Shown here: positions 1 through 39,988 of the stretch, piece after piece
Position numbering within the stretch: the stretch's first letter is position 1
Layout of the letters: each line of letters starts with the position of its first letter
From: an uncultured Flavobacteriales bacterium
GTDB taxonomy: Bacteria; Bacteroidota; Bacteroidia; Flavobacteriales; Flavobacteriaceae
Assembly: GCA_913063255.1 (NCBI GenBank)
Contig: CAJXYJ010000009.1
Location: 1-39,988 of the forward strand
Length of the DNA: 39,988 nucleotides
Direction of reading: 5' to 3'
Translations under genes and position numbers: made by a program
The notes under the pieces: generated by a model
Seen by the model: the letters and a program-made list of their open reading frames with translations, nothing else
Databases searched by the model: none
What the model was told of the DNA's origin: nothing

Positions 1-864
1 GATACGGATAGTAGAGACAGACAATCTTGGTATTTTAATTCAGAAACCAGCAAATGGCAACAAGAAAACAAATATGCCAATCATAAAAATGATAAATATT
101 ATGAAGATAAGTTTGGTTTTATGTTCCCTATAGGAAATCCTGAAGGATTTGCTGGAGGTACTTGTACAGTAACTTGTCATGGTTCATTAGCATTAACAGG
201 AATTGATGAAGAAGATGCTGGAAACAAAGTTACCAGACACTATATGAAAAATGAAGGTGAATTAACCGATTTCTGGCACTGGAAAAGAGACAGACATGAA
301 TTGGCACAAGCCTGTGATGATGGTTTCGTTCAATGGGAAGATGATAATGGTTATGCAACAGCTAACGGAAGAAAAAATGATGAAGGAACTTCACCATATT
401 CTACAGGTATGAAATTTACGGATGATGTTACAGGTTTAAGTGGACCTAAATATGTAATTCCAAATAGAGACAATTACTATTGGATTACACAATCAGAAAT
501 AGATGGTGGAACTGCAAAACCAGTTACAGCAATTGCTGAAGATGGAACTTTAACTTATACAGGAGGAACTATTAATCCTAATGGGGATCCTGATTACTCA
601 CAAGGATTTGGAAACAAAAGAATGCCAAGTGTAATTATTAACCCAGGTGGGCAAGGTAATGACCAAAGATCTGAAGTACAGGTTAGATCTAAACATATTG
701 GTTCAGGATGGCAATTAGAAATTAGAAGAAAATTAAATACAGGAGATCCTACAGATGCAGAATTTGTAATAGGAGAAGAAATACCTTTTGGATTGGCAAT
801 ATTTAATAATGCTGCAATTGCACACGGGCAATCGAACTTCCTTACTATGAGAATAGAAGAATAA
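1..864 (+). CDS. Ethylbenzene-dehydrogenase-gamma-like haem protein with a c-type motif (5' truncated)
   Basis: The reading frame is open from base 1, so the start lies outside the window; the ATG at 121 is probably internal. The C-terminal half resembles the haem-binding EB_dh/cytochrome c-552-like domain of DMSO-reductase-family gamma subunits: a 'DFWHWKRDR' segment, then a final 'GWQLEIRRKLNTGDP' strand and a 'FGLAIFNNA..AHG' end typical of that family. At 163-180 there is a CTVTCH motif, a CX3CH haem c attachment site, so the protein may carry covalent haem besides or instead of the b-type haem known for the fold. The likely role is a periplasmic electron-transfer subunit of a complex whose catalytic subunit would be upstream, outside the window; this is inference. 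A terminator follows at once. The family call is from recalled motifs and fairly secure; the partner is unknown. Confidence 0.8.
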   Translation, partial: DTDSRDRQSWYFNSETSKWQQENKYANHKNDKYYEDKFGFMFPIGNPEGFAGGTCTVTCHGSLALTGIDEEDAGNKVTRHYMKNEGELTDFWHWKRDRHELAQACDDGFVQWEDDNGYATANGRKNDEGTSPYSTGMKFTDDVTGLSGPKYVIPNRDNYYWITQSEIDGGTAKPVTAIAEDGTLTYTGGTINPNGDPDYSQGFGNKRMPSVIINPGGQGNDQRSEVQVRSKHIGSGWQLEIRRKLNTGDPTDAEFVIGEEIPFGLAIFNNAAIAHGQSNFLTMRIEE

Positions 865-874
865 TCTTATCTAT

Positions 875-905
875 AAAAGAGCAGATTGTAATAATCTGCT
901 CTTTT
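875..905 (+). terminator. Intrinsic terminator after the EB_dh-like gene
   Basis: Perfect 13-bp inverted repeat (arms 875-887 and 893-905, five-base loop) ending in a T run. It lies 11 bp after the stop codon. The next gene starts only 39 bp later with no obvious promoter, so some read-through is likely. Confidence 0.85.
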
Positions 906-943
906 AAAACAGACCCTAAGATTTTTAATTTAAAACATTTAAA

Positions 944-1336
944 ATGAAAAAATTAATTAGAATATTAATGATGGTGTTCATAGGATTTGCAATTAACGCC
1001 TGTTACTATGATGCCTTTCCAGAAGATGATTATGTGCCTGGGGATGGAGATGGAGAAGAAACAGAATTAGTCTCTTATCAAGATGATATAGTACCTCTAT
1101 GGGTGCAATGTACTGGATGCCACAAAGATGGTGGTGACGCTCCAAACTTGGTAGATGATTCATATGACAACCTATTAGATGGGTATGTTATTCCAGAAGA
1201 TGCGGATGCAAGCATTTTATATAAATCTTTGTTAGGAATTGATGGTGTTGAATTAATGCCACCAGGTTCGGCATGGCCCTCTTCTAAAATAAACTTAGTT
1301 AGAGATTGGATCAATCAAGGAGCTTTAGATAATTAA
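944..1336 (+). CDS. Monohaem cytochrome c-like lipoprotein
   Basis: 130 aa. The N-terminal hydrophobic segment ends in a lipobox (INAC, Cys20), so this is a predicted lipoprotein. An acidic linker (residues 21-45) precedes one CTGCH haem motif at residues 56-60. Met105 in 'VELMPPGS' is a plausible distal ligand. The end, 'INLVRDWINQGALDN', is typical of short cytochrome domains in Bacteroidota and Planctomycetota surface proteins. It probably shuttles electrons at the periplasmic face of a membrane. The gene sits 17 bp before the DUF5777 barrel gene and is probably cotranscribed with it. No specific family name is certain. Confidence 0.8.
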   Translation: MKKLIRILMMVFIGFAINACYYDAFPEDDYVPGDGDGEETELVSYQDDIVPLWVQCTGCHKDGGDAPNLVDDSYDNLLDGYVIPEDADASILYKSLLGIDGVELMPPGSAWPSSKINLVRDWINQGALDN

Positions 1337-1353
1337 CTTTTAAGAAAATAGAC

Positions 1354-2220
1354 ATGAGAAATTATATAACAATACTTTTTATTTTTTTGATGCTCCCTTT
1401 TATAGCGATTTCACAAGAAAATGGTGCAAATAAAGAAAATGATTCCATTCCAAAAAAAGTAAAAGAAAAACTAGAACGCCCTGCTTTTGAGAGTACTTTA
1501 ATTATTGATAATCATAGTAATGAGGTACTTAAGGAAAAAGCAATGGAAGTACAGATGCAACATAGGTTTGGCACTTTCAATAATGATAAAAATGATATGG
1601 CAGGTATGTGGGGAGCTTCTAATATTAGATTAGCCCTTGCATATGGAATCCATGAAAGAGTTACCATAGGGTTTGGAACGACCAAAAATAAACGATACCA
1701 AGACTTTAATTTAAAAGTAGCGTTGTTTAGACAAACTCGATCTGAAAAAATGCCATTTAGTGTTTCCTATTATGGTAACTGGGTGGTTGATGCACGACCA
1801 AAAGAAAACTTCCAATATGTATCCGATAGATGGTCCTTTTTTAACCAAATAATCATAGCAAGAAGATTTAATTCTAAACTATCAGTGTCTGGAACTTTAA
1901 GTCTTTCACACTATAATGTAGTAGAAAATACGATGCGAAATGATATGATAGCATATTCTTTAGGTGGAAGGTATAAAATAAGCCCAAACACTGCGATTAT
2001 AGTAGATTATAGCCAACCATTAACCAAGTTTATGAAAGACAACCCTCATCCAGGGATAAGTTTAGGAGTTGAATTTGGTACTTCAGCTCACGCTTTTCAG
2101 TTGTTTGTAACCAATTACCATGGAATTGTTCCACAGGATAACTATATGTACAACGGGAATGATTTCTTTAACGGGGATATTATGTTAGGATTTAATATAA
2201 CAAGGCTTTACAATTTTTAG
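1354..2220 (+). CDS. DUF5777-like outer-membrane beta-barrel protein
   Basis: 288 aa with a Sec signal peptide (about residues 1-20, ending AISQ). The mature part has alternating hydrophobic/polar strands and ends in 'TRLYNF' with a C-terminal aromatic, as outer-membrane barrels do. The segment 'FESTLIIDNHSNEVLKEK' and the following 'MQHRFG' look like the DUF5777 family of Bacteroidota, which often stands next to c-type cytochrome genes. Its function is unknown in the family; a barrel beside a monohaem lipoprotein and a redox module suggests a role in outer-membrane electron or solute transfer, but this is inference. A terminator-like hairpin follows. Confidence 0.7.
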   Translation: MRNYITILFIFLMLPFIAISQENGANKENDSIPKKVKEKLERPAFESTLIIDNHSNEVLKEKAMEVQMQHRFGTFNNDKNDMAGMWGASNIRLALAYGIHERVTIGFGTTKNKRYQDFNLKVALFRQTRSEKMPFSVSYYGNWVVDARPKENFQYVSDRWSFFNQIIIARRFNSKLSVSGTLSLSHYNVVENTMRNDMIAYSLGGRYKISPNTAIIVDYSQPLTKFMKDNPHPGISLGVEFGTSAHAFQLFVTNYHGIVPQDNYMYNGNDFFNGDIMLGFNITRLYNF

Positions 2221-2284
2221 TACGATAGATTGATTTATTAATTGAATGGAAGAAAGTATATATCACTAAACTCCCAACCAACCT

Positions 2285-2328
2285 AAAAGGATTGGATCAC
2301 TCTTTAAAAAGAAAATCTAATCCTTTTT
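2285..2328 (+). terminator. Probable intrinsic terminator after the DUF5777 gene
   Basis: Inverted repeat AAAAGGATT (2285-2293) / AATCCTTTT (2319-2327) with a 25-base loop, followed by T residues. It separates the upstream genes from the first Fe-S/NrfD module. No dyad with a spaced -7 box was found in 2221-2360. Confidence 0.6.
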
Positions 2329-2360
2329 CTTTAGCTAATTAAAAACTATTACTTTTAAAA

Positions 2361-3332
2361 ATGGAAGAACAAGATAACAATGCCAAAAATAGCCGAAGAA
2401 ATTTCCTTAAAAAAGGAATTGCTCTAGGGGGATTATCAGCAACAGCAATTGCTATTGCCTCTTTTCAGAAAGATGATATAGAGGAAACAGGTGAAAAAGT
2501 AAAGTTACTTTCCCCAGAAGGGGAACTTGTAGAAATTGACAAAGCATACGTTAAACCTGCTAAAAACTTGAGTTTACCTATCGATTCAAAAAAGATAAGA
2601 GAAGGTATTCCTAACAGAAAGTTTGTTATGGTGATCGATTTAGCAAAATGTAAAAATGCTTTAAAATGTGTGAGTGTTTGTAATAAACATCATTTCGTTA
2701 CTGGTGATAATGCTTGGCTTAAAGTACACAAAATGCAGGAATCTAAGGATACTGCGCCTTATTGGATGCCTAGAACTTGTATGCACTGCGATCAACCAGC
2801 TTGTGTTACGGTTTGTCCAGTTGACGCTACATTTAAAAGAAGAGATGGTTTAGTATTAATAGATAATGAACGTTGTATTGGTTGCCGATTCTGTATGGCA
2901 GCATGTCCTTACTCTACTAGAGTATTTAATTGGAGTGAACCCAATCAAGGTGAAATTACCATGAATATGGATGGGACTGAACATACATCCACACCAGAGT
3001 TTGCTGGGAAACCAAGTTTAAAGGGAACAGTTGATAAATGTGATTTTTGCCCTCATGCCATAGATAAAGGGGAATTACCACATTGCGTAACAGCCTGCCC
3101 AAATGGGGTGTTTTATTTTGGAGATAAATACGAAGACACTGTAACTAATGGGGAAGAATCTGTAAGATTAAGTAAATTATTAGAAGATAAAGCAGGGTAC
3201 CGGTTAATGGAAGAGTTAGGTACCCAACCTAGTGTGTATTATTTACCTCCTACTGATAGATTAGTTGATTTTAAAGATGGTTTAAAAAACTACACTGAAT
3301 TTCAATCTGTTGAAAAACCAGAACAATCATGA
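2361..3332 (+). CDS. Tat-exported four-cluster Fe-S protein, copy 1 (NrfC/DmsB-like)
   Basis: 323 aa. A twin-arginine signal (SRRNFLKKG, residues 11-19, then a hydrophobic stretch) directs folded export. Four ferredoxin cysteine motifs follow: C97/C103/C107, C140/C143/C148/C152, C172/C175/C178/C182 and C227/C230/C242/C246. In motif I the second expected cysteine is Ala100 (CKNALKC), so one cluster has only three cysteine ligands in the motif set. Known NrfC/DmsB/PsrB-type proteins wire electrons between a membrane quinone protein and a partner enzyme or cytochrome. The gene overlaps the NrfD-like gene by four bases (ATGA), indicating translational coupling. It is a paralogue of the gene at 6100, which differs in having a lipobox. 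Confidence 0.92.
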   Translation: MEEQDNNAKNSRRNFLKKGIALGGLSATAIAIASFQKDDIEETGEKVKLLSPEGELVEIDKAYVKPAKNLSLPIDSKKIREGIPNRKFVMVIDLAKCKNALKCVSVCNKHHFVTGDNAWLKVHKMQESKDTAPYWMPRTCMHCDQPACVTVCPVDATFKRRDGLVLIDNERCIGCRFCMAACPYSTRVFNWSEPNQGEITMNMDGTEHTSTPEFAGKPSLKGTVDKCDFCPHAIDKGELPHCVTACPNGVFYFGDKYEDTVTNGEESVRLSKLLEDKAGYRLMEELGTQPSVYYLPPTDRLVDFKDGLKNYTEFQSVEKPEQS

Positions 3333-4645
3333 AAAATTACGATACACTTCTCAAGGATTTAGCTCCCAGAAAATTTGGCAAGCGAGGAACTATTTGGACA
3401 ATTTGTTTAATTGTAATAATAATTGCCGGAATAATTGCTTATATAGATCAAGTGATTAAAGGACAAGTGGTAACCAATATGCGAGATTATGCTCTTTGGG
3501 GTATTTACATCTCTAATTTTGTTTTTTTTGTTGCAACTAGTTTTGTAGGATCTATTTTTGTAGCCGTTTTAAGACTAACCAATAATGAATGGAGAACTCC
3601 TTTAGTTAGAATTGCCGAAGTTATTACCTTGGCCTGTATAGTTATGGCAGGAATGACTATTATGATTGATATGGGTAGACCTGACAGGTTATTAAATCTT
3701 TTTATCCATGCTAGACTGCAATCTCCTATTACCTGGGATGTAATCATTATACCCACTAGTATTGCTTTAAGCTTTTTATTACTCTATTTCCCACTAATTC
3801 CAGATCTAGCAATCCTTAAAAATTATTATAAAGATAAAAAACCCAAATTAAGCAAATGGTATGGTAAGTTGTCTTTAAATTGGAAGGGTACTAAAGTGCA
3901 AAAAGTAATTCAAGCCAAATCGATTAAAATTATTGCAATTATGGTAATTCCAGTTGGTATCATCTTGCAAACTATTGATGCCTGGCTATTTTCAACTACC
4001 TTCAGAATTGGTTGGGATAGTACTAATATGGGCGCTTATTTTGTATCAGGAGCTTTTGTTGCAGGAGTTGGTGCTTTAATAGTAGTTGTTTATGTTATAA
4101 GAAGAGTAAGAAAACTAGAAAATTACATAACTGATTATCATTTTAATAAACTTGGTAAATTTTTAGGCTTGGCTTGCTTAACTTATTTTTACTTTAATAT
4201 TAATGAATATTTGATTCCTATATTTAATGCTCCAGTTGAAGAAGACATACATTTAAGTGCCTTAATTTCGGGTGAATATGCGATGTTATTTTGGTTTTCT
4301 CAGATGGTAGGATTAATATTACCAATGATATTTGTATTATTTAAATCAGGAAGAAAACCACTTTCTATGTTTATTATAGGTTTAATGGTAGTTGTAGGTT
4401 CTTGGTGGAAAAGATATGTAATTGTAACTCCAACTCTTTTACACCCATTCTTGCCGATTGAAGGTGTTCCTGAATCTTGGCATCATTATTTTCCAAGTAT
4501 GCATGAGTGGTTAATTACAATTGCAACACTGGCTATGGCCTTATTGATAATTACAATAATGGTTCGATTTATACCTATGATACCTGTTCAAAAAACTGCA
4601 GAAGAACTCGAATTGTTAGAAACCAACAAAAAAACTGAGTCATGA
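3329..4645 (+). CDS. NrfD/PsrC-like membrane quinone-site protein, copy 1
   Basis: 438 aa with about 8-10 hydrophobic segments (first at about residues 20-38). The 'DYALWGIYISNFVFFVATSFVGS' region, the 'DMGRPDRLLNL' turn and the 'FNINEYL' segment are characteristic of the NrfD superfamily, which carries the quinol/quinone site of polysulfide reductase, alternative complex III and related systems. It starts inside the end of the Fe-S gene and ends overlapping the next gene by four bases. The expected role is quinol oxidation or quinone reduction coupled to the Fe-S protein. No catalytic molybdopterin subunit is present next to it, so the electron partner may be the downstream cytochrome c. Paralogue at 7005. 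Confidence 0.92.
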   Translation: MKNYDTLLKDLAPRKFGKRGTIWTICLIVIIIAGIIAYIDQVIKGQVVTNMRDYALWGIYISNFVFFVATSFVGSIFVAVLRLTNNEWRTPLVRIAEVITLACIVMAGMTIMIDMGRPDRLLNLFIHARLQSPITWDVIIIPTSIALSFLLLYFPLIPDLAILKNYYKDKKPKLSKWYGKLSLNWKGTKVQKVIQAKSIKIIAIMVIPVGIILQTIDAWLFSTTFRIGWDSTNMGAYFVSGAFVAGVGALIVVVYVIRRVRKLENYITDYHFNKLGKFLGLACLTYFYFNINEYLIPIFNAPVEEDIHLSALISGEYAMLFWFSQMVGLILPMIFVLFKSGRKPLSMFIIGLMVVVGSWWKRYVIVTPTLLHPFLPIEGVPESWHHYFPSMHEWLITIATLAMALLIITIMVRFIPMIPVQKTAEELELLETNKKTES

Positions 4646-5505
4646 AAAATCTACTAAATCGTCAATATTTTTTTCTTGCATTTATTAGCTTGTTTATTAT
4701 TTCTATTAGTTGTCAAGATTTAAATGCACAAAATAAAGTAAGATTAAAAGCTTATTATGTTAAAGTAATGGGTAACGAAAGTTATATTGATATAACAGCT
4801 ACTTCAAAGGTTGAAAAACAAAATATCAAAGTTTCAGGTATTGAATTAACTGTTTTTAATGAACTTGATGAGGAGAAAATAAAATTAGGTAATATCATTA
4901 CCAAAATGAATGGAGAGGGAAGGTTTGTTATAAAAAACTTAAACTCAATTCAACCAGATTCAACCAATACTTATAACATTCTTATTTCATTTAAAGGAAA
5001 TGACTTATTTAAGAAAGCTAAAAAAAGGATTAGTTTTAAGAATGCTGATATTATAGCTAATATAGTTGTAAAAGACAGTATTAATTTTATCTCAGCAAGC
5101 CTTACAGATGCTAGTTCAAAAACTCCAATCGTAGACGAATCACTTAGTATTCAAGTACAACGTTTATTTATGCCCTTTGGCATTGGTGAAGAATTTAATA
5201 ATACTGATGATGAAGGTACCATATTTGTTCCTATAGAAGAAGAATTACCAGGTGTAGATGGAAATTTAATAATTGAAGTTGTTCTTAACGATCATGATGA
5301 TTATGGAACTGTAAAAGCACTAATTAATGCTCCTATTGGAACCCCCATTATAGATGAATCAACATTTGATGATAGGACCATGTGGTCCACAAGAGACAAG
5401 ACACCTATATTCTTACTTATATTTCCGAATTTGTTAATTTTAGGAATTTGGGGATTAATCGTATATTTAACTTATAACTTGTTTAAAATTTCTAAATCTA
5501 AATAA
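4642..5505 (+). CDS. Membrane-anchored Ig-like protein of the redox module, copy 1
   Basis: 287 aa, not a recognised named family. It has an N-terminal hydrophobic signal with a possible lipobox (ISISC), two beta-sandwich-like segments (about 30-130 and 130-235), then one transmembrane helix near the C terminus ('LLIFPNLLILGIWGLIVYL') and a short basic tail. It is homologous to the 194-aa product at 8347 over the second sandwich and the helix; the first sandwich looks like an extra copy. Its place between the NrfD-like and cytochrome c genes in both modules suggests a structural subunit that holds the cytochrome or Fe-S protein at the membrane. This is inference from gene order. Confidence 0.75.
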   Translation: MKNLLNRQYFFLAFISLFIISISCQDLNAQNKVRLKAYYVKVMGNESYIDITATSKVEKQNIKVSGIELTVFNELDEEKIKLGNIITKMNGEGRFVIKNLNSIQPDSTNTYNILISFKGNDLFKKAKKRISFKNADIIANIVVKDSINFISASLTDASSKTPIVDESLSIQVQRLFMPFGIGEEFNNTDDEGTIFVPIEEELPGVDGNLIIEVVLNDHDDYGTVKALINAPIGTPIIDESTFDDRTMWSTRDKTPIFLLIFPNLLILGIWGLIVYLTYNLFKISKSK

Positions 5506-5521
5506 ATCTAAAAATTAAATC

Positions 5522-5920
5522 ATGAAAACATTTAAAACCTTAACAATTATTGGCGTATTTTTAATGGCTTTGTATTCTTTTACATCTATGGTTCAAGAAG
5601 AATGGGAAGTGCCAGAAAAGTATGAAAAAATGGAAAACCCTATAGCCGCTGATACCGATGCAGCAATTGGAAAATCACTTTACTCGAAGCACTGTAAATC
5701 GTGTCATGGGAAAGAGGGATATGGTGATGGTCCAAAAGCTGAAGAACAAGAAGGTGATTTAGGAGATTTTTCTACTGAAGAATTTCAATCACAGTCTGAT
5801 GGGGCTTTATTCTATAAAACTACTTTCGGAAGAGACGATATGCCAGAATACACTAAAAAAATGCCTGATGATGAAGATCGATGGTTAATTGTAAATTATA
5901 TGAGAACATTGGCAGAATAA
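5522..5920 (+). CDS. Monohaem cytochrome c, copy 1
   Basis: 132 aa. An N-terminal hydrophobic segment (about residues 7-24) is a signal peptide or anchor. A class I-like haem motif (CKSCHGKEGYGDGPKA) lies at about residues 59-63, and the probable methionine ligand is in 'DDMPEY'. The C-terminal helix 'RWLIVNYMRTLAE' is the normal cytochrome c end. It follows the Ig-like gene by 16 bp and ends the first module just before a terminator. The expected role is a periplasmic one-electron carrier for the Fe-S/NrfD complex. Strong paralogue at 8974. Confidence 0.92.
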   Translation: MKTFKTLTIIGVFLMALYSFTSMVQEEWEVPEKYEKMENPIAADTDAAIGKSLYSKHCKSCHGKEGYGDGPKAEEQEGDLGDFSTEEFQSQSDGALFYKTTFGRDDMPEYTKKMPDDEDRWLIVNYMRTLAE

Positions 5921-5938
5921 TTTTTTTAAAAACGTATT

Positions 5939-5971
5939 AAAAAACCGAATAATTAATTGTTCGGTTTTTTT
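5939..5971 (+). terminator. Intrinsic terminator of redox module 1
   Basis: Eleven-base arms AAAAAACCGAA (5939-5949) and TTCGGTTTTTT (5960-5970) with a T run, 19 bp after the cytochrome stop codon. It isolates module 1 from module 2, which has its own promoter. Confidence 0.9.
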
Positions 5972-6028
5972 ATTACCCTTAATTTATGTTGAATTTGTCT
6001 CAAGTTGTGTGACTATTGTAACATAAGC

Positions 6029-6071
6029 TGATATATATCATTAAATATCTGATGGTTAGAGATTACTTTTG
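6029..6071 (+). promoter_or_regulatory. CRP/FNR-like dyad and -7 box for redox module 2
   Basis: Dyad TGATATATATCA at 6029-6040 (centre 6034.5) and a perfect Bacteroidota -7 box TACTTTTG at 6064-6071. The box begins 29.5 bp from the dyad centre. This would place the dyad near -41, the class II activator position known for CRP/FNR proteins. No good -33 element is visible, as expected for an activator-dependent promoter. The same geometry recurs at six other sites in the window. Confidence 0.75.
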
Positions 6072-6099
6072 AAAAGATTTAATTTCTTAAAATCAGACA

Positions 6100-7008
6100 A
6101 TGGAAAATAACGATTCTAAAAATGACTCAAGAAGACAATTTATCAAAAAAATTTCTACAGGAAGTTTACTAGCTGCTTCCGGATTAGCAATCACGTCACT
6201 TACCTCTTGTAAAGAATCTTCAAAAGAAAAAACTACTTTATTAACTACAGATGGAAAGTTAGTAGAAGTTTCCAATTCAGAAATTTCATCATTAGAACAC
6301 AAACATATAACACCTAAAGAATCACGACAAGGTATCCCTGGAAAAAAATGGGTAATGGTAGTGGATCTCGGTAAATGTAAAAATGCTAAAAAATGTGTAG
6401 ATGCTTGTGATAAACATCACAATTTGACACCAGACAGGCCTTATATTAAGGTACTTGAAATGAAGGATAATGAAAAATCATCCCCATATTGGATGCCTAA
6501 AAAGTGTTTCCAATGTGACAACCCGCCTTGTGTTAAAGTGTGTCCGGTTGGTGCTACTTACAAGCGTACAGATGGCATTGTATTAATTGATAACGAACGC
6601 TGTATAGGATGTCGTTTCTGTATGGCTGCTTGTCCTTATTCGGCAAGAGTATTTAATTGGGCAGAACCCCCTGAAGAGAATCAAGATGAGCTATACTCTC
6701 CAGAGACAAGTATTCCAAGTAAAATTGGAACAGTTGGGAAATGTGATTTTTGTCCAGATATGCTTAGAAAAAATATGCTTCCTCATTGTGTAACCAAATG
6801 TCCTAATGGAGTAATCTATTTTGGAGATGAAATTGAAGACACAGTAACCAATGGCGAAGAAACCGTTCGATTAAGTACCTTGTTAAAAGATAAAGCAGGT
6901 TATCGGTATATGGAAGAATTAGGTACAAAACCTCGTGTTTATTATCTGCCTCCTGTAGATAGGATGTTTCCATTTGAAAAGGACACTGAAGAAAGTAGTG
7001 AATCATGA
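6100..7008 (+). CDS. Tat-exported four-cluster Fe-S lipoprotein, copy 2 (NrfC/DmsB-like)
   Basis: 302 aa. The Tat motif SRRQFIKK (residues 10-17) is followed by a hydrophobic stretch that ends in LTSC (Cys37), a lipobox, so this copy may be a Tat-dependent lipoprotein; copy 1 lacks that cysteine. The four ferredoxin motifs match copy 1, and motif I again lacks its second cysteine (Ala96 in CKNAKKC). The stretch between motifs III and IV is shorter than in copy 1. It overlaps the NrfD-like gene by four bases. A dyad plus -7 box at 6029-6071 puts this module, unlike module 1, under the locus-wide regulatory pattern. Role as for copy 1: electron wiring between the quinone site and a cytochrome. 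Confidence 0.92.
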   Translation: MENNDSKNDSRRQFIKKISTGSLLAASGLAITSLTSCKESSKEKTTLLTTDGKLVEVSNSEISSLEHKHITPKESRQGIPGKKWVMVVDLGKCKNAKKCVDACDKHHNLTPDRPYIKVLEMKDNEKSSPYWMPKKCFQCDNPPCVKVCPVGATYKRTDGIVLIDNERCIGCRFCMAACPYSARVFNWAEPPEENQDELYSPETSIPSKIGTVGKCDFCPDMLRKNMLPHCVTKCPNGVIYFGDEIEDTVTNGEETVRLSTLLKDKAGYRYMEELGTKPRVYYLPPVDRMFPFEKDTEESSES

Positions 7009-8360
7009 GAAATTCAAATATGAAACCACAATTATTTAATTCAGAAAGAGAAAAGGACTTATTAGGTCATTTAGTAACAACCTCTTTAAAGTATAAATTA
7101 TGGATCGCATTTTTGCTTCTCATTATTATTATAGGCGGATATGCATATTATAGACAGTTGACTTTAGGGCTTGTAGTAACTGCAATGAGAGATTATACCT
7201 CATGGGGAATATATATATCAAATTTTGTTTTTTTTGTTGCCATTAGTTTAGTAGGATCCTTGATAAGTTCCATATTAAAACTTAATAAAAATGAATGGGC
7301 TAAACCACTAACTAGAGTTTCAGAGATTATCGCAGTTGCTGCAATAATTTGTGCTGCAGTAATTATTATTGTTGATATGGGCCGTCCCGACCGATTTTTT
7401 TATGTGATTACACATTTAAGAATTCAATCGCCAATTATTTGGGATGTTATTATTATTTCAACCTATTTAATAATAAGTCTTTTATTATTATATCTATCCT
7501 TACTTCCAGATATTGCATTATGCCGAGATCGACTTACTACTATTCCAAAATGGAAAAAATGGATGTATAGAATTACAGCTATTAATTGGACAAATCATCC
7601 CAAGCAAATTAAATTACTTAAAAAAGTTAGTAGAGTTTTAGCTATAACAGTACTTCCAGTAGCATTTGCAATTCATACGGTAACATCATGGTTATTTGCC
7701 ACCACATGGCGCCCAGGATGGGATAGCACTAACTTAGGGCCTTATTTTGTTTCAGGAGCATTTATGGCAGGTGCAGCTGCGATTATTTTTACGATGTATT
7801 TAATGAGAAAACACTTAAAATTAGAAGCATATATTACGGAATACCATTTTGATAAAATGGGTCGACTTTTAGTGTTGTTATCTCTAGTATATCTTTACTT
7901 TAATATTAACGAATATCTTGGCCCCGCTTTTAAAATGGTAGGTGTTGAAGGAGAACATATTACTGAACTATTTGTTGGTAAATATGCTCCATTGTATTGG
8001 TTTGTTCAGTTAGGAGGGCTTGTTTTTCCTATAATTTTATTAATTATAAAACCATTTCGTAAGCCTTTACCTTTATTTATAATTTCATTATTTGTGATTT
8101 TGGGCGCATGGATTAAAAGGTTTTTAATAGTGATCCCATCATTACAACATCCTTATTTGCCAATACAGGGTGTTGACGAATCTTATTTACATTATAACCC
8201 TACTTGGGAAGAATGGGCTATTACGTTATCTTCTTTCGCTTGGTTATTATTGATAATTACGGTACTAATTAAGTTGTTTCCTGTAATACCTATTCAAGAA
8301 AAAAAGGAGGAATCAAAAACAGTTGTTGAACAAAATACATTAAAAAATGAGACTTTTTAA
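7005..8360 (+). CDS. NrfD/PsrC-like membrane quinone-site protein, copy 2
   Basis: 451 aa, paralogue of the product at 3329 with the same landmarks: 'DYTSWGIYISNFVFFVAISLVGS', 'DMGRPDRF' and 'FNINEYL'. There are about 8-10 membrane segments. Two ATG codons are possible (7005 and 7020); 7005 gives the four-base ATGA overlap with the Fe-S gene, as in module 1, and is preferred. The C-terminal tail (about residues 425-451) is charged and differs from copy 1. It overlaps the next gene by 14 bp. The expected function is quinone/quinol exchange with the Fe-S lipoprotein. Confidence 0.92.
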   Translation: MRNSNMKPQLFNSEREKDLLGHLVTTSLKYKLWIAFLLLIIIIGGYAYYRQLTLGLVVTAMRDYTSWGIYISNFVFFVAISLVGSLISSILKLNKNEWAKPLTRVSEIIAVAAIICAAVIIIVDMGRPDRFFYVITHLRIQSPIIWDVIIISTYLIISLLLLYLSLLPDIALCRDRLTTIPKWKKWMYRITAINWTNHPKQIKLLKKVSRVLAITVLPVAFAIHTVTSWLFATTWRPGWDSTNLGPYFVSGAFMAGAAAIIFTMYLMRKHLKLEAYITEYHFDKMGRLLVLLSLVYLYFNINEYLGPAFKMVGVEGEHITELFVGKYAPLYWFVQLGGLVFPIILLIIKPFRKPLPLFIISLFVILGAWIKRFLIVIPSLQHPYLPIQGVDESYLHYNPTWEEWAITLSSFAWLLLIITVLIKLFPVIPIQEKKEESKTVVEQNTLKNETF

Positions 8361-8931
8361 TTTTTTAGAGATACATACTTTGAAACTATTTTTCCTTACA
8401 GGGTTTCTAGTATTCAATACTTCATTAATTCATAGTCAAGAGGCAATGGAAGATGCCAATATCTCTATTTCCTTTTCAGATGAAAACGATAGTAAAACTA
8501 TTATAGCAAAAGCTTTAGATCAATCGGGTCTACCCATTGAGGATCTTGAATTGTATTTTTTTGTAAAAAGGACTTTTAGTTTGTTACCAATAGGAGATAG
8601 TTTTAATGTAACCGATGAAAATGGATTGTTAGAAGTTGAATTCCCAAAAGACCTACCAGGAGATACAGATGGGAATGTTATTATTATAACAAAAATTATT
8701 GAATCTGACTTGTATAACGACTTTTCCATGGAAACAATTAAAAATTGGGGAATACCTGTTATACTAGAAGACCCAAAAGTTGAGAAACGATCATTATGGG
8801 CAGCTGCAGCTAATGCACCTATTACTTTAATTATATGTATTAGCTCAATGATATTAGCCGTCTGGTATATTATTTTTTATATCCTTTTTAAGCTTTATAA
8901 AATAAGTAAGATAACTTCTATACAACATTAA
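8347..8931 (+). CDS. Membrane-anchored Ig-like protein of the redox module, copy 2
   Basis: 194 aa. It has an N-terminal signal peptide (hydrophobic about residues 13-30), one beta-sandwich-like domain (about 35-140) and a C-terminal transmembrane helix ('ITLIICISSMILAVWYIIFY'). It matches the second half of the product at 4642, for example 'LPG(V/D)TDGN' and the charged segment before the helix, and lacks the extra first domain. No known family is recognised. Conservation of its place in both modules argues that it is a real accessory subunit. Confidence 0.75.
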   Translation: MRLFNFLEIHTLKLFFLTGFLVFNTSLIHSQEAMEDANISISFSDENDSKTIIAKALDQSGLPIEDLELYFFVKRTFSLLPIGDSFNVTDENGLLEVEFPKDLPGDTDGNVIIITKIIESDLYNDFSMETIKNWGIPVILEDPKVEKRSLWAAAANAPITLIICISSMILAVWYIIFYILFKLYKISKITSIQH

Positions 8932-8973
8932 AACATTAAACGATAACATGTTTATTAATTCAATTTTATTATT

Positions 8974-9390
8974 ATGAGAAAACAAATATTTATTTTAAGT
9001 GCACTCTTTGTAGGATGTTTTGCTTTATTATCTATGTCACTATTAGATTCTGAATTTCAGGACCCTTGGGAAGTTCCAGCGAAGTATCAAAAAATGGAAA
9101 ACCCATTTTTAGATGCAGCAGATGAGGAAAATATTGGACGAATGATGTATTCTAAACATTGTAAATCTTGTCATGGAACTAAAGGGAAAGGAGATGGTAC
9201 AAAAGCAGAAGATTTAGATACTGAAGTGGGAGATTTTACGGATGGATCCCTTATAGATCAAACCGATGGAACTCTTTATTATAAAACATTTTTTGGAAGA
9301 GATGACATGCCAAGTTTCAATAAGAAAATAAAAGTAGAAGAAGAAAAGTGGATGATAATTAATTATCTAAGAAAATTAGCTAATAAGTAA
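8974..9390 (+). CDS. Monohaem cytochrome c, copy 2
   Basis: 138 aa, closely related to the cytochrome at 5522. It has a hydrophobic N-terminal segment, 'WEVPAKYQKMENP', the haem motif CKSCHG, 'FFGRDDMPSF' with the probable Met ligand, and 'KWMIINYLRKLANK'. It is the last gene of module 2; the gap from the previous gene is 42 bp. It is predicted to carry single electrons in the periplasm, perhaps to the multihaem proteins encoded downstream (inference). Confidence 0.92.
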   Translation: MRKQIFILSALFVGCFALLSMSLLDSEFQDPWEVPAKYQKMENPFLDAADEENIGRMMYSKHCKSCHGTKGKGDGTKAEDLDTEVGDFTDGSLIDQTDGTLYYKTFFGRDDMPSFNKKIKVEEEKWMIINYLRKLANK

Positions 9391-9478
9391 AAAATAATTT
9401 CAATTTATATTAAAATTAATATTTTTTAAAGTTAGTTTAGTTTAAGTGTTAACGCCTTGAAAACAAGATGTTTTAATT

Positions 9479-9510
9479 AAAAGGACTATGATAATTATCA
9501 TAGTCCTTTT
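9479..9510. terminator. Perfect palindrome: terminator of module 2 that also holds a regulatory dyad
   Basis: The 32 bp read AAAAGGACTATGAT then its exact complement, with T residues at the end, as in an intrinsic terminator. Its centre (9489-9500) is TGATAATTATCA, the CRP/FNR-like dyad found elsewhere in the window, placed exactly for the -7 box at 9524. One sequence seems to end one operon and activate the next. Confidence 0.75.
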
Positions 9511-9531
9511 GTGTAGCTTATATTAAATTTG
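9489..9531 (+). promoter_or_regulatory. CRP/FNR-like dyad and -7 box for the NHL/26-haem operon
   Basis: Dyad TGATAATTATCA at 9489-9500 (centre 9494.5) and a perfect -7 box TAAATTTG at 9524-9531, with the box starting 29.5 bp from the centre. The predicted transcript start is about 15-20 bp before the ATG at 9554. Confidence 0.75.
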
Positions 9532-9553
9532 GGTAATTAATTGTAAATGACAA

Positions 9554-12262
9554 ATGTTGAATACAACTAAATACTTTATTTTTTATGTGTTGTTATTTAT
9601 TTTCACAATACCTATAAACGCACAATATAATACCAGCGATTTTGTTCCTACTAGTATACTCAGTAGCGAATTGTATGCACCAGGAAGAATGGCTATTGAT
9701 ACCACTGACAATGTATATGTAGTTGATGCTGTTCAAAGAAATATTGTAAAATATGATGCCCAAGGAAACTTTATTAACACAATTGACACTAATTTAAATC
9801 CATTATCAATCGCTGTAAATAACAAAAATCATTTGTTTGTTGGTGACAAAAATACAGGCGATATATATACAGTAAAGGCTAATGGAACAAAAATATTATT
9901 TTATTCTGGTTTAAGCTTTCCGGCTTCCATGGAATTTGGTTTAAATAATATTCTGTATGTGGTAGATAGCGAACAAAAAAAAGTGATTGGTTTGGATGTT
10001 TCGGGCGATGTTGTCCAAGACTTTACTTTTAGCACATTTACTTTTCCCACTGGAATCGCTTTTGATCATCAAAATAATCGCATCCTTGTTTCTGAACATG
10101 GGGGGATAGGTCCAGATGTTCAAGAATGTGGAGGAGGATGTAGCATATGCTGGGGTGAAGACGGTCCAGTGACAACCATTTATATTTTTGACATCAATGG
10201 AAATTACATCTCTGAATTTGGATGTTTTGGTACAGATGAAGGCTTATTTCAAAGAATCCAAGGCATAACAGTAGGAGCTTGTGGTAATATTTATGCCACA
10301 GATCCTTACTTAGGACGAGTTAGCGTTTTTGATTCTGATGGTAATTATATTACTAAATTTGGATCTCAGGGTAATGGACCTGGGGAATTCAATATTCCGA
10401 CTGATATTGTTTTTAGTACAGATAATCGCGCATTTGTTTCTTCTATGAATAAAGGAGCTATTGATGTCCTTTCAGTTACTTTTTCTTTACCTACAGCAAC
10501 AATTACAAGTACTGATAAGGCTATTTGTGCAGGAACCACAACAGATATTACGGTTGATTTTACAGGAGTTGCACCTTGGAACTTTACGTATACACAGGAC
10601 GATTCAAATCCTATTCAATTAATTGCTAATGAAACCCCTTTCAGCTTCCCTGTAGATGTTGAAGGCCTCTACATAATAGATGCTCTTACCGATGCTAATG
10701 GTGATATGGGTACTTGTTTTACAGGTAGTACTCAGATAACGGTTAGTACAGAGCCGCCAACAGCTACCCTAATTATAACTGAACTGGAAAAATGCAATGA
10801 TGATCCTTCAGGAATAGAATTGCAGTTTACTGGAATGGCGCCATGGACTTTTACTTATACCATTGATGGGGCTAATCCAACCGAAATAAGCACAAATCAA
10901 AGTCTTTATATTTTAGATGCAGAGCAATCTGGGGACTATGAATTTTTTAATCTCTCAGACGATGCGTGTACCGGTACAGAAATTATAGGTAATGTCATTG
11001 TGACTGTACACCCTATGCCTTCAGCCAACTTTACTAGTGATGATGACATTTTTATAAACCCTGGTGAATCTGCAGATATTGAAATTTCTTTTACGGGTAC
11101 TGCTCCATTTACATTCACTTATATTTTAGACAATAGTAATTTAACTTCAATTACAACTACTAATAATCCGTTTTTATTAACTGTTGCTGATGAGGGTACC
11201 TATGAGATTATGTCTGTAGCTGATTTATATTGTATTAATGATAATTGGCAAGATGAATTTAATATTTTCTTTTATGATATCCCTCCAACAGCAACTATAG
11301 AAACTTCAGATTTTTATTTATGTTCCGATGAAACTGCAGATATTTCAATAGATTTTACAGGCACATCTCCATGGACATTCAGTTATACCATTGACGGGTT
11401 TGATCAAGGGAGCATAATTGCACCCTCATCTCCTTATTTCTTCACCTCATCATTGCCTGGTGTTTATGAGTTGAGTTCAATTTCTGATCAAAATACTACA
11501 GGAACATTTTCAGGAGCAGCCAACGTTCTGTTGCTCGAAGAACCCATAGTAAACTTACCTGAAGATTTTTATCTGTGTGATGGAGATCCAGCATATATAT
11601 TAGATGCAGGAGAGCATGTGTCTTATGTTTGGAGTGATGGAAGTACAAATAGAACATTAGCAGTAAGTGAAACAGGTACTTATAGTGTTACAACAACAAA
11701 TATTTGGGGATGTACTGCTTCAGATTCGGTTAGTGTTACGGTTTTATCGCCTTCTGATGCGAATTTTAATTTTGTTGTGAATTATTTAGAGGTTCGGTTT
11801 GTGAGTGATACTTATCTAGCAGACTCACATTATTGGGATTTTGGAGATGGTACTTTTTCAACAGATGAAAACCCAATCCATACATTTGCTTCAAAAGGAA
11901 CCTATACAGTTACCTATACAGCTATTAATGATATCTGTGGAACTTCTGTTTATTCCGAAGATATTTATGTTAATACTAAGCCTCTTAAAGAAGTCGTTGA
12001 TATATACCCAAATCCTTCCAGTGGAGAATTTACGGTAGCAATAAGTCCAAAAAAACCTCTTGAAGGATTGATTGATATTTTTGTATATGGTATGTCAGGG
12101 AATCCCATATATTCTGAAACTTTCGATCCAAACACTGTTCCAACAAATGAAGGTGTCTTATTAATCGAGATTTATATAGGTAATTTTACCAATGGAATGT
12201 ATATCGTTACTGTCAATACCAGCAATTTTGTTGAACAGCACCAATTATTATTACATCACTAG
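9554..12262 (+). CDS. T9SS-secreted NHL beta-propeller protein with Ig-like and PKD domains
   Basis: 902 aa. Signal peptide about residues 1-23. NHL/six-bladed propeller repeats run from about 25 to 310 ('GRMAIDTTDNVYVVD', 'TKFGSQGNGPGEFNIPTDI'). Four tandem Ig-like repeats of about 85-90 aa follow (about 312-670), each with a 'DFTG.(A/S)PW.F.Y' core. Then come an Ig-like segment, a PKD domain ('YWDFGDGTFSTDENPIHTF') and a type A T9SS sorting domain ('DIYPNPSSGEFTV' to the end). The protein should be exported through T9SS and anchored on the surface or released. A cysteine-rich loop (CGGGCSIC) in the propeller has no histidine, so it is not a haem site. The stop is 4 bp before the 26-haem gene, so the two are an operon. 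NHL genes accompany multihaem genes three times in this window. Confidence 0.88.
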   Translation: MLNTTKYFIFYVLLFIFTIPINAQYNTSDFVPTSILSSELYAPGRMAIDTTDNVYVVDAVQRNIVKYDAQGNFINTIDTNLNPLSIAVNNKNHLFVGDKNTGDIYTVKANGTKILFYSGLSFPASMEFGLNNILYVVDSEQKKVIGLDVSGDVVQDFTFSTFTFPTGIAFDHQNNRILVSEHGGIGPDVQECGGGCSICWGEDGPVTTIYIFDINGNYISEFGCFGTDEGLFQRIQGITVGACGNIYATDPYLGRVSVFDSDGNYITKFGSQGNGPGEFNIPTDIVFSTDNRAFVSSMNKGAIDVLSVTFSLPTATITSTDKAICAGTTTDITVDFTGVAPWNFTYTQDDSNPIQLIANETPFSFPVDVEGLYIIDALTDANGDMGTCFTGSTQITVSTEPPTATLIITELEKCNDDPSGIELQFTGMAPWTFTYTIDGANPTEISTNQSLYILDAEQSGDYEFFNLSDDACTGTEIIGNVIVTVHPMPSANFTSDDDIFINPGESADIEISFTGTAPFTFTYILDNSNLTSITTTNNPFLLTVADEGTYEIMSVADLYCINDNWQDEFNIFFYDIPPTATIETSDFYLCSDETADISIDFTGTSPWTFSYTIDGFDQGSIIAPSSPYFFTSSLPGVYELSSISDQNTTGTFSGAANVLLLEEPIVNLPEDFYLCDGDPAYILDAGEHVSYVWSDGSTNRTLAVSETGTYSVTTTNIWGCTASDSVSVTVLSPSDANFNFVVNYLEVRFVSDTYLADSHYWDFGDGTFSTDENPIHTFASKGTYTVTYTAINDICGTSVYSEDIYVNTKPLKEVVDIYPNPSSGEFTVAISPKKPLEGLIDIFVYGMSGNPIYSETFDPNTVPTNEGVLLIEIYIGNFTNGMYIVTVNTSNFVEQHQLLLHH

Positions 12263-12266
12263 CTAT

Positions 12267-15200
12267 ATGAAAACAAAATTACATCAACTATTGAGTTCTG
12301 GAGTGTTTTCTATAATAGTCCTGTTATTTTTATTCTCTTTTCAAAATTCCTATAGTCAATCCACTTTTACGTTAACAGACCCAGTCAATGATGTTTCATT
12401 TACCATTCCCACAGGCGCTACCAATATTACTATTGAAGTCTGGGCTGCAGGTGGTAGTGGTGGATCTTCAGGTAATAATGCTGCAGGTGGTGGTGGTGGT
12501 GGTGGTGCTTATAGCCGATCCATAAATATTTTTAGCCCAGGAACATATGACATACAAATTGGAGCTGGCGCACCTCAGACTCCTAAGAATGCCAATGGTA
12601 CTGTAGGAGGGGATACCTGGTTTGACAGTGTCGGAATTATATTTGCAGAAGGAGGAAGTGGCGGATCCTCCTCTGGAAGTGGAGGCGCTGGTGGTGCTGG
12701 AGGTAATGCTGCCAATGGAATTGGAAATGACGCTACTCTTTCAGGAGGAACCGGTGTGGGTAGTACTGGCGTCCAAGGTGGTGCTGGAGGGAATGGTGCC
12801 AATGGAGGTACAGGTGGTGCCGGAGGTAATGATGTAAACGGACTAGACGGAAACACTCCCGGTGGTGGTGGTGGTGGTTCTGGTGGTAGAAATAATCTAG
12901 GGGGAGCTGGTGCAAACGGACAAATTATAATAACATATACAGTAGGATCTGTTTGTAGTTTAGCGACTAACGGATTAGCAAATATCCTTTGTGACTATAA
13001 TGGAACTCTATCGAATCCTGCAGATGATACTTTTTCATTTACTTTAAACCCAACAGGAACTGATCTTGGCGCTACTTATAATGTTAGTGGAGATATTACT
13101 CGAAATAATATTACTTATGGAGGAGATGAGCTCTTTACCGGATATGATATTTCAGCAGGAGACCTGACCATTACCATAACGGACGTTTCTACAAATTGCG
13201 ATATCACTAACTTCACAGTGCCAGCACCTGCAACTTGTTCACCTGATTGTGGTCTGGTAGATTCAGGGTTAACAAATATTCAATGTTACCCTGAAGGAAC
13301 CCCTACCATTCCATCAGATGATACATTTTCATTTGATCTTAATCCTACTGGTAACAACCTAGGTGCTACCTATAGTGTTAGTGGAGGGTACACCCAAGCA
13401 GGTGTTTCTTATGGATCAGCAACTACATTTTCAGGAAGTCTTATTTCAGGAGGTAATCTAACCATAACCATAACAGATGATGCTACAGGATCTTGTCAAA
13501 TAGTCGATCTGCCTGTACCAGCTCCTCCAACTTGTTCTGGGGCTGTAGTGTGTGATTTAACAAGCTCAGGATTAACACTTTTACCATGTGACCCTAATGG
13601 GACTCCAGCGAATCCTGCAGATGATACCTTTTCATTTGATTTAAACCCAACTGGTACCGATTTAGGTGCTACTTATAATGTCAGTGGAGATATAACACAA
13701 TCTGGAATTTCTTATGGATCCGCTACAAATTTTTCAGGATTTCTGATTACAGACGGTAACCTCAGCATCACCATAACAGACGTATCCACAGATTGTACTT
13801 ATGGTCCCTTTACAGTAATCGCTCCTGCCCCTTGTTCTTTTGATTGTTATTTGGCAACCTCTGGATTGGACTCTATTCTTTGTGACAATGTAGCAACTCT
13901 TACTGATGAAACAGATGATACTTTTTCTTTTGAATTAAACCCAACTGGAACCTATTTAGGAGCAACGTATAGTGTTAGTGGAGATATCACTCAATCGGGT
14001 ATAAGTTACGGATCTCCAACAGCCTTTTCTGGCTATCTGATTTCGGCTGGTAACCTCAACATTACCATCACAGATGATACAGACGGATCTTGTACATTAG
14101 TTGAAACAATACCCGCTCCTCCTCCGTGTTCTTTAAATCATATTTCTTTTAACTGTACTTCCTGTCATATTACCCATAATGCTCCTGGATCAAATTTAAC
14201 CAATGCTGAATTTAATGCGCTTTTATGTCAAAGTTGTCATATTTCTGAAGGTGTAGCAGGTGATAAGCCTCTAGTAAATGCTAATAAGGCTTCAGAAAGT
14301 GGACTGCGAAATTCTCATTCATGGGATGTTCCTGGTGATGATACCGCAGGCTTTCAAACTAATTTACCGACCAATAACGAAATGTTGATTAGAATGCCAG
14401 AAAACGGTGGAAAAAAAGAAATTATATGCTCTACCTGTCACAATCAACATAATAATGGATATGCGGACTCTCCTTATTTAAGAGTTGATAATACAGGAGA
14501 TGCCATGTGTAAAGACTGTCACTCAACTAGAGATGTACAACGTTTTCAAGATGTAGGTGACAACAAAGGAAGTCACCCTGTAGGTGTCGTTTACGACGGG
14601 GGTAATTCAAAATTAAAAGCAAGTCCAACTGATACACAAACAGTAAATGGTAATGTTGAATGTTCCAGTTGTCATGGTGTTCATGATGTTACAAATAGTG
14701 GTGTACTTACTACCGATGGTAATTTATTGAGAACTACCAACGATGTTAACCTATGTTTGGACTGCCATAATTATATTGGACATTCAGGTTACGATTGTTT
14801 AGATTGTCATGAAGTACACAATACTGTCGATGGTACTATAGGAAGCAATATTATGATGATTAGAGATAATATTGATACTCCTGGGGGTAATAGACCTGTG
14901 GTATTTCTTGCTAAATCAGGGGCTGATTCCTTTGTAAATACAACAGGTTCTCGAGATGGTGTTTGTGTGGTCTGCCATACTACTTTAAGTCATGATAATT
15001 ATAATGATGATACAAATGTAACCCATGACGACAGTTCCGATAAAGCGGGAGAGACATGTACTAGCTGTCATCTTCATAATGATGTAACTAATAGTTTCAC
15101 GCAACCAACTGGACCACAATCTTGTGTAAGTTGTCACTCCTCAGCACAAAGTGGAGCTCGGGGATCAGTAGTTCAGATTGTTGGTTCCGGTGGAGAAATG

Positions 15201-17285
15201 GACAATACATTAATTTCAAGACATACTACTTCAACCGTTGGTAACGACCCACTCACTGAAGAATGTGAGGCTTGTCATTATGAAAGTGTAGGAGATCATC
15301 CAACATCAGAGATGATGTTAGAAGATTCGGCAAATCTCAACACCGTTTTCTCTGGTAGTGATAAAGATGTTTATTGTGTTGGTTGTCATGATGGGTCAAC
15401 TCTTTATCCTAGTTTGTTTCCAGATCTAGATACAGATCCTAAATATGATAAATCATCTTATATTACTACACCTCATGATACAGGAAATGATACCTGCTTA
15501 TTATGCCACGAAAGGCACGGATCTCAATATTCAGCACTAACAAAACAAGCTAGTAACTATGAAAATTGCTTTGCTTGTCATGACGGAGGTGTTGCGAGTA
15601 CCAATATCAGTTCTGCCGATATTGCCATTCCTGGAACGAGCGGAACTGGGCATGCGTTTAGTACTGATATTAATCCAGTAAGCGCAAGTTCGGGTAATTA
15701 TCAATCCAATACCCCTTCCGATCCAACGATGGACGCCCGATTGGATTCTGGAAATATAGTATGCTCTACTTGCCACGATCCTCATAATGCAAATTCCAAA
15801 TATTTAGTTAGTGCTAATGATACAGACCAGATGTGTAAGGACTGTCATAACGCAAGAGATTTGGGTAGATTTTCCGACGACATTGTACTAAATAAAGGAA
15901 GTCACCCTGTTGGACTAGCTTATGTAGCTGGAGGCGATTATATTGATCCTGCACCTACCTTGAGTGCTACACAAGTTGGATTAAAAAATGGAAACATCGA
16001 GTGTTCGAGTTGCCATGGTGTTCATAATACTACAACCTCCGATGGTAATTTACTCAGGGAAACAATGACAAGTGCAACTTGTCAAGAATGTCATAATTAT
16101 CAAGCGCATCAGGGATTTGATTGTCTGGACTGTCACCAGGTTCATAATGGAACTAATATTATGCTTATAAAAGATAATATTGATATAGATCCGACTGCAG
16201 GTGTTGATTTATGGCCAGTTGTGTTTAACTCACAAGGAACTACAGCATCTCCTGTGCAACCATCTCTACATTCATTTGCAGATGGCGATGAAGATGGAAA
16301 TGGCATCTATGATGGAATTTGTGAGGTATGTCATACTTCAAACCCTAGTACATTTCACTATAATACTTCAGCAGGAGATCATTCACATAATAAAGGAAAA
16401 TCTTGTGTTAGCTGTCATCCACACAGAGATACTGATACGGGTATTTCATTCCCTAACGGTTCTTGTCATGACTGTCACGAAAGAACAGCTCCGGGAGATC
16501 CACAGTTATATCCGGCAACCGGCGCACATGAAATTCATGCAGGCTCTCTTTATGAATTTAAATGCAGTGAATGTCATTTCGGACATGGGGACGGAAATGA
16601 AGTTCCTCATGGAAGTGGCGGTGATCCAGATGTGATTTTTGACCCTACGGGCCTAGCTTCTAGATTAGGAAAAGATTTAACAACGGCAGATCCTATTACT
16701 ACATGGGGTGGAGCTGATCCATCATGGGATTCGGGAACTAAAACCTGTAGCAATATTTATTGCCATAGTGATGGACAAAGTGCATATCGTGGACAGGATG
16801 GCACTAATGTCTGGGATTCAACTAGAAATGGACCTGAAGAAGTAGCCCCTACTTACACTAATCAGGTTTGGACAGGATCTATCACCACTTGCGATGCTTG
16901 TCATGGAGGGAAAGGAAATATGACTGCTCCATATACCATCGATACGAATAGTCCTGATGCGCACCTTATTCTTGATTTCGACGGTGTTCAGACGCCTACT
17001 AGTGGTTTGCATACACATACTGCTATGTTTGGTGATAGTCAGGACACAAGTGGTCCCACAGGTGCCGGTGCCGTGCAATGTTACTTGTGTCATAACACTA
17101 ATGGTGCTGCCAATAGTGGAACGAATTATCAGGGTACTTATGGGTCTCCTTTAAAAAAACATGTGGATGGGGAAACCTATTTCATAATGAAAATCTATGC
17201 CGAAGGAGGAACATGGGCAGATTGGAACGGGACTGCGGGTAATGGTTATTTGGACCATTGTATAAGTAAAGGGAATTGGAAATAA
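12267..17285 (+). CDS. 26-haem surface cytochrome with Gly-rich head and four Ig-like repeats
   Basis: 1672 aa from the ATG at 12267; the frame is open upstream to 12192, but that would overlap the previous gene, and a signal peptide (ending SYSQ) begins at 12267. Order: a Gly-rich domain (about residues 30-225), four Ig-like repeats of 97-100 aa (229-622), then a haem region from about residue 628. I count 25 CXXCH plus one CSNIYCH (CX4CH, about 16746), the latter paired with CDACH as in Geobacter C4xCH/C2xCH domains. Two long modules repeat the same haem order (about 14427-15080 and 15760-16430: CSTCH, CKDCH, CSSCH, C..CH, CLDCH, C.VCH, C.SCH). No T9SS sorting domain is seen at the C terminus, so the export route is unclear. 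It is a likely extracellular electron conductor or store. Confidence 0.9.
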   Translation: MKTKLHQLLSSGVFSIIVLLFLFSFQNSYSQSTFTLTDPVNDVSFTIPTGATNITIEVWAAGGSGGSSGNNAAGGGGGGGAYSRSINIFSPGTYDIQIGAGAPQTPKNANGTVGGDTWFDSVGIIFAEGGSGGSSSGSGGAGGAGGNAANGIGNDATLSGGTGVGSTGVQGGAGGNGANGGTGGAGGNDVNGLDGNTPGGGGGGSGGRNNLGGAGANGQIIITYTVGSVCSLATNGLANILCDYNGTLSNPADDTFSFTLNPTGTDLGATYNVSGDITRNNITYGGDELFTGYDISAGDLTITITDVSTNCDITNFTVPAPATCSPDCGLVDSGLTNIQCYPEGTPTIPSDDTFSFDLNPTGNNLGATYSVSGGYTQAGVSYGSATTFSGSLISGGNLTITITDDATGSCQIVDLPVPAPPTCSGAVVCDLTSSGLTLLPCDPNGTPANPADDTFSFDLNPTGTDLGATYNVSGDITQSGISYGSATNFSGFLITDGNLSITITDVSTDCTYGPFTVIAPAPCSFDCYLATSGLDSILCDNVATLTDETDDTFSFELNPTGTYLGATYSVSGDITQSGISYGSPTAFSGYLISAGNLNITITDDTDGSCTLVETIPAPPPCSLNHISFNCTSCHITHNAPGSNLTNAEFNALLCQSCHISEGVAGDKPLVNANKASESGLRNSHSWDVPGDDTAGFQTNLPTNNEMLIRMPENGGKKEIICSTCHNQHNNGYADSPYLRVDNTGDAMCKDCHSTRDVQRFQDVGDNKGSHPVGVVYDGGNSKLKASPTDTQTVNGNVECSSCHGVHDVTNSGVLTTDGNLLRTTNDVNLCLDCHNYIGHSGYDCLDCHEVHNTVDGTIGSNIMMIRDNIDTPGGNRPVVFLAKSGADSFVNTTGSRDGVCVVCHTTLSHDNYNDDTNVTHDDSSDKAGETCTSCHLHNDVTNSFTQPTGPQSCVSCHSSAQSGARGSVVQIVGSGGEMDNTLISRHTTSTVGNDPLTEECEACHYESVGDHPTSEMMLEDSANLNTVFSGSDKDVYCVGCHDGSTLYPSLFPDLDTDPKYDKSSYITTPHDTGNDTCLLCHERHGSQYSALTKQASNYENCFACHDGGVASTNISSADIAIPGTSGTGHAFSTDINPVSASSGNYQSNTPSDPTMDARLDSGNIVCSTCHDPHNANSKYLVSANDTDQMCKDCHNARDLGRFSDDIVLNKGSHPVGLAYVAGGDYIDPAPTLSATQVGLKNGNIECSSCHGVHNTTTSDGNLLRETMTSATCQECHNYQAHQGFDCLDCHQVHNGTNIMLIKDNIDIDPTAGVDLWPVVFNSQGTTASPVQPSLHSFADGDEDGNGIYDGICEVCHTSNPSTFHYNTSAGDHSHNKGKSCVSCHPHRDTDTGISFPNGSCHDCHERTAPGDPQLYPATGAHEIHAGSLYEFKCSECHFGHGDGNEVPHGSGGDPDVIFDPTGLASRLGKDLTTADPITTWGGADPSWDSGTKTCSNIYCHSDGQSAYRGQDGTNVWDSTRNGPEEVAPTYTNQVWTGSITTCDACHGGKGNMTAPYTIDTNSPDAHLILDFDGVQTPTSGLHTHTAMFGDSQDTSGPTGAGAVQCYLCHNTNGAANSGTNYQGTYGSPLKKHVDGETYFIMKIYAEGGTWADWNGTAGNGYLDHCISKGNWK
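12951..14132 (+). repeat. Four tandem Ig-like coding repeats in the 26-haem gene
   Basis: Units at 12951-13241, 13242-13538, 13539-13838 and 13839-14132 (97, 99, 100 and 98 codons). Each begins with 'C.L..(S/N)GL', has 'DDTFSF.LNPTG..LGATY.VSG' in the middle and ends with 'PAP..CS'. The paired cysteines may be disulphides. These probably form a stalk between the Gly-rich head and the haem region. Confidence 0.85.
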
Positions 17286-17662
17286 AGGTTATAGTCCACT
17301 CCGAATAATGCCATTAATATATCTTTCCTTGAACTACTATTAATTTACGACTTGGTTAAAATTATTTTGACCAAGCTGTAATTGTTTTTTCAAGTTTTAA
17401 ATGGCTTATTTCATTAATTAGGATGAACAATTCGTGATATCATTTTTTTTTATAAAATAAATGATGCTCCTCTTTTTCATTATCTAGAATATTTGATTTA
17501 TGTTTTAATATAAATTGAAAGTCATTTTTAAACAAATTTTGTTGTTAATTTAAAGTCTTTTTGAGCATACCTAAAGCTACTATTTTCAATCCTAATTATA
17601 TCTTGACTTTTCGGATTGGACTCATGTTTGATTCACAAATGTTGAAAATGATTTTAAAGTAG
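17286..17662. other. 377-bp convergent intergenic region
   Basis: It lies between the convergent 26-haem gene and ccsBA copy 1. It is AT-rich with no supported ORF. The only structure I see is a hairpin with arms CTTGGTTAAAA / TTTTGACCAAG (17351-17375, three-base loop, one G-T pair) followed about 10 bp later by six T's, a weak candidate terminator for the + strand operon. Confidence 0.5.
17351..17390 (+). terminator. Weak candidate terminator after the 26-haem gene
   Basis: Eleven-base stem with one G-T pair and loop TTA, then CTGTAATTG and a T6 run. The gap between stem and T run is longer than in a classical terminator. Confidence 0.4.
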
Positions 17663-20620
17663 CTAAGACAATTTTTTTCTTTTGATTCCTGAAAAAATAA
17701 AAAGTGCAAAAATCAAAAAGGAAACAATCCATACCCAGAATGGAAATGTTGGTGTAGTTCCCGATGCGTAACTATGAATACTTTTTGTGAAATAATAATT
17801 TATTCCTATAAATGTCATAATAACAGTAGCTATACTAATTACTGCTCCAACATTGAAAATATATTTTCCTTTCATAATAGGAACGAGTCGGAAATGCAAA
17901 ATCATAGAATATGCAATTATAATGGCAAGTGACCATGTTTCCTTTGCGTCCCATCCCCAGTATCTTCCCCATGATTCATTTGCCCAAACAGCTCCGAAAA
18001 AAGTTCCGATTGTCACTAAAAAAAGCCCAATTGTTAAAGTCAGCTCATTAATACTTGTCAGTTCTTCCATAATCACATCAAGTCGTTCAGCGTTTTTATG
18101 GCTAATAAACAAATAGAGAATAAGGCATATCAGACCGAGAATAAAACCTAATCCCAGAAATCCATAACCAATTGTAAGTGTTGCCACATGAATAATTAGC
18201 CAGTATGACTTTAACATTGGGATTAGATTAGTTAATTGAGGGTCGTAACTGCTGTGAGCCGCAGTTGTTAAAATAAGAAATGCTAATAATGCCGTTCCTG
18301 CCAGCGCAATTTTTGAATAACGCATGAAACAAAACCCTGCCAGCATAACACTCCATGCTCCAAGGATAAGAACTTCGTATCCATCACTCCATGGAGTATG
18401 CCCCGATACATACCACCTCAGTATCATTCCAAAAGTATGATATGTAAAAGCAATACCTAATAACACAATAAAAAAGTTCAGAGTTGAACTTACGAGCTTA
18501 CTTTTTTTAGATTTCAAATTATCAATAAAAGAAAATAAAAGCAGCACTATACTTAATATGCCCAAGGTTTTTTTAAGGGTAATGAATATTTTGGCTTCAT
18601 TGTAAAAAATCTCGGCATTAACCAATGTTTCAGAGGGCAATAATTTTGCGGCAGCGCTATGGCGCTGTATGCTTTCAATGTAACCCAATACTTTATCAGC
18701 CTTTGAGTAGTCGCCCGATTTTGATGCCTCAGAAACTTCCTTAAAATACAATGTCAGGATACTATTATAATTCAAATTCTTTAATTGTAAATCCTCATTA
18801 ATAATATTTATGGGACCTGTCAAAGTGATGTAGGCAGGAGAATCAGCCCAATTAATCCATTTATTATTTAATGAGCCCTGTTCGGGAAACAGACGGAGCA
18901 TTTTTCCTTGAAGCGCCATCTTAAATATTTCTACCCGTTCAACCACTTTAAGAATTTCCTTGTCAAATGTGTTTCGTTTCTCTGGATTTTTTCTGAAAGC
19001 ATTTTCGGCAACTTCAAAAAGTTTGTAAGTATAATCCTCAAAAAAGAAATCATTAAATGAAGCGTAGTTGCCCTTTATACCGATAATATCAATTACCGAT
19101 TTTTCTCGAACATAAATAATCTTTTGTTGCTTCCAGAATTCTTCATTCACAGGGATGTCTGCAAATAGAACCAATGCATTCATTTTTCCTTTCCCTGCAA
19201 TATTGAAATTGTCTTTTTTAGAAATTTTATGCATTACATCATAAGCAAGTGTGTTTACAGGTGCAAACCGTCCGTTGTATGTTTGTGTAATTAACTGTCC
19301 AAATTTTTCAGTATGTTCAACGCTGGTGCTCTTTTGATTATTTTTATTTAAATATGAATATCCAATGGATCCCAATAAAAAAGCAATCACTAATATGCCC
19401 ATTATTTTCCATTTTCCTTTAGAAAGTCTGCTCCGATGGAATACGGAGTCCGATGAAGTCGAGAGGATAGACTCGTTGGGGCTAGGATTCGTAAGAGTAT
19501 TGGTTTGGGATTGTCTGTCTGCTTTTCTTCCGGTTTGTATTAGCCCGATTTTTCTTATTAAGTCCCAGTATCTTGATTTTTTATTAAATAAGGTTAGAGT
19601 AAATCCTACCAGCATAATAAAATAGCCAAAATAAGTAACCCAAGTGCCATAAAAATCATAGTTTACAGATAGTATTGTTGCTTTTTCATCTTTATCATAA
19701 GATTTCTGAAATAAAGTGTAGCCATCATAATTCAATACATTATTTATAGAAATTTTATGCTCTTTACTAAAATCGTTCCTCTTGTCTGTTAAAGTTATCT
19801 CACTTGCAACTGATGATGGGATATTAGATCCAGGATATTTATCCAGAATAAATTTATTTAAATGAATTGAAAAAGGTAACTCTATTTTTCTATTTCCAAA
19901 TGCAATCTGGAGCTCTATGTTATCAATTCCAAATTTTTGATAATCATGATTATATCCCGGACCACCTAATACAGATATCTCCTGTTTTTTGCCGTTAAAA
20001 GTAACATCCAATATTAGTACACGCGAACCATGATGATTTTCCTTTCCAGGAACGTATTTTATCTTACCTTTTTCATCAATTGTTTCCACCGCATTTTTGA
20101 TATAGTCATTAAAGTCAATATCAATTGGTCCCTTTTTAGATTCTATACGAACATGAAAGGAATTATCGGTAATTGTGCTCAGTGATAAAGGACGGTCAAC
20201 AGAATAACTTTGCTTATTATCTGTTGCCTCTATATATAAATGAGGTTCTGAAATATAAAATAAATTTGATGATTCACCCTGACGGATTTGCGTACTTCCT
20301 TCAAAACCAAAGTACCGCGTAATACCTCCTCCAATAATCAATACAACAAAAGCACTATGAAAGAGGAATCCACCAAATTTTTTTTTACTGAAGAGATTAT
20401 ATTTATTGATATTTCCTATAAAATTCAGAGCAAGCAGCAATAGTAACAATTCAAACCATTTAGCATGGTAAATAAGCAATTTTGCAGTGAGGATATCGTG
20501 TTTATCTTCAATAAAAGTTGCAAGAGCTAATGCAATAATAAAAATAAGTAATAAAACTAAAGTGGTCTTTAAAGAAGTTAAATAATTTAAACCCTTTTTA
20601 AATATCTCTTTCATATACAT
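17663..20620 (-). CDS. ccsBA: CcsBA-type cytochrome c haem lyase, copy 1
   Basis: 985 aa. The N-terminal ResB/CcsB part has membrane helices at about residues 15-33, 44-65 and 83-100 and a large periplasmic loop to about residue 320. Then come a linker, a periplasmic segment ('EKFGQLITQTYNGRFAPVNTLA'), and the CcsA part with many helices and the haem-handling motif 'WGRYWGWDAKETW' near residue 890. System II CcsBA proteins export haem and ligate it to CXXCH motifs outside the membrane. The linker at about 19420-19560 differs completely from copy 2 and contains a Ser/Thr-rich stretch. ATG at 20620 or 20614. No regulatory dyad was found in the 213 bp upstream, in contrast to copy 2; transcription may come from a plain promoter or from read-through. 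Confidence 0.92.
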   Translation of the reverse strand: MYMKEIFKKGLNYLTSLKTTLVLLLIFIIALALATFIEDKHDILTAKLLIYHAKWFELLLLLLALNFIGNINKYNLFSKKKFGGFLFHSAFVVLIIGGGITRYFGFEGSTQIRQGESSNLFYISEPHLYIEATDNKQSYSVDRPLSLSTITDNSFHVRIESKKGPIDIDFNDYIKNAVETIDEKGKIKYVPGKENHHGSRVLILDVTFNGKKQEISVLGGPGYNHDYQKFGIDNIELQIAFGNRKIELPFSIHLNKFILDKYPGSNIPSSVASEITLTDKRNDFSKEHKISINNVLNYDGYTLFQKSYDKDEKATILSVNYDFYGTWVTYFGYFIMLVGFTLTLFNKKSRYWDLIRKIGLIQTGRKADRQSQTNTLTNPSPNESILSTSSDSVFHRSRLSKGKWKIMGILVIAFLLGSIGYSYLNKNNQKSTSVEHTEKFGQLITQTYNGRFAPVNTLAYDVMHKISKKDNFNIAGKGKMNALVLFADIPVNEEFWKQQKIIYVREKSVIDIIGIKGNYASFNDFFFEDYTYKLFEVAENAFRKNPEKRNTFDKEILKVVERVEIFKMALQGKMLRLFPEQGSLNNKWINWADSPAYITLTGPINIINEDLQLKNLNYNSILTLYFKEVSEASKSGDYSKADKVLGYIESIQRHSAAAKLLPSETLVNAEIFYNEAKIFITLKKTLGILSIVLLLFSFIDNLKSKKSKLVSSTLNFFIVLLGIAFTYHTFGMILRWYVSGHTPWSDGYEVLILGAWSVMLAGFCFMRYSKIALAGTALLAFLILTTAAHSSYDPQLTNLIPMLKSYWLIIHVATLTIGYGFLGLGFILGLICLILYLFISHKNAERLDVIMEELTSINELTLTIGLFLVTIGTFFGAVWANESWGRYWGWDAKETWSLAIIIAYSMILHFRLVPIMKGKYIFNVGAVISIATVIMTFIGINYYFTKSIHSYASGTTPTFPFWVWIVSFLIFALFIFSGIKRKKLS

Positions 20621-20776
20621 TTAAATCTTTAATCCATTTTCTTATTTAAGACACTAAGGAACGAAAAAAAAAGGTGACTGCATAAAAATGATATGGTCCT
20701 TTTCCCTTTTACTTTTCATTGTTAACTAGCAGCTATTAGTATATAAAAATATGATGTCACATTAAAATCTATAAAC

Positions 20777-20813
20777 AAAAAAGCCTTGATCTTTAATTAG
20801 AACAAGACTTTTC
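20777..20813 (-). terminator. Terminator after ccsBA copy 2
   Basis: On the - strand AAAGTCTTG pairs with CAAGGCTTT (one G-T pair) around a 14-base loop and runs into T6. It lies 20-57 bp after the stop codon at 20834 and would separate the two ccsBA genes. Confidence 0.65.
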
Positions 20814-20833
20814 TGTTTAATTAATATTTCAAA

Positions 20834-23800
20834 TTATTCCTCTTGAATCTTTTTATTTTTTCTTTCTTTTAAACCAGCAATAACTATTAATACTACTGCA
20901 ACCAAAATGGTGATCCATGCCCACATAGGAAATACCGGGGTTTCACCACTAGCATAGGAGTGCATCCCTTTCGTAAAGTAATAATTAACTCCAATAAAGG
21001 TCATTAATACGGAGCCAAAACCAAAAATGGCAGCTACATTAAATATAAATTCTCCTTTAATTTTCGGTGCTAACCTTAAGTGTAATATGATGGTATAGAC
21101 AATGGTGATCACAAGGGCCCAGGTCTCTTTGGCATCCCAACCCCAATAACGTCCCCAGGACTCATTGGCCCATACACCCCCTAGGAAAGTACCTATGGTG
21201 GCTAGAAATAAGCCGATGGTCAAATTCATCTCATTAACATAGGTCAATTCTCGAGTAATCAATGACAATCGTTTTGCATTCTTTTTTGTTTTTAGCAGAT
21301 AGATTCCCATATTAAAGAATCCTAGTATAAATCCAAGGCCTAAGAATCCATAACTTATCGTTAGCGTTGCCACATGAATAATCAACCAATACGATTTCAA
21401 TACTGGAACTAAATTCGTTAATTGTGGATCATAACTACTATGGCTGGCTGTCATCAAGGTGAAGAAAGCTAGCAAAGCAGTTGCTGCCAAGGTGATTTTT
21501 GAATACCTCATAAAACTAAATCCAGCCAGCAATGCTGACCATGATACTAAGATCAAAGCTTCATACCCATTAGACCATGGTGCATGACCAGATAAATACC
21601 AGCGCATACCCATTCCATACGTATGATATATAAAACCAACGGCTAATACAGCTATACAACCATTTAACAACCATGTTAAGAACTTGTTTTTCTTGGATCT
21701 TAAATTATCAATAAAGGCGAGGAATAATAACAGTACACTTAACAAAGCGTAAAGATTTTTTAGATTGATAAATATATTGGAATTATTATAGCTGATTTCT
21801 CTGCTAACTTTAGGCTCAGAAGGAATATTATCAGCATTTGAAATTTGTCGCTGGATGCTATTTATATAGCCTAATAATTTGTCTGCTTTGCTGTAATCTA
21901 CAGTTTTAGTAGCTTTACTTACTTCCATAAAGTAAGCCCTCATGATATTGTTATAATTCAACACAGGTAATTGTAGATCGTCATTTATAACTTTAATACT
22001 TCCTGTTAAAGCTTGCTCAGCTAATGGATCATCCCAGCTCACCCATTTATTATTTTTTGAGTTTTGAACAGGAAAAATATCCAACATTTGAGCTTTATAG
22101 GTCATCATGAATATTTCTAATCGCTCATTTACCTTAATAATTTCCTTATCAAATTTATTGCGTTCAGCATCTGGTTTTCTAAATGCAGTTTCTGCAAAGG
22201 ATTGTAATTTATAATCTCCTTTTTCGTTGAAAAAGTCATTAAAACTTACCCTTTTATCGTTAACTCCTATAATATCGGTAACCGATTTTTCACGGACATA
22301 AATAATTTTTTGATCCTTCCAAAAAATGCCATTTAGAGGAAGATCTAAAAATACTTGCATGGCGGTCATCTCCCCTCTGCCAGGAATATCAAAATTATCT
22401 TTTCTGGTTATTTTATGGATGACATCAATAGCTAAGGTATGTACAGGAGTATATCTACCTTCGAAATTTTGAACTATTAATTGCCCAAATTTATCTGCAT
22501 GAGCAGCACTTACAGAATATGCATTTACTTTATGTTCATGTTGTTCTTCCTGAGCAAAAATACCTGATATGGAGAATAGCATCACAAGTGCCATGGTCAA
22601 CTCCTTTCTTCGTTCCCGTAGTTTTCTAATTTTACTCATTAGATCCCAATACCTTGAATGTTTATTAAATAAGGTCCAGATAAACCCTAGTATCATAAGG
22701 GCATAACCTATATAGGTAATCCAGGTTCCCCAAAAATCATGGTTTACAGATAAAACGGTACCTTTTTCATCTTTATCATAAGAGGATTGGAAAAATCGAT
22801 ACCCCTCATAATCCAACACATTATTCATATAAATACGATGATTTTTTAGCACTCCTTTGTTTGGGTCCATCAGGGTAACTTCACTGGCATAGGAAGATGG
22901 ACTCATGGAACCGGCATAACGTTCTAATTCAAATTTGTTGAGTTGAATAGAAAAGGGGAGTGATATCTTATTGTTTCCAAAGGCTAATTTAAGTGATACA
23001 CCATCTAAGTCTACATCTTGATAGTTGTCAATATATCCTGAGCCCCCCAAAACGACAACCTCTTTCGTTTTTCCTTGATGACTAACATCCAATAATAAAG
23101 CACTGGGTAAGTTTTCATCAGCCTTACTTTCAATATATTTTACAACGGTGTTTTTTGAAACTTTTGTTAAAACCAAAGCAATTCCAGAACCTTCGGGTTG
23201 GTATAAATGCATTTTACTGAAACCTCCCAAACTGTCTTTTAAAATTTGACCTTCAGTCATATCGGGCATGGTAGCAGTATTAATATTTGCGGGATAGCTT
23301 ATAAATAGTTCATCTGCAGTACCTGTGATCAATAGCGCATCAGGACGGGAATAATTGTTAAAAGCGATGGGGAAGTTATGGTTCATTTGTAGCTCTCCAT
23401 CTCTAATTTGCATTTCATCTTTATGTCCATCAACACTGATGGTTAATGATAACATTGTAAATCCACCTTCTTGTCCTTCAACAAGAGTTTCCTCCGCTTT
23501 TTTATAATAATCTTTATAGCTAATATCAATATTGCCCTTTTGTTCGGTTTCAATAGTTTCTTCAAAAGAATTATCGGTGATCATTCCCAAAGCTAATTTT
23601 TTGTTCACCTCATAATCTTTAAGACCATCATTTGCCTTTATATTTAAATAGGTATGATCACTATATATAAAATTAGAAGAAGCTTTTTCACGAATAAACA
23701 TTCTGCCTTCAAACCCAGCATATCGAGTTACACCTGCACCTATAATAATAATGATAAATGCCGTATGAAAAATAAAACCTGATATTCTTTTCCAGGTAAA

Positions 23801-24010
23801 TAGATGATATCTTTTAATACTCCCTATAAAATTTATGATCATAAGGATCATAACCGCTTCAAACCATCGTGCATTGTACACCAATATTTTTGAAGTTATG
23901 GTGTCATATGAGTTTTCTATAAATGTAGCAACAGCTAGAGCTATTGCAAAGATTACTAATAAACCAAGGGTTGTTCTTGGTGAGAAAAGGATGCTTAATA
24001 TTTTTTTCAT
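20834..24010 (-). CDS. ccsBA: CcsBA-type cytochrome c haem lyase, copy 2
   Basis: 1058 aa from the ATG at 24010; an upstream in-frame TTG at 24019 is less likely. Same layout as copy 1: ResB-like N-terminal helices, a periplasmic loop longer than in copy 1 (about residues 100-425), a linker that contains a signal-like hydrophobic stretch ('MALVMLFSISGIFAQ'), 'ADKFGQLIVQNFEGRYTPVHTLA', and the CcsA domain with 'WGRYWGWDAKETW' near residue 953. It should attach haem to periplasmic apocytochromes. It is divergent from the NrfJ-like genes and shares with them one regulatory dyad (24071-24082) that has a -7 box on each side. Two isoenzymes beside proteins with CX3CH and CX4CH motifs suggest a division of labour, as known for Wolinella CcsBA isoenzymes. 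Confidence 0.93.
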   Translation of the reverse strand: MKKILSILFSPRTTLGLLVIFAIALAVATFIENSYDTITSKILVYNARWFEAVMILMIINFIGSIKRYHLFTWKRISGFIFHTAFIIIIIGAGVTRYAGFEGRMFIREKASSNFIYSDHTYLNIKANDGLKDYEVNKKLALGMITDNSFEETIETEQKGNIDISYKDYYKKAEETLVEGQEGGFTMLSLTISVDGHKDEMQIRDGELQMNHNFPIAFNNYSRPDALLITGTADELFISYPANINTATMPDMTEGQILKDSLGGFSKMHLYQPEGSGIALVLTKVSKNTVVKYIESKADENLPSALLLDVSHQGKTKEVVVLGGSGYIDNYQDVDLDGVSLKLAFGNNKISLPFSIQLNKFELERYAGSMSPSSYASEVTLMDPNKGVLKNHRIYMNNVLDYEGYRFFQSSYDKDEKGTVLSVNHDFWGTWITYIGYALMILGFIWTLFNKHSRYWDLMSKIRKLRERRKELTMALVMLFSISGIFAQEEQHEHKVNAYSVSAAHADKFGQLIVQNFEGRYTPVHTLAIDVIHKITRKDNFDIPGRGEMTAMQVFLDLPLNGIFWKDQKIIYVREKSVTDIIGVNDKRVSFNDFFNEKGDYKLQSFAETAFRKPDAERNKFDKEIIKVNERLEIFMMTYKAQMLDIFPVQNSKNNKWVSWDDPLAEQALTGSIKVINDDLQLPVLNYNNIMRAYFMEVSKATKTVDYSKADKLLGYINSIQRQISNADNIPSEPKVSREISYNNSNIFINLKNLYALLSVLLLFLAFIDNLRSKKNKFLTWLLNGCIAVLAVGFIYHTYGMGMRWYLSGHAPWSNGYEALILVSWSALLAGFSFMRYSKITLAATALLAFFTLMTASHSSYDPQLTNLVPVLKSYWLIIHVATLTISYGFLGLGFILGFFNMGIYLLKTKKNAKRLSLITRELTYVNEMNLTIGLFLATIGTFLGGVWANESWGRYWGWDAKETWALVITIVYTIILHLRLAPKIKGEFIFNVAAIFGFGSVLMTFIGVNYYFTKGMHSYASGETPVFPMWAWITILVAVVLIVIAGLKERKNKKIQEE

Positions 24011-24039
24011 AATACCCAATTATTTTTGTCATTATATAG

Positions 24040-24113
24040 CAAAAATAATATAATAATACAGGTTGTATGATGACAAATGTCAGGTTTAGGTTGAGCTATT
24101 TTAATTAGTTTTG
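24040..24113. promoter_or_regulatory. Single dyad serving two divergent promoters
   Basis: Dyad TGACAAATGTCA at 24071-24082 (centre 24076.5). On the + strand the box TAGTTTTG starts at 24106; on the - strand TATTTTTG starts at 24047 (plus-strand 24040-24047). Both perfect TAnnTTTG boxes begin exactly 29.5 bp from the centre. The + promoter serves the NrfJ-like gene at 24147, the - promoter serves ccsBA copy 2 (start 24010). Confidence 0.8.
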
Positions 24114-24146
24114 CTTTATATTTAATTAATTGTAAAGTAATTACCT

Positions 24147-24854
24147 ATGAAATATTATTTAAGTTTAGTCATGGTATTAGTGCTGGTGTGGTCTTGTAAT
24201 AATGCCCCAAAAACAGATGCAAATAACAATCTAGATGTACATGAGGCTATTGTACAGGAGGTACTCCATGTAAAAGAATATTCCTATATCCGTGTTTTAG
24301 AAAATGGTATTGAAAAATGGATTGCTGCCCCAACTACAGTTGTAGAAATAGGAGGCACCTATTATTTTGGCAAAACCATGGAAATGAAAAACTTTGAAAG
24401 TAAGGATTTAAACAAAAGTTTTGAAACCATTTATTTTGTTGAAAAAATTAGTGCTACTGCAGAAGACACAAAGCTTCCTTTAACAACAAACCCTCACCCT
24501 GTTAAAACTGAAAATCCTAAACCTATTATAGAAAAAAAGGAAGTAAATGTTGAAGCTTCCGGAAATACTATAAGTATTGCAGAATTGTTTAAAAACAAAG
24601 AAAGTTATAATAATAATCTTGTAAAAATAAAAGGAGAGGTAACTAAGTTTAACCCAGCTATTATGAATACCAACTGGATTCATATACAAGACGGAACTGA
24701 ATTTAATGGCCTTTTTGACCTTACGGTGACTACTTCTGAAAATGTTGAGGTTGGAGATGTGGTAACCTTAGAAGGAAAGGTAACGCTTAATAAAGATTTT
24801 GGTTCGGGTTATTTCTACGAGATTATTATAGAAAATGCTATCATAATTAAATAA
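24147..24854 (+). CDS. NrfJ-like lipoprotein with C-terminal OB-fold-like domain, copy 1
   Basis: 235 aa. Lipobox LVWSC (Cys17). First domain (about residues 30-110): 'VQEVLHVKEYSYIRVLENG' then 'WIAAPTTVVEIGGTYYFG' and 'MEMKNFESKDLNKSFETI', a pattern I associate with NrfJ-related proteins next to NrfI/CcsBA genes in epsilon- and deltaproteobacteria. Second domain (about 145-235): 'VKIKGEVTKFNPAIMNTNWIHI', 'VGDVVTLEGKVTL', an OB-fold-like barrel. The function is not established; divergence from ccsBA copy 2 points to a role in cytochrome c maturation. The family name is from memory and only moderately certain; the lipoprotein and two-domain layout are plain. Confidence 0.75.
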   Translation: MKYYLSLVMVLVLVWSCNNAPKTDANNNLDVHEAIVQEVLHVKEYSYIRVLENGIEKWIAAPTTVVEIGGTYYFGKTMEMKNFESKDLNKSFETIYFVEKISATAEDTKLPLTTNPHPVKTENPKPIIEKKEVNVEASGNTISIAELFKNKESYNNNLVKIKGEVTKFNPAIMNTNWIHIQDGTEFNGLFDLTVTTSENVEVGDVVTLEGKVTLNKDFGSGYFYEIIIENAIIIK

Positions 24855-24874
24855 TATTAAAAATTAAAGAACGA

Positions 24875-25597
24875 ATGAAAATATTAAAAACAGTACTCGT
24901 TTTAGCTATATTTCTAATGGCTTACTTACTACAGGCACAAGACCCTCATGCAGAAAGTGGATTGACCAAAGGAATTGTACAGGAAGTGTTGCAGGTATCT
25001 TCATATACCTACTTACATGTATTGGAAGAAAGTGGTATTAAAAGATGGATTGCAGTTCCTACTATCGAAGCCAAATTAGGAGAAATATACTATTATAAGG
25101 GAGGTATGGAAATGCCCGATTTTGAAAGTAAAGAACTCAATAGAAAATTTGATGTGGTCCTGTTTTTAGGGTCTATAACTAATGGTGAGGATATTGATAT
25201 TGAAAAGGGGATGGTAGATCCTAATGTTATTGTTGAAGAGGAAGTGAATAAACCTACTAAACAAGCTACCTTGGAGAAACTAGAGCTTTCTATAGAAGAA
25301 GTAGCAGGTGGCGTACGTATTGCAGATTTGTTTGAAAACAAACAGCAATTTGCAGGTAATAAAATAAAAATTAAAGGAGAGGTCACTAAATTTACTAAAG
25401 CGATTATGGGTAAAAATTGGGTGCATTTTCAAGATGGAACCTATTTTAATGGAGCTTACGATTTAATGATTACTACTCAAGAAATTGTAAATGTAGGTGA
25501 TGTAGTCACTTTTGAAGGTACGATCACATTAAATAAAGATTTTGGTGCAGGTTACTTTTATAGTACCATTATGGAAGAAGCCGTTTTAATTAAGTAA
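24875..25597 (+). CDS. NrfJ-like secreted protein with OB-fold-like domain, copy 2
   Basis: 240 aa, 20 bp after copy 1 and cotranscribed. It has a Sec signal peptide (ending LLQAQ) instead of a lipobox. Both domains are conserved: 'VQEVLQVSSYTYLHVLEESG', 'MEMPDFESKELNRKFD', then 'KIKGEVTKFTKAIMGKNWVHF' and 'NVGDVVTFEGTITLNKDFG'. The linker is acidic and longer. The pair may be one membrane-bound and one soluble version of the same helper. A strong terminator follows. Confidence 0.75.
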   Translation: MKILKTVLVLAIFLMAYLLQAQDPHAESGLTKGIVQEVLQVSSYTYLHVLEESGIKRWIAVPTIEAKLGEIYYYKGGMEMPDFESKELNRKFDVVLFLGSITNGEDIDIEKGMVDPNVIVEEEVNKPTKQATLEKLELSIEEVAGGVRIADLFENKQQFAGNKIKIKGEVTKFTKAIMGKNWVHFQDGTYFNGAYDLMITTQEIVNVGDVVTFEGTITLNKDFGAGYFYSTIMEEAVLIK

Positions 25598-25634
25598 GTT
25601 TAGTTTATAGTTAGTTAATTAGTTTTTAGTTATT

Positions 25635-25664
25635 AAAAAGCCACTTTATAAGTGGCTTTTTTTT
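25635..25664 (+). terminator. Intrinsic terminator of the NrfJ-like operon
   Basis: Arms AAAAAGCCACTT (25635-25646) and AAGTGGCTTTTT with a three-base loop and T8 tail. Confidence 0.92.
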
Positions 25665-25674
25665 GTTTAGTTAT

Positions 25675-26086
25675 TCCTCGCAATGACGGTTTGCTTCGTC
25701 ATCGTCACTGCGAGGAGTATTTACGACGTGGTAATCTCATTATAATGAAACAGATTGCTTCGTTTCTCTCGCAATGACGGTTTACTTCATCATCGTCACT
25801 GCGAGGAGTATTTACGACGTGGCAGTCTTATTAAAAGGAACAGATTGCTTCACTATGTTCGCAATGACGGTTTGCTTCATGTCACTGCGAGGAGAGCAGC
25901 GACGTGGCAGTCTCATTAAAAGGAACAGATTGCTTCACTATGTTCGCAATGACGGTTAATGAGGGGCAGATTGCTTCGCTACACTCGCAAAGACGGTTTG
26001 TTTCATGTCACTGCGAGGAGTATTTACGACGTGGCAGTCTTATCAAAAGAAACAGATTGCTTCGTCGCTACACTCCTCGCAATGAC
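25675..26086. repeat. REPIN-like palindromic repeat cluster A
   Basis: Four units of about 75-80 bp at 25704-25779, 25795-25868, 25881-25953 and 26007-26086, plus half units at 25675-25687 and about 25966-25995. Each unit begins GTCACTGCGAGGAG...CGACGTGG.A and ends in the inverse: ...CAGATTGCTTC...CTCGCAATGAC, so it is an imperfect palindrome with a short AT-rich centre. It fills the stretch between the NrfJ-like operon and the GIY-YIG gene; short frames seen in it are artefacts. Confidence 0.9.
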
Positions 26087-26107
26087 ATATAAATATTATA
26101 TTTACCT

Positions 26108-26407
26108 ATGAACAAATCCTATGTTTACTTTCTAACTAATAAAAACAATTCCGTTATTTATGTAGGAGTTACAAGTAATTTATTAAAAAGAATATATCAA
26201 CATAAAACAAAATACTTTAAAGGGTTTACATCTAAATACAATTGTGATAAGTTAGTTTACATTGAAGAATTTACAGATATTAATCAAGCTATTTCAAGAG
26301 AGAAGCAGTTAAAGGCTGGACATAGGAAAAGAAAAGAAGATTTGATTAATTCCCTTAACCCTGAATGGAAAGATTTATCTGAAGATTGGGTTTTTAGTAT
26401 TGATTAA
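26108..26407 (+). CDS. Small GIY-YIG endonuclease-family protein A
   Basis: 99 aa, the usual length for stand-alone GIY-YIG proteins. 'YVYFLT' and 'VIYVGVTSNLLKRIYQHK' are the GIY and YIG strands with the following arginine helix; 'AISREKQLK' carries the expected catalytic glutamate. These proteins are single-domain nucleases of unknown substrate in most bacteria. The gene is embedded between two clusters of palindromic repeats (25675-26086 and 26427-26658), with only 21 and 20 bp between gene and repeats. That hints that the repeats are its substrate or that gene and repeats move together (inference). No promoter is obvious. Confidence 0.88.
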   Translation: MNKSYVYFLTNKNNSVIYVGVTSNLLKRIYQHKTKYFKGFTSKYNCDKLVYIEEFTDINQAISREKQLKAGHRKRKEDLINSLNPEWKDLSEDWVFSID

Positions 26408-26426
26408 GAGGGGCAGGTTGTTACCT

Positions 26427-26658
26427 GTCATTACGAGGAGTGTAGCGACGAAGTAATCTGTTAAATTGGACTCCTATTCATGAGATTACTTCGTTACACT
26501 CGCAAAGACGGTATGTTTCATGTCACTACGGGGAGAGCAGCGACGTGGCAGTCTTATCAAAAGAAACAGATTGCTTCGTCACTTTGCCACGCGCCAGCTG
26601 GCCCCTTTGTTAAAAATGATCACTGAACATTTTCTTTACACACGGGTCCCGCAATGAC
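26427..26658. repeat. REPIN-like palindromic repeat cluster B
   Basis: One unit at 26427-26510 (GTCATTACGAGG...CTCGCAAAGAC). A second at 26522-26658 has its right arm interrupted by about 66 bp (26585-26650) that include the perfect palindrome GCCAGCTGGC at about 26593-26602. Together with cluster A it flanks the GIY-YIG gene. Confidence 0.85.
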
Positions 26659-26660
26659 GT

Positions 26661-26690
26661 AAAAAAAAGACCAGTTTTCACTGGCCTTTC
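26661..26690 (-). terminator. Terminator of the conduit operon
   Basis: On the - strand GGCCAGT-GAAA-ACTGGTC is followed by T8. It lies 30 bp after the stop of the 11-haem gene. Confidence 0.85.
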
Positions 26691-26719
26691 CTTAAAAACT
26701 AAAAATTATAAAAAATCAA

Positions 26720-27796
26720 CTAATCATTACTTATTACTTCACGGGAGTAACTTTGTTCTTTATGGCAACCTGTAGCGCAGGTACCTCCATTGTCATTGGG
26801 GATATAATTTAAAGGCATATCCCATCTTCCGAATTTTACAGTGGTTGCAATTAATTTGGTGTTATTGGCAGCATGAATATCATGGCAGGTAGTACAGTTT
26901 CTCCCTTTATCTTTGTTAATATGAAGAAAATGTAAATTTCGATCTCCTTCTCTAAACTCGGTACCCACAGCGGTGGTTTCTAAATTCAATAGATCGGTGT
27001 CATGGCAACCAAAACATAAGGAGAAATTTTCCTCTATTCCCTTTACATAGGTTCCTATGGTAAATTCATCTTTTAATAATAAGTCTCTTTCAGAATAATG
27101 TGGGTTATGACAAGAGGTACAACGTTTTTTAAGGGCTTTGTGTAAATGGCTGCTTTCATTTAAATGTTTTTCAATATTTGCGATTAGATTACCATCTTCT
27201 TTTTTAATGATCTTATTATGACAATTAAGGCATAATTGTTTGCTCTTATCTGCCAATAATCTTTTTTGGGTAGAGGCGTGGGGGGTATGACAAAGCAAAC
27301 AGGCATCTCCTTCAAAAGAAGCTTTATGTACTGTTTTTGCAGTGGCTTTTTTATCCTCGTATTCACTATGACAGAAGAAGCATAAATCGGGAGCTGGTGT
27401 AAAGACCAAATGGGAATCATTAGAACTATGTACCTCATGGCATTCTGTACATTCTCCATTTTTTACGGGCTTATGAACATACTTTAAATTATGTTCTTCT
27501 TCTACTTCGACATGGCAGGAATAACATAAGGCGGCACCTTCTGCAAAAAGGGTAAACCCTGCCACATCTTCTAAGGGATGCTCCTGCCCGTTAGTTTCAT
27601 GGCAGGCGGTACAATCTGTAGCGGTTGGCCCATGTAAAATATCTTTTTTTACCGTGCGTTTATGGCATTCTGTAGTACAGTTGTTGGTCACCGCATTTTG
27701 CGAGATTAAAGACCAACTAAAAAGACAAATTAGTATACTTAAAGAAATGATAGGTGGTCTTACCCGTCGTGTGATTTTTGTGTTGGTCTGTTTCAT
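26720..27796 (-). CDS. 11-haem periplasmic-type cytochrome c
   Basis: 358 aa. Basic N terminus and hydrophobic signal (about residues 17-33, ending LISQN). Haem motifs in order: CTTECH (CX3CH), CTACH, CYSCH, CTECH, CFFCH, CLLCH, CLNCH, CTSCH, CFGCH, CTTCH, CATGCH (CX3CH): nine CXXCH and two CX3CH, one at each end. Many scattered histidines ('HGPTATDC', 'VHKPVKNGEC', 'HLHK') fit bis-His ligation as in doubled-CXXCH proteins. It is the last gene of the operon, 21 bp after the outer-membrane barrel gene. By analogy with porin-cytochrome systems it may be the periplasmic half of a trans-outer-membrane wire; it has no lipobox, unlike the 9-haem partner. Confidence 0.92.
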   Translation of the reverse strand: MKQTNTKITRRVRPPIISLSILICLFSWSLISQNAVTNNCTTECHKRTVKKDILHGPTATDCTACHETNGQEHPLEDVAGFTLFAEGAALCYSCHVEVEEEHNLKYVHKPVKNGECTECHEVHSSNDSHLVFTPAPDLCFFCHSEYEDKKATAKTVHKASFEGDACLLCHTPHASTQKRLLADKSKQLCLNCHNKIIKKEDGNLIANIEKHLNESSHLHKALKKRCTSCHNPHYSERDLLLKDEFTIGTYVKGIEENFSLCFGCHDTDLLNLETTAVGTEFREGDRNLHFLHINKDKGRNCTTCHDIHAANNTKLIATTVKFGRWDMPLNYIPNDNGGTCATGCHKEQSYSREVISND

Positions 27797-27817
27797 AATT
27801 TATAGTTTTAATTAATA

Positions 27818-29785
27818 TTAAAATTTTCTTTTTAAGGTTAGGTCTATTCCAAAAAATTTAGAATTTCTATCGTATTCATTTTTCTCGTCGGCTCTAATAG
27901 TTAAGTTGATATAAATTTTATTGTATTTTGTTCTAAAATCAAGACTTCCAGTAATCGCATCTCTGTTAACTTCATCATAATTAATCTTTCTGCCATAAAC
28001 ATGAAGCCTTAATTGAGTGTTCTGGCTTATGATATAATTTAAATTACCATTTATAAATTCATGATCTTCTTTTCTCCCATCTATACCTATCGTTTTATAT
28101 TTGGAGGCATTATACCCAATTCGAAAATTTAATTTTCTACCAATTTTTCCGTTTATATTTAAATTGTAATTTAGTAATTCATAGGGTAGAATATCACTTT
28201 TAAAATCATCAAAACTAAATCCCCCACTAAATAACCATAACTGTACCCCAACACCATAATAGTTTCTTGTATAATTATCCAAACTTAAAAAACTCAATTC
28301 TTCTTGATCTTTATAAGTTTTGTTAGATATCTGATAAAAGAGATTTAATCTATTTTTAAATAAAGAAAGATTAATAGTACTACTTAAAAGAGTTCCATTT
28401 ATAGTATAGTTTGAGGGTTGAAAATAAGTGTAATCAATTAATACTATGGAATTATTTGGTATAAGACCTCCAATAATTCTTCTTACTTCAACAAAACTTC
28501 CTACTTGTAATAATTCATAGTCAAAATTTTCTTGATAGAGTATAGTCTCTGTTTCGTCCTTAACTACAATCGTTGAAATATCCACCTCATGTTTTTCAAT
28601 AATTAATAATTGACCATCAGAAAGTAAAAAAGGGTCATTATATATATTAATATATTCGTCTGTTCCTTTTCTTTTTGTAAATTGTTTTTCGGCAAAAGTG
28701 TTGATCATAATTTTACTTTCTAGGGGTAATTTTTTTTTGTAATCAACTCCTATTTTAGCAAATAAATTGGACTCAGAACTTATGTTAAAAGTTTGGTGAT
28801 TATACCTTATAGATGCGTTAGAAAATAAGCTATTATACAGTTGGTGCGAGACTGTACCTAAAATACTATTATTTCTATTTTCATTACCGTTAGCATCAAC
28901 TTGTCGAAAAAATTGATTAACCCTCCAAGTTAGTGGTTTTACAGGATCGGAGTTAAGGGTATTGATTATTGAAAAATTATTTCTATTCGAATTAAAAGTG
29001 TTAAAGTTATTATAGTTAACACTAGATAAAAGAGTATTGCTTTTAAAATTGTATTTATTAGTAATTAAGAAATCTGTTTGAGAAAATTCATACCTATAGT
29101 TACTGCCATCATTTCCAGGAGTATTCGTTTTTGTAATATTATCAGATTTTAAAAATTTCATAAAAACCTTATTCTTGGAAGCTCCATAATATTGACTCGT
29201 AATTACATCTAGTTTATTCTCAATTCTATTTTCTATTCGCTGCGATTCAATTTCGGTAATGGTTACATCATAATTATTGTAAGTAATGTTTATGGGGAAA
29301 ATTTTAAATTTTAAATCTAATATTGCCCCTAAATTTTTATCTTCATTTTTAACATTGGTAAAATTTTCTCTATTCACATAGCTTTCATTCATTGAAAAAT
29401 AACTTGATAATGTGTAATTTGCTTTTTTAAAAAATGTTGTTTTTACTTTGAGAAAATTAGAAGTATTGCTTATAGAATATTCTGGACTTACCAATTGTTG
29501 AACTTTCTTTATATTAGGTTCATAACCTAAAGATAAATCTATGCTTAACAAATTGGGATGATATACATAAGATTTTGTAAACAGTGAAATACCACCAAAA
29601 ACCCCCGTTGTATTAGTTTTTTTTGAAGTGTTATTAATTAAGTATTCCACTTCATTATAAGTACCTGTAACCCTTAAATTTCCACTAAAATTGGTTAATT
29701 TCCACCAAGTCGGTTCAAAATTATTATTCTGAGAATAGACAAAACCTATAAAAAAGTAACACAATATGAAGCTATACTTTTTCAT
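27818..29785 (-). CDS. Outer-membrane beta-barrel, candidate porin of a porin-cytochrome conduit
   Basis: 655 aa with a signal peptide ending VYSQ. The rest is repeated amphipathic strands with many aromatic and Asn residues and ends 'IDLTLKRKF' with a terminal Phe, the outer-membrane barrel signature. An N-terminal segment ('WWKLTNFSGNLRVTGTYNE') recalls barrels that sit beside multihaem genes. It is sandwiched between a 9-haem lipoprotein gene (2-bp gap) and an 11-haem gene (21-bp gap), the arrangement of MtrCAB- or Geobacter OmaB-OmbB-OmcB-type conduits. Sequence similarity to MtrB is not evident by eye, so the role rests on context and architecture. Confidence 0.82.
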   Translation of the reverse strand: MKKYSFILCYFFIGFVYSQNNNFEPTWWKLTNFSGNLRVTGTYNEVEYLINNTSKKTNTTGVFGGISLFTKSYVYHPNLLSIDLSLGYEPNIKKVQQLVSPEYSISNTSNFLKVKTTFFKKANYTLSSYFSMNESYVNRENFTNVKNEDKNLGAILDLKFKIFPINITYNNYDVTITEIESQRIENRIENKLDVITSQYYGASKNKVFMKFLKSDNITKTNTPGNDGSNYRYEFSQTDFLITNKYNFKSNTLLSSVNYNNFNTFNSNRNNFSIINTLNSDPVKPLTWRVNQFFRQVDANGNENRNNSILGTVSHQLYNSLFSNASIRYNHQTFNISSESNLFAKIGVDYKKKLPLESKIMINTFAEKQFTKRKGTDEYINIYNDPFLLSDGQLLIIEKHEVDISTIVVKDETETILYQENFDYELLQVGSFVEVRRIIGGLIPNNSIVLIDYTYFQPSNYTINGTLLSSTINLSLFKNRLNLFYQISNKTYKDQEELSFLSLDNYTRNYYGVGVQLWLFSGGFSFDDFKSDILPYELLNYNLNINGKIGRKLNFRIGYNASKYKTIGIDGRKEDHEFINGNLNYIISQNTQLRLHVYGRKINYDEVNRDAITGSLDFRTKYNKIYINLTIRADEKNEYDRNSKFFGIDLTLKRKF

Positions 29786-29787
29786 CC

Positions 29788-30606
29788 CTAATTAAGTGAT
29801 TTAATTAATAAATACTTATTTAGGCTCGCATGAGAACTATGACAGTCTTTACAGCTCTTAGAGGAATCTTTATGGTCTAGGTTATCTGTGCTTTGAAAAT
29901 CTTGCCTACTATGACAATTTAAACATAGGTCATTACCTTCTTTGACCAATAATTTTGTTTTGTTTGAGTTATGGTTGTCATGACAGAGATTACAATTTCC
30001 AGCACCCACAGGGCCGTGGATATAATTCATCTCATTTCTAAAGTCCTCATGGCAATTAAAACAGGTGTTTGTTTTAATTAAATTTTTGCTATTTGACCCA
30101 TGAGGGTTATGGCATTGTGTACAATCTTCAGAACTAAGGACATTATGAATGTTCTCTTCATAATCAAATTTATTTTCATGACAATTCAAACAAAGGTCAT
30201 TCCCTTGTTTTATAAGCAAATATTCATTCTTCGACTTATGTGCACTGTGACATTGTGTGCAATTTCCTGAGCTGAATGGACCATGTGAATTAGAATAATT
30301 TTGTTCTACATTTTCATGGCACTTATAACATAAATTGGGCATCTCCATCTTGAGTTTTCCCATACTGTTTTTATCATGACATTCATTACATTTTTTTTCT
30401 TCAAAAGGTTTATGTATACTATTTTTAGGTTGATTAGATTTTAATACTATTCCATTTAAATTAGTTGAATCTGCAGAAAAAACGGTGTACGTTTCGGGAT
30501 CAGGTACTCCATCAAAAAAAACAGTTCTCCATTGGTGTGTACAACTATAAAAAACCATTAATAAAATTAATGTCAGAAAGAAATATGGTGAAAATCGTTT
30601 AAACAA
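29788..30606 (-). CDS. 9-haem cytochrome c lipoprotein
   Basis: 272 aa. The frame has no usable ATG before the signal, so the TTG at 30606 is the likely start. Lipobox VFYSC (Cys22). Nine CXXCH motifs (CNECH, CYKCH, CTQCH, CLNCH, CTQCH, CFNCH, CNLCH, CLNCH, CKDCH), arranged in repeating pairs: 'H.(P/V)...GNC..CH..H.S....L....NDLC.NCH', a doubled-CXXCH pattern with bis-His ligands. Expected position: lipid-anchored at the outer membrane, exchanging electrons through the adjacent barrel. It is separated by 2 bp from the barrel gene and 61 bp from the NHL gene. All motifs are canonical here. Confidence 0.92.
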   Translation of the reverse strand: MFKRFSPYFFLTLILLMVFYSCTHQWRTVFFDGVPDPETYTVFSADSTNLNGIVLKSNQPKNSIHKPFEEKKCNECHDKNSMGKLKMEMPNLCYKCHENVEQNYSNSHGPFSSGNCTQCHSAHKSKNEYLLIKQGNDLCLNCHENKFDYEENIHNVLSSEDCTQCHNPHGSNSKNLIKTNTCFNCHEDFRNEMNYIHGPVGAGNCNLCHDNHNSNKTKLLVKEGNDLCLNCHSRQDFQSTDNLDHKDSSKSCKDCHSSHASLNKYLLIKSLN

Positions 30607-30667
30607 TTCTTTGTTTTTTTGATCAGCTCATTACAAGATTTAATCATTATTAAAATAGAATTATCAT

Positions 30668-31729
30668 TTATTTATGTTCAACCCTACCATAAACATTTAC
30701 TTTATGATTTCCGAATTGGTTAATTTGAAATATTAAATACTTTAAATCAAATTTATCTAGGTCAACATATTTTTTAAATAGTTCAGTATCATAGCTAATA
30801 CTAATCCCTGTTGGCAAATACATTCCCCCAGAGGTATTGGTAGGGCCTCCAAAATACATCAGCAATTGGTTTTTGTCATTAAACATCTGAACATTCTGAA
30901 AACTCCCGTCAACGACATATAGATTATCTTCTTTATCTACAGCATTTCCTTTGGGTCTAACAAATTGTCCATATGCCTTTCCAAAGGATCCCACCTTAGA
31001 GATAAAATCCCCTTTAATAGAGAATTTTTTTATCCCACCGTCTCCAACATCGGTAACATAAATATATTTTTTAGAAGCAGAAATGTTAGAGGGTTTGTAT
31101 AACCAATCCTCATTTCCTTCTACGGTATCTGGGAAACTAAATAATAGTTCATTTGTTTTTTTATCGAATACTTTTACCGTATGGCTCACGATATCTGTTA
31201 CCCAAATTTTGTTATTTATAATGGCTATATCTGTTGGAGATTTGAGTTCTCCTTTCCCAAAACTAGATATGAAATTGAAATCTTTATCGTAGACCAATAT
31301 TTTTTGTAGTGATATATCCACAATATAAATAGTTCCTAATTCATCAATACTTATATTAAGAGGGACATCCAGCTTTCCAGGACCTCTTGGAACTATTTGA
31401 TTGAATTTATTTGATTTCAAATCAATTTCTACAATTCCCCCAATTCCAAGATCACAAACAAAAATTTTACCCTCAAAATAATCTACGCCATAAGGTTTTT
31501 TTATTTTTACTTGGTCTACTTCCCCAATAATACTTTTATTAAATGCAGATTGTTTTGCTTCAATATCTGTAGAGGAATTAAATGTTGCTAAAAATTGAAT
31601 TTTAGCCGAATCTTCTATTTCGGGATAATAGACTTTTTGTACATTACTTTGGATTATCTTGGGGGAACAGGAGTAAAATATCATCGGTGTTATTAGCAGT
31701 ACTGCCAGTAATTTTATTAAAGTATTCAT
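30668..31729 (-). CDS. NHL-repeat beta-propeller lipoprotein
   Basis: 353 aa. Lipobox IFYSC (Cys21). About six NHL/six-bladed-propeller repeats: 'IKKPYGVDYFEGKIFVCDLG', 'LDVPLNISIDELGTIYIVD', 'LKSPTDIAIINNKIWVTD', 'FVRPKGNAVDKEDNLYVVD', 'MYLPTGISI'. No haem motif. It is the first gene of the conduit operon, downstream of a dyad-type promoter. Such propellers bind proteins or ligands; repeated association with multihaem genes here suggests a scaffold or assembly role in cytochrome structures (inference). Confidence 0.88.
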   Translation of the reverse strand: MNTLIKLLAVLLITPMIFYSCSPKIIQSNVQKVYYPEIEDSAKIQFLATFNSSTDIEAKQSAFNKSIIGEVDQVKIKKPYGVDYFEGKIFVCDLGIGGIVEIDLKSNKFNQIVPRGPGKLDVPLNISIDELGTIYIVDISLQKILVYDKDFNFISSFGKGELKSPTDIAIINNKIWVTDIVSHTVKVFDKKTNELLFSFPDTVEGNEDWLYKPSNISASKKYIYVTDVGDGGIKKFSIKGDFISKVGSFGKAYGQFVRPKGNAVDKEDNLYVVDGSFQNVQMFNDKNQLLMYFGGPTNTSGGMYLPTGISISYDTELFKKYVDLDKFDLKYLIFQINQFGNHKVNVYGRVEHK

Positions 31730-31767
31730 AGTATAAATTTAAATTTATTTTCTTTAAAATGTCACTG

Positions 31768-31810
31768 TAAAATTAAGCCTAACATAACTTTTATACTATG
31801 ATAATCATCA
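31768..31810 (-). promoter_or_regulatory. CRP/FNR-like dyad and -7 box for the conduit operon
   Basis: Dyad TGATAATCATCA at 31799-31810 (centre 31804.5). On the - strand TAATTTTA (plus-strand 31768-31775) begins 29.5 bp from the centre; it matches TAnnTTTG except for the last base. It lies 39 bp before the NHL gene start. Confidence 0.6.
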
Positions 31811-31830
31811 TAATGCGATGTTTATGAAAC

Positions 31831-31864
31831 AAAAAAAAAGGCGATTATAAATCGCCTTTTTTTT
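31831..31864. terminator. Strong bidirectional terminator behind the tetrahaem gene
   Basis: GGCGATT (31840-31846) / AATCGCC (31850-31856) extended by A9 and T8 runs. It ends the tetrahaem transcript 18 bp after its stop codon, so that gene is monocistronic. Confidence 0.9.
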
Positions 31865-31881
31865 GCTTAATTTTATTAAAA

Positions 31882-32535
31882 TTATTTGGCATGGCATACT
31901 AAACACATTTGACTTCCTGCATTATCCATTGCATAAAGACCAGTTCCGGCTACACCACCTGGGCCGTTATTATGAACATCATGACAAGAAGAACATTCTA
32001 CAGTACCTTGAGCACTCAATAATGCTGCTGCTGCTACTGCTGTGTTTAAACCTCCATCAGCTGATATCAATTCATCTGTATAATCAATAGAAATTGGATG
32101 ATCATCAGTACCACCATTTTTAATAAAGTCTCCCAGTATTACTGTGCCAGTATCAGTACCTGAATTATCTAATGGGGTTACACCATCATGGCAAGTTAAA
32201 CATAAAAGAGAAACACCTGTTGGGTCACCTGGTACATAAGCAGTTCCAGTTCCACCTGAACCTGTACCATCATCATCCGCATTAAATGTATCTGAAGAAT
32301 AAGACGTCCAAGTAGCACCAGTGTTAAATACTGTTACTCTATCCCACAGTGGTGCTGTAGAAATAACAGTTGCGTTGTGAGGAGTATGACAAGCATTACA
32401 AATTTCTCCACTAGATTCATTGTTCCAAGACAATGCTGAAAAGTCATGAGAAGAACCTGTAATTACCCCTTGAGCAAATACAACTACTGTAAATAAACTT
32501 AATGTTAATGTTAGAATTAGATTTTTTGTTTTCAT
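31882..32535 (-). CDS. Secreted tetrahaem cytochrome c, nanowire-subunit candidate
   Basis: 217 aa with a Sec signal peptide ending VFAQ. Four CXXCH motifs: CNACH, CLTCH, CSSCH and CLVCH (the last three residues before the end). Other landmarks are 'SSHDFS' near the mature N terminus, 'PLWDRV', 'CHDGVTPL', 'DDHPISI.Y' and 'CHDVHNN'. The 12-haem protein at 33274 has the same four-haem module at its N terminus ('SKHNLS', 'PMWNR', 'CHDGTVAL', 'DDHPISFIY', 'CHDSHKN'). The size, the four haems and the lack of a membrane anchor recall Geobacter OmcE, a filament-forming tetrahaem cytochrome, but identity is untested. Own promoter with a perfect dyad/-7 pair and a strong terminator suggest high, separate expression. 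Confidence 0.88.
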   Translation of the reverse strand: MKTKNLILTLTLSLFTVVVFAQGVITGSSHDFSALSWNNESSGEICNACHTPHNATVISTAPLWDRVTVFNTGATWTSYSSDTFNADDDGTGSGGTGTAYVPGDPTGVSLLCLTCHDGVTPLDNSGTDTGTVILGDFIKNGGTDDHPISIDYTDELISADGGLNTAVAAAALLSAQGTVECSSCHDVHNNGPGGVAGTGLYAMDNAGSQMCLVCHAK

Positions 32536-32616
32536 TAGATTCGAATTTAAATTAATATATATAGTTTTAATGATTCTCTAACCTATTAGTTATTAACAGG
32601 TTGTAATTAATAGTAT

Positions 32617-32659
32617 CAAAGTTAAGAGCGGAATAGCTATAGAAATATGATAAATATCA
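32617..32659 (-). promoter_or_regulatory. CRP/FNR-like dyad and -7 box for the tetrahaem gene
   Basis: Dyad TGATAAATATCA at 32648-32659 (centre 32653.5) and a perfect -7 box TAACTTTG on the - strand (plus-strand 32617-32624), starting 29.5 bp from the centre. The predicted leader is about 75-80 nt. The remaining DNA at 32660-32966 is AT-rich and I see no gene or clear structure in it. Confidence 0.78.
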
Positions 32660-32966
32660 GGATTATGTAACATTTGTTACAAAGCGGTGTTTTTTCTTGT
32701 TAATTTAATGCAAGACTGCTAAGCATCTATTTTATAGTTGTTTTCAGGCGTCCTTTTTTAAACTTCTGGCGATACTTTTTAAATAGAATACTTTTTGGGT
32801 TTTATTGTAGTTTTAAAGTACTGGTAAATAGGCCGATACACTATTTAGTGTAATTCTAAATAAGCTTGTTTTTTTACTATTTAGGTTGTTTTATAGATAT
32901 ATTTTGAGAATAATGGAATATAATACAGTTTGTATTTTATTATATGTAATATTATGGGCTTGTAAT

Positions 32967-33271
32967 GTCATTACGAGGCGCGCAGCAACGTGGTAATCTT
33001 TTAATGTGATATTTCTATTCATGAGATTGCTTCGTTTCACTCGCAATGACGGGTTGCGTCGTGTCATTACGAGGAGCGTAGCGACGTGGTAATCTTCCAA
33101 TTTAGTGTTTCTATTCATGAGATTGCTTCGTCATTGCATTCCTCGCAAAGACGGTAAATGAGGGACAGTTTGTTTCTTGTTTGTCATTACGAGGAGCCTA
33201 GCGACGTGGTAATCTCATTCTCTGTAAGAGATTGCTTCGTACCTCGCAATGACAGTTTGTTTCGCAATGAC
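32967..33271. repeat. REPIN-like palindromic repeat cluster C
   Basis: Units at 32967-33050, 33063-33152 and 33183-33253 (GTCATTACGAGG.GCGCAGC.ACGTGG...GAGATTGCTTCGT...CTCGCAATGAC) plus a fragment at 33262-33271. Same family as clusters A and B. It lies just after the stop of the 12-haem gene (33274) and may also act as its transcript end. Confidence 0.88.
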
Positions 33272-33273
33272 GG

Positions 33274-34968
33274 TTAATAATCAGACCCATCAGCCTTATG
33301 GGTATAATTCACCACTCCCTGAGGATCATGACAGGTCATAAAACATTTTTTTTGATCCAGATCAATCATTCTACCGTTGATGGGATTGGGTTGGATTACA
33401 TTTTGGTCGAAGTTGATCCCATAGGCATTTTCACTAGAGTTGCCACCTTCATAACCATGGGGGTCATGACAGGCATTACAACCGATGGTTTCCATAAAAT
33501 GCCCATTGCTTATCTCTGTATGAATATTAGTAACCACATTTACATCGTGACATTCAAAACATAGTTTAAAACTACTTTGAATTAAAGAGGGCCAACTTTT
33601 ACCTAATTGAGGAGTTTTATCCATATTATAATTGGCTTTTAAAATACGGGGATAGTTTGAGCCATGTGGACCAGCTGGTCCAATTTCGTCATTATTAGCA
33701 TGACAAGAGGAACAATAGATAGTGCTAGTAGCACTGTATGGATTCAATAAACCTCTTGGATTTGGGTTTTTGCCCTCTTGGATTACAGGATGCATAGAAA
33801 CATTGTTAGGGTCAAAATCCAATCTAGTATTGGTCGAACCTAAATATCTCAAGGTGTAATCTGATGTCATAGCATCATCCCCATGGCATCGAAAGCAGAT
33901 TTCATATTCAAATAATGCGGAGTTAATTTCTACACCAGTTTCATCAATACCTTTAACATTAAAATTGGAACCTTTTACAAATGGAGCTACCGCTTCATTA
34001 CTATTAGACGAATGCGCATTATGGCAATCTACACATTCCACATGTTTTGTTTTATTGATATCCGATTCAACAGGGTCATGGATTCCTGTATAGCCATATA
34101 CATTATGCCGATAGGGTTTAGATAATTCTGCTAATATGTCTTTTTCAGCAGTATTTCCATTGTGGCAGTCTAAGCAATTGTCTTCCTCTGCTACTCTTTT
34201 TAACAAGCGTTCATTTCCTGCTGCGTTATGGATGTCATGACAATTAGAACATCCATTTTGAGCAACAGTATTATAAGGATTCTCGATATGAGACCAGGGA
34301 TTAAGATTATTTCCATTCCAAGTTTTTGAAGCTATATTATGGCTGCTATTGCCCCAATATTCAGTATCGTGACAAGAAAAACATAGGTCAGAGAATTCAT
34401 TGGTTTTTTTTAAAAAATTTCCTTCCAGATTTTTATGAGAATCATGACAGGAGGTACATTGTAATTTGTTGTTTTGATCTAAAACATGAGGAGATAATGT
34501 GGAAGGATCTTTTAGATCGCCGTCTTCTATAGCTAAACTAGAATCATATATAAATGAAATGGGATGATCATCAGACAGGTCGGTGCCTAAGTTACTGCGC
34601 TTGGTCATTGTACTTGAAAAAGAGATACTATTTGGATTTTTAAAGGTATTCCCTAAGGCTACGGTGCCATCATGGCAAGACAAGCATAAAATGGAAGTAC
34701 CATCGGGTTGTCCCGGTTTGGCATCTAAAGTAGAACTATCATATAAGGTATAAACAGCACCAGATTGTTTCCGGTTCCACATCGGTCCTTTGGGGTTGCT
34801 AGTATGGTTGGTATGGCAAAAAATACAAATTCTGTCATCGTCCATGGTTTTTACAGTGCCCTTACCAGAAGCGGATAAATTATGCTTGGATTGGGATATA
34901 GATTGTGCTAGTACCTTATTATTAGGTATTAGAAAAAGTAAGACGATAAAATATAGTAACTTTTTCAT
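33274..34968 (-). CDS. 12-haem secreted cytochrome c
   Basis: 564 aa with a signal peptide ending KVLAQ. Motifs in order: CIFCH, CLSCH, CTSCH, CFSCH, CSNCH, CLDCH, CVDCH, CFRCH, CSSCH, CFECH, CNACH and CFMTCH: eleven CXXCH and a terminal CX3CH. The first four haems form the same module as the stand-alone tetrahaem protein; the remainder looks like a longer doubled-CXXCH array. No lipobox or sorting domain is seen. Its start overlaps the end of the NHL gene by four bases (ATGA), so the two products are translationally coupled. Probable role: periplasmic or extracellular electron transfer protein. Confidence 0.92.
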   Translation of the reverse strand: MKKLLYFIVLLFLIPNNKVLAQSISQSKHNLSASGKGTVKTMDDDRICIFCHTNHTSNPKGPMWNRKQSGAVYTLYDSSTLDAKPGQPDGTSILCLSCHDGTVALGNTFKNPNSISFSSTMTKRSNLGTDLSDDHPISFIYDSSLAIEDGDLKDPSTLSPHVLDQNNKLQCTSCHDSHKNLEGNFLKKTNEFSDLCFSCHDTEYWGNSSHNIASKTWNGNNLNPWSHIENPYNTVAQNGCSNCHDIHNAAGNERLLKRVAEEDNCLDCHNGNTAEKDILAELSKPYRHNVYGYTGIHDPVESDINKTKHVECVDCHNAHSSNSNEAVAPFVKGSNFNVKGIDETGVEINSALFEYEICFRCHGDDAMTSDYTLRYLGSTNTRLDFDPNNVSMHPVIQEGKNPNPRGLLNPYSATSTIYCSSCHANNDEIGPAGPHGSNYPRILKANYNMDKTPQLGKSWPSLIQSSFKLCFECHDVNVVTNIHTEISNGHFMETIGCNACHDPHGYEGGNSSENAYGINFDQNVIQPNPINGRMIDLDQKKCFMTCHDPQGVVNYTHKADGSDY

Positions 34969-35987
34969 TCCTTATAAATCAACTCAAAGATTTGTATTCT
35001 GTTATTATAACTGTCTGCGATATAAATATGGTCAGTGGCATCGATAAAGATCCCTGAGGGCATCCAAAATTCAGACGTTTCCCTTCCTTGCTTTCCAAAT
35101 TGGTATAAGTAATTTCCTTGGGCATCAAAAATTTGTACCCCATGAAATAAGGCATCTACCACATAAATATGTCCATGCCTATCGGTGGCAACCCCTTTGG
35201 GTCTAGCTAAGAAACCCGTTCCGTTGCCATTTTCTCCAAACATAGAGACAAAATTACCGGCATCATCAAAAATTTGAATGCGATAATTGATAGCATCTAC
35301 AATATATACCATTCCCTTTTTATCGATCCAAATAGAGGTAGGGAAATTAAATTCTCCCTCACCCATGCCTCGTTGCCCTATGGTTTTAATTCGTTCTCCC
35401 TTGTCGTTTAAAATGGAAATTTGATGTTTGGCAGTTTCTACCACCCAAATCTCATTTTTTAAGCTTGAATAGGCGATCCCTGTGGGTTGGCTTAACACTA
35501 AGCTATCATTGAACAATCGCAATGTTTTTTGATCTTCTGAAAGGGAATAAATTTTATTATCCCGAGAATCGGTAAACAATAGCTCTTTATTAGGTAACAG
35601 ACAAGCACTAACTAAGGATGAAAAATAAGCTTCCTTTTTCTTTAATAGTTTAGGTATTTTTAATTCGCCATCCTCCGCAAAAAAAACAGTACCATTTCCT
35701 TGGTCTAAAACAATACTGGTTTCATGACTGGTGGCAATAACATGCACCGGTTTTTGAAAAGTGGTTATCTCACTTTTACCCAATACTAATCTTTTAAACC
35801 ATCCTTTTTTCTGTTTTTTTATATCTTCTTGTAAAGGTGGAATTTGACCCACCCATTGCACTCTATTCAATTCAAAAAAATCAAGGACATCTACATAGGT
35901 AGTATCTTGCGAATTTACAGTACCTACAGAAAGGAATAATAGTCCTATTATCCAATAATATTTAAATGTGCGTGTCATTAGTTCCAT
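34965..35987 (-). CDS. Secreted NHL-repeat beta-propeller protein coupled to the 12-haem gene
   Basis: 340 aa from 35987; an ATG at 35978 gives a cleaner signal peptide ('MTRTFKYYWIIGLLFLSVG', cleavage after VNSQ) and fits the nearby -7 box better. NHL repeats fill the C-terminal two thirds: 'GQRGMGEGEFNFPTSIWIDKKG', 'FLARPKGVATDRHGHIYVVD', 'WMPSGIFIDATDHIYIADSYNNRIQIF'. No haem motif. Four-base overlap with the 12-haem gene. It is the third NHL/multihaem pair of the window. Confidence 0.9.
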   Translation of the reverse strand: MELMTRTFKYYWIIGLLFLSVGTVNSQDTTYVDVLDFFELNRVQWVGQIPPLQEDIKKQKKGWFKRLVLGKSEITTFQKPVHVIATSHETSIVLDQGNGTVFFAEDGELKIPKLLKKKEAYFSSLVSACLLPNKELLFTDSRDNKIYSLSEDQKTLRLFNDSLVLSQPTGIAYSSLKNEIWVVETAKHQISILNDKGERIKTIGQRGMGEGEFNFPTSIWIDKKGMVYIVDAINYRIQIFDDAGNFVSMFGENGNGTGFLARPKGVATDRHGHIYVVDALFHGVQIFDAQGNYLYQFGKQGRETSEFWMPSGIFIDATDHIYIADSYNNRIQIFELIYKE

Positions 35988-35988
35988 A

Positions 35989-36031
35989 CGAAATTACTGC
36001 TTCCAAATGATTTAGACTCTGATATTTATCA
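35989..36031 (-). promoter_or_regulatory. CRP/FNR-like dyad between divergent NHL and CBM9-like genes
   Basis: Dyad TGATATTTATCA at 36020-36031 (centre 36025.5). On the - strand TAATTTCG (plus-strand 35989-35996) begins 29.5 bp from the centre, one mismatch to TAnnTTTG. If this is the promoter, transcription starts inside the annotated 5' end, favouring the ATG at 35978. On the + strand a perfect TAATTTTG (36048-36055) lies at another distance (22.5 bp) with TTTA 19 bp before it, so the dyad could repress or be neutral for the + gene. Confidence 0.55.
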
Positions 36032-36073
36032 TATATGAATTTTTCATTAATTTTGTTTAAAATTAGCATTTAA

Positions 36074-36688
36074 ATGAAGATCCTTTTTAATACGCTATTA
36101 TTCCTTGTCTTTTTATATACAGGAATTATCTATAGCCAGCATAATCAATTACAGCTAAATAAAACCTCTGAAACTCATAATATTGATGGGATAATCAACG
36201 AAAAAGAATGGAGTGATGCCAAAAAAATACAACTAGAAAGAACCCAGGAATGGAAGATCGATGTTTTGGTTAGTTATGATGACCTATATATATATGTAGC
36301 ATTCGCAAATTTGGAAGGTACTGACCAAACTAGATTAAACGCAGAAATATTGGTGCAAACCAAGATTGATGAAAATGGATGGGACGAAAACACTTTTTGG
36401 TTTCATTCCTCCTATGGAAATTGTTACTCTCAAGGCGAATACTATAATTGGGAACATTGTTCTAATAATCCATCGGGGTGGAATGCCAATACCTACCCAT
36501 TTAAAAATGGGAATGACAATATAGAGTTTAAAATAAGTTTTGCTGCATTGCAAATGGAAGCACCATTATCGGGAGCTAAGTTAAGGGTTGCTTTTAAAAT
36601 GAGTGGGGCAGATGAAATACATACTTATTGGCCAAAAAATGCTTCTATTGAATCTCCGAGTTCCTGGGGCTTGCTATACTTTGAGTAA
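36074..36688 (+). CDS. Secreted CBM9/DOMON-like beta-sandwich protein
   Basis: 204 aa, signal peptide about residues 1-21 (ending IYSQ). 'NIDGIINEKEWSDAKKI' is the typical opening of CBM9-like domains, followed by 'VLVSYDDLYIYVAFAN' and 'NDNIEFKISFAAL', and 'SWGLLYFE' at the end. The same fold family includes carbohydrate-binding and haem-binding (DOMON/EB_dh-like) domains. Two cysteines ('GNCYSQ', 'EHCSN') could form a disulphide; no CXXCH is present. Whether it binds sugar or haem cannot be told from sequence alone. A promoter-like TTTA-N19-TAATTTTG precedes it. Confidence 0.75.
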   Translation: MKILFNTLLFLVFLYTGIIYSQHNQLQLNKTSETHNIDGIINEKEWSDAKKIQLERTQEWKIDVLVSYDDLYIYVAFANLEGTDQTRLNAEILVQTKIDENGWDENTFWFHSSYGNCYSQGEYYNWEHCSNNPSGWNANTYPFKNGNDNIEFKISFAALQMEAPLSGAKLRVAFKMSGADEIHTYWPKNASIESPSSWGLLYFE

Positions 36689-36797
36689 TTTTTTTTGTGC
36701 TATGTTTTATGATAAAATCTTATTTGGAAGACGGTATTATTTATATTTTTTAGTCCTAGATCCCTCATCGCCTGCTAGTTTTATTTTAAATAGCCTA

Positions 36798-36933
36798 CTG
36801 AAACTACAATTCTCCATATTTACTTTTCAATGTGTGCTGATTTCAGCCATTACACAGGTGGGGATTGGTACTACCACTCCAACCGAAAAATTGGAAATAA
36901 ACTGCAACAGGTAAACTAGGCATTATGTTTTAA
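36798..36933 (+). pseudogene. Decayed fragment of a GIGTTTP-type surface protein gene
   Basis: The frame 36798-36914 gives a signal-like stretch and then 'AITQVGIGTTTPTEKLEIN', the usual start of Bacteroidota surface/tail-fibre-like proteins. At about 36903 the frame is lost; one frame over, 'ATGKLGIMF' continues the motif before a stop at about 36936. The start codon position is CTG. This looks like the 5' end of a broken gene with a frameshift and no remaining body. The rest of 36689-37231 is AT-rich and holds only the hemA promoter. Confidence 0.65.
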
Positions 36934-37101
36934 TTTTTTACTTCCACTAGACTCGTCTACCATAAAAATTAATTACAATTTTCCAACTGGATTTTAAAAT
37001 TACTAATATAACTCTCTGGTAATTATCACATAAAAATTGGAGAAAGAAAACTTCGTAAAATTTAACATTTTGAATAACAGGGTTTTGCGATTTTTCAAAA
37101 A

Positions 37102-37144
37102 TGATTTTTATCATATTTTAATACTTCATTACTTGTGATATTTG
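37102..37144 (+). promoter_or_regulatory. CRP/FNR-like dyad and -7 box for hemA
   Basis: Dyad TGATTTTTATCA at 37102-37113 (centre 37107.5). GATATTTG at 37137-37144 starts 29.5 bp from the centre and matches TAnnTTTG except for its first base. The leader would be about 80 nt. A poorer dyad, TGGTAATTATCA, at 37017-37028 has no suitably placed -7 box. Confidence 0.55.
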
Positions 37145-37231
37145 TATACGATAAGAAATCATTTTGATTCAAAACTTCATGTTTTACCAAAAAAAGTCAT
37201 CTGTGAATTATTTCCACACTAATTTTTTGAT

Positions 37232-38458
37232 ATGAATAGAACACTTCGTTATATAGGTATTTCACATAAAAATGCTTCTGTTGCACAAAGAGATATGTAT
37301 CACTTTTCTGATGAAGAAAAAAATAACATAACAGAACTCATTTGCCATACATTTTCCGACATAGCTGGATTATTTATTCTTGTTACCTGTAATAGAACAG
37401 AATTCTATTTTGAAACGGAAACAACTTCGGCTACAGATCTACGTGATTTTTTGATATGCTTAAAAGAAGCTAATGTTAACAAACAAAATAAGCAACTGTT
37501 CGGATTAAGCAATTCTACTAAAGAAACCGTTCGGCATTTATTAGAGGTTTCATCAGGGCTAACATCTGCAGTACTTGGTGATGCAGAGATTATTCATCAA
37601 ATTAAAAAAGCACATCAATATGCAATAGCTCATAAACTACAAGGATCTTTGTTAGAACGAGCCATGCAAACAATATTTAAAAACCATAAACGTCTAAGCA
37701 ATGAAACTCATTTCAGGGATGGTACCACATCTATTGCTTATAAATCTCTAAAAGTTGTATGTGATTTTTATAATAAGCCTTCAGAAGGGCCTAAAAAAAT
37801 GTTATTTGTTGGTGCTGGGGATATTGTAAAACAGTTATTTAAATATAATTCAAAATTCAATTTTGATAACATTTATATTAGCAATCGTACGGAAGAAAAA
37901 GCCATTACTTTAAGTAAAATATACAATTGTGAAGTATATGACTGGAACAAGGTACTCTCTAATAATTTTGAAGATTTTGATGTGCTAATAAGTGCTGCTA
38001 GTAATTGTCATCATCTTATTAAATACATTCCGGCTACAGCTACAAAGAAACTGCTAATCGACTTAGCAATACCAGAGAACATTGATAAAGCATTGGCGAA
38101 TAATTTAAATGTTAAATTCTATAACTTAGATGGTATCTCTAGAGAATTAGAGTACAATAAAGAAAAACGACTTGCTGCCATTTGTAAAGTAAATGAAATT
38201 ATTACGGAAGAACTTGCAATATTTAGTGCGTGGCTACAAGAAGCTCCTTTAAGAAAATTATTAGCAGAATATAAGATACTAGTGGATCGAAAGGTTAATC
38301 ACTATTTTGAAACTGATAGGGAAGAGTATGATGTACATTCTATCAGTAATCAGGTTATGCGAAAACTAATTAAACAACCTGAAAAGTTGGTAGATGCGAA
38401 TGAAATAGAAGCTATTATCACGGAACAGGTTTCTTTGTTAAAAGAGAGATATAATTAA
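37232..38458 (+). CDS. hemA: Glutamyl-tRNA reductase
   Basis: 408 aa, normal length. 'LRYIGISHKNASVAQRD' and 'LVTCNRTEFYFE' (nucleophile Cys53) form the catalytic domain; 'SSGLTSAVLGDAEIIHQIK' is the conserved core; 'FVGAGDIVKQLF' and 'IYISNRTEEKA' form the NADPH domain; a C-terminal helical dimerisation part follows ('QEAPLRKLLAEYK'). It makes glutamate-1-semialdehyde from glutamyl-tRNA, the first step of tetrapyrrole synthesis in bacteria with the C5 pathway. No other haem gene is adjacent. It appears divergent (for instance 'LVTCNRTEFYFE' for the more usual 'ISTCNRTE.Y') and may be a second copy supplying haem for the cytochromes; that needs the full genome. The upstream dyad supports coregulation. 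Confidence 0.95.
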   Translation: MNRTLRYIGISHKNASVAQRDMYHFSDEEKNNITELICHTFSDIAGLFILVTCNRTEFYFETETTSATDLRDFLICLKEANVNKQNKQLFGLSNSTKETVRHLLEVSSGLTSAVLGDAEIIHQIKKAHQYAIAHKLQGSLLERAMQTIFKNHKRLSNETHFRDGTTSIAYKSLKVVCDFYNKPSEGPKKMLFVGAGDIVKQLFKYNSKFNFDNIYISNRTEEKAITLSKIYNCEVYDWNKVLSNNFEDFDVLISAASNCHHLIKYIPATATKKLLIDLAIPENIDKALANNLNVKFYNLDGISRELEYNKEKRLAAICKVNEIITEELAIFSAWLQEAPLRKLLAEYKILVDRKVNHYFETDREEYDVHSISNQVMRKLIKQPEKLVDANEIEAIITEQVSLLKERYN

Positions 38459-38490
38459 TTCTTCCCAAAAGATTTAAAAACATGGTGCTA

Positions 38491-38520
38491 TGCCACATAA
38501 AGGTGGCAGAATTGTTTTTT
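38491..38520 (+). terminator. Intrinsic terminator of hemA
   Basis: TGCCAC (38491-38496) / GTGGCA (38503-38508) with a six-base loop, followed after GAATTG by T6. Confidence 0.7.
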
Positions 38521-38714
38521 GGCTAGTGAAAAAATCTAATCTGCAAATTGATGAATAGAAACCCACTGATGAGATTTTTCATCCCATCTACTTTTAGATT
38601 TAAAAGAATAGTTATTGTCAATGGAAAGCCATGAGTACTCAAATTTTATGATCCTTTCTAAAACTTGATTTAAAAGTAAAAGTTTATATTTACTCAGTTT
38701 AAAAATAAAAACAA

Positions 38715-39068
38715 ATGTCTGAACAACAATCCTCACGAAGAAAATTTTTAAAAATACTTGGTTTAACTGGTGCAGCATCTATGGTTGGCCCAAATGCTTT
38801 AGCAAGTTTTAATGAGCCTTCAGAAATATTAAAATTAAATAAGGAGCAGCAAGAATTTATGATTCGCTACGGAAAATGGATGGATGAATTTTTAGAGGTA
38901 ACCCGAATAAAGAAAAAAGACCCATACAATTCTGAAAATAATAAAAAGATGATTGCCTTAACTGAAAAAGTTCAAAAAATGAAACCTGAACTTACAGAGT
39001 TTTTAAAAGACGAAACTTTTTCAATTATATATATGGCGTCTATTAAACGGGTAAGAGATGAGATTTAA
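38715..39068 (+). CDS. Small Tat-exported helical protein of unknown function
   Basis: 117 aa. A twin-arginine signal 'SSRRKFLKILGLTGAASMVG' (residues 6-25) ends near ALASF. The mature part (about 85 aa) is predicted helical and charged ('EQQEFMIRYGKWMDEFLEVTRIKKKD', cut here) without cysteine, so it holds no haem c or Fe-S cluster. A frame on the opposite strand over its 5' end is not supported. No family is recognised. Tat export suggests folding or cofactor binding before export, or partnership with another Tat substrate such as the Fe-S proteins (speculative). Confidence 0.75.
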   Translation: MSEQQSSRRKFLKILGLTGAASMVGPNALASFNEPSEILKLNKEQQEFMIRYGKWMDEFLEVTRIKKKDPYNSENNKKMIALTEKVQKMKPELTEFLKDETFSIIYMASIKRVRDEI

Positions 39069-39157
39069 TAATTAATACTTTGGACTGTAATCAGCGCTTT
39101 TTTTTATTTAATTATGGGTATGAAGAGTTTATCACTAGTTTTATCATTTACTAATTT

Positions 39158-39403
39158 TTAAATAAGTCTTTTATTTCTAAATGAAATTCCTGAACCACTT
39201 TTAAGATAGCGTTCAAAGTTATAGGCTTTCTGCTTATTCTCAAAATAAGATAAGTACACAAGTTTTACTGGTAATTTATCTTTTGTAAAGGAAACTTCTC
39301 CTTTATTATGAGCTGTTAGTCTGTTTTTAATATTTGTTGTAAACCCAGTATAGTATTTTGAATTATTACACTTTAAAATATAAACTCCGTAAAGTAAATT
39401 CAT
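39158..39403 (-). CDS. Small GIY-YIG endonuclease-family protein B
   Basis: 81 aa from the ATG at 39403; the frame is open further to a TTG at 39469, but GIY-YIG proteins normally start just before the first strand, here 'LYGVYILKC'. 'YYTGFTTNIKNRLTAHNKG' is the second strand and arginine helix, and 'FERYLKSGSG' holds the catalytic Glu. It is of a different subtype from the protein at 26108. The 134-bp tandem array begins about 80 bp beyond the start codon, so both GIY-YIG genes of this window border arrays of hairpin-forming repeats. Confidence 0.88.
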   Translation of the reverse strand: MNLLYGVYILKCNNSKYYTGFTTNIKNRLTAHNKGEVSFTKDKLPVKLVYLSYFENKQKAYNFERYLKSGSGISFRNKRLI

Positions 39404-39483
39404 AATATGGTTTTTAGAGGGAGTTAATTCTATAAATATAGAGATTCTAAAATTATTAAATAAATACAAAACACTCCTTCGAT

Positions 39484-39988
39484 CTTCATAAATTCAGAGT
39501 TTCGTAGAGGTGTGTTTTAGAAGTGGACTGCGTCCACCGTACACCTTCGCAAACTTTTTGTTTGCTATGGAGTATAAATATGTGATAAATTATCAAAATG
39601 TAATTTTATCCTTCACTCTTCATAAATTCAGAGCTTCGAAGAGGTGTGTTTTAGAAGTGGACTGCGTCCACCGTACACCTTCGCAAACTTTTTGTTTGCT
39701 ACGGAGTATAAATATGTGATAAATTATCAAAATGTAATTTTATCCTTCACTCTTCATAAATTCAGAGCTTCGGAGATGTGTGTTTTAGAAGTGGACTGCG
39801 TCCACCGTACACCTTCGCAAACCTTTTGATTGCTATGGAGTATAAATATGTGATAAATTATCAAAATGTAATTTTATCCTTCACTCTTCATAAATTCAGA
39901 GCTACGGAGATGTGTGTTTTAGAAGTGGACTGCGTCCACCGTACACCTTCGCAAACTTTTTGTTTGCTACGGAGTATAAATATGTGAT
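39484..39988. repeat. 134-bp tandem repeat array, running off the window
   Basis: Units start at 39484, 39618, 39752 and 39886 (three complete, the fourth cut by the window end). Each contains GTGGACTGCGTCCAC (hairpin), an outer GGTGT...ACACC pair and GCAAAC-TTTTT-GTTTGC (hairpin), then an AT-rich spacer. Copies differ by a few substitutions and small indels near the 'GAGCTTCG' position. Short frames across the units are repeated translations of non-coding DNA. The period is much longer than that of CRISPR repeats and there are no unique spacers. Confidence 0.92.

Follow-up and report, generated by a model that had tools for sequence, protein, structure and literature searches.

Promoter dyads at a flavobacterial multihaem locus as predicted sites of an FNR-like anaerobic activator

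A 39,988-nucleotide stretch of DNA from an uncultured member of the Flavobacteriaceae (contig CAJXYJ010000009.1; hereafter the window, meaning the whole stretch analysed) carries multihaem cytochrome, haem and redox genes behind a repeated promoter design. This raises the question of which regulator reads that design, and whether it serves this electron-export locus or something wider.

A fixed distance between dyad and promoter box

A sequence-only reading of the window had described seven TGA(T/C)-N4-(A/G)TCA dyads, with a TAnnTTTG-like box whose first base lies 29.5 bp away from the centre of the dyad. We recovered all seven dyads, and the spacing holds in all eight promoter directions, five with an exact box and three with one mismatch (Table 1). 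A pattern scan for TGAY-N4-RTCA returned 10 dyads in the window: the additional three (6408, 23019 and 33353) lie within ORFs, and none of these three has a box at the 29.5-bp spacing.

Table 1. Dyads, boxes and downstream genes in the window.
Feature	Genes	Dyad	Box	Span	Strand
Redox module 2 promoter	FeS 6100-7008, NrfD 7005-8360, cyt c 8974-9390	TGATATATATCA 6029-6040	TACTTTTG 6064-6071, exact	6029-6071	+
NHL/PKD and multihaem promoter	NHL/PKD protein 9554-12262; multihaem protein 12192-17285 (1697 aa, 25 CXXCH)	TGATAATTATCA 9489-9500	TAAATTTG 9524-9531, exact	9489-9531	+
Gene pair, shared dyad	24147-24854, 24875-25597	TGACAAATGTCA 24071-24082	TAGTTTTG 24106-24113, exact	24071-24113	+
ccsBA-2 promoter	ccsBA-2 24019-20834	24071 dyad in opposite sense	TATTTTTG 24047-24040, exact	24040-24082	-
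Conduit operon promoter	31729-26720: NHL353, cyt272, 655-aa protein, cyt358	31799-31810	TAATTTTA 31775-31768, one mismatch	31768-31810	-
Tetrahaem gene promoter	32535-31882	32648-32659	TAACTTTG 32624-32617, exact	32617-32659	-
NHL340/564-aa multihaem pair	35987-33274	36020-36031	TAATTTCG 35996-35989, one mismatch	35989-36031	-
hemA promoter	hemA 37232-38458	TGATTTTTATCA 37102-37113	GATATTTG 37137-37144, one mismatch	37102-37144	+
Second dyad near tetrahaem gene		GTAACATTTGTTAC		32667-32680	

The sigma-A -7 box (TAnnTTTG) of Bacteroidota is placed at -12 to -5 in PMC9723704, so that the dominant spacing of 29.5 bp would put the dyad centre at -41.5, the position of a class II activator; the value -41.5 derives from that published box position. 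The consensus of the sites is mostly (A/C)TGAY-N4-RTCA(T/G), and the base preceding TGA in the 21 exact sites of the source genome is A in 47%, C in 33% and T in 4%. The earlier assignment to CRP/FNR is supported as to the activator type and one fixed, predicted class II geometry, but the match to TTGAT-N4-ATCAA is inexact, given how rarely T precedes TGA.

Recurrence in the genome and across the order

Chance expectation was estimated from 500 dinucleotide shuffles of the window. The shuffles contained on average 3.3 dyads (maximum 9) against 10 observed, 0.004 exact pairs of dyad and box at gap 23, which is our shorthand for the 29.5-bp distance (maximum 1, 5 observed), and 0.08 such pairs when up to one mismatch was allowed (maximum 2, 8 observed). 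A genome-wide scan for the dyad plus box found 28 pairs across gaps 8-38, 21 of them at gap 23, whereas the reversed-pattern control gave 8 pairs, none at gap 23. All 21 gap-23 pairs lie outside ORFs of at least 100 aa and are followed by a correctly oriented ATG ORF beginning 5-111 bp downstream; four of the five pairs at gaps other than 22-23 are inside ORFs. An alternative dyad, TAAC-N4-GTTA, scanned for the same geometry, had gap 23 in 3 of 10 pairs, all on contig C4, with 10 control pairs across all gaps.

Across 196 genomes of the order, including the source genome, we counted 572 gap-23 matches versus 13 in the control. Site density was 1.60/Mb in genomes with a close fnr ortholog (n = 85; nominally E <= 1e-45, the weakest member, G204, having 2.0e-45) versus 0.43/Mb in those without (n = 107), kinship being ignored in this comparison. 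In 80 loci around fnr taken from public genomes (the best 80 of 581), 65 of 93 pairs across gaps 0-59 fell at gap 23; the next commonest, gap 9, had 11, and the scrambled-dyad control gave 4 pairs in all. In two relatives, G013 and G010, sites are kept at orthologous promoters despite protein identities of about 29-55%: both have exact boxes at the orthologs of the NHL340/multihaem pair, and G013 also shares the two-way arrangement of the 24071 dyad (L227:2274), with a dyad and two-mismatch box at the same spacing before the conduit operon and a dyad and one-mismatch box before the tetrahaem gene.

Site presence tracks an FNR-like regulator, imperfectly. Within family f11, the highest site counts belong to G070 (9) and G173 (4), the only members with a regulator match at E <= 1e-25. 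Three near-complete genomes of the source family without a regulator match still have 3, 6 and 7 sites, a fourth, whose best regulator homolog is 36% identical, has 9, and G009, of the same genus and without a match, has 27 pairs versus 8 in the control, summed across gaps 8-38. Beyond the source family the exact pattern is sparser, and of 345 genomes sampled from the phylum, 145 have at least one site.

Target genes of the element

Outside the window, exact sites have 16 targets, three of them without a telling name. Exact sites precede nosZ, hemN, an nrdG-containing operon, 2-oxoacid:ferredoxin oxidoreductases, pnt, pfk/gap and Usp genes, one-mismatch sites precede PFOR, nuoA and a gene that we take to be CcoS-like, and tryptophanase also belongs to the set; NosZ, HemN and NrdG, encoded behind exact sites, exceed their NCBIfam cut-offs, as does PFOR, encoded behind a one-mismatch site. 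In relatives the site also stands before fnr itself, the CcoS-like gene and Usp genes. The targets span the functions of an FNR-type anaerobic set: anaerobic respiration, a microaerobic oxidase, and anaerobic haem and nucleotide genes. The window had been read as an undescribed cytochrome and electron-export regulon. That functional label is not supported, since the same element is found before nosZ, hemN, nrdG, pnt, glycolysis and Usp genes; its presence at many anaerobic genes and its recurrence across the order indicate a general anaerobic regulon to which this locus belongs as one client among others. "Undescribed" stands within the open-licence literature searched, in which we found no earlier description of a flavobacterial FNR regulon.

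A split gene as the probable regulator

The regulator is probably encoded by a gene split across contigs C97 and C135. Its C97 part matches HTH_Crp_2 (1.8e-15), and the features of the CRP/FNR superfamily are found: a sensor beta-roll, a long dimer helix and a C-terminal HTH. The structure model of an ortholog (G005; mean pLDDT 79.7) reached, by query length, a TM of 0.87 to 2gau and 0.76 to holo-FNR 5e44 in a fold search, and Aliivibrio fischeri FNR matched the regulator profile at E 1.4e-35 to 3e-34. The NCBIfam FNR model is the top-scoring one, with 93.5 bits on the G005 ortholog, below its cut-off of 228.

The cluster of FNR is held by Cys20, Cys23, Cys29 and Cys122. In the regulator alignment, Cys4, Cys7 and Cys106 are the equivalents of Cys20, Cys23 and Cys122, no equivalent of Cys29 is present, and Cys53 is invariant instead; these four cysteines, together with E191 and R195, occur in 80/80 orthologs (best 80 of 581). 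Family f5 is different: 28/28 orthologs align only from residue 16-30 onward, the one ortholog inspected along its whole length is missing all four cysteines, and the family has 0.99 sites/Mb.

Alternative explanations

The dyads and boxes might be a chance or compositional coincidence in AT-rich DNA, and the window's 33.7% G+C and a two-mismatch scan of the source genome that failed to discriminate (212 matches versus 187 in the control) speak in its favour. The enrichment is nevertheless confined to one spacing, lies outside ORFs and is seen in many genomes; with the source-genome, shuffle, order-wide, fnr-locus and ORF-position counts all refuting it, we regard this explanation as practically negligible. 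Another CRP/FNR paralogue might instead be the main regulator, either a receiver-CRP hybrid (C33), which would make the regulon the output of a phosphorelay, or several paralogues acting on one site. The hybrid's helix, GVATESLIR, is similar to GTATESCIR, its gene is the immediate upstream neighbour of a Usp gene that has its own site, some sites persist in genomes without a close fnr ortholog, and distant homologs in 350-370 aa frames (G089, G104, G120, G155) are possibly hybrids too. Against this, the hybrid was detected at E <= 1e-40 in just 3 of 30 genomes, the source included, and G010 and G013, which have the fnr ortholog and no hybrid, carry 12 and 15 gap-23 pairs; we consider such a regulator unlikely.

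A cAMP- or carbon-sensing CRP of the MalR-like kind would account for the glycolysis genes and tryptophanase among the targets, and the NCBIfam CRP model does match the regulator, below its cut-off. A Flavobacteriales CRP/FNR homolog has been assigned to the carbon-sensing MalR type (PMC8510549); that homolog belongs to the same superfamily and comes from the same order as our candidate, and the sites and targets here point to oxygen rather than carbon. The nameable targets are mostly anaerobic or redox genes, the cysteine set has no exception among the 80 best orthologs, and the FNR model outscores the others, all of which makes carbon sensing a distant prospect.

Comparison with known regulators

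We compared the system with FNR of Escherichia coli and A. fischeri and Anr of Pseudomonas. All share the CRP/FNR fold, an N-terminal CX2C, a Cys122 equivalent, an E...R recognition helix, a dyad whose half-sites flank four central bases (in the flavobacterial case at a predicted class II position), and anaerobic targets. Unlike FNR and Anr, the flavobacterial protein pairs the missing Cys29 equivalent with an extra invariant Cys53, its helix reads TESxIR rather than VETISR, its half-site is mostly (A/C)TGAY rather than TTGAT, and it would work at a TAnnTTTG box, not TATAAT. It thus departs from canonical E. coli-type FNR in the four-ligand set, the NCBIfam cut-off and the TTGAT-N4-ATCAA site.

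HcpR2, known from Bacteroides and others, is likewise a CRP/FNR-type protein of Bacteroidota with a four-central-base dyad, but its consensus is GTAACnnnnGTTAC and its regulon consists of hcp genes only in most species named in PMC1274295. One dyad fitting that consensus, GTAACATTTGTTAC, adjoins an FNR-like site in the window, its centre 20 bp upstream of that of the tetrahaem gene's dyad. The Crp/Fnr-family protein of Porphyromonas gingivalis (PDB 2gau) matches the regulator's sequence better than any other solved structure and ranks second in the fold search; its helix, MTVSNAIR, lacks the Glu, and the profile alignment begins at residue 18, past the CX2C.

Proposed mechanism and significance

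We put the probability that the dyads are sites of an FNR-like anaerobic activator widespread in Flavobacteriales at roughly 80%. An activator dimer would bind (A/C)TGAY-N4-RTCA(T/G) centred at -41.5 from the predicted transcript starts, upstream of the -33 element position, and would aid sigma-A RNA polymerase at the TAnnTTTG -7 box, that is, by class II activation. Oxygen is probably sensed through an iron-sulphur cluster on Cys4, Cys7 and Cys106, with Cys53 replacing Cys29. At low oxygen the activator would then turn on genes of anaerobic respiration, of ferredoxin-linked metabolism and of anaerobic nucleotide synthesis, together with haem supply and stress proteins; in the source organism, the multihaem electron-export locus and the neighbouring cytochrome c maturation gene would respond as well. 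In Flavobacterium psychrophilum, oxygen limitation induces the cbb3 oxidase and haem synthesis (PMC9723704).

More tentatively, with slightly less than even odds, Flavobacteriales may have an old and hitherto undescribed regulon for oxygen, controlled by an FNR variant with CX2C...Cys53...Cys106, another half-site and mainly one box distance. Family f5 may have lost the cysteines and kept site and geometry, in which case its regulon would answer another signal.

Flavobacteria are a major component of communities in soil, sea and fresh water (PMC9723704), and their switch to low oxygen has been little described so far. The sequence rule obtained here is precise enough that candidate anaerobic genes can be listed from a flavobacterial genome; the analysis also names the likely regulator, links an electron-export locus to it, and offers testable cases of an FNR-like activator working with the unusual Bacteroidota promoter and of an iron-sulphur sensor that may be built from a different cysteine set.

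A fixed spacing between dyad and promoter box

The sequence-only reading had described seven TGA(T/C)-N4-(A/G)TCA dyads in the window that serve eight promoter directions, each with a TAnnTTTG-like box starting 29.5 bp from the dyad centre (a gap of 23 bp). We verified every coordinate and every box: five boxes are exact and three carry one mismatch. In 500 dinucleotide shuffles of the window, the mean was 0.004 exact pairs and 0.08 pairs with at most one mismatch, against 5 and 8 in the real sequence. Three further dyads (6408, 23019 and 33353) lie within ORFs and have no box at the 29.5-bp spacing.

The genome-wide scan proposed in that reading was run on the 2.93-Mb draft genome (81.5% complete), of which the window is contig C9, by searching for a dyad and a box separated by 8 to 38 bp, with the reversed pattern as control. 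Gap 23, the predicted spacing, accounted for 21 of the 28 matches; the control gave 8 matches over all gaps. ORFs of at least 100 aa contain none of the 21, and 5-111 bp downstream of every one a correctly oriented ATG ORF of at least 60 aa begins. Two matches at gap 22 are placed alike, outside ORFs and before a correctly oriented ORF; among the five at other gaps, four are within ORFs and the fifth is the window's 36020 dyad read in the opposite direction. Read on the + strand, the 36020 dyad is followed at gap 16 by an exact TAATTTTG box (36020-36055), 18 bp before the ORF at 36074. One-mismatch matches numbered 22, and with two mismatches real and control patterns could no longer be told apart, which leaves it uncertain how far the regulon extends past its exact matches.

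According to PMC9723704, the sigma-A box TAnnTTTG of Flavobacterium psychrophilum occupies -12 to -5, which would put the dyad centre at a predicted -41.5, the class II position of CRP/FNR activators. The own-genome sites show no conservation of a TTG at -33.

Conservation of site and spacing

Among the 150 matches listed from a 30-genome scan, which stem from 11 of the genomes (one of them in part), 60 had gap 23 and any other gap had at most 9. Two genomes of the window's genus (G011 and G017) had no gap-23 match and no match to the candidate regulator either. Across 196 genomes of the order, own genome included, the exact-gap pattern matched 572 times against 13 for the reversed control, with at least one match in 115 genomes. 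In a phylum sample, 145 of 345 genomes had a match, and all 38 of the window's own family (own counted) had at least two; two genomes of a distant family (G452 and G483, f60) gave the highest counts seen, 28 and 30 matches at gap 23 and none in the control.

Public records of Flavobacteriales type, among them Maribacter, Flagellimonas, Zobellia and Flavobacterium, were examined around fnr itself; in the best 80 of 581 loci, gap 23 made up 65 of the 93 pairs at gaps 0-59; these loci share descent, so the 65 pairs are not 65 independent events. Of 16 sites traced there, some precede Usp genes, a gene that by eye is CcoS-like, a gene for a lipoprotein that by eye looks like the product of the opening gene of the nos operon, and either fnr itself or a different Crp-type gene.

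In one relative, G013, the window's right half has a collinear counterpart whose proteins share about 29-54% identity. G013 keeps exact sites at the two-way ccsBA-2 promoter and the NHL340 promoter, a one-mismatch site at the tetrahaem promoter, and a dyad with a two-mismatch box at unchanged spacing at the conduit promoter. Another relative, G010, retains the NHL340 site.

An FNR-like candidate regulator and its rivals

The own genome has five CRP-type genes, and the best regulator candidate is one cut by the assembly, whose C-terminal part ends contig C97 and whose N-terminal part starts C135. Orthologs at E <= 2e-45 occur in 85 of the 196 genomes, where sites reach 1.60 per Mb, against 0.43 in 107 genomes without a match; four genomes with weaker matches were counted separately (13 sites). 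The association has exceptions. Sites number 6 in G056, 3 in G119 and 7 in G184, none of which has a regulator match; G089 has 9 sites, its best homolog being 36% identical, and G009 combines many dyad/box pairs with no match.

Cys4, Cys7, Cys53 and Cys106 and the recognition-helix residues E191 and R195 are present in 80 of 80 orthologs (best 80 of 581). In an alignment with Aliivibrio fischeri FNR, Cys4, Cys7 and Cys106 match three of its four known cluster ligands, whereas Cys29 has no equivalent and Cys53 occupies an alanine position. The candidate probably works like FNR; because one ligand is missing and an ortholog (G005) scores under the NCBIfam FNR cut-off, we call it FNR-like, not canonical FNR. 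In family f5, 28 of 28 orthologs align only from residue 16-30 onward, and the one read at full length lacks all four cysteines. An fnr ortholog in G021 (L073) that has none of the four cysteines keeps its recognition-helix residues unchanged (GTATESAIR). The FNR helix VETISR reads TTGAT, with Ser212 contacting the first T, whereas the candidate's TESxIR pairs with A or C before TGA; the site departs from FNR's in step with the recognition helix.

At the fnr promoter (loci L143-L222 and L060-L067), assigned by position with a translation check for L149, L205 and L210 only, the gap is 23 in loci from Flagellimonas, Maribacter, Arenibacter and Zobellia, 9 in Flavobacterium columnare among others, 14 in F. 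stagni and 18-20 in the window's genus; an exact dyad is absent there in G005 and, by eye, in the own genome. Such lineage-specific gaps might reflect self-activation in some lineages and self-repression in others.

A receiver-CRP hybrid on C33 could act at these sites instead, since its helix resembles the candidate's and its gene directly precedes a Usp gene with an exact site. We consider this unlikely, as at E <= 1e-40 the hybrid is confined to 3 of 30 genomes, own counted; more distant homologs appear elsewhere as frames of 350-370 aa. The hybrid gene (L044) encodes a Crp-type HTH part joined to a receiver domain, and the sequence just upstream of it is histidine kinase-like by eye. Carbon sensing, proposed for a Flavobacteriales CRP/FNR homolog in PMC8510549, matches the targets less well, and a carbon-sensing regulon seems very improbable here. 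Contig C4 holds a CRP paralogue and three TAAC-N4-GTTA dyads, each with a gap-23 box.

Candidate targets of a probable FNR-like regulon

Downstream genes were inspected for the 16 exact matches outside the window and 12 of the 22 one-mismatch matches (Table); for a one-mismatch match on C149, no ORF was found downstream.

Table. Genes downstream of sites, and other features
Class	Feature	Position
Exact site	nos operon with Sec-type NosZ	
Exact site	Oxygen-independent HemN	
Exact site	Sulphur-transport gene, NrdG further downstream	
Exact site	VorB-type 2-oxoacid:ferredoxin oxidoreductase (first of two loci)	
Exact site	2-oxoacid:ferredoxin oxidoreductase (second locus), continuing into nuo	
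Exact site	Transhydrogenase operon	
Exact site	Six-CXXCH cytochrome	
Exact site	Small gene (DUF2892-like) and SQR-like flavoprotein	
Exact site	T9SS-tailed protein, then sodium symporter, phosphofructokinase, GAPDH	
Exact site	Three Usp loci, one with ribosome-hibernation-type protein	
Exact site	Outer-membrane-barrel protein, then UbiA-type prenyltransferase	
Exact site	Three loci without telling name	C4:31131, C11:11711, C33:7879
Gap-22 site	Tryptophanase	
One-mismatch site	Three window promoters	
One-mismatch site	PFOR	
One-mismatch site	nuoA	
One-mismatch site	DeoC-type gene	
One-mismatch site	One gene without Pfam match	
One-mismatch site	CcoS-like gene	
One-mismatch site	Nameless genes	C12, C3
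One-mismatch site	Entered as exception	C23:19430
HcpR2-like dyad	GTAACATTTGTTAC, at the tetrahaem gene, 20 bp upstream of its FNR-like site	32667-32680
Window dyads	Seven, 24071 two-way	6029, 9489, 24071, 31799, 32648, 36020, 37102
Other	Two small GIY-YIG ORFs, opposite strands	26108-26407, 39158-39469
Other	L044, receiver-CRP hybrid	C33:11342-12442
Other	TAAC-N4-GTTA dyads	C4:36305, 44731, 46553

We take this pattern to be of the FNR/Anr regulon type. The sequence-only reading of a CRP/FNR-type regulon was right in kind, and its restriction to cytochromes and electron export was too narrow. No published description of this regulon was found in searches of open-licence literature. In F. psychrophilum, oxygen limitation strongly induces the cbb3 oxidase and haem-synthesis enzymes (PMC9723704), which agrees with the predicted targets and is not proof; words starting with Fnr or Crp are absent from that paper's main text.

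The tetrahaem gene may be under double control, given the HcpR2-like dyad adjoining its FNR-like site. HcpR2 is reported to respond to nitrogen oxides, and its consensus, GTAACnnnnGTTAC, differs from the FNR-like site (PMC1274295). G013 has a near copy of the dyad, GGAACAAATGTTAC, 19 bp from its FNR-like dyad.

The 564-aa multihaem protein was found in only 3 of 30 genomes, own counted, so the locus is rare and the switch common. Within what looks like an FNR/Anr-type regulon, the cytochrome locus of the window forms one component.
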